NCBI GenBank assembly: GCA_021613335.1 | Contig: JAJTWR010000284.1 | Coordinates: 1,616,001 to 1,680,000, forward strand | Direction of reading: 5' to 3' | Length of the DNA: 64,000 nt | DNA from: Whitmania pigra | Lineage: Eukaryota; Annelida; Clitellata; Hirudinida; Haemopidae | Notes under the pieces: model-generated | What the model was told of the DNA's origin: nothing | The model's input: the letters and a program-made list of their open reading frames with translations, nothing else | Database searches by the model: none | Program-made: the position numbers and the translations under genes | In this document: piece by piece, positions 1 through 64,000 of the stretch | Position numbering within the stretch: position 1 is the stretch's first letter | Layout of the letters: every line of letters begins with the position of its first letter

Positions 1-102
1 TCCACCACCGCACTTAAGTACCTCCATACATTTTTAAAGTGACAGAACGTCTCAGAATACTACGAGTCTTCAACTCTGAACGTAAAAGCAGGATATAGAC
101 AC

Positions 103-939
103 CTGATACCAGGGCTTCTTTTTCATTAGCAGGAACTTTATGGATCTTTCCGGCCTTGTAGACATAGCTTCCTTCTACTGATTTGAATTCTAGGTATCTG
201 GTAACGCCGGTGTGGATTAAAAGCTTCACTAGCTCTCCTGGAAAAAGGTATTTATCGCAAATAAAAAATCCTTGCGGCTTGCTGCGACGTGCCAGGTTAC
301 AATCAATTTGTTTCTCAGTTATCTCAGTAGGAATATTAAAAATTCTCATGCAATTATGTAAATATTTATAAATCTTCATTGTCTAACCACTGGCCATGAG
401 AAATTTTGGAATTAAATCAACATTCCAGTCCCTTGGCCTTCCATACTCATCCAGATTTGACTTATTAACTTTAAAATGGGTAAAAAGCTGTGGAAAAAGC
501 ATGATACATAAGCATCTTCATTAAAATTCAATAAGACCAATTACATGTATCAAGTGATAAGCTTGATTTGTTAAAACATTAAGTAACCTCATTAAGAGGG
601 GTCAACGATGTGCTTTCTCCTCCATAATACTTGTTTCTATCCATATGCAGTACCTTCTTCCCACTGACAGACATCAAACCACTCAAAATGCATTCCTGTA
701 CAAAAATTCAAAAATTAAATTTAAAATTAGCTCGTCTGCGAGAAATCCTTTTATGGTATTCGTCGGGACGTTGTGCAATCAAAAATTAATCTTAATTGTC
801 ACAATCTTATGATCACAATTGTTACGCCGGCACGTCATCACTGACAAAAATAGGGTTCTGAAGGATGAAAATGAAAAATAAACAAATATAAAACCTTGAG
901 ACCAGTGCCGAGCACAATAACGTCATATTTCTCGTCCAT
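103..939 (-). CDS. GDI2: Rab GDP-dissociation inhibitor (GDI), 5' exons, partial
   Basis: Rab GDI extracts GDP-bound prenylated Rab GTPases from membranes and recycles them through the cytosol. Four coding exons are visible: 939-895, 695-588, 487-388 and 237-103; the rest lies beyond the left edge. The protein starts [15 protein letters not shown], which contains the family's N-terminal FAD-fold-like motif. It continues with [19 protein letters not shown] and [13 protein letters not shown], then [16 protein letters not shown] and [21 protein letters not shown], all diagnostic of GDI rather than Rab escort protein. Exons have canonical GT-AG junctions and the phases agree. The segment between GGES and GRPRDWN is slightly divergent from vertebrate GDI. 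The alpha/beta (GDI1/GDI2) distinction is a vertebrate one, so the symbol is approximate. The last visible exon ends at a donor at 102, and bases 1-102 are intron. Confidence 0.95.
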
Positions 940-1514
940 TTTCGTAAAACTTTCAAGGAATAAACCTCAGAAGGGACACCGACAGCAAACCGCTCCGTAT
1001 GAAAATTCGCGAAGGCTATCTAGCATATAATCTTATTCCTGTACCATTGAATATTCAGCTTACTTGCGAGCGCCAATGTTGATGATGACAACGCCACAGC
1101 AGCAGAAGCAACGCCCATCCTTGGCCAGGCAGGGATATTTAGTCTGCTGCACGGAAAATTTTGTATTCCTTCGCGATTGAAAATAAATCTTTTGCTTGTT
1201 GACTTGTTTGTTTTAAAATTTTTGATTTCATAAATTCTTTGCGATGTTCGGTTTTTATTAGATTTTAATTTTTTTTTAATTGCTGAAAATAATTTATGCC
1301 AAATAATGTTAACATATTTGAAAACTTTATCTTAAAATTGCTAAATTTACTTGAGAATTATGTGCTCTAAATAGGACGATAATTAGTAGCTCTAAGTATT
1401 TTTCGGACTAGTCCTGTAGCTGTTGAGGTTTCAAGGTGATGCTGGTGTTGTGTGAATCTTTTTGTTTATATTACTTTTATTCACGTTACAACAATACTCT
1501 TTTAGGTTCGTGAA
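940..1514. promoter_or_regulatory. Divergent promoter interval between GDI and SYNJ2BP-like genes
   Basis: The GDI start codon (939, minus) and the SYNJ2BP-like start codon (1515, plus) are only 575 bp apart and point away from each other, so both promoters and both 5' leaders must lie here. I see no TATA box. A TTTTAG/G acceptor-like site at about 1501-1506 lies just before the SYNJ2BP ATG and could mean an upstream non-coding exon. Confidence 0.6.
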
Positions 1515-2610
1515 ATGGCCGACAAACGAATTAATCTTCACCTGAAGCGCGGCAGTAAAGGTATACACTGAACTATCGAATGTTATGAATTGCTATTGTC
1601 GCTGAAATCATTTAATTAGTTAGCTTATTATATGCCAAAATGCTTTAGTGACAGCCCAAATGAATTTCCAATTGTTAGTAGAAATGTTTTTACTTCCTGA
1701 GGCTTGGGATTCAACATTGTTGGTGGAACAGATCTACCTCACCATCAAGGGGATTCTGGTATTTTTGTTTCAAAAATAAAAAGAGGTGGTGCAGCTCAAG
1801 TTGATGGAACTTTGCAAGTTTGGGACCGCATAATTGAGGTTGTCTTGAATGTTTTGCAAACTCTTTTCTTGGTAATTTTTGTGAAATTACTGTGTAACAA
1901 TCTCGTGGCTAATATATAGCACAACCAACAATCAATCCAGTTACCATAACTATATTATTATATAAATTTGCTTTGAACAATAGCCTACCCAGAATCACAG
2001 AATTTTTTAAATTAACATTTCTGACACCCAGGTAGAATTTTCAAAAAATGCAAATTAACAAATTATAAACAATAAGCAAGATTTATTACAAAAAAACCCG
2101 GCAAATTGCTTCCATCCTAAATTGGTTGATTGGCTGGGTAATAGTGGAACTTGATGCCATTAAATGATAACCAAGCGACGTATTTTTGTGTCGTCTATTT
2201 TGAGAATTTGCCAGTGAGTTTTCTTTGCTAAAGTAACACGATAAATTTTCTAAGGTCAATTCAATCAATTTGGAGGCTGTTTCGCACCAGCAGGCTGTGG
2301 ACATCTTTCTTGCCTCTGGCGACGATGTTCATCTGGTTCTCGAACGGAAAGTAAAAGAGGATGTGCCGGACAAAGGAGAGGTTGTAAAAAGACTTGGTCT
2401 TCTATTATGCATTGCGTTTATTAAGTTAAACGAAATTTGTTATAATAATAATAATATTTGTTTATAAAACAAAATTATAAAAAATTGTTTTCATTTCAAC
2501 TTTTCATTCAGCCAATCAAGCGAGCACTCAGGTGGACCATACCCATCTTAATCTTCGGTGCTGCGGTCGTCACAACTGTCATCATAGCCAAGAAGAAAAA
2601 CCTTTTTTAA
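1515..2610 (+). CDS. SYNJ2BP: Synaptojanin-2-binding protein/OMP25-like tail-anchored PDZ protein
   Basis: Four exons, 1515-1560, 1702-1838, 2255-2380 and 2512-2610, join in frame to a 135-aa protein (the human protein is 145 aa). Residues about 7-97 form one PDZ domain with the carboxylate-binding loop GLGF (16-19) followed by NIVGGTD, and the typical core [11 protein letters not shown] and HQQAVDIF. The last exon encodes a single hydrophobic span (about 111-129) and a short basic tail KKKNLF. This is the layout of a C-tail-anchored outer mitochondrial membrane protein. In the known family the PDZ domain recruits partners to the mitochondrial surface or to mitochondria-ER contacts. Divergent from GDI and convergent with the PNRC gene. 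Identity rests on the PDZ plus tail-anchor combination and size. Confidence 0.88.
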
Positions 2611-2869
2611 ATTCGGAAAGCGTTGTACTTGACTCTCTTTACACCTTTCGCATTGAAATTCTGAGTCGGTGGCAAGCTTTAGAAATTCCGTGCTTCTTTT
2701 TTCTTATGCAACATTAAAAATGTTCGAGCCCGTTTAGGAGCAATTTCGATTTCAGTGGATAGGTTTGCTTGTCTTGGAAATCTTGTTTTGTGTTCTGGCG
2801 GTTAGCGGCTAATTCGACGTGACATAATATACTCGTTCCCTCGGAACAGGACCGGAGTAGACTTGTAAA

Positions 2870-3010
2870 ATGGATGGTGTGTGTTTGATATTGAGATTTC
2901 TTTTGGTGATTCTAAATGTGCATCCTGACATGAACAAAGAGAAAGCTGATTTGGTTTCTTATGAGGAGATTTTCTGTGTGAACCAGACGTGCAACTTGCT
3001 GTCGCTTTGA
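2870..3010 (+). other. Small ORF of doubtful coding status in the SYNJ2BP 3' region
   Basis: A 46-codon ORF starts MDGVCLILRFLLVILNVHP, a hydrophobic signal-like start, and ends in a TGA at 3008-3010. Nothing in it is recognisable. It most likely lies in the 3' UTR of the SYNJ2BP-like gene. An alternative is that ATGGATG/gtgtgt is a short first exon, but I could not find a convincing continuation. Confidence 0.15.
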
Positions 3011-3533
3011 AGGTATAAGTTCAAAAATGGGGAATGGTGCATGCAAAGCTTTTGATTACTCACTCCCTAACAATGCTCGTCTGCACCTGCATGTCGCAGA
3101 TCTTATCAATTGACTTTATTTTTTTGTCCTGTTTTGTGGCAAAAATTGATGATTAGAATTCATTGGTGGTGGATAGAAATAACTCCAGTTGGGACAGTTT
3201 CTCACACTTTAATCGTTTTCTAGACCGAACAGCTTTCAAGAAGTTTCGACCGGCAATTCGCTATCGATTAACTAACCGATGCTAGAGTCACTAAAACAGT
3301 GGCGTTTTATAATCGCCGATGTGGGCGTCACTAATATTGCCTAATGGTTGTTATCTTTGTTCTTGATTGAGTTCTTAGCATTTGTTCAAAATGTTCCCAT
3401 ATCCAGACACAACAAGAGACTGTTTGATGCATACTCAAAAAAGGCTTATTATTTTGCCAGCTATTTCACTGCATGCGTTTACTCAACTCTATAGGTTCAT
3501 CAGTTGTGAACGTCGGCAAAGATATTGCAGCTA

Positions 3534-3546
3534 AATAAAGTTTATT
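3534..3546. terminator. Overlapping convergent poly(A) signals
   Basis: The 13-mer AATAAAGTTTATT carries AATAAA on the plus strand (3534-3539) and AATAAA on the minus strand (3541-3546, read as TTTATT). It lies between the convergent SYNJ2BP-like and PNRC-like genes and could end both transcripts. If so, the SYNJ2BP 3' UTR is about 0.9 kb and the PNRC 3' UTR about 2.1 kb. Confidence 0.5.
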
Positions 3547-5632
3547 GCTCCTACAGATTTTCATTGGTTATTACCCAAAAAACATGCCAAAAATATGTTT
3601 GACGGCCAAAAGCAATGTTGACGAGCCACACAATAAATCTGCAGCGCTGCTCTCACGATTAATTCAATGGCGCCTTCTAAGCCAAACAGGTTTCAAAGGA
3701 AAACAGCTTCTAAGTAACACGAGAATCTCATTTTTTCAGAATCTTGAGGATCTCCTATCGATCCACTTGCTGGCACGACAATCCTACAGCCACCACTTAA
3801 GGGTAAAGTAAAGCCATCAACAAAGTAGTCTGAACTCATTCTAAGGTAACCATAACTCGATAACTTGGAGTCACGTCTCTGATAATTTAAGATAATTTCT
3901 CTTCTCCTTACTCGATTACCGTCACGATAAGAATCAAACACGACCTTCGGAGCAGACTGTCAAAATTTTTAAAAGGTTAGACCTCTAAATATATCATGCC
4001 GATCGACACGTCAAAATAAAATCGTTTCAGTTAATACTAACGATAAATTGGAATTCAGGTCGATCTGAAAGCAAAAAGCACGGACAAACCAAAATTACCC
4101 GGATCTAAACGGCCTCGTTCGGAGCAGGCGCTCGACAATAAACAAACGAACGTGTTTCGAATAACGAAAAAAAAAATCTTCATCATCCCTTCGAACATCA
4201 TAAGTAGCATTGATATGTAGAACCAAAACAAAAAAGACGAGCAACTGTCATTATCTTCTTCTGTCGTTTTCCGAGTCCGAAACTCCTAAAGCATGTCACG
4301 AAGGCATGAGAAATTGCGACCGCCTCGGGTAACGAGTTCTGCATTCATTCATTCATTCTTCAGCCGAATTTCAGAGCAAAACTTGTGCTTATTTCGAGAA
4401 TAGAACTAAGAGAGGTTGTTAAAATAAAATAACTACCTGAGAAACTGTCCACCAAAGACGTAGAAAGAAATCAATTGCTGAGCACTAGCACGACGGACGT
4501 CACAAGCTATTTCCTGATCGACGCCTAAGAAAACAAAGCTATTAACTTAATATCTTTTAAACGAATGGGCACGTAAAGCATAGATCCCAAAGAAACGTAG
4601 CACAACAACAATAAAAAAAACATCATGAAAGCTAGAAACTAGCTAAAAATGACGCAAACAAAATAATGCCAAACTGCTCGTGGCTTTTTCGGGAATCGAC
4701 ACACTCGTAAAAGTTAACGGCGAATCCGTGAAATCGTAAGCTGCCAATAAATCTTTTCCTCGGCAGTAGTGGAAAAAAATATGTTGTGCAGTTACGACAA
4801 ACAAAGCAGTTGCATGAGCCGACCGGCCGAAATTCTCAGTCATTAAAGTTTAGATGTGATCGAAAGGATGAAAAACAAGAGGACGAACGCTACAACCGCT
4901 CGACGAGACGAACCCGATACGCGTTCACCATCATGATAGAAAAAGGAATGGAAATGCCCCATGTCCGGGCAAATTCACATATTAAGAGAAGCTCAATCAT
5001 GCCAAAATTGCTTCAACCATTTCACTGACTAATGCAAGTCAAAAAAGACATGTAAAAAAGGCTCGCATTATGATTTAAGTGTCGATAAAGCACGGTGTGT
5101 TGAGAATGATCTCGCATACTCTTCTCAAAACGACACAACTATCAAAATTCTCATTTAAAACTCTTCAAAAATCAACCGATTCTTAAGCATATTTAATACT
5201 TTCAGCATTTCAGTTTTTAGTACAATTCCACCATCAGAGCAGTTTCAACCGACAAGAGAAAAATAGCCTCAACAATCAACATTTACGGGATCACAAATCT
5301 TTCTAAACAAATTTGTTTAGACGTATACTAGTTCAGACAATAGATTTAAACATGACCTCCGAACGTGTCGAAGTTCCAATTTACTTATGAGCAATAAGCT
5401 AGTTACTTCACCATCATCATCACCATCAAACTAGTCACCAAAAACAAACGAGTCGATGCTGCCGGTAACGCGTAACAAATTTAGCAACATCCTCACATCA
5501 AAAGAACAAAAAATCAAATTGGGTATAAATGGCAGCAAATCTAACAAATAACCAGGGAAATCGTCATTTCCAAGCATCGTGAGCCTGTCAATTCATGCAA
5601 CATGAATACAGGTTGACCATATCAAGTACAAA
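3547..5632 (-). other. No gene recognised; probable PNRC 3' UTR
   Basis: About 2.1 kb downstream of the PNRC stop codon. The scattered ORFs (for example 3545-3811 plus and 4786-5028 plus) show no family motif and no splice-consistent extension. There is a short CATCATCATCACCATC tract near 5411. The minus-strand AATAAA at 3541-3546 would make this one long 3' UTR, which is an inference. Confidence 0.4.
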
Positions 5633-6064
5633 TTATACCATCTGAAGCAACATTTTAATGTGCCTTGCCATCTCATGGCAGGGATGAGAGGGTTGATGAC
5701 ACTTGGGTGAGATCCAATGAGAAGGAGGGGGAGGTAGGCTTTTTGGAGTCGGGGACGAGCCAAACTTTGAACCGGCAAATGCAGGGCTCTTTGGCACATC
5801 GATGGGCATCGAACTCGAAGAACTAACAGGGCTTGATTTGGCCGACCTTGGCGACGTTACTCTCGAACCATCTTTCTTAGATATGGTATTTGAAGGTCTT
5901 TTAGTTTCGGAATGTTTTCTTTGACACATCACTTCAAACTGGCAAGGATCGGTAAAATACGAACTCTCGTTGACACTGCAGCTATAATTCGATAAAGTTC
6001 TGTGACTCAGGCAACTGTAATATTCAGTAGGATCTCCGATCGCCCGTTCAAAATAAGTCTTCAT
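5633..6064 (-). CDS. PNRC2: PNRC-type proline-rich nuclear receptor coactivator / decapping adaptor
   Basis: A single-exon ORF of 143 aa; human PNRC2 is about 139 aa. The C-terminal third carries the family signature FAGSKF (96-101), PKSLPPPPSHW (107-117) and a final amphipathic stretch HIKMLLQ (135-141) that resembles the LKTLL nuclear-receptor box. In the known family the SH3-like proline motif binds nuclear receptors, and PNRC2 bridges UPF1 and DCP1A in nonsense-mediated decay and decapping. The N-terminal part is Ser/Tyr-rich and not conserved. Its middle (about 48-90) is Ser/Lys/Arg-rich and probably disordered. PNRC1 and PNRC2 cannot be told apart here, so the symbol is approximate. An upstream 5' UTR exon is possible. 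Confidence 0.8.
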   Translation of the reverse strand: MKTYFERAIGDPTEYYSCLSHRTLSNYSCSVNESSYFTDPCQFEVMCQRKHSETKRPSNTISKKDGSRVTSPRSAKSSPVSSSSSMPIDVPKSPAFAGSKFGSSPTPKSLPPPPSHWISPKCHQPSHPCHEMARHIKMLLQMV

Positions 6065-7705
6065 CTTCTCTGATGTAATTGACAGTCGATGCCTGGAAAA
6101 GTCGAATCAAGCCACTTCTTCTACAAAATCAACAAATCGTATGAACGAGGCGGACTAAAATTTCGACCGCCCAAGATAAAAAACACACACAAAGAACACC
6201 CTAAGGTCGGAAACCAACAAGACCTATGTAACGTCGAATAAAAACGGTGACGCACAGCAAGCACCCACTTCGGCTGCTTATGCTAATTAGGTGATCACGT
6301 GTCTTTTGTGCAGCAATAAGAGAGAAGACCTAAAAATAGCTCGGCTTTGCTTCCTGGCCCTTAACTGTTCGGAAGTTTAATGTTATTCAGTAATAAATGA
6401 ACAATTTATGACGAGCTTGAAAGCGAGCTTTATTCAGAAAACTATGGAATGATATTAGATGTAAATATCGTGCTTACGTAATTGGTACTGATAACTCCAA
6501 TCACGTAACAAGTTTTAATGCTGAATAATGATGAATAGGAATGATTGTCGAAATGATTTTTTTTGTAAGATGATCTTAAGATTTGTTGAAAAACTTTAGA
6601 ATTTGAAGTAATTTGTGAGATTATATTTACAACGATAATATAGGTACCCCGTGGAAAAAGAAAGATACCATGAATAACCAATAATAATAAACTTAATTAT
6701 TTTATTGCAAAAGTTAAATTTAATTTAGTGCAAAAAACTATTTATCCGCTTGAAAAATTATCATTCCTTAGAGTTTTGGGGCAGGTTAATGCACGAACCT
6801 GGAATGCCCAATGTTCTACATACTTACATACTTCTTTGTAACCCAATCGAATGCCAAAAATATGTACCTACCCAGCCAGAAATACTGAAACTTATCTACG
6901 CTGTTCTCTAGTGTACCTCATTTTAAGAAAGTTTAATCATTAATTATATATATTTCTATATATATATGTTTGTATATATTTGTTTTCGTTTTTTTTTGAA
7001 AAGCTTAAACATTCAATTTCCTCAGTTAATCACAGGGCTATTCTAGTAAAGCTTAACTTCAGAAGAATAGAAGAGGCCCAAAAACAAATTTAAAACTTCA
7101 TGGTCGAGCTTTTTAAATAATCACAATTTTATTAGCTGCATTAGGAAGTTATGTTAATGCTTTAACTATTATTCAAATGACATTCATCCTCGGACCACCC
7201 ACTCTTTTGTGACAAATTCTTTGCTCGACAACATGCATGTGTGCAACGTCATGTGAACCTGGACTATTTATCTGTACATCATATCTCGACAGCGCGGTAA
7301 ACAAGGCAAGTACGCATGTAACGTAGAAAACACACACACACAAGCACGCACACACACCCAAATCCAGTTCCCAATATTTCATAATAATGAGAAAACCTTC
7401 ACCTTGGCACACTAGACAAAGAGCACCTAGCTAACAAAAGTTGATGTATGCGGTATTCACGACCTAGCAAGATCTTCAATTGCATTCAGGATGCATTAAA
7501 TAAGAGCAAATCTATTCGAACGCATACAAAACGTGAAAAAAAAAACTAAAATAGTTTTCATACGGGGTTAATCTCAACAGAAAATCGACGTCTCATTAAA
7601 GTCTACATAAAAAAACTTGCTAATGTCTTTTAACGAAATGACTAAAATAATTATTTACAAAACGTTTATTTACTATTGTCCTCATTTCGATCTCTCTTAT
7701 CTTCA
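6065..7705 (-). other. Intergenic: PNRC upstream region and PNUTS 3' UTR
   Basis: No supported gene. The block is AT-rich with a short (AT)n tract near 6948-6967. Minus-strand poly(A)-like TTTATT motifs lie just after the PNUTS stop (about 7670) and near 7128, so PNUTS could end at either. The remainder should hold the PNRC promoter and leader. Confidence 0.4.
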
Positions 7706-10700
7706 TTACCTCGGATGTAAGTTACGACAATTAGTGCCGAATCGGCAATTTCCCGCCATGAAGAATTGGCATATCTGCCCTCCGAAACCTGAATCGAATA
7801 GAAATATATGTTCACGCGTTTTTTAAAACGACGGCATGAAAACAAAACGCAATACAAACCTCCGTGTCTCGGCCCCGAACCTCTGCCTCTGAATTCGTTT
7901 TGGTGGAATGGCGGCCCGGGGTTACGCGGTCTGAAATGGTTTTGAGGTGGTTCTTCTGGATAATTGTACCTATTATCCCTGTGATTATTAAACTGCTGCA
8001 TTGGAAAATTAAAGTCGTTTCTGGGAGGAGGCTGTTGAAAGTTTCCTGGGTCCATTGGCATTTGATGGTTGGGGGGCTGATTGTATTCAAATCTTTCATC
8101 CGGTGGATAGGGTGAAAGGTGGATATTTGGTTCGATGTCACCCATGGGCGAGGACGTCGAGGTGACATTGTCGACATTAGGTGATTGGTTCATTAGGTTA
8201 CCAAATAAATTTGTTAAAATAGGTGGTAGTGTGGCGGGTGATTTTGATGTGCTGGTTGGTTCGGGATTTGATTCAACATCCATAGGCTCCTCTTCATCGT
8301 CCAATGGAATAATTCTGCACTGGCTTTGGCCGGCAGCCATCGTCTCTTCTTCGGGCTCCCCTGGAGAATCGGGAACACTAAAATTGAAAGAAATAAACAA
8401 TTAAATAATTTTTTATGTACACAAATTGGGAGCTAACGACCTACACAGCCAAAAAGATACCCACCTGTCCTGACTGAAGTATATGACCTGAAGAACCTTA
8501 GTTTCTCTTTCTGCTTGAATAAATTTTTCTTTGCTCTCGCATCCGGGAACGACCGACTTATCCGGTCCATCGATTGCAGGAGGGCATCGCCATTCCACTA
8601 AAGATATGCCTTTCTTGCCCGAATGGCACATGCCGACTAATGCACGCCTCTCCATCTCAATTTCATGTCGTCGGTGGTCATTGAAATCTGAACTCGATTG
8701 AACGGTTTTGTTTACGTTGACCCTTTCGTCGGGGTCAACCTCAAAATAAAAGTAGTCGCAAAGGTCATTGTCAGAAGCCCATGTGACATTTTTTTTTGTT
8801 TTTGAACGTTTGACAAGAACTTCTTCGACATTGGAACCAACGGCATCGGAAGATGATCCCTCCTTTTCGGGGACGTTCAGACATTGAGCTGCACTTTTCA
8901 ATGCGGCAGCTATTTCGTCCTTATTCGAGTCCAAAGGCGCCTGGCAAATTGCAAGATTTATTAATTAAAAGTGAAATAACAAGTGATTTTTTTATTTTAA
9001 AAGACATATTTTCAAATTTCCAAGATTTTTCTAGCACTTGACAAGTTAAAAACAGAAAATATGCAAGTTGTCTTATCATTTCAAAAATCATTACACAAGA
9101 GCCTCATGCAATAAATAATAATAATGTTCATAAATAATAATTATAAAACAAAATTAAAAAAACGATTATCATGAGAAACAACTACAACAACTCACTGAAG
9201 GTGCCACTTTTGATGGGGACGATGGTACCTTCCTCTTCCTTCTTATAGGTCCAGATGATGAACTCTTCAACGCATCCAGGAAAGCTGATTTCTCTGACAA
9301 CTCAGGTTCTATTAATCAACAAGTCGGTTTTAGAAAATGTTTAACTGTTTGCCAATATAAATAAGCAAAAAACCCACGCAGAGGTCTCGCGGGTATGAGC
9401 TTAATTTTCGATGACTTTGGAGACTGTTGATTAGGTGTTAGTGGCTTGTTCAAGAAGCTAGCAATTGAACTGGAGCCGTTAATTGACTTTTGGCTAACAC
9501 TCCTCTCTACCGGCTTAACAGGCGGCTTGGGACTATTCTCCGTCTCTACGTACTCAAGACCTACATCAAAACGACGAAAGCATTTACGCTAATGAATATG
9601 CATTATTCATGACTATCATTATAATACATCTTGTGTGCAAACAGCTTAGCGCCGCACGTGTTACCGTCCGACGCCACCAAGCAGCTCACGCTAAACTCGC
9701 CCGCTTTTCAGCATAATTGCTTACTAGTGAAGGGAGTGTCGCTCGTACATACAGAGGTCGGCAAACCACGAAAATGTATTTCGAGATGCATTCGAAGACA
9801 GTCGACAGACAATATTGAAACAATACTTCGCTTGTACAATACAGCACGATTCTTGGTACGTTTGAAGTACGCAAACAAAAGCTCAATAAAATCCCAAGGA
9901 CGTTGTAGCGCGTCCTGGCGTAATAACCTGTGGATCTAAATTTTATCGGTAAGGCTTTCACAGTCTTAGGGCGAGGTCTTTCCCTCGCCTCTGTTGCGTT
10001 GTCGCCCTCAATAGGCGATTTTGTGTCCGATTCTACGGGTGTTTCCTCGACCGCGGGATGCTCCGGCTGCACAGGTACCATCCTGGGGGCTTCAGGTTTT
10101 CGACTTCTCTGCTGACCTAATTTCAACAAAAGATTTAGTTAAATTACATTACCGACCGGCAATACTCGATCCCGTGCACACAAGGCCCCAGCTCAGCGCG
10201 ATAGCAAGTGACTAAATCTGATGCGCGCGTAAATAAGCGCAGCACCTCCCTAAGTACCTAATTATCCTAATCTTTCAAGTCTTACTCTAGTATGCTTATA
10301 TACCATTTTGGATTTTCAATATAATTTCTAATTAATTAGATCTTGAATCTTTCAAACTTTTAAGAAATGAAATAGGTTAGCATTTTCATCCAATAACTGA
10401 TCTTTTTCAGATCACTTCTTAACTCATATGAATGGCATTTTGACTGACATTAGAGCAGATGGCATCCAAACTTTGAAAATCTTGTGCAATTAGTTTCCTA
10501 ACTCATCCTAGCAAAAATCTAGAATTAATCAGTATTACCATTAATTCTACAACTGTTATTAGTTTAAGTGATAGCACAAATGGTCGCCGCACGTGTAGAC
10601 CGAGGCCTTGTGGCACCAGGGAGAGTCCCTGCATTGCGAAATGGGGATCCTACCAGTTCAGCCACCTAAAAATATGTCCCCAGTTGCTATCAAAACCATC

Positions 10701-11994
10701 AAATGCAAATAACATAATTAGCAACTTTAATGTCACCACCGACCTGTTGATTTCGAGTTGCTGCTCTTGACGCCCGTCACCAGACTGACCCAATCGTCGA
10801 CTATAACCTTTGCCAGTCTTGAAATTCCTACAATTAAGTCGTCATTTTAACCGCGATTAGCCTATCGATGAACTAGAAAATTTTTAAGCTTTTCAAATCT
10901 TACTTTCGTCGGCATATTTTATTAGTTGTTTTATGTCTTTGGCAAAGCTGTTTGTTTTCAGCAGCTTCGTGTTAACGGGCATGAGTTTGCACAATTGTAG
11001 AATTTCCAGCATGAGCGGCTTATTATTTTGTGTTCTAGCCTCCAACAGCCATCCGTGAAGAATTGCCCACACTCCTTCGCTTAAGAGTCTGCGGTCATAT
11101 TAGTAATTACTGGCATGTATTCCAGCTCATTCGAAAATGCAATATAACATTGCCCATAAATAATTCACATGTTCAATCAATGATGTCGATTATTATTATT
11201 ATTATTATTAATGTCAGTAAACAATCATAATCTAAAAATTCACCTCTTTAGTGTTACTTTGCTTGTTGCTCTGAGGACATTTATGAGAATACATTGAACT
11301 GGCATCAGGATTGAAGATTCCATAATCCTATAATAAAAGCATAAGCGTTATACACAAATCATATGCTGCACTAAGTCCAACGCATAATTTACATAGATAT
11401 TAGTCGTTTGCATTGCCCCCCCTATTTTTGTTATAATTTTACGTACTTAAACGCATTGAATACATTTTGCGCGCACCCCGACTTAACGTGCTAGGCAACG
11501 CGAGCTCGCGTCATTACGCAATTACGCTAAATTTTCTTAATTCGGAGACAAAGCACTTACTTCACAAAAACCTTGTCTTTGCTATCGACACCCCCAGCAC
11601 TGTCTAGCATGGTTGAAAGCGACCGTAGAACAGACGCGGGGTCGCTGGGGAGTTCGATTTTTAGTTGGTAATCTCTAATGTTTTGTCCGTCGTCAGACCC
11701 CTCCTGGCTCACCGACCCGCCATTGGGGGTATCGGTGGATTCACGATTTTGATTCATGCAACTATCGATAATATCGTCCGCGTTGAAAGGCTCTTTGCAT
11801 TCTGAATCGATACTTCTCAAAACAGAGTCGTTGTATTCCAATGCATTCTCGAATAAGACTCCATCCGCGCTGAAATACTGCATGTCGCCGACGTCATTAG
11901 TCGTAAGTTCAGATGGTGACCACAATTGATAGTCGGAACGGGTCATCGTGACGTCTTCTTGTATTACTCCGCTATTTGGCCCGTTACGATACAT
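7706..11994 (-). CDS. PPP1R10: PNUTS, protein phosphatase 1 nuclear targeting subunit
   Basis: Ten coding exons: 11994-11561, 11327-11244, 11088-10904, 10827-10744, 10116-9928, 9560-9378, 9308-9196, 8940-8465, 8377-7860, 7788-7706. They join in frame to 782 aa (human 940). PNUTS is the nuclear PP1 regulator of the PTW/PP1 complex, which acts on RNA polymerase II termination and chromatin. Seen in order: acidic N-terminus; TFIIS-N/LW-type helical domain about 145-262 (ending RLAKVIVDDWVSLV); KFRSTG near 321-326, conserved in PNUTS; FLDALKSS followed by basic RRKRK; the PP1-binding KNVTW (475-478) and a DYFYFEVDPDERVNVNK block; a PLDDEEEPMD acidic region; Pro/Asn-rich RGRG tail; and a terminal CCCH zinc finger (C-x7-C-x5-C-x3-H, in CQFFMAGNCRFGTNCRNLH). 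The exon with the chosen ATG begins at 12011, and a good donor at 12799 suggests a 5' UTR exon. The N-terminal 144 residues are unlike the vertebrate protein, so the start is the least certain part. Confidence 0.94.
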
Positions 11995-13010
11995 ACGTGG
12001 ACAACGGCGCGCTACAAGGAAAAAATTGATTTATCGCTATTGTGGCAAAGCAAGTCTGTGAACCGGCACGTAGCCTATCCTAATATAAAACTCAAGTGTT
12101 CAAATGTAATTTTTGATCGACTAAGCGTTTTACTTTTTTGTTTAAACCACAAGCCCATTCAAGGAAACCGTAGTTTATTAACAAACGCCAACAAGCGACC
12201 ACACTAAATAACACCAACGTAGAGCTCACACATATAGCTAAGAATTCTTACTAATTTTCTCAAAAAAACTGTGATGAAGCCAGGCAAAGTAATATGGCAA
12301 TTATCGGGTCGCTCCAAAATGGCGGAATCGATTCTTTAGAATATGAATCGCACAGCTAAGGCTTCAAAAAATCATGGAATCTAAAATAAATCAATAGTTT
12401 TTTATAGGCGATTTCCTTAACGAAAGCTAGAAAAATTCGACGTACAGATTAAATATATAAGAAAACGCAGAACAACGCCCGACCAAACGATTCAATTGTT
12501 TGACGGCCGTATGATCGAAATAGCTCAGCTAGCTATATTACTCTGTCTATTATTCGGATTTGGATAATTAAAATTACAAACTAAATAATATAAAATCAAT
12601 ACAAAACTTTTTTAGTTAATAATATTTCTTTAAATTAATTATAATTTTAAAATTTTAGTTTTTAATTTTAATTTCATCTAAACCTTGGGATGGCAATCAA
12701 CGTATACAGTTAAAAGTGTTACGAACTACACTTTATTAATTATAATTTAATAAAAATTTAACTTCAAATTAAATAAAAGTTCGATATAAAGAACTCACCA
12801 AATATTTTTGCCGTCCTGACTAATCTGAATGCTTCAAAAGACACGAAGAACGATTCCTATCGCCTCATAGGTTTGTCAAAGTAGTGCTCTTTGCCGTCAT
12901 TGAACTATTATTTGTTATGAAGAATATCTGATGTGAGTTCTCCTACATAGGCAGTGATTTGATTCATGTTACCACCTCTCTGAAGTTTCAGAGATTGTTT
13001 TGATTACGCA
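11995..13010. promoter_or_regulatory. Divergent PNUTS/FAAP24 promoter interval with likely PNUTS leader exon
   Basis: The start codons of PNUTS (11994, minus) and FAAP24 (13011, plus) are about 1 kb apart, head to head. On the minus strand an acceptor at 12012 (cttgtag/CGCGCC) and a strong donor at 12799 (TTTG/gtgagt) define a probable 5' UTR intron of PNUTS. The leader exon would end at 12799, leaving only about 200 bp for a shared promoter. The interval is AT-rich between 12560 and 12780. Confidence 0.5.
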
Positions 13011-14466
13011 ATGGATTATGGCGGGGAATCAAAAACGGATAAGCGAGTTGTCGTCAAGGTACCTCAGGGATGTATTGTCGTGAGGCGAAAGTGGAAAGCG
13101 TCTAAGCTAATTTCCAAACTCCGAGGTCTGCATTTCGTTTACTAGCACATTTAGTTTGGTTTAATTATACAAATTTGTCTCAAGATTCAGGCAATGTGAT
13201 GTTTGAGGAAAGACTTGATTATGTGGATATTTTTACACCTTCGAAATTGGCGATTTTGATCTTAGAAGAAACAGATTTAACTGCAGAATCCGATTTTAAA
13301 AGATCGCTTGTTAAACTCAGACAGGTAAATCAGATTTATGACATCATTTAATAAAGCCACATTTGCACTGACTTAATAATTACAATATATTCAACCACAC
13401 ACTAAGCTTGCAGCAACGCACATTGAGAAGAATTTGAAATAACATTAAATAATTTTTTTCTGAGTGATTCGAGTTGAAGGGCTTTAATGGATTGTATTTA
13501 ACAAAATTGAAACATACAAGTTGAAGATGGGTTAGGATGATTTAAGAAGCTATTACAACAATTTTCAGCTCGATGGTTATAAAGGTGTAGTTCTTGTAAA
13601 AAAACCTGTTTCAACACAACCCTTTCTCAGTCTCCAGAAATTTATATCTCTTGACCTTGGTCTTGTGTGTGTTCCATTTAATGACTCGAATGAAGCTGGG
13701 TCTTTTCTTGCAGAGTTGGTGAGTTCATGTCTTAAATTCGGCAAAGATCTGTAATTCCCACAATGTTGCTATAAAAGATTATAATATCTTTCTTGAGGTT
13801 TTTATGGATTCTGCCACAAAACAAATAGATAAGAAGAAAGCTCAGATAAAGTCAGCAGATGAAAGAATTTTGACAAGCTTGTCTGTCATACCAAAGCTGG
13901 GATTAGCAAAATCTAAACTTTTGCTTGGGCGATTCTCAAGTTAGATTTGAATTTAGATTTTGAATTTGTGTGCAAACAAACTTTTTCATCAATCTCCTGT
14001 AGTACACCAATAGGCATCTTAAAAAGATGTTTTCCCAATATAGCTTAGAATTTTTTCGGGCTATTCAGACTTTTTGATCAGTTGGATGTCTGTCGGTGCT
14101 AGCACTTGGGACCAACATCTTGTTTGCATGGTTGTTCCAAAAATTGCCAAATTCTCATTCATGCAAATTATAGGTTTAAGTATAAAGCTGTCTGAATTCT
14201 TTTTGTTTAAATTTATAGGAGCCTTTCTTTTGGCTATAAAATTTATGTTAATAGTGTAAAATTGTTAATTCAAATACAAAATTTTATTTTTTATAGCCTT
14301 GTCTGCAATCTGCAGTTCAAGTGAGGAGGTGCTTTTCTATCCTATCTTTTCAAGTTTTAGACACATTCAGAGTAATTGTATTTTTCAGGAATTATCAGCA
14401 ATTGTTGGTCCCAGTGCTGCCTTTGAAGTTAAGAGATTTCTCACTAAGTGCACTGAAGAAATCTGA
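13011..14466 (+). CDS. FAAP24: Fanconi anaemia core complex-associated protein 24
   Basis: Six exons, 13011-13125, 13185-13324, 13569-13718, 13798-13939, 14297-14328 and 14389-14466, join in frame to 218 aa (human 215). FAAP24 pairs with FANCM, binds branched and single-stranded DNA, and helps recruit the Fanconi core complex at stalled forks. The N-terminal XPF-like pseudo-nuclease region shows VPQGCIVVRRKWKASKL, a VDIFTPSKLAILILEETDL strand pair, GYKGVVLVKK and LQKFISLDLGLVCVP, each aligning with the human protein from memory. The C-terminal (HhH)2 region shows LTSLSVIPKLGLAKSKLLL and ELSAIVGPSAAFEVKRFL, ending in TEEI. No catalytic ERKxxxD motif is seen, as expected for FAAP24. Head-to-head with PNUTS and convergent with the collagen gene. 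Confidence 0.93.
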
Positions 14467-14999
14467 CTACATGTCCATTTTTATTAATACCTGTGATTTT
14501 CATGATATGATTTGGCTCCGAGTGTTTGCTCATTTATTCTCAATCATCCACTCAGCTCCAATTGCTGGTCTTTCTTGTTATTTTGTGCCACTAAGAAGAG
14601 TGTGCTATCCACAAAAACATATTTTTCAAAGTACTTTCCATATTTTTGATACTTCTGCATATAACATTATTTAGTCATCATTTTGTGCACATTTTTGTAG
14701 TTTTTATTGAATAGAAATACATAACTTTCTGAAACAAAGAGTTTCAATATTTTCAAAATGTGTCGACCCCTACTATTTTTACATCTTAAATTGATAATTG
14801 GCCTCCGCCATAATTTTTAGCCCTTTAGCTATTGACTATAATATTGATTGAATTGAGTAAAATTGAACATATGATGAAAAAGCATTTATTGAATTGAATT
14901 CAGATAAAATGAACGTGTTAGATTAGCACGTTAAAATTTGAGGAATGCAAAATGTCTTGATAAAGATTAAAAATATGTTGTCAGTGAGTAATTGCAGAT
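14467..14999. other. Convergent 3' UTRs of FAAP24 and the collagen gene
   Basis: No gene. A minus-strand AATAAA (TTTATT at 14703-14708) lies about 290 bp past the collagen stop and is a good candidate for its poly(A) signal. I see no plus-strand canonical AATAAA for FAAP24, only variants. The open frame at 14321-14674 plus overlaps the last two FAAP24 exons in another frame and is not a gene. Confidence 0.45.
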
Positions 15000-15648
15000 C
15001 TAGGTGTATAAGTGGGTCCCACTATGGTACAGATCTTCATTTTTCATTTTTGCTTTTTTTCGAGGTACACAGTTTTTTGATGAGGTTTCACCAGGTGGTA
15101 CAACATTATCCTGCATCTCATTGACTTCATCGAAAAATTCCTCGAGCTGAAAAGAATATTTTTGAATGTTAAGAAAGAACCATTTTATTTTATCAAATGG
15201 CATGCTAAAAATTGAGCAGAAATGATGAACTCACATCAGAGTCATATTCATCAGATGAGAGTTCTTGACCTTCTCCATTAGACACGCCCTCTGATTGCTC
15301 CACATTTAGTGTCACATTCTGCTTGTAGGCATTTTCCTTTTCGTATTCTGATGCCGAAGACTGTGGCTTGGATTGATCATCATTTTGCTTAAGAAACAAA
15401 ATTATTTATGATGCGTTTCAAGAGCAAACTGATTATAGAATTTGATAAACTGTGCTTTACCACGACTCTGAAATGATTCTTAAGTTTCCTGAATGCCACA
15501 AACGATCCTATGATGAATGTCACTGTCATGAGAGCCAACCATATTACAAAAATGGCAGAGGCGATAAATAGTTTTGATTTCGTCTGGGTTATCTTTTCTC
15601 TTTGTAGTTTTTGCGCGTTGACGACGTCCGTATTGTCATCAACGAGGG
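15000..15648 (-). other. Collagen gene C-terminal block: membrane span and cytoplasmic tail
   Basis: Exons 15648-15461, 15387-15235 and 15146-15000 (residues 8895-9056). A short stalk ([19 protein letters not shown]) leads into one strongly hydrophobic span, [19 protein letters not shown] and onward to SFVAF, immediately followed by the basic FRKLKNHF stop-transfer. The 109-residue tail is first acidic and Ser/Glu-rich ([21 protein letters not shown]), then has a basic patch PRKKAKMK and ends in THLYT. With the N-terminal signal peptide this predicts type I topology with the collagen outside. The phase of the G/CC junction with the last collagen exon is consistent, so the tail is not a separate gene. 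I see no furin-type RxxR site in the stalk. Confidence 0.82.
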
Positions 15649-18600
15649 CTGAAAAATAAATAAATTAATTGTCGCATTCACTAGGCATTGTGACTCATAA
15701 ATTATTAAATATATCTATAAATATAGTCGATTTTAGTATTTTGACGAAAGCCTTACCTGCTGCTCCAACTCCTGCAGAACCCGGCCTTCCCTGAATTCCA
15801 GTGGCACCCGTTGCTCCAGTAAATCCTGTTCCACCAGTATAGCCAGTATATCCGGAGCTTCCAGTTGGACCCGTTCGCCCTTTAGAATTTTTACATTTGT
15901 GTTTAATTTGTTAAAAAAAAATCTTTTCAAGTGAATGCCATTCACTAATCAGTAGCTTTGTCTTTACCTGGAGGACCAGTATATCCCATGGGACCTGTTG
16001 CTCCCGGCATTCCCATATTTCCGGGTTCGCCTCTGGATCCAGCATTTCCTTTTGGTCCTTGAGGACCCTGCTGACCAGGCGACCCTGGACTGCCAGGTGA
16101 TCCAGGTTGCCCATCACTACCAGGATTTCCAGTAGGACCAGGAGCTCCCTGATTGCCAGCAGGACCAGCATAACCTAAAAATTTAAAGTTTGGCATAAAG
16201 TAAGAATATGTAATTATCTATCCATATTTTTTTGTATACCTTGGGGCCCCGGACGTCCTTCCTGACCAGTGAATCCTGTAAATCCTGGGGGCCCGACCAA
16301 ACCAGGAGCACCATATCCACCTTGACTGCCAGGATATCCAGATTGGCCTTTAGGTCCAATTGAACCTATCAAACCTGTAGCGCCAACAAGACCTGTTGCA
16401 CCTGTATAACCTGTTTGTCCTGCCGATCCACTTGGACCTGTTGATCCAGTGTCTCCTAAAATGTTGGAAATAACAATCGTACTGAAATTGTTCTTAATTT
16501 GTTAAATATTAGTTTGAAACAGCTACAGAAAATATGAATGTTAACACATACCTGGAGGTCCTGCAGGTCCAGGAATTCCTCGTTCACCTGGATTGCCCAT
16601 GGGCCCGGGGGCACCCAAAGGTCCCTGAGGTCCCGGTTGACCTTGCACACCAATGCTGCCAGCTGGTCCTACAAATCCTGTATATCCAACAGGTCCTGGT
16701 AACCCTGTAGGACCAGTAGGTCCTTGTTGGCCAGTGAAACCAACCTGTCCTGTCATGCCCGTATTACCAGTATTTCCTATTGGACCGACTTCTCCCGGTG
16801 AACCACGATCTCCCTGAGGTCCTATGGGGCCTGTTGGCCCAGGCAGACCTTGTGATCCAATATTACCTATATCGCCTCGAGGACCTTCAGGTCCTACTGG
16901 TCCAATAGGGCCAGCAATTCCAGTAGCTCCAACAGGACCTGGCTGACCCACAGGACCCTGTGATCCTTGAAATCCGGATGGACCCGCTAGACCTGTATCT
17001 CCTTGAGGTCCAAAAGGTCCTGGTGGACCAATTGGACCTTTGGGTCCAGTGGCGCCGCTTGACCCAGTATCTCCTGAAGGCCCTACATATCCAATTGAAC
17101 CTTGCGGCCCTACGGGGCCTTGAGGTCCAGTAGATCCTGTATCTCCCATTAAACCAGGCTGTCCTCTTTGACCTGGAGATCCTACTGGACCCTGCTGGCC
17201 CGCTTCTCCATCAACTCCCATAGGACCTCTTAGACCCTGACTTCCCATTGGCCCTTGAGGACCAATAGGCCCAAGAGATCCAGGCATACCTGTCGCACCT
17301 CTGGGACCTCCAGCTCCAGGCGGTCCATTAGGTCCAATCGGACCGGTTGGTCCTATAGGACCTGTATTTCCTGTTTCACCTGGATCGCCAACATCACCTC
17401 TTGGACCTAAGGGTCCTAGGGGTCCAAGTGGTCCTGCAGGTCCCGTTGCACCTACTGGCCCTTGAGGTCCCGGTAATCCCATTTCTCCTACTTGACCGGA
17501 AGGTCCAATATCGCCAGATGGTCCTGTTGAGCCTGTGGAACCTGTAGATCCTGGCGGACCCATTTGACCTATATCTCCTTTTGGTCCTCCTATGCCAGTA
17601 GCTCCTGTTGCACCAGGCAAACCCTTCAAACCTTGCTGCCCGAAATCTCCCTTTTCTCCCTTTGGCCCGGAAGCTCCGGTAGCTCCTAGAGGACCTGGAG
17701 GACCCTGAGGTCCTTGGTTTCCAAGCGGACCTGTTTCACCTGTATTACCGGGTAATCCAGGGCTTCCAACTGATCCAGGTTGACCAATTTCTCCTATTGG
17801 ACCAGTCGAACCTGTTGGGCCCGCAATTCCTGCCGTTCCTGGAAGACCCGGAGGTCCTATTGGACCAAGGGGCCCTTGAGGGCCAGATTCGCCTTTTGGT
17901 CCAGTGGCACCAGGCGAACCAATTGGACCTTCAATGATTGGATTAAGTTAGAATCAAAATCAAAATTGATCAAAATTATAAAATGCCTGAAAAGCCCCAT
18001 TACCTGCGGGACCAATCGGTCCGCCGTCACCTTTCGGTCCCTTTGGCCCTGTTGCTCCCTGAAAACCTGTACCAGGTGGTCCTACTGACCCAGGATATCC
18101 AAGAGGTCCTCGAGGACCGACTGGACCCGGTAAACCTGTATCTCCTTGTGGCCCTTGAGGACCCTGAGCTCCAACAATTCCAACAGGGCCTTTGGGTCCT
18201 TTCAATCCAGTGGAGCCTTTAGGACCTAGTGGGCCTGGTTGTCCAGGTGACCCTTGGTTGCCTGTATCTCCAGTGTCGCCAAGTGAGCCCTGAGATCCAG
18301 GGACACCAATGGGTCCAATGTTTCCATCCTGTCCAGTAGGTCCGGTATCTCCAGTTGGTCCGGCAGGACCACCTGTTCCCGGACTTCCAATGGATCCTGG
18401 TGAACCTCTGTCACCTTTCTGTCCTGCTAAACCTGTGGCCCCAGTGGCGCCTTTAGCACCAGAATTACCGTTTGGTCCCATTGGACCGCGTGAACCAGTG
18501 TCTCCAGAAGGGCCCTGCATTCCAGTAGCTCCCTGAATCCCTACAATTTAACATTAGTGAATTTACTTTTTTAAATTTGTAATGACATAATGAAAAATCA

Positions 18601-21600
18601 CTTTATTACTTTATTACTAATTTTAAATTTCTTACGGACAATTGGAAAGGGATACAATTGTATTTATTAAATTACCAGACTTAAAAACATTAGAAACTAT
18701 TTAATAATCGAAAAAATGGATTATGTTGTATTTTTGAATGATATTCAATATGTACCTTGAGGTCCTGAAAGCCCAACTTCACCCCTTGGACCAGATGCTC
18801 CAGGTTGTCCCGCGGGTCCAATCGAACCAGATGAACCTGTGGCACCTGCTGGTCCCACCGGCCCGACTATTCCATCATCTCCTGGTAAGCCAGGGACACC
18901 TGTACTGCCAGTATCACCTTGAGGACCCACGTTTCCAACTTGTCCAACCGCTCCACTAGAGCCAGTTCCTCCAGTATCTCCTGTCGCACCAGTTGGACCG
19001 GTTGCACCCATAAATCCAGGAGCACCAGATGGGCCTTGTAGACCCACTAAACCGGGAATTCCTGCTGCCCCTTGGGGACCCTGGGCGCCAGGATAACCAA
19101 TAGGACCTTTGGGTCCAGGTGCACCCGATGGCCCAAGACTCCCTGGAGCTCCCGGTAGACCAATATCTCCAGGGGGTCCAGCCGAACCCGATTGACCAGT
19201 GTCACCCGGAAGACCTTGATTTCCCTGCTGACCCTGAGGACCAACTGATCCTATCTCTCCGGTGAATCCCATTGGACCCGCTGGACCTGTGGCGCCATTA
19301 GGTCCAGGAAGACCAGGATTACCTATTGATCCAACAGGACCCTGCGCTCCAGTCGATCCTTCAGACAAAAACAACTATTATTGAACCTATTTGACATTGT
19401 GACAGGGTTTACTAGTTTAGGCTTTTGCATTTACCAGTTGGTCCCAGCAGGCCAGTTTGTCCTTGTGGACCTTGAGGTCCCTGCTGACCAGACAGACCAG
19501 TTGCACCCGTATCTCCTACTGCTCCGATCGGACCTGGAACACCGGGCGATCCAGCTGATCCCATATCTCCTGGCTGTCCTTGAGGACCCGAGAATCCGGT
19601 GACTCCTTTCATTCCAGTCATTCCCTGCGAACCAGTACTTCCAGTTTGTCCAGGCTGACCTGGCAGACCGATCGCACCTGTCGCTCCGACACTACCGGAG
19701 ATTCCCGGCTGCCCAGCGGCGCCATCATTACCAGGTTGACCAGCCGGGCCAATCTGCCCGGTTCGACCAGGAAGACCAGGCGAACCCGTATCTCCTTGTG
19801 GACCGATCACTCCAGTTCCACCAATCGATCCAGTTGGTCCTTGTGTTCCTTTTGTGCCCGGCTGCCCAGACAAACCGGGCTGACCATTGGGTCCGGGAGA
19901 ACCTTGTGAACCAGTCAGACCTCTTGGTCCAGTTGCGCCAGTGGAACCAGAAAGACCAGGAGCGCCAGGTGAACCATTAGCCCCTTGAGGACCAGTAAAT
20001 CCTGTTTCACCTTTAGTTCCAGTGATGCCAGGAAGTCCTTGAAAACCTTAAAAACAAAATAAAACCAATTTTTATGACATACATTACTTTAATACAAGTT
20101 TATAATGTAAAAACATGATGCCTGAAATTAACCTTGTGATCCCATAGGTCCCTGACTTCCGCTTTCGCCGGTTCCCCCTTTAGGTCCTTGAAGTCCAACC
20201 ATACCTACAGATCCAAATGGTCCTGGTAAACCGGCATCTCCCGTCGAGCCAGGAAGACCTGAGATGCCTGTTGCACCGGTAGCTCCGGGCTGTCCCATTG
20301 CTCCTGGATCGCCAGATGGCCCAACCGGTCCCATTGCACCAGTATCACCGACAGCTCCACTTACTCCGGATTCGCCTTGAGGACCTTGCTGACCTGTAGC
20401 TCCCGTACTTCCTTTTGAACCACTAACTCCCATGAGACCTGTCGCACCTCTAACACCAGGTGCCCCCGATGGACCAGGTGAACCCGTATTTCCCGTTGCT
20501 CCCGTCATCCCAACAAGTCCCTGAAGGCCATTTTGGCCAACTTGACCTTGTTGACCAACGGGTCCAGGGTCTCCAGTATTGCCTTTTGATCCTGATAAAC
20601 CAGGAAATCCAGTTGCACCTGGGGCTCCTACAGGTCCAGCTAAACCAGTGTCGCCCTTCTCTCCTTGGGGACCTGTTATTCCTTGTATTCCTCTCATTCC
20701 TTGATTTCCTGGTGATCCTGCATCACCAGCCGGACCAGGTGTGCCGGATGATCCTGCAGCTCCAGTAGCACCGGGCTGTCCAGCTTGGCCAGGAGATCCG
20801 ATGCTACCGGGCTGACCGGGAGAACCTTGTGCTCCCATACTTCCTGCAAGTATGGTTTAATAAATTGTTTATGGAAATAAATTGTTTATGGACATTAATT
20901 GGTTTTGTTCATATCCAGCATTCTAATAACGTCACTTCCTGTTTTCACAGAAGTTCACCATTGGAAGGAAAATATATATTGCCTCTTTAACAAGAGAGAT
21001 AAACGTATTTCAACCTGGTATTCCACTTTGTCCTGGCTGCCCTGGAAAGCCAGATTCTCCTTTAGGTCCTTGACTTCCTTTAGTACCCTGAGGTCCAACG
21101 TTTCCCTGTAACCCAGGAAAACCTTGTTGTCCTTGATCTCCCATTAAGCCTTTAGCACCTAATATTCCTTGTTGGCCTGTTGCTCCTTTAAGACCTTGTG
21201 AACCACGATTGCCAACGGAACCAATGTTGCCTTTTGGTCCTGGGCCTCCCGAAGCACCTGTGGCTCCTTGAGCTCCCTGCGAACCTGGAGAGCCATTATT
21301 ACCGGGCTGACCCGCATTTCCTCGGATACCCTTGGCGCCAGTGGCCCCAATTTCCCCAACAGCACCCTGAGACCCTGGTAACCCGGCAGATCCAGTTGCA
21401 CCGGTGGCGCCTGGAGCTCCCATTTGGCCTTGATTGCCTGGTGAACCAGGTTGTCCCAAAGGCCCTGAAATTTGAGAATTAGTTAGATTAATTTGCCAAT
21501 AAAATAAATCTATCAATCTTGCCTTGGGGTCCAGTAGATCCAGTTGACCCAGAAGGTCCTTGGACTCCTTGAATTCCTTCTTGTCCTCTTTGTCCTTGAT

Positions 21601-24600
21601 TTCCAACTGAACCTTGCAATCCAGATAAACCTACAGCTCCTACATCGCCCGTGGCACCATTGCTTCCCGGCACCCCAACGGAGCCATCTTCACCCATAAA
21701 GCCAGTGTCTCCATTTGGACCAGGAGCTCCCGGAAGTCCGGGCTGTCCCATGAAGCCCATCTGTCCTGGTTGACCTGTAAAGCCAGTTGAACCCTGTTGT
21801 CCATTTTGTCCTGGGATGCCCGCAGGTCCCTGATCTCCTCTTTGCCCAGGGCTTCCACCGATACCCGGTTGCCCCTTAAAACCTGTTTCGCCAGTCGTAC
21901 CCTGTAAACCCGTTGCACCCGTTTGTCCAGAACTACCTGTGAAACCAATTTCGCCCTGAGGTCCTGTAAATCCGGGAATTCCAGGTTGGCCGGAAATCCC
22001 AGTTGAACCGGTGTCACCTCGAGTACCTGGAGCACCCTGAAAACCTGATTCTCCTTTCAAACCTGTTGCTCCAGGCACACCCTGAGAACCGGTAAAACCT
22101 CTTTGTCCTGCCGGTCCAGGCGATCCTTGTTGTCCTTGCTGACCCGGTAAACCTGGCTGGCCGGGATTCCCGGAAGACCCGGTCGAACCTTGTTCGCCAG
22201 GTGCTCCTATAGCTCCTTGTTGGCCGAGTTGACCTGGAGCTCCAGTGCTTCCACTGGACCCCCTTTGTCCAGGATTACCATCGGCTCCCGGAGATCCTTT
22301 ATAGAATTAATACAATGAATCTGTGTTGAACTTGTCTTGATAGCAATGAAAATATTGATAATTTCATGTCACCTCTGCATATTAAATACACATTATGGAA
22401 ATTTTGTAGCTGCCCTAAAACATGGTGGTTTTAATTTAAAATTTACCTGGATTTCCTGGACTTCCTGTGTCTCCCGTAGCACCTTGAGAACCTTTTGCAC
22501 CTTGATTACCGGGCGATCCAACATCTCCTCTCTGCCCTCGAACTCCTGTAGGTCCAGAAGCACCTGTTTCACCAACGCTACCTGGCTGACCGTCGGGTCC
22601 TGGCTGGCCCGTTCCACCTTTTTCTCCACTCAAGCCTGTAGCTCCCGCTACACCTTTTTGACCTTGAACACCTGGATTTCCTGGTTGACCTGTAAAACCC
22701 GTCGGTCCGGGTAATCCGGGCAAACCTGGTGAACCCTGTGAGCCATCATCTCCTCTTAGTCCAGCGGGGCCTCTTGGCCCTTGGGCACCTGGAGAACCAG
22801 AATCACCTGCAGGCCCTTGCTGACCCGAAGGGCCTGGAGCACCTACTTGACCAGCTTGACCTGTGTTACCTTTTGAACCTGGTAAACCTGGTGCACCTTG
22901 CAGACCTATATACAATTTTTAGGCGTGATAACTTTATAATTTAACAATTTATTTTTTAGATTTGATATGATATTATTGACCTGGTTGTCCTGTAAATCCC
23001 ATTTCTCCAATTGATCCTTGCTCGCCTGGTGAACCCGTGTCTCCGTTTGATCCTTTTGGTCCTTGAGGTCCGGGCATTCCACTTACTCCAGGAGAGCCTC
23101 TCAGACCTTTAGCACCAGATTCGCCTAAAAGCCCTGGTGCTCCGGTTGGACCAACTGCTCCAGGCGATCCCGGCAAACCATTCGCTCCCGAAGAACCTGT
23201 AGCGCCTGTAAATCCTTGAGGGCCTGGCGATCCTTGAGAACCTCTATCCGCTGAAGGTCCTGGGGGTCCTGGGAGCCCCTGCTGGCCTAAAGTTCCTTTA
23301 TCACCAGTAGAACCTGTGAAACCTTGAATACCAGTAGGTCCGGAGTTTCCGAGGAGACCCTGATCACCCTGCAATCCAGGTTCTCCTTTTATTCCAGGTT
23401 GGCCGGGCTGGCCAGGACTTCCGATGGTGCCTGTCGGACCCATTGGTCCGGTGTCACCTGTTGTACCAGTGGCACCAGGTTGCCCGACATTGCCACTAAA
23501 ACCGGTGGCTCCTGGAGCTCCAATTGGACCTTGGCTTCCTTTTTGACCTGGTTGCCCTTGAGGACCTATTGGACCTAATCACGGAATGATAGTATTTGTA
23601 ACCTGAGGAAATCTTAAGGATCTGCTATTTTATTATATGGTATGTTATGAAAGAAATTGCTAACCTCTCTCTCCAGGCTGCCCGGTTGAACCTGGAAAAC
23701 CCGGAAGACCCCTTTGCCCTTGGGATCCAGCTTGCCCAGGAAATCCCAGAGGTCCAGTGGCCCCTTGAAGTCCTCTTTGACCAGTTGCACCAAACAATCC
23801 TGTATTGCCTTGCATTCCAGGAGCTCCTATGGGACCCTGAGCACCGGGATCGCCAGCTGATCCAGGATCGCCTTTTTCTCCTTGAAGACCAGGCAATCCC
23901 AATTGCCCCGCCTGTCCTTGAGGACCAGGTTGACCAGTCGATCCCTGAAAACCGGGAGCACCTTGTATTCCTTGCATTCCAGGTTGACCTTGAGCGCCAG
24001 GATCTCCTCTTTGTCCAATAGGTCCTGTGTCACCCATGGAACCAGTAGATCCAGGTTGACCCTGAGGCCCTGGTTGTCCTGGATTACCAGGCAAACCGCT
24101 CTCCCCTTGCAATCCCGGTTCACCGTTTAATCCAGGCACACCAACTGCACCTTCTAAACCGAAGGCTCCTGGACTTCCTGGTGAACCAATTGATCCGGGA
24201 AGACCCTGACTTCCAAGCTCTCCTTTAGAGCCTTGGAGACCTTGCATGCCCTGCTGCCCAGGATTTCCGGGCATTCCAACATCTCCACCAAGACCCTTTT
24301 CTCCTTTTGTTCCAGTCTCTCCTGGTGTTCCTGGCTGTCCATTTGCTCCTGGTGAACCCATTGGTCCAGGGGATCCTTTTAATCCGATAGGTCCCTGATT
24401 TCCCTGTTGACCCGGTGCCCCGGGATTACCTTTTGGACCTGCATCACCTCTTGGACCCTGAGGGCCCTCAAGACCTGATGCACCTGATGGTCCTTGAAAT
24501 CCAGGTTCTCCTTTCTGTCCTACTACTCCAGGTATTCCTGTTGCTCCAGTGAAGCCTGTGTTACCTGACATTCCAGTAGCTCCTGTTGATCCAAAATCTC

Positions 24601-27600
24601 CAGAACGTCCTTTAGATCCTGCTTGACCCATATTCCCAGGTTGTCCTGAAGTTCCAGCTGCTCCTGGTGAACCTTGAGGACCCAATTCGCCTGTATATCC
24701 TTGTCCTCCTGTGGGTCCTGTGTCTCCGGTATTTCCCATAGTTCCTTGTAAACCTGGTAACCCTGGAGAACCTGTAGGTCCTATCATGCCTGGCAGACCA
24801 TCAAATCCGGGCAAACCACTTTCTCCAAATGTTCCTGGCTCTCCAGGCTGTCCTGTTGCTCCAGGAGAACCTGGGTTTCCTCTGGCACCCGATTGGCCAG
24901 GTGCTCCCTGAATCCCGCTTTGTCCACTTGAACCAGTGTCTCCTCTAGAACCAGGCTGTCCGGCGGGTCCAGTAGCTCCTTGAAACATATGTGTTTGATA
25001 AACATAAATTTCATTTCTAATATATACTATATTAAATTTATTTTTTTATTTACCTTGGGGCCCCTGAAAACCTTGTTGTCCATTTTGGCCTGAAATACCA
25101 GGAAGTCCCTGCAAACCGGGAAATCCTTGAGCACCAATATCTCCTTTTACTCCCTGAGAACCAGTAGAACCGGTTGAACCAGTATCTCCTGGTAGACCAT
25201 TTAAGCCAGTTGCTCCTTGAATCCCACCAATACCAGGAGCACCATTTGAACCTGGATCACCTCTAGGACCTTGATTTCCCTGAGTTCCTGTAGAACCAGT
25301 TGCCCCTGGTAGACCAGCTGTGCCAGGAGCACCTGAAAATCCGGTGAAACCTTGCTGCCCATTAAAACCTGGAGCACCACTAGGTCCAGGTGTTCCAGTC
25401 AAACCCTTAGGACCCTGGGGTCCGACTTGCCCTGGCTGGCCGTTATTTCCTTGTTGACCAGGTAGTCCAGGAGACCCCTTAGCACCAGTTGGACCTGACA
25501 CTCCAGGAGTTCCTACATTAGGTCATTAACTTTATTAATAAATAAATTAGTAAGAATATGCTTTTCGATTTTTCAAGAAATATATTTTTGGACAAGTTAA
25601 AGATTTTAAAATTATATTTTATGCATTTATCTAAATATATCATTGCATTACAAATTATCTGGAAGTAGAAGAAACCGGGTACCTGTGCTGCCAGTCGATC
25701 CCTGCAGCCCTTGAGAACCAGATTCTCCTTTGGGTCCTTGATTACCTTGACTGCCAATGGATCCTTTTTGTCCAGTAGCTCCTGCAGCACCAGTATATCC
25801 TGTGTCACCTTTGGAACCTGGTGTTCCTGGTTGACCGGACATTCCTGAAGGACCTTGTGGTCCTTGATCTCCAGCAAGTCCCGGAAGTCCACTGATACCC
25901 TGCGCACCTCTTGTACCTTGCTGCCCAGGCTGTCCTAATGCTCCTGTCAAACCTGTATTCCCATTAGCACCTGGAACTCCAGAATCACCTGGGGATCCGG
26001 TAGCTCCAGGATCTCCAGCTGGACCTGTATCTCCCGTTGCTCCCGTTGCACCCTGAGAACCAGGACCACCCACTGATCCAGATTCCCCTTTTGGTCCTAC
26101 AGGGCCCGTGGCTCCTTGAGGTCCTGCGCCACCTCTAATTCCAGGCGCACCTTTTTGGCCAGGTTGTCCTAAATTACCGGGGGAACCTTTTAATCCAGGT
26201 TGACCTGGTTGGCCATTAGCACCCTGAGGACCAGATGGACCTGTGTCACCTGTTGCTCCTTGTTGACCGGGCGTTCCTTGTTGACCTAAAATTTTTAAAG
26301 ATTTGATATTGATTGTGATATCTTAAAGCAAAAAGACCATTCAATCAATTTTGCCTATTACCAAACCTGGTTCTAATTTATATAAGCATCGGTTATTTTT
26401 ACATTTCGAGTACGAACAACTATTTTTTTTTTAATTTGACAGAAACTGACAAGACTCAGACTTCAAGCTTTTTAAAGTAAAGAAATATTGTTTAATTAAT
26501 CTCACCAGGTAAACCAACACTTCCAAGGGAACCGACTGATCCCATTTCTCCTTTTCCACCAGAATTTCCTGTTGCTCCAGTGGCTCCGGGTTGACCTGAT
26601 TGACCTGACTGACCCCGTGCTCCTTCCAAACCGGTACTTCCGGTAAATCCTGTTTCTCCTTGTAAACCGGTAAACCCTGTATTTCCTGTAAGACCAGTAA
26701 AGCCGATTTCTCCATTAGGACCTGGCTGACCGACTGGACCCTGCTGACCAATTTCTCCTGTTGTACCAGTTGCTCCTTGTATTCCGGAAGCTCCAGAATT
26801 TCCTTTGGTGCCCGTATTTCCTGTGAAACCAGTGTCTCCAGGAAGTCCCTTAGGGCCGGGGACGCCTTGTGGACCGACTGATCCTGGAGAACCTGGTTGA
26901 CCACTAGGTCCTAAGTTACCAGGTTGCCCAGGTCCTCCTGCTGCTCCTCGAGCTCCTGGAGTTCCACTTTGCCCTTTCGAACCTTTAAGACCTGGTTGGC
27001 CTTGTTGACCAGGATTACCAATCAAGCCAACAGGTCCGCTGATTCCAATTTCTCCTTTTTGTCCGCTTGGTCCTTGAACTCCGGTGGAACCTTTGAAAAT
27101 TACAAATTTATAAGATAAGTAATAATAAAATTATGATACAATGATTTACGAGATGGAAGTCAAACCTTGAGGTCCAGTGACTCCTGTAAATCCTTGAAAA
27201 CCTTGCTGACCGGGAGATCCAGCGTTTCCTGGGGAACCTGGATTACCTGACTGGCCCGGGGTTCCAGGAGATCCGATTTCTCCTCTCTGACCTTGACTTC
27301 CTGTATTGCCAGGGGTTCCAGAAAGCCCAGAAAATCCGGTATTTCCAGATGATCCAGTATCGCCTGTAGCACCAACCATCCCAGGCTGACCAGTATACCC
27401 AGTCGACCCTTGACTTCCCATTCTACCTGCATCACCTGTTGCTCCTTGAACACCCGTCGGGCCTGTGGGACCTGTTGAACCTTGATCTCCAACGGATCCG
27501 GGTTGACCTGCAATAAAGGAATTTTTAAACTAACGAAAGTATAAGGATATAGCAACGGGCATGCTCTTTGAAGAAACATTCATTAATTGCTAATTTGCTG

Positions 27601-30600
27601 TTTTTAGATATCCCAAGAAAATAAAACAAAATTATTCAGCTTCTCTTGGGATTTTTTTTAAAGAATGTCAAGTTAATGAACCTCTATTTCCATCTCTTCC
27701 AGGAGATCCCTGAAATCCACGTTCGCCTTGCTGACCTACTGTTCCGGCTGAGCCAGTGGCACCCATAGCACCTTGCTGTCCCGGTTGACCTGATTGACCT
27801 GGTTGACCTACAAAAGTTTTTTAGTCATCATTAGAATTGCCCCAATTTTACTTTAAAACTATCATCTATTAGTATTGACAAATAATTAGCAATTTCTATT
27901 AAAAAAGTTAATATTTCACTAGGCTCATAATTCAATAGATTTTGGTATATGCAATCATCTGCAAGTTTCTTACCTTGATCTCCGAGTGGACCCTGAGGTC
28001 CTTGTTGGCCTTGCAAGCCTTTTGCTCCTGGAGCTCCCTGATTTCCTCTAGGTCCGCTTGCTCCTCTCATTCCTTGCATTCCCATCAATCCAGGTTGGCC
28101 AGTTGAACCAGGAAGTCCCTTGAAACCTGGTAAACCTTGATTTCCTGGTTGTCCGGTGTCACCTTGAGAACCTCTTGGGCCAGGTAATCCAGTAGCACCA
28201 GTAAAGCCAGTGGAACCTGAACTTCCCTGTGATCCAGGTGAACCTTGAGCTCCAACACTAGCTGGTGTACCTGGATCACCCATTGGACCCGTATCACCAA
28301 CTAAACCTTTCTGACCGGTGGCACCGGTGATACCAGTATATCCGGTTTGACCCGACTGTCCAATAGGACCCTGTGCACCTACAGAATTGAAAGGTAAATT
28401 TAAATTTTTGAGGAGATAGGATTATATTTTCTAACGTATCACAATACCTGTTGCACCAGGAGCACCAACACTTCCTTGCACTCCCTGAATTCCAGATATA
28501 CCAGGAGCTCCTTTTATGCCTTGCGAGCCTTGCTGTCCCTGCTGGCCGGGTGAACCTGATTGACCTTTGGTTCCACTTAGTCCTTGGATGCCTGTGTCTC
28601 CAGGTAGACCAGAATTACCTTGCATTCCCTTTGGACCTGGAGATCCCGCTTGACCACTTGGACCTGTGGCCCCTGTGCCTCCAATGGTTCCTGATATTCC
28701 CGTCGCTCCAGTCGCACCGGTAGCGCCCTGACTACCCTGTGCACCCTGAACTCCTGTGGATCCAGTAGCACCGGTTCCTCCAGTATCTCCGGTAAAGCCA
28801 TTTGCACCCATTAATCCAGCATCTCCTTTTAATCCTTGGATTCCTTGCTGTCCAACTTGTCCTTGTTGCCCAGGATTACCAGGCTGACCATTGTTGCCTG
28901 GTTGGCCAGCGGCACCCTGAACACCTTGCAATCCCGGGGAGCCACTATCTCCTTGCGCACCAGTAACTCCCGTAAAACCCGTCGAGCCTGTATTTCCCTG
29001 AAATCCTTGAAAGCCTGTTTCTCCAGTATATCCACTAGCTCCAGTAGCACCATCACTTCCTTTCTGACCTGCACTCCCTGAAACTCCACTTAAGCCCCTA
29101 GCTCCTTGCTGTCCTTGAGATCCAGGAGCTCCAGATGATCCTTGCGAACCAGGTGAGCCTGGAGTACCTTGGTTACCTGGTGATCCTGGCGATCCTTTTT
29201 GTCCTTGTAGTCCAATTTGTCCAGAGACTCCTGTGTCACCTTTTGTTCCTTGAATACCTGCTTGACCAGTGAATCCTACCGTCCCAATCACTCCCGAAGA
29301 ACCTGTCTGACCTTTGCTTCCAGGAGTACCAGGTTGTCCTTTAGGAGATGCGATTTTATCGTTTCAGTTTTGCTACTTGGAAGCAGTTAAAGTACTATTT
29401 AAAATTAAAATTTAGCAAACTTTACCTGCTACTCCAGGCGCACCAGGCTGTCCGGATTGTCCTGGTAAGCCATTTTGCCCCACGCTTCCTGGGTTTCCAA
29501 TGGAACCTGGAGTTCCTGTTGGTCCAGTTGCTCCTTGAGTTCCCGGCGATCCTTGCTGTCCTGGATTTCCAGCGTTTCCTGGAAAACCTGGCTCTCCTTT
29601 CGAACCTGTTAATCCTTTCGATCCAACACTACCAGTTACTCCGGAAAATCCTCGTACCCCTGTCCAGCCTGTAGACCCAGTAAATCCTTGAGCTCCAGTG
29701 AAGCCAATGGACCCGGAATTGCCTATTTGACCCGAATTCCCAGTATCTCCAGAATTTCCAGGAGCACCGCTTGAACCAGGAAGGCCCATCTGCCCCATTG
29801 GACCTGCTTGTCCTGTTGCCCCCGTATCTCCTTGTGCTCCCACCACACCAGAGAGACCTGGTTGTCCAACTGATCCAGGAAAACCAGAAACTCCTTGTGG
29901 ACCTGGATTGCCCATAGCTCCTGGTTCTCCCTTACTTCCGAGTGATCCAGAAGTTCCAGGATTACCTACAAAATTTAAAATCATAATTAACGAGTAATGA
30001 TAACGTTGTTGCTGTAACGGCAACGTTCAATGATTGCTAAAACAATGAAATATGTAATAGTTTGTATCTCAGACCGCACTTACCAGATAACCCAGGCGAT
30101 CCAATAGTTCCTCTTTCGCCAACGGTTCCAGGTGTTCCAGATACACCTTTCTGACCAGCAATACCGGTGATACCGGTGGCACCTGTTCCTCCTGTAGCTC
30201 CAGGACTACCAGAACTTCCCTTTTGACCAGTCGACCCAACCGATCCTTGCTGTCCAGGTACACCCGAACTTCCTGTAGCCCCTTGAAGTCCTTGACTTCC
30301 TGCCATACCTGGTGAGCCTAAAGATCCAACTGAACCAGGTGTTCCTGTTGCTCCCTGCGAACCTTGTCTGCCCTGCATTCCTTTGATACCTATTTGACCA
30401 GACTGTCCAGTGAAACCTTTAAAAATAATTTTTGTATTTAAGGTTGTATTACTGAATTTTATAAATGATGATAAAGTACTTAATTGAACAAAATATTTAG
30501 ATGGCAACCTTGAGCACCAGTGCTTCCAGTGGCTCCTCTTTGACCTTGGTATCCAAGTGACCCAGGAGTTCCAGTTTCACCCTTTGAGCCTGGCGAGCCT

Positions 30601-33600
30601 GTAAATCCCTGCAAACCAGCTTCTCCAGGAAGCCCAGGCTGTCCTTGGACGCCTGGTTGTCCTCTTGATCCTGAAATTCCTGAAATGCCTTTGACACCAA
30701 GAGATCCCGGTTGACCAGTAGAACCCTGTTGGCCAGGTAGACCAGCAACTCCTGGTTGACCCTGAGGTCCCATATCACCCTGACTTCCGGTATATCCGGT
30801 TCCGCCTGTTGCTCCAGTAACTCCAAAGACGCCAGTAGCACCAGCATTACCCCTAGGTCCAGGTGAGCCATTTTGACCTGTAGAGCCAGTATAACCTGTT
30901 TCTCCTTTTAATCCCGATGATCCTTGAACACCGGTTGCACCTAGAGTGGGAAATACAGTGCAGAAGTACAGAATATAAATTACTACATTTTATGTACTAT
31001 CATACCTGTTTGTCCAGTGAAGCCGGTTGCTCCTTGCTGGCCCGTTGGACCAGTGCCACCAGTACTGCCCGTCCTTCCGGATGAACCAGTGAATCCTGAT
31101 AATCCAGGCGATCCGATATCGCCCTGATTTCCAGTCTGCCCTGGTGTTCCAGGATTACCTTGTTCTCCCTGAGGTCCTTGAGGACCAGTATAACCTTTCA
31201 AGCCTTGTTGTCCCTGGGATCCGCTTTCTCCTTGCTCGCCTTGTTGCCCTTGAGGCCCCTGGATTCCTACTGAACCAGGCTCTCCAGGCGAACCGGGACT
31301 TCCATTTTGTCCAGGAGCTCCTAATTATTTTATTTTAAAAATGTTATTGATTTATTAATACTTACTTTATATGGGGTCATGTTCGTAAATCATATCTAGC
31401 ACAAGTGATAATTGAATTAATTTTTGACCTTGTAAGCCATTGGAACCAACTGGTCCCATTTGTCCTGTCGGACCAGTGTCACCAGTTCCACCATTTGTAC
31501 CAGGTTGACCTTGTACACCTTGAGGTCCCCGAACACCAGATTCTCCCGCAATTCCAGTAAAACCGGTAAAGCCAGTGATTCCGGTTACGCCTTGAATGCC
31601 GGTTATGCCGCTTCCTGAGGGTCCCGGAAGCCCTTCAAGACCTTGCTGACCAGGACGACCATCACTGCCCCTTTGCCCGGGCAATCCAGGCAATCCAACA
31701 CTCCCTGCAAAACCGCTTTCTCCCGGGTTTCCTTGCTGTCCCGTGGATCCTTTAAATCCAGTAAAACCCGTGGCTCCAGGAAATCCAGGAGCTCCTTGAG
31801 TTCCTTGGGATCCAGCCAAGCCACCAAAACCTGACTCGCCCTTTAAACCCACAGCTCCTGTAGCTCCAGTACCACCGGTGCTGCCCGTCTGTCCTTGTTG
31901 TCCTCTGACCCCTGAGGTTCCTACCTGGCCGGTAATACCCTTAGATCCTTGTTGACCTGCGTTTCCAGTGAATCCTGTAAATCCTTGTTGCCCAGTGTTT
32001 CCTTTTTGTCCTGTTTGACCAGGCTGTCCAGAGGTTCCTTGTGGTCCTTGAAAACCAGGTTCTCCTTTGGAACCCTGTGAACCTCTCGGTCCACTCTGTC
32101 CTTTGCTTCCAGTGGCACCTGGAAGTCCAGTCGCTCCAGTCGATCCCATCAAACCAGTTGAACCCGTTAGACCGGTACCTCCTTGAGTGCCTGGTGATCC
32201 ATTAGCTCCTTTGAAACCTTGTTCTCCTGAAACTCCCGGATTTCCAATAGACCCAGGGTCGCCTACGGCTCCCATTGAGCCTGGTTGGCCTGGACTGCCA
32301 GTAGCACCGACACTTCCCTGAGCTCCCTTACTACCTTGCTGACCAGGACTACCGATGTTACCAGTTAAACCCTTTTGTCCCACTGCTCCATTAGAGCCTG
32401 TGAAGCCCGTGTAGCCAACTTCACCTCGTACTCCTTTTTGGCCTGTTGATCCCGTGGTGCCTGTAACAAGAAAGATGTTTTAGTTTAAAATGAATATTTG
32501 TCTATGAAGAACTTTAAATTTAGCTTTACCAGTAAATCCGTCAATTCCTGATGCTCCAGGTTGGCCAGCATTTCCCTGTGTTCCTGTTATGCCTTGCAAA
32601 CCTACCTGGCCTGTCCAACCAGTGGGTCCAGTATAGCCCGTTTCGCCCGTAGCACCTTTTGATCCCGTTGCTCCAGATTGCCCATCAGCTCCTCTAACTC
32701 CTGAAACACCTTTTATACCCGAAATTCCTGTTAAACCTGGCTGACCGGGAGAACCATTAGAACCGGGTAATCCCTGAGATCCAGGTGAGCCTGTTTCACC
32801 TTTTTGACCAGTACTACCCGTAAAACCCTGTTGACCTGTACCTCCTTGATTTCCCGTTGCACCTGTGGTTCCACGAAGACCGGAAACACCTGAAACTCCT
32901 GATGCACCCTGTACTCCAGTTATTCCTGAGCTACCAGTAAAACCGGTGTCGCCTGTTGCCCCATTTGCACCCGGTGATCCAGAAGCGCCTAGTTGGGATT
33001 TGTTTAGATTTGTTAATAATAGTTCATTATGAACTTTTAAGATGAATAAGGATATTATAAGAAGTTTTACCTGGCAGTCCTGTTTGACCTTGTTGTCCTT
33101 TTGCACCACTTTGACCAACTGACCCGGTATCACCTTTTGGACCAGCAATACCAGGACCACCTGGTTGCCCAGGAAGACCACTTTGGCCAGTGTCACCCCT
33201 AGAGCCAGCCATACCTGGAGAACCAATTTGACCAGCATTTCCTAATGAACCAATGTCACCAGGATTTCCATTTGCACCCTGTGCACCAGTAGGGCCAGTA
33301 AATCCTTGTTGTCCCTGTTGTCCTTGTTGTCCTTTTTTTTTTACAAAAAAGTGAAATTGTCATAATAACATATCATTATTTAAAGATTGTGTGTATATAA
33401 ACAGCCAAGTGATTCATTTCTCGAGATTCATTGAAAGTTTCTTAACATTTGACAGTTTTATAAGCTGTAATCAATTTCATTACTAAGTTTACGACCAAAA
33501 ACAGAGGGGCAGGGCTAAAAATAGATAATTCATCGTAAACTAACCATTTTGACCCGGACTTCCTGGAGTACCTGGGGACCCAGGGCTTCCAGCCAAACCC

Positions 33601-36600
33601 GTATTTCCTTTCTGACCAGTTTGTCCTGGCTGACCCGCAGCACCATTTTGACCCGCAGGACCCTGTAATCCCGTAATGCCAGCCAAACCAGTTTCGCCTT
33701 TTCCACCTGTCGCCCCAGTAAAGCCGGTATATCCAGGTCCACCAACAGCACCGGAAAAGCCTCCTTCTCCTGGATTTCCAGACGATCCTGTGTCTCCTTT
33801 TACTCCCTGTTGCCCTTGTTGACCTTGTGGACCAGTGGCACCTTGGGATCCTTGAGAACCAGACGATCCAGGAATTCCAGAAATACCAGTTGATCCTTAA
33901 TTTGAAATGTTTTTTTTATTAATTACAAATCTCTCACCAGTTCTGATTGAGAATTCTATTCTTTAACGTGAATTTATTTGGCTATTTTAAAAATGAAAGT
34001 GTTTGTTTAAGCAATCATCAATGCTCAGAATTATAAAAAAAAACCGCTTGGATGTGATGTTGAACGTGAAAAACTTTCTAACCTTTTATTCCAGTGGCTC
34101 CAGTAAATCCTTGTGAACCTTTTTGACCAGGATTACCGGGTGTTCCTTGAGCTCCCATCGAACCTTGTTGACCCAGTGATCCAGTGGGACCCGTGGATCC
34201 TTGCTGGCCTTTTACTCCTGAGAAACCAGGATCTCCATTCTGTCCGGCTTGACCCTTTGCACCTTGAGATCCTGGTGAGCCTCGGGGTCCTGGAATGCCG
34301 CTAAAACCAGTGTCACCAATAGCTCCTGATTCACCCATTGAACCAGATTGACCCGCTTGGCCTGTAAAACCTGTTTGACCTTGAACTCCCTTGGCTCCAG
34401 GAAAACCATCGCTTCCTGGTTGTCCGGCATCTCCTTTAGGTCCTGGTTGGCCAATATTACCTGGAGCACCTGATTGTCCAGGACGACCTTGAACTCCAGG
34501 AGATCCAGGAGTTCCATCGTCACCTGTTGTTTCGCAGATTGATTTAAAATCTGTGCAGGAATTGCCAACAAATATAGCTTACCTCTTAAACCTGTGGCAC
34601 CAGTGTTTCCTGTAGGACCTGTAAATCCTACTAAACCATCTAAGCCAGTATTGCCTTTTTGTCCTGGCGTACCCGATAATCCTGGAAGACCAACTGCTCC
34701 CGACTGGCCGGGTTGGCCATCTGAACCTGGACTTCCAGGCGTACCCGCGGTTCCACTGTCTCCAGGTAACCCAGTCGCACCTTTACTACCTGTATCACCT
34801 GTACCCCCTGTGAAACCATCCATTCCCATTTGACCAGAAAAGCCTGTGTAACCAATAGCTCCTGTAGCACCGGTAAATCCAGTTTCTCCAGTGGCTCCAG
34901 TAAATCCTCCGGATCCGCTTGAACCCTGTTCGCCTGCCGCCCCAGGTTGACCTGGAAGACCTGGTGAGCCCGCGAACCCAGTTTCTCCTTGAAGACCAGG
35001 CTGTCCTAACGTTCCCACAGACCCGGTAAATCCTGTGGCTCCTGTTGAACCAGTAGCACCGGTGCTTCCTCTGGGCCCTTGTGCACCATTAGCACCTAAT
35101 TGTATAAGAACGAATATTTAATAGTTGCTTGTGAATGTCGTTCCCCTAATCTATATTAAGTAACAATTAATTCTGATTTTACATTGCTTATCAGTAATTG
35201 TCTATGGTAAAATAAGAATGCTTGTAATTTTTTACACATGTTCTAAAAAGGCGATATTAGACAAAATTTGGTTTTTGATGTCACTTCAAACCTGCTGCTC
35301 CTGGTAAACCATTGTCGCCAGTAAAACCCTGAGGGCCTCTAGCGCCTTGCTGTCCTGTAAAGCCGGGAGTTCCAGTCGCACCAGTAAATCCGGGATCCCC
35401 TCGAATGCCTGAGGCACCCGTGTCACCTTTTTCGCCGGTATCTCCGACTTGTCCGGGAGATCCAAAACTTCCAACAGGTCCAGGGATACCAGGCAATCCA
35501 GTGTTACCTGTAAAACCGGTTGCACCTTGAGGGCCAGTACCGCCAGGAGAACCTTGTGATCCCCGATTCCATGCTGGACCGGGAAATCCGACGGGACCTT
35601 GCATTCCGGTGTCACCTGGAGATCCTGTGGCTCCTGTAGAGCCCGGTGCTCCAGATGTTCCACTAGCTCCTGTGGCCCCAGCGGGTCCTTAAACAAAGAT
35701 TTTTCATTAGTTAACTTGAAGTTAGTAGTTACCTTAAAGTCATTTCTACTTCATATTAATGTCATTTTAATCATAAATACAAATATTTAATAAACTAAAA
35801 TACCTAATTGCTTTGATTCTTTGTTGATTAATATCAAGATTTCACATAAAAATTGATGTTCTAGAAAGATGCCGAGAATAAGTAATAGTCAATGCCTACT
35901 TTTAAGTGAGCACATTATAAAAACCTGGAATTCCTGGATATCCACTTAGTCCCGAAGGGCCAATCACGCCCGTTGCTCCTTTATTGCCTTGGACACCGGG
36001 AAGCCCTACAGTGCCAGTAGCGCCGGTTGCACCGACTTGACCTGAGGCACCAGAATTTCCTTTAACTCCAGTAAACCCTGTTACTCCTTGAATACCACTG
36101 GCACCAGGGCTACCAACGTCCCCTTTAAGACCAGTTGATCCAGTTGCCCCAGTATACCCTGTAGCACCAGTTGCTCCAGACAAACCTGTGCTCCCCGCAA
36201 CACCTTGTAGTCCAATCGCTCCTGTATCGCCCGGAAGACCTGTGAATCCTGTTGAACCTGTGAATCCGGTGTCGCCTACTAATCCATCATTTCCTCTAAA
36301 TCCATTTTCTCCTTTATCTCCAGTTGCCCCAGGCATTCCAGTTTGCCCGGGTTGTCCTTGTTGACCAGTGGCGCCTGATAGTCCCGGAAGTCCCTGATTT
36401 CCAGGTGACCCCTGTGAACCACTTCTACCTTGAAATCCTTGCAATCCGGCTGCACCAGTACCTCCCGTAGCACCAGTAAATCCAGGCAAACCACTGTCTC
36501 CTTGTGCTCCCGCAGGTCCTTGCAATCCTGATGATCCCATGGGACCTGGGGATCCACGCTCACCAGTTGAACCCTGTTGACCTGGAGTTCCAGCGGTTCC

Positions 36601-39600
36601 AGGTGAACCTGGGGATCCTGTATCTCCAGTGGCTCCTTGCTGACCAACTATTCCAGTAGCTCCTTGGACTCCACTAGTCCCGATAACTCCTTTTGCACCA
36701 GTAGAACCAGTGTATCCACTCAAGCCTTGCTGACCTTGAGCCCCTGATGATCCTCTTTGGCCGGAGATTCCAGAGGCACCTCTATCACCGACAGCACCTG
36801 ATTGACCTTGCTGTCCTTGACTTCCTGGCTGGCCATTTCTTCCAGTCATACCTTGTGCACCGATCGGCCCCTGTGGTCCTTTAAACATTGATGATCTGAT
36901 TATTGATTACTGAAGTGATTATTGATCACTTATAAGCAATATGTAGACTGCATAATGGCATGCGAATATTCACTTTGATCATTTTAATTTAGCATTCACG
37001 TGTATTTTGAATTTTCTTTCAAAAAATATTTACCTTGCAATCCGTTTGTACCGGTTGATCCCGTTGCGCCAACCATTCCATTAAAGCCGGTGTCACCCGT
37101 AGCGCCCTGAACTCCTGATTGACCCGGGGCACCTGACGAACCAGGTAAGCCGGGCATTCCTGTGGGGCCTTGCGATCCGGTAAACCCTTGCAATCCTGCG
37201 GAACCGTAACTTCCTGTAAATCCAGTATTTCCCGGTTGACCTTGATAACCAGAAACTCCTTGGGCACCGGCCTGCCCAGTAAAACCCGTTGATCCGGTGA
37301 ACCCAGTGAATCCAGTTTCTCCGGCTATTCCTGTATCTCCATTTAGGCCTTTTTGCCCGATTTCTCCAGTTACTCCTGTGAAACCAGTTGTTCCAGTAGC
37401 TCCTGTAAAGCCCATGTCACCCGCTCTTCCGGCTTGTCCAGGATTTCCCGGTGCACCAGTGTACCCAGACTGTCCAATCGGTCCCGTAAATCCGGTTGCA
37501 CCTTGCGTTCCTGACTGACCTGTTGCTCCAACGACTCCAGTAATACCTGAATTGAAAGGCAAACGAATAATGTCAATCAAATTCTTTTCCATACTAAATT
37601 TGTTTTTATTTGACAAATTTATTAAAATGCATTAACAACAAACCATATTATCGAAGGAATATTTCTAATAATTTTCTTATTATACCAAGATTTTTGATAA
37701 AATTTCTTGTTTAAAGTTAAACAGTTTTAAACAATCATAAATTTGCTAGTCCTCTGAAACAAAACTTTTGCTAAACACACCCGGAAGACCGGACGGTCCT
37801 TGAAAGCCAGAATTTCCAGCGACTCCACTTTGACCCTGAAAGCCTTGAATTCCGGAAGCCCCCTTGGGACCACTTGCTCCAGAATCTCCTTGTTGACCAG
37901 TAGTTCCCTTCTGGCCTGGAATTCCTGATTGTCCCGGCGCTCCCTGAATACCTTGCTGACCTGAGGCGCCTCTTTGTCCCGTCCATCCCTGGGTACCTGT
38001 ATCCCCGGTGTCTCCAGAAATTCCGGTTTGTCCCAAAACTCCCTGTTGACCCGTCTGACCTGGCATTCCGTTTGTTCCTGAACTTCCGGTATCACCTGGG
38101 CTACCTGATATTCCAGGTGACCCTGTAGGTCCTTTAGGGCCCCTTAAACCACTAAATCCTGGCATTCCAAGTGCACCTGGTCCTCCAGTTTGACCGGTGG
38201 GTCCCGTCTGCCCGGTATTTCCTAAATAAAATTGATGAAAGGATGGAACAGCAGGCTGGATTACAAAATATGTAATTGTCTCAAATATCGGATTAGTAGT
38301 GACAATGTAACTAATTTTGTGAACGAATTCTTGTATAGAATTATTGAATAACATTAGTTTTCAATTAACCTGCACTTCCTTGGGTTCCTGGTAAACCTGG
38401 AGCTCCAACTGAACCACTTGGACCAGGAGAACCAGGTGAACCTGCTGATCCCGGTGCACCACTTGGTCCAACTTGTCCAGGTAATCCTGAAAACCCAGTT
38501 GCTCCCGGCATTCCCTGACTTCCTGGAAGTCCTTTGTTTCCAGGTGATCCCGGAGTTCCATTAGCGCCTGAAAACCCTGTTCCGCCAGTAGCGCCTGTTT
38601 GACCGGAAGATCCAGTAAAACCGGTAGCACCAGTTGCTCCAGTATAACCAGTAAATCCTGTTCACAATGTATTAATATGATATTTAGACAATTTGTAAAG
38701 CTATAAAATGCACTTAAACATGGCAGCATTACCCAGATTGCCAGGAGCTCCAGGTTGGCCAGGGATGCCGTATTCTCCTGTATCACCAGCCTGACCAGCA
38801 CCACCAGGTTGGCCAGACTGGCCTGGGGTACCTGGAGTGCCACTTACACCCGGTTGTCCAGACTGGCCTAGGGAACCTTGAAGACCCGGCAAACCTATTG
38901 AGCCTGGGGTGCCTGTGGAACCTTGCGCTCCTACATTTCCAGGCTGACCCTGAGAACCAGCTTGACCTTGCCCGCCTGTGGCACCGGTTGCTCCTTCAAT
39001 TTCAAAAAAATTTTAAATATGCATCTTTTTATGAAACGAATTAAATTTCATCATATTTTTATTTGTGATTATTTTTTCTAGATATTTGTTGCTCGAAACA
39101 TTCCTCAATATTTTACACACCTTGTATTCCGGTTGAACCCGAAGAACCAGTCGCCCCAGTTGATCCAGTCGATCCCTGCGTACCTTGTACTCCTGTAACT
39201 CCACTTGAACCTTGAACTCCAGATGGGCCTTTGTTTCCTGTTGAACCTTTTTGACCACTAATTCCAGGCATGCCAGTAGCTCCAGCAAAGCCTGTGTATC
39301 CAGGTGCTCCGGTATATCCGGTCTCACCTGTGGGACCTTGCTGACCCAATTGTCCAGTTTGACCTGAAGTTTGTTCAGAATTTTAAATACATCTTTTACT
39401 TTTTATTTTAAAATAATATCAAATTTACCTGCATTTCCGGCAACTCCTGGTTGGCCTACGGTTCCTGTTGAGCCCGTGAATCCAGTTTCTCCGGTAAAAC
39501 CGGTATTACCAGTCGCTCCTGTGCCTCCTTGGAGACCCTGTTGGCCTAAACTACCACTGGAACCTGCCTGACCAGGACTTCCGGGCAAACCGCTTGGACC

Positions 39601-42600
39601 TTTCATACCTTCTTGTCCCATTTGACCTTGTTGACCCGGTTGACCCTTGCTGCCAGCATTACCTTGCAGACCGGATTGTCCTGAGCAATAGAAATAATAA
39701 TGTAATAACACTTTGAAAAATATTTAAGTAACTTTCATATTAAGTAAAAATTAAATATTGGCTCTGATTAAATATTTTATAAGTAATTTTTCACCTGTCA
39801 ATCCTTGCAATCCAGAACTTCCTTGTTGTCCATTATCTCCAGTAGCACCAGTGAATCCTGTAAAACCTGTGGCCCCTTGTACACCCTGAAAACCACTATT
39901 GCCCGTAACTCCTTTGGCCCCTTGAGGACCAGGTTGGCCTGGCATTCCTGTGTCACCTGGCTGCCCAGATAATCCAGACTGACCCGGAACTCCTGTTTGT
40001 CCAACATTTCCTTGTTGTCCTAAATTGCCAGTTGCTCCTTTACCACCTCCCGGACCGCTAGCTCCCGTTGATCCTCTATCACCCTGTTGTCCTTGTGGCC
40101 CTTGGTCTCCGACAATACCCTTCTGACCCGTGGCTCCAGTTGGTCCACTTGAGCCTAAAAGAATATTACTCAAGTCATAACTTTGCAGCAATAATTTTGA
40201 AAATCCGTACTAAATATTTACCTTGTTGGCCCATAGTACCAGTACCTCCAGTCGCTCCTTTCACCCCAGACTGTCCTTGAACTCCCTGTGAACCTTGCGA
40301 GCCACTCTGACCTTGCTGTCCCATAAATCCAGTTATACCAGTTGCACCGGTGGCTCCTGCCACTCCAGTATCTCCCGATGAACCTGCAGTTCCCTGCATT
40401 CCCAAAGTCCCTGTTGGTCCAGTGGCCCCTTGACTTCCAGGTAGCCCTTTAAAATAATTTGCTTGTGTTTTTATTTATTTTACTTTAACTATCTGATAGA
40501 CAAAAATGATTTTTGAGACGCCGTTTTATGCCCCTGTGTATTAGTTGCTATTAAATTTTTTAATATGTAGAAATGCACACTATACATAAAATTAACCTGT
40601 GGGCCCAGATTGTCCAGTATTTCCGAGTGAACCTGGCTGCCCTACCGGACCTGCGACTCCTGATCCGCCTGGCGATCCAGATATACCTTTAGGTCCAGGC
40701 ATTCCCGGAGAACCATCTAATCCTGTTAAGCCAGTTGCTCCTGTGCTCCCTTTTCCGCCTGGCATTCCAGAACTTCCGGACGGTCCTGCGAAACCTGTTG
40801 CTCCGGTTGCTCCGGTCTCTCCAGCAGAACCGGGATTTCCAGCCTGACCGCTATTACCTGTGGGGCCAGTAAAACCTTGAAGACCTGGCATTCCTAACTG
40901 ACCTTGGTTTCCTTTGGTTCCTTGTTGTCCTGTCTGACCCGTAAATCCTTTTTAAGAAAATCAAACTGTTAATTACTAGCCCTCTCAAAAATTAGTTTTT
41001 CATATTCAAAAGTCCAACCTCTAGGTCCAACTTGCCCTTGAGCTCCTTGCGATCCTTGTTCGCCTGGTGATCCAGAAGGTCCAGGTAATCCAGACTGTCC
41101 AAGAGAACCAGTGGCCCCTGTAAATCCAGTGTCGCCTTTCAGACCTGTGGCACCGCTTGAGCCAACGGAACCTGGTGTACCACTAGATCCAGTGTATCCT
41201 GTAGCCCCTGTATATCCAGCCTGCCCTGGAACTCCAGACAAACCTTGGAAAGAAAAAGGTTAAAACCAATTTAAAAACAGCTCACAAATTCTAATGATAA
41301 TTATGTGTCATAATGTTTATTCAAGCTCATTTAACACAAATTAAGAATATTTTATTATCCAATATGCGATTATCTTTAAAATTAATGAATCACCCGATTG
41401 TCCTTGGAATCCCGTGTTTCCAGTTGCTCCAGTAAAACCGGTGGAGCCCTGAACTCCAATAACTCCGGGCGTTCCAGTTGCTCCAGTCGCTCCAGTGTCT
41501 CCTGTCCTGCCTGTAGAACCACTTAGACCGGAAACCCCCATGCTTCCTACCTGGCCGGATGATCCTGTTGCACCAGTACTGCCGGTTACTCCACTAACGC
41601 CTGTGGTACCAGGTGCTCCAAGTAAACCACTCTGTCCCTGTGCTCCTGTATCGCCCATTTGGCCTGGTTGACCTGTTTGTCCTATTGCTCCGGAAACTCC
41701 AGAGCTTCCCTTGAAGCCGGTGGAACCCGTTTGGCCTGTGCCTCCTAAATAAAAATAATCATTATTAGAATATTTTAGACGTTTTATTATACCAGTTTTA
41801 TGGGTAAGTAGTTTGGTTTGTTGCTTAGTTTAGCAAAGTTTATTTTTTTTTTAATAAAAAAAAAGAGACAAGTTAATTACCTTGCATGCCCTGCTGGCCA
41901 CCAGTTCCTGATTGACCAGTGCCTCCTTTTGACCCATCCATACCACTGGGTCCTTGAAGACCTGTTGCTCCGCTCACTCCATTTGCACCAACCTGACCTG
42001 GCAAACCTTGAGATCCAGTAGACCCGGTAAATCCCTTTGCGCCCGTGGCACCAGTTAATCCTAAAAGGCCAGGGGCTCCAGATTGACCGGGTGTACCGGT
42101 TGGACCTTGTAGATTGAAATTTGGTTAATAATTAGATTAATTAAAAATAAAAGAATTTTTTATATTACAATGCAATTATTCAATAAATAAAACTAAAAAC
42201 ACAAAATTCCAAAGAAGAAACCTTGCATCCCAGGTGTTCCAGGTGAACCCTGAGCGCCGGCAGGTCCCGGCGAACCCTGCGAACCTGGTTCACCTTGAGA
42301 ACCAGATTGGCCAGATGGACCTTGTATACCCTGTTGACCTGTAAATCCCGTAAAACCCTGGACACCTGATGTACCTGGCTGACCTGGCTGACCATTAGGC
42401 CCCGATCTACCCGCTTGGCCAATCATGCCAGGATCGCCTTGAAGACCAGTTGCCCCTAGGTTTCCAGGCTGACCAACGTTTCCAAGAGGTCCCGTAGAAC
42501 CTTTAGCACCTGTTGCTCCAGGTGTGCCTATCGATCCCTGCTGACCTTGTGGTCCAAGTTGTCCTTGCAATCCTTTGGGAAACGTTTTAAATATTCTCTG

Positions 42601-45600
42601 ATATCACAAACTTATGTAAAAATTATGTAAATTACAATTATATTATATTTATTTTAAATTAAATAATATCAATACCTATTTGACCAATCTGCCCTGTACT
42701 TCCCTTTGCTCCGGAAAAGCCTGTAGCTCCAGTGGAACCGCTAGGTCCCACCTGGCCCCTATTTCCTAATGCACCAATTTGGCCAGTATCTCCCGTGTAA
42801 CCTGTGAATCCAGTAAAACCTTGAACTCCCTTATTTCCTGTGCTTCCAGTTGCACCAGTTTGTCCCGTTGTACCCGTTGAACCTGTTGCCCCAGTTGAAC
42901 CTAAAAACGTGAGTGAATTAAATTTATACAAGTCCACACAACATCAACAACGAACTGAAAATTTGTAAGAGTTATAATATATGGGGTCTTCAAACTTTAT
43001 CCTAGTAGAGCAACAATTATATTATTATTGGTATTATTATTATTATTACTGATATTATCATTATTACCTGTTGCCCCACTCATTCCGGATGATCCGGGTT
43101 GCCCAGGTTGACCTGAAGCACCAGGTGAACCTGGTGATCCTTGTTGACCTCTTTGTCCAGCCAGACCAGGCATTCCTGTGAAACCTGAAGATCCAGTGCC
43201 CCCGGTTCCACCAGTAGCACCTGTTGCTCCGGTAAATCCTGAAACACCACTCATACCTTGAATTCCTGATGAACCTTGAGGACCCGTGGAACCTTGAAAT
43301 CCTCGTGGACCTGTGGCGCCCACTACTCCAACTTGACCAGGAAACCCTGTAATACCGTTGGATCCAGTTGGGCCTGCTGACCCTACGGCTCCTTGAAAAC
43401 CAGTTGCACCAGTAAAGCCTGTTCCTCCTTGTGATCCTAAATTTTACAGATTCCTTTAGCTAATTTAAAATAAATAAAATGGAAATAAATGACTTAATTA
43501 TAACTAAATGGAAATTTTATAACCATTAAAATAAATTTTCAATTATAAACTCAAACCAGTTAAAAATTCAATTATTGACTTGTAACATATTGGATGCGAA
43601 ATGTAAAACGAAACCTTGCAATCCCGAAATTCCCGGCTGACCAATCCTTCCAGGTTCTCCCGATGCACCTGGTAATCCAGGATATCCCGTTGCTCCAGGT
43701 AATCCAGTATTTCCCGGGCTCCCAGGTAGTCCTTGCGAGCCCCGTCCACTTTCTCCTTTTGGACCCCGAGGTCCGGTAGCTCCCTGATCTCCTAGACTTC
43801 CCTTCGGCCCAGTTCCTCCTTGGGGGCCAGTTTGTCCGGGGGATCCAGGTGTGCCAGGCGATCCAGGGCCACCACTCGAACCTGTATATCCCTGGGTACC
43901 TGATGGTCCTACAAAACCTGGCTGTCCCTGTTGGCCATTGTCACCTGTAGCTCCAGTTGATCCGGTACCTCCAGTAAATCCTTGATTTAACGAAAAGTTC
44001 ATTAGAAAATTATGTCCTAAGAATATATTAAAATTTAAAGTTACCTTGTACTCCTTGTTGCCCTAAGTTACCAGCAACTCCTGTAGGACCTTTGATACCT
44101 GTGGCTCCAGTGGAACCAGTAAGTCCGGTTGTTCCAGTAGCTCCGGGTTGTCCATTGGCTCCAGAAGGTCCTGGTGAACCGGCATTACCAGGTGCGCCCG
44201 AGGGACCCGTTTGACCCGTTGCGCCGACTACTCCGGTAATCCCAGATACTCCACTCGGTCCAGAAAATCCCTTTGGACCTTGTTGTCCCGCTTGGCCTGG
44301 CTGACCTGGTGTGCCTACATTTCCTTTTGGTCCTGGTTGACCTGACTGTCCACTGGGACCTTCATTAATTCATAAAGTTTTTCACTTAGGGTTTTCGGTT
44401 CCGAATTTGTTTACTTTTCCACAAATTACCTGCAGGGCCAGTTGTTCCGGTCCCGCCTGTAAAACCTTTGGGTCCTTGAAGTCCAGAAGGCCCCGAAGAT
44501 CCTGTCTGACCAGTTGATCCCGTACTTCCTGTGAACCCAGTTTGACCTTTCAATCCAGGTGATCCCTGAGAACCTGATGAACCAGGTGAACCAGATGATC
44601 CAGTTGAACCCGTTGCGCCTTGGGGTCCTTGAATTCCTTGAGTACCTGATTGACCTAGAAAAAATTAATAGAATCATCAATTCAAAAACTCCAAACATTT
44701 TCGGTTGATAATATGTTGATAATATTAAGCAACATTAATAGTATCAATCAGGTAAAAATAAATATCTTTACCTTGCGGTCCTGAAAAGCCGGTACTTCCA
44801 GTATTGCCCATATCGCCCGGCAATCCGGTATATCCAGTTGATCCAGCCGAACCAGTGAATCCCAATTGACCTGTGGCGCCAGTAAAACCAGGTCCGCCAG
44901 TGGCTCCCACATCTCCAGTTGCCCCTTTGGCGCCAGATATTCCACTTGCACCAGATGGCCCACTAAGGCCACCAGTTCCCTGAAGTCCAGGGAATCCTTG
45001 AACTCCTTTTGGGCCTGCACTGCCGGTTGACCCTGTTGGACCAGATAAACCTGGTTGGCCCATCTGACCAGGTGAGCCGGGCGAACCACTCAAACCAGGT
45101 AGTCCAGGTTGACCACTAGTTCCTAAAGAAGGTTTTTATAACAATAAGATTAGAAATATCTAAATGCTGTTTTAAAATAGGATGAGTAGAAAATCGGTCA
45201 GCACCTGGTAAACCTCCTTGCCCCGGAGAGCCAGCGAATCCAGGTTGACCTAGATTTCCTGGAAGTCCAGGAAGACCAGGGAATCCGTTTTGACCATCAG
45301 TCCCTGTGGGTCCTGTGAAGCCTTTTGTACCGTCCTGTCCAACGACTCCTGATTGTCCTTGAAGCCCAGTAAAACCAGTCGCACCCTTTGAACCCTGTGG
45401 ACCTGTGACTCCACTATAACCATATGACATTGATCCAGTTCCGTAACGGCCTGCTGGGCCTGTTGGTCCTTGAGGTCCAGGCTGACCTGGAGAACCTACA
45501 GGTCCAACTGCCCCGGATAAACCTGGTTCACCTAAAGGTCCAGTGTCTCCATCTGGTCCTTTTTGACCAGGTAATCCCGAATATCCTAGGATGTAAAATA

Positions 45601-48600
45601 TTTGGCGATTCATTGACATCAGCAATGCTTACGAACACTCGAAATATACAATAATAGTTTTAATATAATCCTGTCGTTTGTCTATCACACAACAATGTAA
45701 TTCTTCATCTTAATATGGTTCCAAAGAGGATTTTTTTCTTTTGAAGCAGACCGTGAACAATTAAAATTAAATAATATTTAATTTCCTAACTCACCAGTTG
45801 ATCCTTGCGATCCCATACCTCCTGGGCTACCAGCGTTACCTTGTGGTCCTGATGGTCCCGTAGGACCTACCTGACCAAGCGGGCCGGTCATTCCAGAAAT
45901 TCCAGGTTGTCCGGGTTGTCCCATGGAACCAACCGATCCTTGCTGCCCAGTTAAGCCAGTGCCTCCCGTGACACCTTGGCTACCAGATGGTCCAGATAGA
46001 CCCGTGTATCCTGTATCGCCTTGAGGTCCAAGCGGTCCCTGAGGTCCTGGTTGTCCTGAAGGACCAGAAGGACCAGTCGCACCGGTGAATCCTGTGAATC
46101 CTGGAGCACCACCTTGGCCAAATTGTCCTGGTTGTCCAATTGATCCTGGGGAACCAATATTACCTGTCGACCCGGTTGCGCCTTGTTGCCCTGGATTACC
46201 GGGAAAACCTTGTACACCTTGGTCCCCACCTTCGCCTATTTCGTAGAAACTCAAATTATTGATTAGGGATTTTAAGATTTCTTTTACTTATTTTAAATTT
46301 GTACGTTGACCAAATATAAAATGATTAATTTCGATTTTCACTCTACTATTCTGGTAACTAATTAGTAGTTTTAAAATTAAACTACTTTTAATGACTTGCC
46401 TGGACTCCCTGTTGAGCCAGTAGCTCCTGTAGAACCCTGAGGTCCAGTTTGTCCTTGGTTTCCTGTTGCTCCTTGTGAACCAGCTTCTCCTGACTGACCC
46501 TGTTGTCCAGGAGCTCCTTGAAGACCGGGCTGGCCCATCGTTCCGGTAGCGCCTGGCGAACCTAAAGGACCCGGCTGCCCATTACCACCGGGAGAACCCG
46601 GCGTTCCATTCGGTCCAGGTTGGCCCACAGGCCCAGATGGTCCAGAGGGCCCAGTTGATCCTTGAAACGTTTACAATTTATAATTCAAAAACATACAAAA
46701 TAAAAATGAAATGCGGTTAATCTATTCAACCATAATTCACAATAGGTGAAAGTAGATCTTTCTTACCTTGAGGTCCTGTAAATCCAACACCACCAGTCGC
46801 CCCTACAGGACCTGGAACTCCTTGAGATCCCTGTTGTCCTGTCGCCCCGGTTGGTCCTTGAGATCCTGACTGACCCCCTGCTCCTGGTGATCCCGAAGAG
46901 CCAGTGAATCCTGTAGCTCCGGTGTTGCCTGGAATACCGGTCAACCCAGACTGTCCGACACTACCTGAAGGCCCGAGTTGCCCTGGTTGACCAGTAGCAC
47001 CAACCGAGCCAGTAAATCCTTTCACTCCAGATTGACCTGTTGCTCCCGTGGCTCCAGAAAATCCAGTAGAGCCCATTCCTCCAGTATTTCCAGTGTAACC
47101 TGGTACTCCGCTAGGCCCTAAGAGATATTTGAAGTTAATGATTATTTGTTCAATCAAAAATTTTAATTAATTACATTAATTACCTTGTGATCCGATAAAG
47201 CCAGTTGATCCTGTCGCACCAGTTGCTCCCGGAGAACCATTACTTCCCGGAAAACCAGTGGCTCCGGGTACTCCTGCTTGTCCAGGTTGTCCAGTAAAAC
47301 CGACCCCACCTTGCAATCCACTTGGGCCAGGGACTCCATTTAATCCAGGAACGCCTGGCTGTCCTGGGTTGCCAGTAGATCCCTGTTGACCAGAAGCCCC
47401 CTGGGGCCCAGGCTGGCCATTAAATCCTATTGACAGAAATTATTAAAATATTAAAATATATTAATATAACATAAATCATTCGAACTATGAAAAGCCTGAT
47501 ATCGCTTTAAACACAATTTGATTGTCACTATGCAAACATCATTTAGACTTTATTATTCAATAACACCAATTGTGTTTTACATTTTTACACATTTACCTGT
47601 GTCTCCTTTTCCTCCCGCTGGCCCTGAAGGTCCGGGTTGACCACTTGGACCTTGCTGACCCTTTCCGCCAGCAGCGCCATATTGACCGGTATTTCCAGAC
47701 GCGCCAGTAGCACCTGTTGATCCCTGAACGCCCTGGAAACCAGGTGAGCCGGCGTCACCAGGTTGCCCTTAAATTATCCAATTAATCAGAATAGTTGATT
47801 CAGTATTTGTAAAGATTGTATTAGTACCAGACTGCCCGGTGAAACCCTGAGGTCCTTGAGGTCCTTGAGGTCCTGGTCCCCCAGGTTGGCCCATAGCTCC
47901 AGAAGGACCAATAGGACCAGGCTGGCCGGTGTATCCTGTGTTGCCCAACGGACCGGGTTGACCGACTTGACCTGATGGTCCAGATGATCCAGTGGCTCCA
48001 GGAAGACCACTAAAACCAGTGTCACCCTGAAGTCCAGGCGATCCAGTACTTCCAGACGAACCCGTACTGCCTTGCATTCCTTTTGATCCGGTGCTGCCTG
48101 TAAAACCTGTGCTGCCCGTGTTTCCTTGAGGTCCCGAAGATCCTGTAAAACCTTGCTGCCCTTGATTTCCGGGAGATCCTGGTTCTCCTGGTTGCCCATT
48201 GGATCCCGTAGGACCAGGCTGACCATTCTGTCCTGGTTGACCATTTTGTCCTCTAGGGCCCGTAGGTCCGATAGGTCCAGGTGAGCCTGTTTGTCCCGTA
48301 AATCCAGTTCCGCCAGGTGACCCAGGCTGACCGACTGAACCTTGTGGACCTATTGGGCCAGTAGGTCCTGGCTGGCCAGTCTGACCTTGATTTCCCGGCT
48401 GTCCGGTGGGACCCGTAATACCGGTAATCCCAGTTTGGCCTGGAATATTTGATTATAAAACCATAGTTATGACAAAAACGTAATACTTTTGCCATACGTC
48501 TTTATAGCATAAGTATAAGTTTACACTTGTATGTATTTCTATGTATCATAAATTAATCCTTAACCTGCTTGTCCGGTCATTCCTACTGGTCCAATGGGAC

Positions 48601-49696
48601 CTTGTGATCCACTCATTCCAGTTGCTCCCTGCTGTCCTGGAAAACCTTGTGATCCAGTGTTTCCCAAAGGACCGGGTATTCCAGTAGCCCCTGTAGGTCC
48701 TGTATCTCCCGGAGGTCCTATTTGTACTGAAATAAAAATATTTCTTGTTGTTTACGAATGGAAAGACGATTAACGACTCATCTTTTACCTACCAATTGTT
48801 GGACACAACACGGTGGCAAGATTTCCAACATTGGCCGAGAATGAGCCAAGTTGTTCGTAAGGGATATATTGCACGCTCCCTGGTGAAGAGGCGATTTGTT
48901 TCAGGTGCGTCAGTGGAACATCGGGAGAAATGGATATTGGAATAATTCGGATCCTTGAATTTTTCATGATGTTGGCTTGGAGGATGGTATAGCTTACGTT
49001 GTCCATTCTGCTGTTGATGAACGCCAGCACCACCATCGATGTGTTCAGAGGATTAGTGACATTTCGAGAATTTGATAGGAAGTCGTCGTAAGCCACCTGT
49101 TTACAAGGGTTTAAAAAAATATGGATCGAGTCAGTCTACACAGTTAAATTGTTTTGATTAATTTGTTCTAATGAGAATAGATCGAACCACAAGGATAAAT
49201 TTTTCAAATGCAAATGCTCACATCTAAGCCTCCAGCTAGATTTGATATCTGCTGGTCTGTTGATCTGTAAGATTCCGAATTGATGATGTTCCGTACAGCA
49301 TCGAGAGTTGTGCCACTTCTTAAGCTCAGTCTCAGCCGCCCGGAGGAATCATAGTAGGCAAAGCCAACGTGGGTACCCGTGTCGCTGATGGGATACAACT
49401 GGTCGATGGTGCTGACGATGTTATTGATGCCTTTTTTTGTATTTGACCAGTCATCTTCGGTCAAATACAGTTTGACATCGAGGAGAATCACGACATCCAA
49501 AATTCCTTTGCAACCTGTGAGTTAACAGACATTCTAGTTTATTTAAATTATACACTCGACAGATGAAATTAGTCTCTCGATTACCATTTCTCTGAGCGAC
49601 AATCGAGATCCCGCCAAATGTCAGTAAAATAAAGACCGTGAGGAAGATGAGGTTTGATCTTCGATCACCGCTGATTTTAAATTTTTCCATCTTCAT
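15000..49696 (-). CDS. Giant vWA-domain transmembrane collagen, probable annelid cuticle collagen
   Basis: Sixty-five coding exons join in one frame to 27,171 nt, or 9,056 aa, with start at 49696 and stop TAG at 15000-15002. Layout: signal peptide 1-about 35; von Willebrand A domain about 42-233; Gly-X-Y helix from about 240 to 8890 (about 2,880 triplets); transmembrane span 8921-8947; cytoplasmic tail 8948-9056. Y positions are rich in Thr, Pro, Gln and Ser; there is no Cys in the helix. At 0.286 nm per residue the helix would be about 2.48 micrometres, the length known for annelid cuticle collagens (Nereis, Riftia, about 2.4-2.6). The role would be forming the long unbanded fibres of the epidermal cuticle. 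The start ATG directly follows an acceptor (tttcaccag/A-ATG), so a 5' UTR exon is likely upstream. The exon list is given in the four block entries. An alternative is a non-annelid giant collagen of another spiralian. Confidence 0.88.
15757..32988 (-). other. Collagenous exons, C-terminal part of the helix (26 exons)
   Basis: Exons in transcript order: 32988-32530, 32460-31429, 31320-31006, 30940-30509, 30416-30084, 29965-29426, 29338-28448, 28378-27974, 27807-27682, 27507-27166, 27090-26506, 26285-25683, 25512-25054, 24978-23665, 23574-22981, 22905-22447, 22296-21523, 21464-21015, 20843-20133, 20046-19435, 19358-18756, 18540-18004, 17928-16552, 16455-16240, 16174-15968, 15879-15757. Together 14,499 nt. 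Exons are larger here (mean about 558 nt against 348 nt upstream). The 1,377-nt and 1,314-nt exons each encode over 140 consecutive triplets. Interruptions occur in 32460-31429 and 18540-18004. The last exon ends the helix and closes with GVGAAA. The 22296-21523 exon uses a GC donor. RGD occurs in several exons. Confidence 0.85.
21465..21522 (-). other. GC-AG intron in the collagen gene
   Basis: On the minus strand the exon ends CCCCAAG and the intron starts gcaagatt and ends tttcag, 58 bp in all. The phase (split Gly codon) and the exon length (multiple of 9) both require this junction, and no GT alternative keeps the frame. Confidence 0.75.
40222..42900 (-). repeat. Alternating 225/351-nt collagen exon array
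   Basis: Seven consecutive exons have lengths 225, 351, 225, 351, 225, 351 and 225 nt (42900-42676, 42572-42222, 42105-41881, 41744-41394, 41243-41019, 40947-40597, 40446-40222). The same pair appears again at 45122-44772 (351) and 44654-44430 (225). This suggests past tandem duplication of a two-exon unit of 576 coding nt. At the residue level the copies are no longer obviously alike to the eye, so the duplication would be old. Confidence 0.6.
46236..46399 (-). other. Second GC-AG intron in the collagen gene
   Basis: The exon ends AGTCCAG and the intron starts gcaagtca, the strong consensus form for a GC donor; the acceptor is cgaaatag/GCGAAGG. The Gly-codon phase fits only this choice. Confidence 0.72.
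48793..49696 (-). other. Collagen gene N-terminal block: signal peptide and vWA domain exons
   Basis: Exons 49696-49585, 49514-49222 and 49096-48793 (residues 1-236). The first gives a basic start and a hydrophobic run [18 protein letters not shown], read as a cleavable signal peptide. The next two encode a vWA-like fold: the first strand DVVILLDV (44-51), the HVGFAYYD strand, a [12 protein letters not shown] helix, a VVLAFINSR strand, and RIRIIPISI near the end. Cys39 and Cys233 bracket the domain and could form the usual disulfide. Three sequons follow each other (NVT at 147, NTS at 153, NVS). The first MIDAS motif DxSxS reads DVKLY, and the strand that normally supplies the metal-coordinating Asp reads AFIN, so metal-dependent ligand binding is doubtful. 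Confidence 0.85.
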
Positions 49697-51851
49697 TCTG
49701 GTGAAAGCAATTTAGTTTGTTTTTTATTGTTGCAATGAAGAAGGATTGGTGCAAACATCACGTTGTCATCGGCCTACAATTTATCGATATTCTTACCATA
49801 TGCTAGTTCAGCATATTTTGAACGGCGGACCTAAAAACTCTTCAACTCTCTGGACAAACTGGAAACCAAAATTTCTCCGTCTTTAAAATTTATACTAAAT
49901 TATATCCAAATAGATCAATAAACAACCTTTAACTCGGTTTGTTTGTCTATTTAATATTGCTTCTTGTAAATGATTTCGCTAAAGCTGTCTAAACCTTAGT
50001 CCGTCCGGCGAGACAACCGATTTTCTTGGGCTAAGTGAGATACTGACAGATTCCAGTGACTAGAGTCTATTCAACCTATTCATGAGGTCTCCGTGATAAT
50101 TCAGACCTTTCATTTGGTTAGTCTCGACAAATATGCGAACGAACAAGTTCATTGTACAACTGAGCTAAAAATGTTTTCAATGGCTTGCAATGACTGGTCT
50201 GTGTCTAAAAAAAGATTCCTCTCTGGTCGATCGAGTCTCGGCAAATGATTGAACTGAATAGGAGTCGTTTCTGTTCTTGGTATTTCGGCCATTCTTACCC
50301 TGACAACATGGCCGTAGGATGTTTCAAAGCGAGTGCACGATTGTTGGAGCACGATTTGGAGCATCTGGTTTTATTTTTGGACTTGCTGTATGTAGGCAAA
50401 TCTTAATGCTCGAGACTTTGTACGTCATTTGTCGATCTAATCATCTTAGATGGCGGAAATTATGTCGTACTTGGAAAATGTTTGTCGGATTTATCTTTTC
50501 CAAATCAATAATGGCGTTTTCATATTTGCTTCTTTAAAACAAAAAAAAATTAATAAATAATATGTTTATAGCACTAGTAATAGTAATAATTTTAACTTGT
50601 ATAATCTGAGGGTCTAACCCAGAGAAGTTCAGTTGAAATTAAGTTTTTCAGGGAAACAAATAATAACTCATATTTAGGCCTCACGTTCATTAATTCATGT
50701 TTCGTAAAAAATCATTTTTTTTTTAAATTCAAATTTAATAAACCTCAAACGAGCTTATTAATAGCATTAGCTGTAAAACAGGCCGGCCATTGTATTCAAT
50801 AAGTGGCCAAACTGGTTTGTCACAATTTGTGTCTAATTTTAGAATTTCTTGCCCATATGATGTGTGTTCAATAGAATTGTTGGTTAAAATTGATTTAGAA
50901 CTTTATTTTTTTCAAGTCATATAACGTCGCAAAATGTCTCAAAAATCGAAAACCTGTTCTGTGTAAACCAGCTACGGTAAAATTTACCGTGGCAAGTCCA
51001 ATTAAAGTTAAATTTACGGAGTCACCATGTAAAGTAAACATCATGTTTACATGCAAGTTTGTAACTTTTACAAGGTAACTATTTTGAGGAATGACTCATT
51101 ATTGATCGCCCATTTAGATTTCTAACTGGGGCTTTTCCGGGGGGGACAAACCCTCGCACAATTTGAGAAAACCTCTTCTTTTTTTTTTTTTTTGCTTATT
51201 GCCAAATTTCAGGAAACAGCTGACATTGCCTTGCTTCAAATCGATAAAATAAACATTGAATTTTTTGAATATTTTTATATCAGTTCCTCATTTGAAAAAT
51301 TTTTATCTGAATGTCCAATCAATCAATTATGTAATTACTTTGTTTTTGTAATTGGTGGTTATCTATTTACTCGGTGACAGTAATATTTATTATGTATTAA
51401 TATTTATTTTCCAAGCAATATTTGGGATACATTATTCATCAGTATAGATTGATAAGTCCTTAGGTATGGATGAGAGACACACATGTATTTATTTAATTCA
51501 CAAATAGTAAAAGTTGTCGAAGTCTTCATTAGAGGGTAAGATGTGTGGAAAATGCTTAACAACTTACAAATTCAATGTGTTGGAACGATCAAATAATAAT
51601 TTCAATGTTGTCAAATGATTCGCAGGCTTACGCTAGGTGGCGTAATTTTAGATTTTATGAATAATATATTCTGCCATTTGAAAGTAAAATGCAATTGTTG
51701 TATAATTATAATCTAAAAAATCAGTAACCTGAAATTTCAACATCTTGAAATAATTGGTGCTCAATAACAATTTGCGGTCTTCAGAAATTTACCTCATTAC
51801 AACAACAAAGGCTGTTCGTTTACTCATTCTCGGATCCGAAAATCGCTGACC
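49697..51851. promoter_or_regulatory. Upstream interval between the collagen gene and the coiled-coil gene
   Basis: About 2.1 kb between divergent genes. For the collagen transcript, an acceptor right before its ATG pairs plausibly with a donor near 50297 (TTGTCAGG/gtaaga, minus), giving a possible leader exon. In the same place a 47-codon minus ORF (50292-50149, MAEIPRTETTPIQFNHLPRL at the start) is open but resembles nothing I know. A near-perfect palindrome acggtaaaatttaccgt lies at about 50974-50990. A poly(T) run occurs at 51180-51193. No TATA box is obvious. Confidence 0.4.
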
Positions 51852-52870
51852 ATGTCTGAAATGACCGTTTCTGCTTCAGCCTCTCAGATGATGAACAGTT
51901 TTTCAGGATGCGCTTCGCTTTCGGCAGTTTTATCAGCTTTTGAGAACCTGAAGGTTAGATACAATGCAGTCAAAAAAGAAAATAAACACTTGAGGGACAG
52001 GATTACAAAATATGAGGGGGTACGTCGGAATAGTTTGAAAAAGATTGAGGAACCTCTTCCAGAAACCAGCAAACCGCGAGCAACCGCCAGAATGAATCAG
52101 AAACTTGTTAGGACAAAACCAACTATGGCTGCATCTTCAGAAGCAGACGTTCCGACTGTACATTCGATAGTAACTAATATTTCAGACCAATTAGTACTTA
52201 TCGGACATCAACTCGATAGTTTGCTACTGGATTTCGATAAAATTGAGACCAAAGATGAACTGTATAAGGTCCAGGAGACTGTTAAAACAGTTCTTTTGCC
52301 GAGACTGGTTGAAATTCGACGGAAAGAAGTTGAATCCGTATATCGCAACGATCAAGTAATGCCTTAGACATCGTTGCATATTTATATTAATTAACAATTG
52401 TTCTCTGAATTGTAGGTTTTTAGCAGAGATAATGAGCCAAAATTTGTCAAACACACTTCAGAAGGTTACATCGCGTCTATTCGACTTTAACAATTTTATG
52501 GAATTTGTAGTTCTTTTTCAGTCTCTCAAACCGAATGATTGCAAATCTTTCCAGACTTGCCACCGAATTGTAGCCAAGACGAAACCATAACAGATAATTT
52601 GTTGAAGCTGCAGAGGCTCCTGAAGAAGCAAAACATCATGCTCAAGAACCTTGGCTGTTTTGTCAATGAAGGTTTCTGTATGAGTTGTTCGATAAATTTT
52701 TATTTATTTAGGCGCAGATTAATTTCTTCAACCTTCTGCAGCTGTTTTTATAGAATGCTTTTTACAGAGATGTTTGGAAAATGAGTTGTTAAAATGTCGA
52801 ATTTTCATCAACAGGTGAACACTTGTTGTGTGCCGCGATTCCGAGGGACGGGTGGTCCCTCCTGAACTGA
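51852..52870 (+). CDS. Coiled-coil protein, possible TBK1-adaptor (NAP1/SINTBAD) relative
   Basis: Four exons, 51852-52355, 52416-52464, 52555-52671 and 52815-52870, join in frame to 241 aa with GT-AG junctions. Residues about 20-55 contain LSAVLSAFENLKVRYNAVKK followed by ENKHLRDRITKYE, a coiled coil. It resembles the short conserved N-terminal helix of AZI2/NAP1 and TBKBP1 (pattern F-x-L-x-A-Y-x-D-I-K-x-R ... EN-x-L-x-R-R). A second helical region spans about 105-165 (DQLVLIGHQLDSLLLDFDKIE and onward), and a third near 195-220 (NLLKLQRLLKKQNIMLKNL). The C-terminus is HLLCAAIPRDGWSLLN. I do not firmly recognise the family; the TBK1-adaptor idea rests on one short motif. The exon model itself is well supported by frame and splice sites. 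Confidence 0.72.
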
Positions 52871-53692
52871 CCCGGACGTCGGACGTGAAGTCCAAAGTTA
52901 AGACGTGACTCTGTGATGCAATTCAGTCGACTGAAATCTACTTTCAAGAGCTTTCCGCTAATTAACAAAATTCCTTGTTTAAATGTAATTCTATTTAATT
53001 ACTAATCTTACTAATTTCATTGTGATTCTGTTAGAGACAAACAATATACAATCCTGATTGTATGTTTGACTGTTTCTGTATATTGAGCAAATATTGAGCC
53101 TTTTTGACTCTGCACATTGTTGTCCTTAATTTCTTAAATCTGCATTGAAAGCATGTGAATGACCTTATGCTTCTTATGTAATGTGATCAGTTTTACGTTT
53201 ATGTAATCAATAAGTGTTTAAATGAATTTACTTTTGGTGTTCCACATGTTTTTCAGCTAATGTTAAGCCTCTCTGTTATTAGTAAAGTTGATTACTAACG
53301 GTAACAACATAGTGATACTAAATGTTATAGTCATATATGTGATGACATAACATGTCTTGGTACCAGTTTCTACAAGATTTACTTAATGCATTGCTGGGTT
53401 GGATTGAGTAATATGGTTTTATTTTTGACTTGCAGGTTGGTGATGCTACTTCTACTGTGTCCCATACCTAAAATTTTAGAAAAAGAAACGTTTTAAATTG
53501 ATCATGATTGACAAAACTTTCGATAGTCTATAGTTCCAAACCTGGAATAATTATTATCATTGTGTGATTCTTAATTATCGGTTTAGTTTAGATTTTGAAA
53601 TTGATAAAAGTGATGACAGAGAAAATGTCAAGCAGATGGGTTCCGTGGTGCAAGAAGACGATTCCGTGAATATTGGATATTAATTTATAATC
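52871..53692. other. Gene-poor spacer before the transposon
   Basis: About 820 bp containing the 3' UTR of the coiled-coil gene and AT-rich sequence. I see no canonical AATAAA; AATAAG occurs near 53208. No ORF with recognisable content. Confidence 0.4.
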
Positions 53693-53701
53693 GATAAAAA
53701 C

Positions 53702-54047
53702 ACGACGGTGAAGTTAGCAAGAGTTCAGCAAGAACTTTGACAACCAATAACTCTGGAACGCGTAGAGCTAAAAATATAATTTTTTTTTGTCAGAAAGGTC
53801 TTGCTTTAGCAAATGATGCGCGTAAAAAAATAATGTATTTTGAATAAAAATGAATTTTTGGTGAACGTTTAAAGCTTTGAGCGCCGATAACGTAAAATTC
53901 CTTAACGCGCTTGAAATTTTAAAAACATATTTAAAATCTACAAATTATTTCCTTTCTAAAAATATATGTTTCGTTAACGTGTCTCCAGCGCAAGTACCAA
54001 AATTTAATTTTTAAAAAAAGACCGATTCCTTGTTTACATAGATATAA
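53702..54047 (+). repeat. Left terminal inverted repeat
   Basis: Starts ACGACGGTGAAGTTAGCAAG and runs to about 54047 (ending ACATAGATATAA). It is the reverse complement of 57648-57994 with only scattered mismatches, for example GAGTTCAG against GACTTCAG and CTCTGGAACG against CTCTAGAACG. Confidence 0.9.
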
Positions 54048-54171
54048 AAATGCTTTACTTTCGTTAAAAAATGTAAAACTTGTACCATTAATCTAAATTT
54101 TGTATTTTTATTCATGAAAACATAAGTTAAAATGTTTTAGTTAAAAAAAACTGGAACTTTTCATGAGCTTG

Positions 54172-55362
54172 CTATACGACGCTATAATACTGCATGCAAA
54201 AGCAGCACATAAATGAAGTGCTATTCCATTGTTGCTTATTTTTAGATATGTTAGTGCAATGCATGTGGGCCCATCTGTTGCAGACATCGCATTGCACCCA
54301 TTGATAGCCACTGTCATCCTCCGTCGATCCACAATAAAGGCATGTGTCGGTCATATCGTCTGAAAGACGAAGAATTTCTTTTGCATATGACATCCGAATA
54401 TCATCTGGGGATATCCCATCAATTGGATAATCATCCTCTTCGTCCATAGCCCGAAGCGTAAAGGCTACATAAATGCCACAGTTGTAACTATCGCGTTGCA
54501 CACCTGTCCACGGCCCCCTCTTCATCCTAAAATTCACCCATCTGTCATTTTTTGAGCTTCTGCAAAGTGAATCAAAAACTCTCTTCATCTTTTCCAGGTT
54601 TCTACTCTCTCCTGGCATCGGATCATAAAATAGTACTTCATTTGAGTCATTTATAACAATGAAACAAACAAAGTGACTGCCTCCGTCATTATAAGGAATA
54701 AGAACGTATTTGGAGTTGAAATTGTAATTCAACCAAATATGTTCAGATACATCAGCCCCATTCAGAGCAATCGTTGCTAACGCACATGGAATACATGTTG
54801 ACCTTTTCAGGGGTTTCTGGACAATGGCTTTGTACCTCCTCAGCATTGTGTCTAAGAAATCCTGGGAATGTTCGCAACTAAGAAAATCGAAACAAGGAAT
54901 TATCTTCTTTTCGTACGACACTACTCCACTGTAAAGATAAATCCTTTTATCCACACCTTCGGGTTTTCGAACTACTGATCCAGCTGAATCAAAGTACAAT
55001 ATCGGACAACGGCCCTCCTTTACTCCAATGCCCAAAACAATATTAATTTGTGTGTAATAGAAGTAAAGTACCTGAAAGGGACTGGCAAAAAAATGAATGA
55101 ACCTCGTTTTTTTGTCCTTCATTTCTTTCTGGGTTCTATTGCTTAAAGTCAAGACTTCATTATTCATTATCAGATGGCGATTAACACACTCTGCTTTTGC
55201 TTTTTTAAGTACGGTGAGACTGTGAAGTCCAGCACTATTTCCAGAAGCAAGCATTTTTGAGCTAATAGTAGACTTCATATTGTACAAAACATTTGTCGGC
55301 GCCACGAACTTTAACTTTTCCTGAATTTCCGCCCTTCTGCTTCCTTTCTGTAATCCATTCAT
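54172..55362 (-). CDS. Transposon protein: C48/Ulp1-like cysteine peptidase plus PHD finger
   Basis: Open from the A-rich tail of the nested element; the first ATG is at 55362 and the stop is at 54172, giving 396 aa. The N-terminal half includes PILYFDSAGSVVRKPEGVDK (transposase-like) and LSCEHSQDFLDTMLRRYK. The central half is a Ulp1/SENP-like fold: catalytic His in GGSHFVCFIV, Asp in LFYDPMPG, and Gln plus Cys in GVQRDSYNCGIYV (Q-x5-C spacing as in Ulp1). The last 50 residues are a C4HC3 PHD finger (CLYCG, CDVCNRWAHMHC, CCFC). The frame continues upstream without stop to the insertion, so this is the 3' part of a longer ORF that began with the 57506-57084 piece. Ulp1-like peptidases cleave SUMO; the role in the transposon is unknown. 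Confidence 0.78.
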   Translation of the reverse strand: MNGLQKGSRRAEIQEKLKFVAPTNVLYNMKSTISSKMLASGNSAGLHSLTVLKKAKAECVNRHLIMNNEVLTLSNRTQKEMKDKKTRFIHFFASPFQVLYFYYTQINIVLGIGVKEGRCPILYFDSAGSVVRKPEGVDKRIYLYSGVVSYEKKIIPCFDFLSCEHSQDFLDTMLRRYKAIVQKPLKRSTCIPCALATIALNGADVSEHIWLNYNFNSKYVLIPYNDGGSHFVCFIVINDSNEVLFYDPMPGESRNLEKMKRVFDSLCRSSKNDRWVNFRMKRGPWTGVQRDSYNCGIYVAFTLRAMDEEDDYPIDGISPDDIRMSYAKEILRLSDDMTDTCLYCGSTEDDSGYQWVQCDVCNRWAHMHCTNISKNKQQWNSTSFMCCFCMQYYSVV

Positions 55363-55426
55363 CTCTTCAGGAAGTAACTTCCTTGACAATATTTGTATAT
55401 TGCAAGCTCTGAAAGATGGTTTTGAA

Positions 55427-57130
55427 ATTTTTTATTTTTTTTTTTTATTTTATTTTGTTTCAAAACAAATTGCAGGGTCATCTATGACCTCTTACGCAAT
55501 TATATACAATGGTTTTAGATGTTCGCGAGAACAGAGTGCAACGGTAAGAAGGTTAAGTGATCACTTAATTAGGAGGTAATTATTGAGGTTAAAGAGCGAC
55601 AGGCAGGATTTGAAGCGAGAAAATGTTGAGGAATTAATGATGTCAGGGGGTAGAGAGTTCCAGGGTTTGACGACTCGGTTGATGAAGAAGTGTTGCCTGT
55701 GTTTGGTGGAACATTGTTCTTGTCGTAGACGAAGGAGATGACCGCGAGTTCTTGAAGTAAGAAACGAAGGGAATTCCGGAATTGTGCACTGAACAAGCCC
55801 GTGAACTATTTTATAGCAGAAGCATAGGTCGCTGATAAGCCGTCTATGTTCAAGAGTATTGAGTCTCAGCAGTCGTAATCTGGTATGGTAGGGCAGAGAT
55901 CTAAATCCGGGTATGGTTCTTGTAAAATATCTTTGGACACGTTCGATCTTTCGTACGAGCTGCTTGCTATGTGGGCTCCATATTGGGGAACAATATTCGA
56001 GGATAGGTCGGACATAAGTGCAATATGCTCTGGTTAGAATTTTTTTGTGTCTTGTACGAAAGCATTTAAGGAGTAGTCTCAACCTCACAAATGCTTTATG
56101 AACAATGGTGTTAATGTGGGCTTTGTAGGTGAGTGTGTTATCAATGAGCACCCCAAGATCACGGGCGCTATCTGATACAGGTAAGGTTTGTGAGGCAATT
56201 GTGTAGTTGCTTGATGGAGTCTTGATGCGTAATGTCTTGATGGAAATTTGTATGCATTTTTCGGGAGCCAGCTGTAATTGCCATTTATTGCTCCATAGCA
56301 CCAACTCGTTGATTGCAGTTTGCAAGGAAGAGTTCTGAGGAGATGAAGATTTTGAGTAGAGTTTGATATCATCTGCAAATAATTTTAATTTGACAGATTT
56401 TTTAGCGAGTGTGTCGGCAACATCGTTTATATAAATTAGGAACAGCGTAGGTCCGAGCACACTCCCTTGAGGCACACCACTGATTACATCGCCATTGATG
56501 GATAGGTGGCCGTTTATTTTGACTGATTGAGATCGGTTTGATAGGAATGCTTCGAGCCACGAAAGCAGGTTGCCTGAGAATCCATAAGCCCGAAGTTTGA
56601 TCAGCAGCTTTTGATGAGACACTGAATCGAATGCCTTCCTGAAGTCGAAGTATATGATGTCGGTGCCCTGCTGCATTGACATGGACCAGTCGTTTGTGCA
56701 TTCCATGAGGTTTGTGCATGTTGATCTGGAGTTAAGAAAGCCATGTTGTTCAAGTGATATAAGATTGTTGACTTGTAGGTAATTCAAGATGTCTTCGTTA
56801 ATCATCCGCTCCATTGCTCGACAGCAACAGGATGTGAGCGATATAGGTCGGTAGTTACTGGGGTCAGAAGTGGCGCCTTTTTTATGTATAGGGGTTATAT
56901 GAGCAGATCTCCAATCATGGGGTAGTTCGTGCATATTGAAAGAGAAGCTAAAGATGTGGCAGAGTGGCAAGCAGAGACCGGTAGCACAATTTCTGAGGAA
57001 GTTATTTGTTATTCCATCCGGACCAGATGAGAGGGATGGCTTGAGATTGCGGAGTGTTTGGTAAGTACGGTCTGGAGTAAACGTTATTTGGGCAATTTTC
57101 TTGTTGTTTGTACTGTGTCTACTTCCATTT
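55427..57130 (-). mobile_element. Nested 5'-truncated non-LTR retrotransposon (CR1/L2-like)
   Basis: A reverse transcriptase frame followed by about 100 bp of 3' UTR and an A-rich tail (minus-strand tail at about 55458-55427). It sits inside the DNA transposon ORF in the same orientation. The 5' boundary is estimated between 57084 and 57141, because the host ORF frame and the RT frame overlap there. No target-site duplication could be recognised. The endonuclease and upstream ORF are missing, which is the usual result of incomplete reverse transcription. Confidence 0.8.
55561..57090 (-). pseudogene. Reverse transcriptase fragment (CR1/L2-clade type)
   Basis: About 509 residues, open to the stop at 55561. 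Non-LTR RT landmarks in order: SSGPDGITNNFLRN, HDWRSAHITPIHKKG, SNYRPISLTS, DFRKAFDSVSHQKLL, GVPQGSVLGPTLFLIYINDV and the catalytic LFADDIKLY. The C-terminal region YHTRLRLLRLNTLEHRR is typical of CR1/L2-like elements. The N-terminal part of the polyprotein (endonuclease) is absent and there is no proper start codon, so this is a dead 5'-truncated copy although the RT frame itself shows no internal stop. Confidence 0.85.
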
Positions 57131-57506
57131 CTGCAGCTCCCTCAGGAATTCTATGAGGAACCTCGTCCTCAGAGTTGGTACATGATATGCTGCTCAATAG
57201 CATGTCCCCAAACAATGCTTGTACTTTCCCATCATCACGCTTCCAATTGCTATAATATTTTTTCCTGGCATTTAAAGTGTTTTCCACTCCCAATGTTTCA
57301 CACAACTTTCCGTAGAGACCGTCATCTTTAGTGTAAGTGGACTTGTTTATGATATTTACGTTTCTCTCTATAGTTAACAAGGCTGATACAAATAACGAAG
57401 GATCGAACTTAGCTTTGGAAGCCATTCTAATACAATGATTAGTGTGGAGCGGATAAGAGCGGATAGAATAAGAGTGAATTGCAGCTGCTCGAGGTAATTG
57501 TACCAA
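57084..57506 (-). pseudogene. 5' part of the transposon ORF, interrupted by the retrotransposon
   Basis: A 140-aa ORF; an internal Met at 57425 (MASKAKFDPSLF) looks like the true start. It contains a compact helical region ending KKYYSNWKRDDGKVQALF that I do not recognise, followed by an acidic linker. It runs into the reverse transcriptase insert and stops at 57084. Its position and strand fit the beginning of the same protein as the Ulp1-PHD ORF. Confidence 0.5.
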
Positions 57507-57647
57507 CTTATACGAATCGTTTTGGACTATCTACAACTATTCCTAAAAAAGACGCTGAATATTAAAAAATAATTTAAATTTATTATTTATTAATTTTTAT
57601 AACAGAAAAATAAAAAAGTAATGTAATTTGATCCAATTACGTATGTG

Positions 57648-57994
57648 TTATATCTATGTAAACAAGGAATCGGTCTTTTTTTAAAAATTAAATTTTGGTA
57701 CTTGCGCTGGAGACACGTTAACGAAACATATATTTTTAGAAAGGAAATAATTTGTAGATTTTAAATATGTTTTTAAAATTTCAAGCGCGTTAAGGAATTT
57801 TACGTTATCGGCGCTCAAAGCTTTAAACGTTCACCAAAAATTCATTTTTATTCAAAATACATTATTTTTTTACGCGCATCATTTGCTAAAGCAAGACCTT
57901 TCTGACAAAAAAAAATTTATATTTTTAGCTCTACGCGTTCTAGAGTTATTAGATGTCAAAGTTCTTGCTGAAGTCTTGCTAACTTCACCGTCGT
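57648..57994 (-). repeat. Right terminal inverted repeat
   Basis: Reverse complement of the left repeat, ending in CTTCACCGTCGT. Similarity runs for about 346 bp and stops sharply on the inner side at TTATATCTATG, where the two arms diverge. Confidence 0.9.
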
Positions 57995-58003
57995 GATAAA
58001 AAC

Positions 58004-60181
58004 TTTCTTATGGAACACTATTTTTTTGTTTTCCGTCATAAGCTTATTTTGAAACTCTTAATCGAAATACCGGGCAACATCAACAAGCGGCGTCTTCACT
58101 AGTGAGCATATTTTATTTACTTATTTTATTTATTTGAATTAAGTCCGTTGCATAACTAGGATGATTTGGACTTGTTAGTTATGTAAAAATAATTATATTA
58201 TTCATTAGCGAGCAACATAACATTTTATTTATATAGTTTTAAGAAGACTAATGTCTGCGCGATAAAACATTTAATTCAATATCGAAATTTTAGATAATCT
58301 TATTTTTAATAAACTTAAATTAATACCAATAAATGTTCTACGTAAAAACTAGTCTTTAAGACTCCCTTTTGAAGAAGCATCCTGTTAATCAGTTAATTAC
58401 GAAATACAAGCGATATCTTAAATCCTGCTCTACTTAATTGGTTTAATACTGTACAAACCTGCTTTTACAATATGCAAATTACATTAAATTTAAATTTACA
58501 AAATAAATTTTATCTTGATTTTTTCCAGGATCCAGAATTTGTCCCACGTCACCACTGGCATTACTGAGTGGCTTCAGTATCTTTCCTAAATGAATACAAT
58601 TGTTATTATATAAATTTGATTAATTTCATTCAATTATCACGTAATCATTTCATTTCTGTTCTGATGGCTGGTGACGATTTATATTTCTACTATGCGGAGA
58701 TATTACATGAATCGATCCAACGTGTGGTAGTAAATTTATTCAACTGTTTATTGTTTATTATTTAGCGGATTAATTTTCTTTTTATTAATTACTTAAAAAT
58801 TATGAATATTGGAAGAACATGTTAATTTAAAATAAGCATCTGAAATCTGAATAGTCACATGCGTGATGCAACTTGAGATGTGTTACAACGCGCTTCGGAC
58901 AAGCAATCATCTTTTCATCGTATTGAAATTGTTAAAGTTATTCAACACGAATTACATGCATTTAATAATCTCGTTGAATTTATTATTAATAATCAATAAT
59001 TAATAATTAATAATCCTGTTGAATTTCATGCGATTGAGTTTGCTCTAAATACCAGACGTATTTGGACGCCCTTCGAAATGCATACGAATGTCGTAATGAC
59101 ATGGAAATGTAGTTCTGTCACGGACGCAAACGAAACGCTCAAAGTAATTAGCCATTGTCCGGCACTTGAACTCAATAGTTCACAGAAGAAGGTCAATCTT
59201 TGGGTCACAAAAATGACGTGACTTGTATCATGCACTTTTGTAAACACATGACACAAACTAGACGGACTTATGACGTGCGATACTTTGGATAAAATAGGTC
59301 ATGCACCTGTCTAGCAAATGGGATCCGCCAATCAGGAGCTGGTTTTCTGGAGCTGGAGAAGTTTATTCCAGTTTATCGTTCCACATGATCGGGTATTTTT
59401 TGTTCAAGCGTGTCACCACAGTCCACCTGAGCCTAAACCCATCAATAGAGGTTACTAGATGTTACATCTTGATAACCCAACACAGAATACATTGACGATG
59501 ACGTGTAATCTTACAATAGTCTCTTTTGTTTATTATTAATGAGATGTTGTAATGTTGTGTGTTTGATGTCAAGATAATTAATTCAGTAGGTTATGGTCTT
59601 AAAAGTATTTTATATGCGATGTTTATATTTTATAAATTGAAAAAAATAAAATATGGATTTGAGAGTTGAGGTGAAATGATTGAAAAGTGATTTGTGGGAG
59701 GGATTTACATATTTTAGCTTTACATGCTGCAATAAAAGTGCGACTAATTTATTCACATGATTAATTCGTAATATTAACTGGCATTTTATGATGCAAAACT
59801 TGAGACAATTTAAACAACAGATTGAAACCAGTGTCATACATGGCCACATTACGTACATCCATCCAGGAGTCCTGTGATAGGTCAAAGTGTTCTTGTGTCA
59901 CATGAGCGATTGGTCAGCCTGCCAGGCTCATGAATATGCAAATGAAATCTATCGCATTACATAACGTCATTCGTATGTTACATTACACTAGGACAAGATG
60001 CTACCTTTTTTTTCTAATAATTTACTCAATAATCACAAAAAAACACTCGCTATCGGAGTCTAAAGGTCAAAAGTTCACCAGGGTTACTGAACCGCTGCCT
60101 GGGCAAATCGAGTGCTTAGCCCGAGAACATTATTGGGTCATAAGAGTGGTTGTGCTGGCTGCATAAATCTGCTGACATGCA
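58004..60181. other. AT-rich intergenic region, no gene recognised
   Basis: Several ORFs of 60-90 codons exist on both strands, but none has a recognisable motif, codon structure or splice-consistent partner. POU-type octamers ATGCAAAT occur near 58472 and 59936. An inverted or tandem run of TAATAATTAATAAT lies near 58981-59015. Confidence 0.5.
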
Positions 60182-60410
60182 TATATATATAAACATGGTT
60201 AGGCAATCAGAGATTGAAGATCAGGGGAGTCCGATATACAAGGGAGGACTAACTAACTAACAACTACAAGTTTACGGATTTAAAAGGCGCTACATAAATC
60301 AACGCTGACATTATCTTACATCATCATCATCGTCGTCGTTGTCGTCGTCATCATCATCGTTTGGATAAGTTGATAAAATTTCCTCTTAGCTCAGATGCAA
60401 GAACGAACAG
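60182..60410 (+). promoter_or_regulatory. Candidate TATA promoter and first exon of an unseen plus-strand gene
   Basis: A TATATATATAAAC box at about 60182-60193 is followed about 30 bp later by a possible start region, then 180 bp with no in-frame problem to judge, an ATG at 60395 (ATGCAAGAACGAACAG) and a donor-like AACAG/gtaatt at 60410/60411. This is the pattern of a 5' exon whose gene would continue right of the window. Nothing confirms transcription. Confidence 0.25.
60320..60360 (+). repeat. (CAT/CGT)n trinucleotide microsatellite
   Basis: A run of imperfect CAT/CGT/TCG trinucleotides of about 40 bp. Confidence 0.8.
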
Positions 60411-60418
60411 GTAATTGT

Positions 60419-60466
60419 TATTATTCTTTATTATTATCATTATTATTATTGTTATTATTATTATTA
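60419..60466 (+). repeat. (TTA)n microsatellite
   Basis: Imperfect ATT/TTA repeat of about 48 bp with single CAT and GTT interruptions. Confidence 0.8.
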
Positions 60467-61866
60467 AATCTTAAAAATAATTCAATGTTGATGAGTTAAA
60501 CTAAGTTAAACTAACGCGTTATATGATTCAAGCTAATAGTTAAGAGTTTAGAAAGGCATCTGCTGTACAATATTATAAATAACTTATTTCCCGCTTGTGC
60601 AGCAAAAGTTTAAAATTGTATAGATCATAGTTTAACTTACCTCTAACTAAGATTCAAAACTTTAGACCAAAACATGCAATGCTCTTTCATTCGTTATTAA
60701 TTCTTCCATCACATCCTTTCTTGATTTGTTGATGTAAATTATTACACCGCGTTCACTTTTAGTTCTCGATTTGGTCAATTGCTATCGACGCGGTTCGTAT
60801 TATTTCATTCCTAACCACGAGTAGTCAAACGCTGAGCGATGAATTTTTCTGTAATTATGCAAATCTTACCCGGATAATCTATCATCAAGGGAAGCGTTAA
60901 TAGTTAACACATTTGCACATCGCTTTACACGCTCCGGTCTTGCGCAACATTGTTCACGGTTGCGCAACGTCTGTTGTTGTCAACGACTGTGCCCTTGGAC
61001 ACTACGATAAGAAACTTGTAGTTAAGTCATTAAATCAGATTCTGATGAGTACCCCCTCCTCCGTGTTTCCATGGTAACGTATTGGTTACGTTTGCATAAC
61101 AAAAACGACTCTCGACTGACTTAATCTTAATATCTGAGATTGCTGATAGTGACAGATTCCCTCGCGATGAGATTAGGTAAATGTCTTTTTCGTGGTACTT
61201 TGATCACTTGTTCCTTCCGGATCATGAATTTACAACTTGTAAATGTTGCAACGTTACAATGTTGACTACTGTTGTTGTTGTTGCTGTACTTGCAATGTTT
61301 TCTACTGTCGCGTTTGTGGTTGATATTGCGCAATCGTTGTTACGCAACAAGCATTATAATTATTATACTGTTTGAATACATTAGTAGCACGGTGAGTGAA
61401 TTAATTCAATGATTCAATAATCGCGTTTCTTTAATGTTGAAACGTGAAATACATTATCCCAAATAAAACATTGAGATTTCCAAAAACGACTTCTAAATGC
61501 TAAATGCACAGTCAAGCAAATATTAATTATTAAATACTAATTAATTTTTTTAAAATTAATATTAGCAAAATTAACTAAACCAAACCGACCATTTTCAGAC
61601 AGATCAGACAACCCAGACATTCACTTATTACTAATTCGTGATTATTCATTCACTCATTCATTCACTGGGGGACATTAATTTGTCTGCAATTTGTGAGAGG
61701 GTCGTCAAATTGAAGCCCGGGTTCAAGGGCGCTGAACTTTGGTGCCGCTTGAAGTTATGAAGGACCGTAATGAACTATTTATTTCATCAGTTGCTGTCTC
61801 GTCAAACCTGGTCAAAACAAATACGCGATTTTGTGTCGAATGTTTTTATTGGAAATGTTTACGGGT

Positions 61867-61899
61867 AATGATGATGATGACGATGACGACGATGATGAC

Positions 61900-61937
<38 letters not shown>

Positions 61938-61938
61938 C

Positions 61939-61973
<35 letters not shown>

Positions 61974-62003
61974 CGACGACGACGGCGGCGATGATGACGA
62001 TGA
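61867..62003 (+). repeat. (GAT/GAC)n trinucleotide microsatellite
   Basis: About 135 bp of GATGAC-type trinucleotides. It reads as poly-Asp, poly-Met/Thr or poly-Ser in different frames, which produces long false ORFs on both strands. Confidence 0.95.
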
Positions 62004-62238
62004 TAAGTTAAATTTTAGGGCATCACATGCACAGAGCATTCAGAGGCGCCTTACAATATAAATAAATAATTTGTTACGCAATAACCTCACGATAATATCC
62101 ATCTATTATGAATACGATCTTTTACGATGGTCGAAAATAGAATCAGTTCATGAGATGCAGGTCATCGGATGAACGCCTCGGGCTACGCTTGATTTGTCGA
62201 TGCCATTGCATGATCGTTAATGGCGTAACCTCATTAGC

Positions 62239-62257
62239 ATGCAAATGACATGCAAAT
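62239..62257 (+). promoter_or_regulatory. Tandem POU octamers
   Basis: ATGCAAAT at 62239-62246 and again at 62250-62257, 11 bp apart (one helical turn), next to TAATTG/TCATTAG homeodomain-like cores. Another copy is at about 60857. Confidence 0.4.
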
Positions 62258-63737
62258 ATTCATCTAATTGACTCTCCGGGCAGGCTGCTATTTGCTGGCT
62301 TAATTATGCAAGAAGGCCTCGTAGCCTAGTGGACATTAACATTTCATTGAAATGTGTCAAAAGACAGAGGCAGCATCCCCTCTAAACAAATAGCATCCAT
62401 TTCCTTGTCACAAAGCTTCATATCGGCACCATCTCAGGATGTTGTGATCGGTTTATTTGGCGGAAAAGTTTTCAAAGGAAAGCATGGATGTCTTATCATC
62501 GACAGAAGAGGCAAACCTATAAACAGTCTGGAATGAGTCCAACTAAACACTGGCTATGAGCGTCGTTTGAACCCCACAGTGGGTTCTGTGTAGTCGTCCT
62601 TTTGAAGTCTAAAAGCGGTGATCGACCAAAAGAGATAGGAACTAGTTCGCTTTATTTGTTCGAAAATCATTTCGCCCCGAGCGATATTCCATTGTGCAAA
62701 TTCTGCTGCCCTTTTTAGATTAAATATCTCCCTAGTTCTCCCTTAAACGGCTTTGTCTGGTTGCTATGGAGAATCGGTCCACTCCCTAGCTGGATCCGAT
62801 TGCGCAATGTTACGCAACCGAACACTTATCACGTTGTATTACGGATTTGTTTACAGTTTAGTTTAGCATCTGTACGCTTCTGTAATTGTATTTGTATGCT
62901 TGGGTTTCTACAGGTGTCCTGTCTCTACGCGATAGAGATACCTGTCATTATTATTTTTCCTTTTCTATAAACATCTTGGTCGAAGAATAATGCGCTTAAT
63001 TAATAGGACTTGCACGATCTGTGGTATGGCACTCTGCCGCCTAATTTAGACCGGAGCTGGGAGAGGACTCCCCATTGTCCTCTAATTACTGACATGGAAA
63101 ATGCCACGTAACTCACGCACTGATATGCATCTCTTCCGTGGCCTGTTCCCCTTCAAAATGGTCCCCAACCAGAACTCTATTTGCCTAAGCCTCGCGGGTT
63201 TGAACAGTCCATTTTGAACTGAGGGGATAATTTTTATCCACTGTGTAAATTATTGTCTATTGTGCAAGAAGATCTGAGCAGTTAAGACAGTCTTTAATTC
63301 ATCCAACCATGAGCTCGTAATCTCTTTTGATCACGGATGTCTACGGTGAGCAACGGCCGCTTGTGTGTCCGTCAGTAGGCCCGGTTTGCCCAGCAGATAT
63401 TGCGACATTATCTTTCCCATTCAGCTCGTCACGTATAATCTCAGCTGAATATTTAATAATAAACAAAGCCATTGAAATTCAAATACAATTTCACAGTTGA
63501 CCTAATTAACCCGCGTGACATTGATGACCTCAAAGTTCAAGAAAAACGAATTTCGTTACGCTCGGGTGGTCACGCTTTCGTGACTGAAGTCCCCCAATTT
63601 GGGGCAAAATGTGTTCAGCCCAAAACCCGTTTGGTTTTATTTTTGGACGTGACAGGATGGTTGTCACCGATTCAATCTTAATGAGGTTTTCCTGTCAGTT
63701 TGACTAAGGGTTACTACTCATTATTCTGAGAGGTAAT
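62258..63737. other. Intergenic region, no gene recognised
   Basis: Open frames at 62354-62536, 62761-62970 and 63472-63681 are short and show no family motif. The stretch contains the bZIP pair near 62799 and unique sequence of moderate GC. Confidence 0.45.
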
Positions 63738-63765
63738 ATTAATTAATTAATTAATTAATTAATTA
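63738..63765 (+). repeat. (AATT)n microsatellite
   Basis: About seven AATT units. Confidence 0.9.
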
Positions 63766-63910
63766 GTCTCTACATTAACCTGAACAGTTGTTAGCTTCTT
63801 GTATTTTTTTTAATTACTACAAAATATTTGTTAACGTCCTGAAGCTAGTTATCTTAGACGTTTAAGAATGGAATGTTGAATAAACTCTGATATTTTAAGA
63901 GATTTTATCT

Positions 63911-63961
63911 TAATCATCGTCATCGTCGTTGTCGTCATCTTCATCGTCATCATGATCATGA
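63911..63961 (+). repeat. (CAT/CGT)n trinucleotide microsatellite
   Basis: Imperfect ATC/GTC trinucleotides close to the right edge, similar in type to the tract at 60320-60360. Confidence 0.8.
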
Positions 63962-64000
63962 CATTTTTTATTTTTACTTTTTATCGTTTTACTTTTCATT

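Follow-up and report, generated by a model that had tools for sequence, protein, structure and literature searches.

A minus-strand collagen gene in the analysed window, a 64,000-nucleotide stretch (C235:1616001-1680000) of a 178 Mb assembly in 381 contigs, is likely to encode one full chain of the giant annelid cuticle collagen that is synthesised as a type I membrane protein. At the DNA level the sequence supports this description in all its parts, from one gene and one protein to a vWA head, a type I membrane anchor and an identity as annelid cuticle collagen. At least four further giant collagen genes lie in the same genome; they fall into two matched lengths and are probably skin cuticle material. 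The gene in the window and its chain are referred to hereafter as C235.

Structure of the gene in the window

Open Gly-X-Y stretches lie in line on the minus strand across the whole span from 49696 to 15000. A dynamic-programming splice model for Gly-X-Y sequence, with both ends finished by hand, resolved this span into one gene (49696-15000, minus strand) with 65 exons totalling 27,171 nt and encoding 9,056 residues, in which the sole stop codon is terminal. The protein length given in a preliminary description of this DNA was reproduced exactly by the corrected model, and the single protein that it proposed corresponds to one open frame without internal stops across 64 introns. An earlier model of 9,003 residues was dropped because exons 58 (18540-18004) and 53 (22296-21523) were too short in it. 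After correction these exons measure 537 and 774 nt; exons of both lengths are seen in C110, a second giant collagen gene, which served as the guide for one of the corrections, that of the 774-nt exon.

GT-AG borders were present at 62 of the 64 introns. The other two are GC-AG introns, one after exon 9 (46236..46399, donor GCAAGT) and one of 58 bases after exon 53 (21465..21522, donor GCAAGA), the latter placed by the splice model together with the 774-nt exon found in C110 and C183. Acceptors were AG throughout (64/64). Phase 1 was assigned to 61 introns and phase 0 to three (after exons 2, 63 and 64), and the phase-1 introns of the helix split Gly codons after their first base. Intron lengths ranged from 58 to 237 bases, and the GC content was 0.543 in exons and 0.248 in introns.

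All features described here lie on the minus strand. Direct reading, the model and hydropathy place the start codon and a predicted signal peptide, with its hydrophobic core at about residues 14-36, in exon 1 (49585..49696). The first half of the vWA domain, including the MIDAS position, is encoded by exon 2 (49222..49514; Pfam PF00092 and alignment with C110) and the second half by exon 3 (48793..49096; Pfam and splice model), which meets exon 2 at a phase-0 junction. The Gly-X-Y helix begins at residue 240 in exon 4 (48565..48726; Pfam and splice model) and continues up to residue 8892 through exons 5-62 and their introns (15757..48439). The splice model places exons 5-14 in turn at 48439-47828, 47767-47597, 47426-47184, 47117-46767, 46660-46400, 46235-45795, 45585-45205, 45122-44772, 44654-44430 and 44359-44045; exons 15-24 at 43980-43615, 43436-43068, 42900-42676, 42572-42222, 42105-41881, 41744-41394, 41243-41019, 40947-40597, 40446-40222 and 40154-39795; exons 25-34 at 39680-39429, 39363-39121, 38993-38733, 38657-38370, 38221-37781, 37546-37034, 36878-35925, 35687-35292, 35095-34583 and 34523-34083; exons 35-44 at 33895-33545, 33331-33071, 32988-32530, 32460-31429, 31320-31006, 30940-30509, 30416-30084, 29965-29426, 29338-28448 and 28378-27974; exons 45-52 at 27807-27682, 27507-27166, 27090-26506, 26285-25683, 25512-25054, 24978-23665, 23574-22981 and 22905-22447; exons 54-57, beyond the corrected exon 53, at 21464-21015, 20843-20133, 20046-19435 and 19358-18756; and exons 59-62, beyond the corrected exon 58, at 17928-16552, 16455-16240, 16174-15968 and 15879-15757. 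Exon 63 (15461..15648) encodes a juxtamembrane stretch, the predicted transmembrane span (about residues 8917-8950) and then basic residues, as judged by hydropathy and by alignment with the C-termini of C110 and C183. An acidic, predicted cytoplasmic tail follows in exon 64 (15235..15387), and exon 65 (15000..15146) carries the end of the tail and the TAG stop (15002-15000); both were placed by direct reading and the model. A sequence scan found AATAAA, a candidate polyadenylation signal, about 110 bases past the stop (14885..14890), the first of four such hexamers within 600 bases below it.

The predicted chain and known collagens

Hydropathy of the C235 chain peaks at residues 14-36, the putative signal core, and at 8917-8950, the putative span; a signal-like stretch at the N-terminus and a span at the C-terminus predict a type I topology. 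When the first 330 residues were searched with Pfam, a divergent vWA domain (residues 44-209) was recognised at E=1.2e-11 and 45.6 bits, compared to a curated cut-off of 23.8, and a Collagen match at E=4.5e-15 was also above its curated cut-off. The order signal peptide, vWA, Gly-X-Y, span and tail that had originally been proposed thus agrees with both Pfam and hydropathy. The C235 vWA was not among the matches of a genome profile search by single exons, and its best match in the PDB was weak (E=0.1), with a collagen VI chain at E=0.91; a collagen VI chain also matched the vWA of C110. In vWA domains the MIDAS motif of the metal site consists of DxSxS plus T and D residues. Alignment of the two heads showed this motif intact in C110 (DSSSS, T and D) and lost in C235, which has DVKLY in place of DxSxS, S in place of T and N in place of D.

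The C235 helix, originally put at about 8,650 residues of Gly-X-Y, extends over residues 240-8892, or 8,653 residues in 2,881 triplets with seven short interruptions. Taking the collagen helix rise of 0.286 nm per residue, its computed length is 2,475 nm (about 2.48 μm). Protein work on annelid cuticle collagens goes back decades, and their molecules are about 2.4-2.6 μm long, a size that the computed 2.475 μm matches, as the preliminary description proposed. The chain has a mass of 821 kDa and three cysteines (39, 233 and 9034), none of them in the helix, and about 106 residues lie past the span. It is also conceivable, at close to an even prospect, that the span serves trimerisation and export only, the mature collagen then being released so that the span would not tether the cuticle. 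The absence of an RxxR motif, the one kind of protease site looked for, between helix end and span in the C235 chain argues against such a release.

Threonine occupies 25.1% of the Y positions of the C235 helix (723) compared to 3.7% of the X positions (107). The corresponding X and Y values are 4.3% and 30.9% for C110, 3.8% and 27.3% for C183, 3.4% and 38.9% for C184 and 4.1% and 37.2% for C330, all of these figures coming from giant chains. Threonine at 25-39% of Y and about 4% of X fits what is expected of an annelid cuticle collagen. As in C235, a vWA domain lies beside the helix in collagens VI, VII and the FACITs, and such a head might belong to a real giant membrane collagen outside the cuticle, for example in basement membrane, gut lining, cocoon or egg coat. 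We consider this unlikely since the helix length and the threonine at Y fit reports on annelid cuticle collagens. Compared to the vWA collagens VI, VII and FACITs, C235 has a helix many times longer, a span and a vWA domain without MIDAS.

The annelid cuticle collagens of Gaill 1995 and Mann 1996, as cited in PMC11766948, resemble C235, in the available part of that source, in having a very long triple helix, a globular domain and Thr-rich Y positions. C235 combines a very long helix, threonine at Y (in position only), a terminal globular domain and an apparently annelid source. Relative to the biochemically known cuticle collagens, it adds a full gene with both ends, a predicted C-terminal anchor and matched paralogues, and is known from DNA alone. 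In a literature search that most subscription papers lay outside, we found no complete annelid cuticle collagen gene with both ends, and nothing on the ends, topology or matched chain sets of very long annelid collagens.

Chains of similar length are reported for other annelids in PMC12403961, the available part of which gives 8,859 aa for Alvinella, 8,689 for P. pandorae, 8,413 for P. grasslei and 7,719 for P. fijiensis, one very long collagen in Eisenia andrei, and none of such length in siboglinids. In that part these giants are described by length and proline content, without domain layout or chain sets, and the term von Willebrand was absent when the text of the paper was searched. Proline in its five longest entries occupies 33-40% of X and 22-33% of Y compared to 12.5% and 19.4% in the C235 helix, the counting patterns being different. 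The MACIT collagens XIII, XXIII and XXV also carry a membrane span; in the available part of PMC4678570 they are type II, with an N-terminal anchor, and are not found in Annelida. C235 differs from this type in its predicted signal peptide and C-terminal span, and in its far longer helix.

Matched long chains and their proposed assembly

Four further loci at which collagen matches cluster were each read over 50 kb, and the models of the paralogues C110, C183, C184 and C330 were built from splice rules alone. The count of giant collagen loci is a lower bound: a genome search with PF01391 gave nothing at E<=1e-12, and at 0.01, 150 of 1295 candidates were scored. Two of the paralogues match C235 in length. 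In the splice models, C110 has 62 exons and 9,017 residues, with a helix of 8,649 and a vWA domain with MIDAS (Pfam E=4e-28), and C183 has 66 exons and 8,788 residues, with a helix of 8,633. Both finish with a span and a tail. Their C-terminal alignments to C235 are weak (28% identity for C110 and 23% for C183, helix end included), and the motif WLALMT is common to the C-termini of C235 and C183. C183 lacks a vWA, its signal peptide leading directly into Gly-X-Y, so this head is no general feature of the long chains.

The three helices (8,653, 8,649 and 8,633 residues) agree to within 20 residues. Between C235 and C110, 47 of the 59 and 57 helix exons are equal in length and in order, compared to a mean of 14.7 and a maximum of 20 in 1000 shuffles; C183, with 63 helix exons, shares 18 with C235 (shuffle maximum 14) and 19 with C110 (shuffle maximum 15). 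When intron positions were counted back from the C-terminal end of the helix, C235 (58 introns) and C110 (57) had 53 in common, 48 of them at zero offset and five at 12 nt. C183 (63 introns) gave 39 matches with C235, in three offset blocks, and 38 with C110. The intron-match scores were 51 for C235-C110, 35 for C235-C183 and 34 for C110-C183, compared to shuffled maxima of 7, 5 and 4 (60 shuffles per pair).

The helix residues behave differently from the layout. In length-matched exons the X/Y identity was 15.5% for C235-C110, 12.4% for C235-C183 and 15.7% for C110-C183. Shifted exons averaged 14.1%, 13.2% and 14.0% in the same order, with highest values of 16.1%, 15.4% and 16.9%. All three values are thus below the highest shifted value, and that for C235-C183 is below the shifted mean. 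A banded gapped alignment, which chooses its own gaps, raised X/Y identity to 17.5-18.1% (means 13.2-13.8%, maxima 14.6-15.3%), with C235-C110 at 18.1% compared to a background of 13.7%. Introns in an identical column of the residue alignments numbered 9, 5 and 5 with MAFFT and exactly 20, 26 and 12 with the banded method; the values for C235-C110 (9 and 20) are far below the 53 matched by distance, which we attribute to arbitrary alignment gaps. The MAFFT alignment of the three helices was itself discarded, with 510-530 gaps per chain, and the dN/dS of 0.24-0.30 obtained from it was not used, synonymous differences being saturated at 0.70-0.72.

Since X/Y identity in the helix is near background, homology of the long chains rests on intron positions and the aligned ends. 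At the sequence level the helix residues are nearly unrecognisable between the chains while the layout is intact. That length has been held while sequence was lost suggests chains that assemble in register, and argues against an assembly artefact. It also suggests selection on helix length across the long chains; common descent accounts for the layout, and not obviously for the absence of length drift.

These comparisons bear on whether the C235 locus might be several neighbouring collagen genes, or a repeat misassembly, forced into one model. Repetitive Gly-X-Y DNA is prone to misassembly, and the Alvinella authors, in the available part of PMC12403961, call the misassembly of their own giant collagens hard to rule out. 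For C235 we regard this as very improbable: its frame is unbroken over all of its introns, C110 repeats the exon layout on another contig, the X/Y sequences of the copies are too different for likely confusion, and elsewhere in the genome the C235 tail finds only a weak match (E=0.24) and the vWA end one at E=9.2e-6 at best. The near-identical lengths of diverged genes on separate contigs bear on the doubt raised for the Alvinella giants as well.

Interruptions of the helix number seven in C235, six in C110 and ten in C183. All three chains share three of these sites, at 1,247/1,243/1,246, 4,258/4,251/4,256 and 7,992/7,985/7,972 residues into the helix of C235/C110/C183, and C235 and C110 share a further two. 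Because the three helix lengths lie so close together, a heterotrimer of the three chains appears likeliest. The contrary reading, in which each long chain forms a homotrimer and the equal lengths are a legacy of common descent, not upheld by co-assembly, is the more doubtful of the two while still deserving weight. C110 and C235, close in exon layout, could simply retain the length of their ancestor; at the head, C110 has a vWA with MIDAS, C235 a vWA without it and C183 none; and seven of the ten C183 interruptions lack a counterpart in both other chains. Set against this are the three common interruption sites, and helices that have kept to about 8,650 residues, give or take 20, at an X/Y identity near background, suggesting length selection.

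In the proposed scheme, the signal peptide would take the C235 chain into the ER. The C-terminal span, judged by its hydropathy and by the basic residues that follow, would keep the chain in the membrane, leaving a cytoplasmic tail of about 106 residues. Three chains may then be gathered by the spans and the juxtamembrane stretch, C235, C110 and C183 being the likeliest partners of one heterotrimer in register, so that the helix would zip outwards from the C end to its computed length, interruptions included. Threonine at Y may be glycosylated and stabilise this helix, as its composition and reports on Riftia cuticle collagen suggest. The vWA head, held 2.5 μm from the membrane, could link molecules to one another or to other matrix. 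With three full chains modelled, the chain composition, ends, anchoring and secretion of the 2.5-μm rod become directly testable.

Searches for relatives and the shorter chains

A protein search with the vWA end of C235 covered 567 candidates and gave none at E<=1, so that the search lends no support to this end being conserved among other worms. The C110 end found one vWA fragment (P0001, E=5.4e-7), which is not clearly a collagen. In the genome, the C235 tail matched strongly at its own locus alone, and likewise the C-terminal ends of C110 and C183 gave strong matches only at their own loci (next best E=0.23 and none, respectively). The C235 vWA recovered its own exons, followed by further vWA modules at E=9.2e-6 or weaker. 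As to the source of the DNA, the assembly contains five matches, four of them above cut-off, to PF16915, the erythrocruorin-linker (haemoglobin-linker) family, which we take to be annelid. The family had no match in 14 control genomes, of which those identified are bacteria and archaea, controls that do not address its annelid specificity. A hirudin profile gave one match, over profile positions 1-19, at 28.8 bits (cut-off 25), no more than a hint of leech origin, and a COX1 search returned frames in the standard code only.

The shorter class is represented by C184 and C330, whose helices, from the splice model alone, comprise 5,187 and 5,180 residues with four and five interruptions, the first four near matching positions. 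Their introns (36 and 20) gave 16 matches at one constant offset, a score of 16 compared to a shuffled maximum of 5 (60 shuffles). The ends of this class were joined by hand; the joined heads of C184 and C330 align, and neither has a Pfam match (2/2). In the alignments, the C330 row of the ends probably includes about eight intron residues and the last 14 residues of the C184 head row are in the wrong frame, errors that leave the helix counts unaffected. In C330 a span and tail follow EGF-like modules (FXa_inhibition E=7.7e-18); the same arrangement was read by eye in C184. A third gene, C342, has a head related to those of C184 and C330 that then enters Gly-X-Y; it is known from this head end, and its helix length is not among the counts.

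Taken with the long chains, these genes allow the tentative reading that the cuticle consists of two obligate three-gene heterotrimers, one of about 2.48 μm (C235, C110 and C183) and one of about 1.48 μm (C184, C330 and C342). As tentatively, all of these chains would be type I membrane-anchored, with register holding length while the X/Y residues drift almost freely, and the short chains would perhaps carry an unnamed head domain and, near the membrane, EGF-like modules. When the genome was searched with the C330 head, C330 and C184 came up and C342 did not, so such searches undercount. One relative came from outside the genome: P0002, of 323 aa, matches at E=3.1e-33 with 42% identity over 83%. 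It passes from head to Gly-X-Y unbroken on a 1,200-base contig, like a spliced transcript.

RGD tripeptides and head domains of the giant collagens

The tripeptide RGD occurs 13 times in the helix of the window collagen, spread over residues 3503-8604 (a raw count). RGD was absent from the first third of the helix. Judged from sequence, these tripeptides are possible integrin sites. The head domain of the short-class giant collagens carries the motif LRLQVWRP or IRLQIWRP, and searches with the heads of the C184 and C330 chains gave no Pfam match. A relative of this head from outside the genome, P0002, likewise continues into Gly-X-Y.

Other vWA loci in the genome

As shown by the genome domain search, vWA modules form a tandem array at C310:2299469-2311750 (minus strand), and this array includes the modules that, outside the collagen gene's own locus, match the window vWA most closely (E=9.2e-6 at best). 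Collagen and vWA exons were found intermixed at C340:1863286-1887841 (minus strand), which may represent additional vWA collagens.

Neighboring coding sequence and probable bacterial contigs

Domain readings identified an ORF with Ulp1 protease and PHD domains (54172-55431) and a reverse-transcriptase ORF (55561-57141), both on the minus strand; together (54172-57141) they probably constitute one retroelement immediately upstream of the collagen gene. An exon at 14-382 (minus strand) matched the GDP dissociation inhibitor domain (E=6.2e-20). Translation of 51768-52367 (plus strand) gave an open frame of 199 aa with many charged residues, whose sole Pfam match, DUF2959, was below threshold. The assembly probably includes bacterial contigs, because four COX1 matches (C115, C49, C360 and C47) are unbroken frames of 542-715 aa in the standard code.
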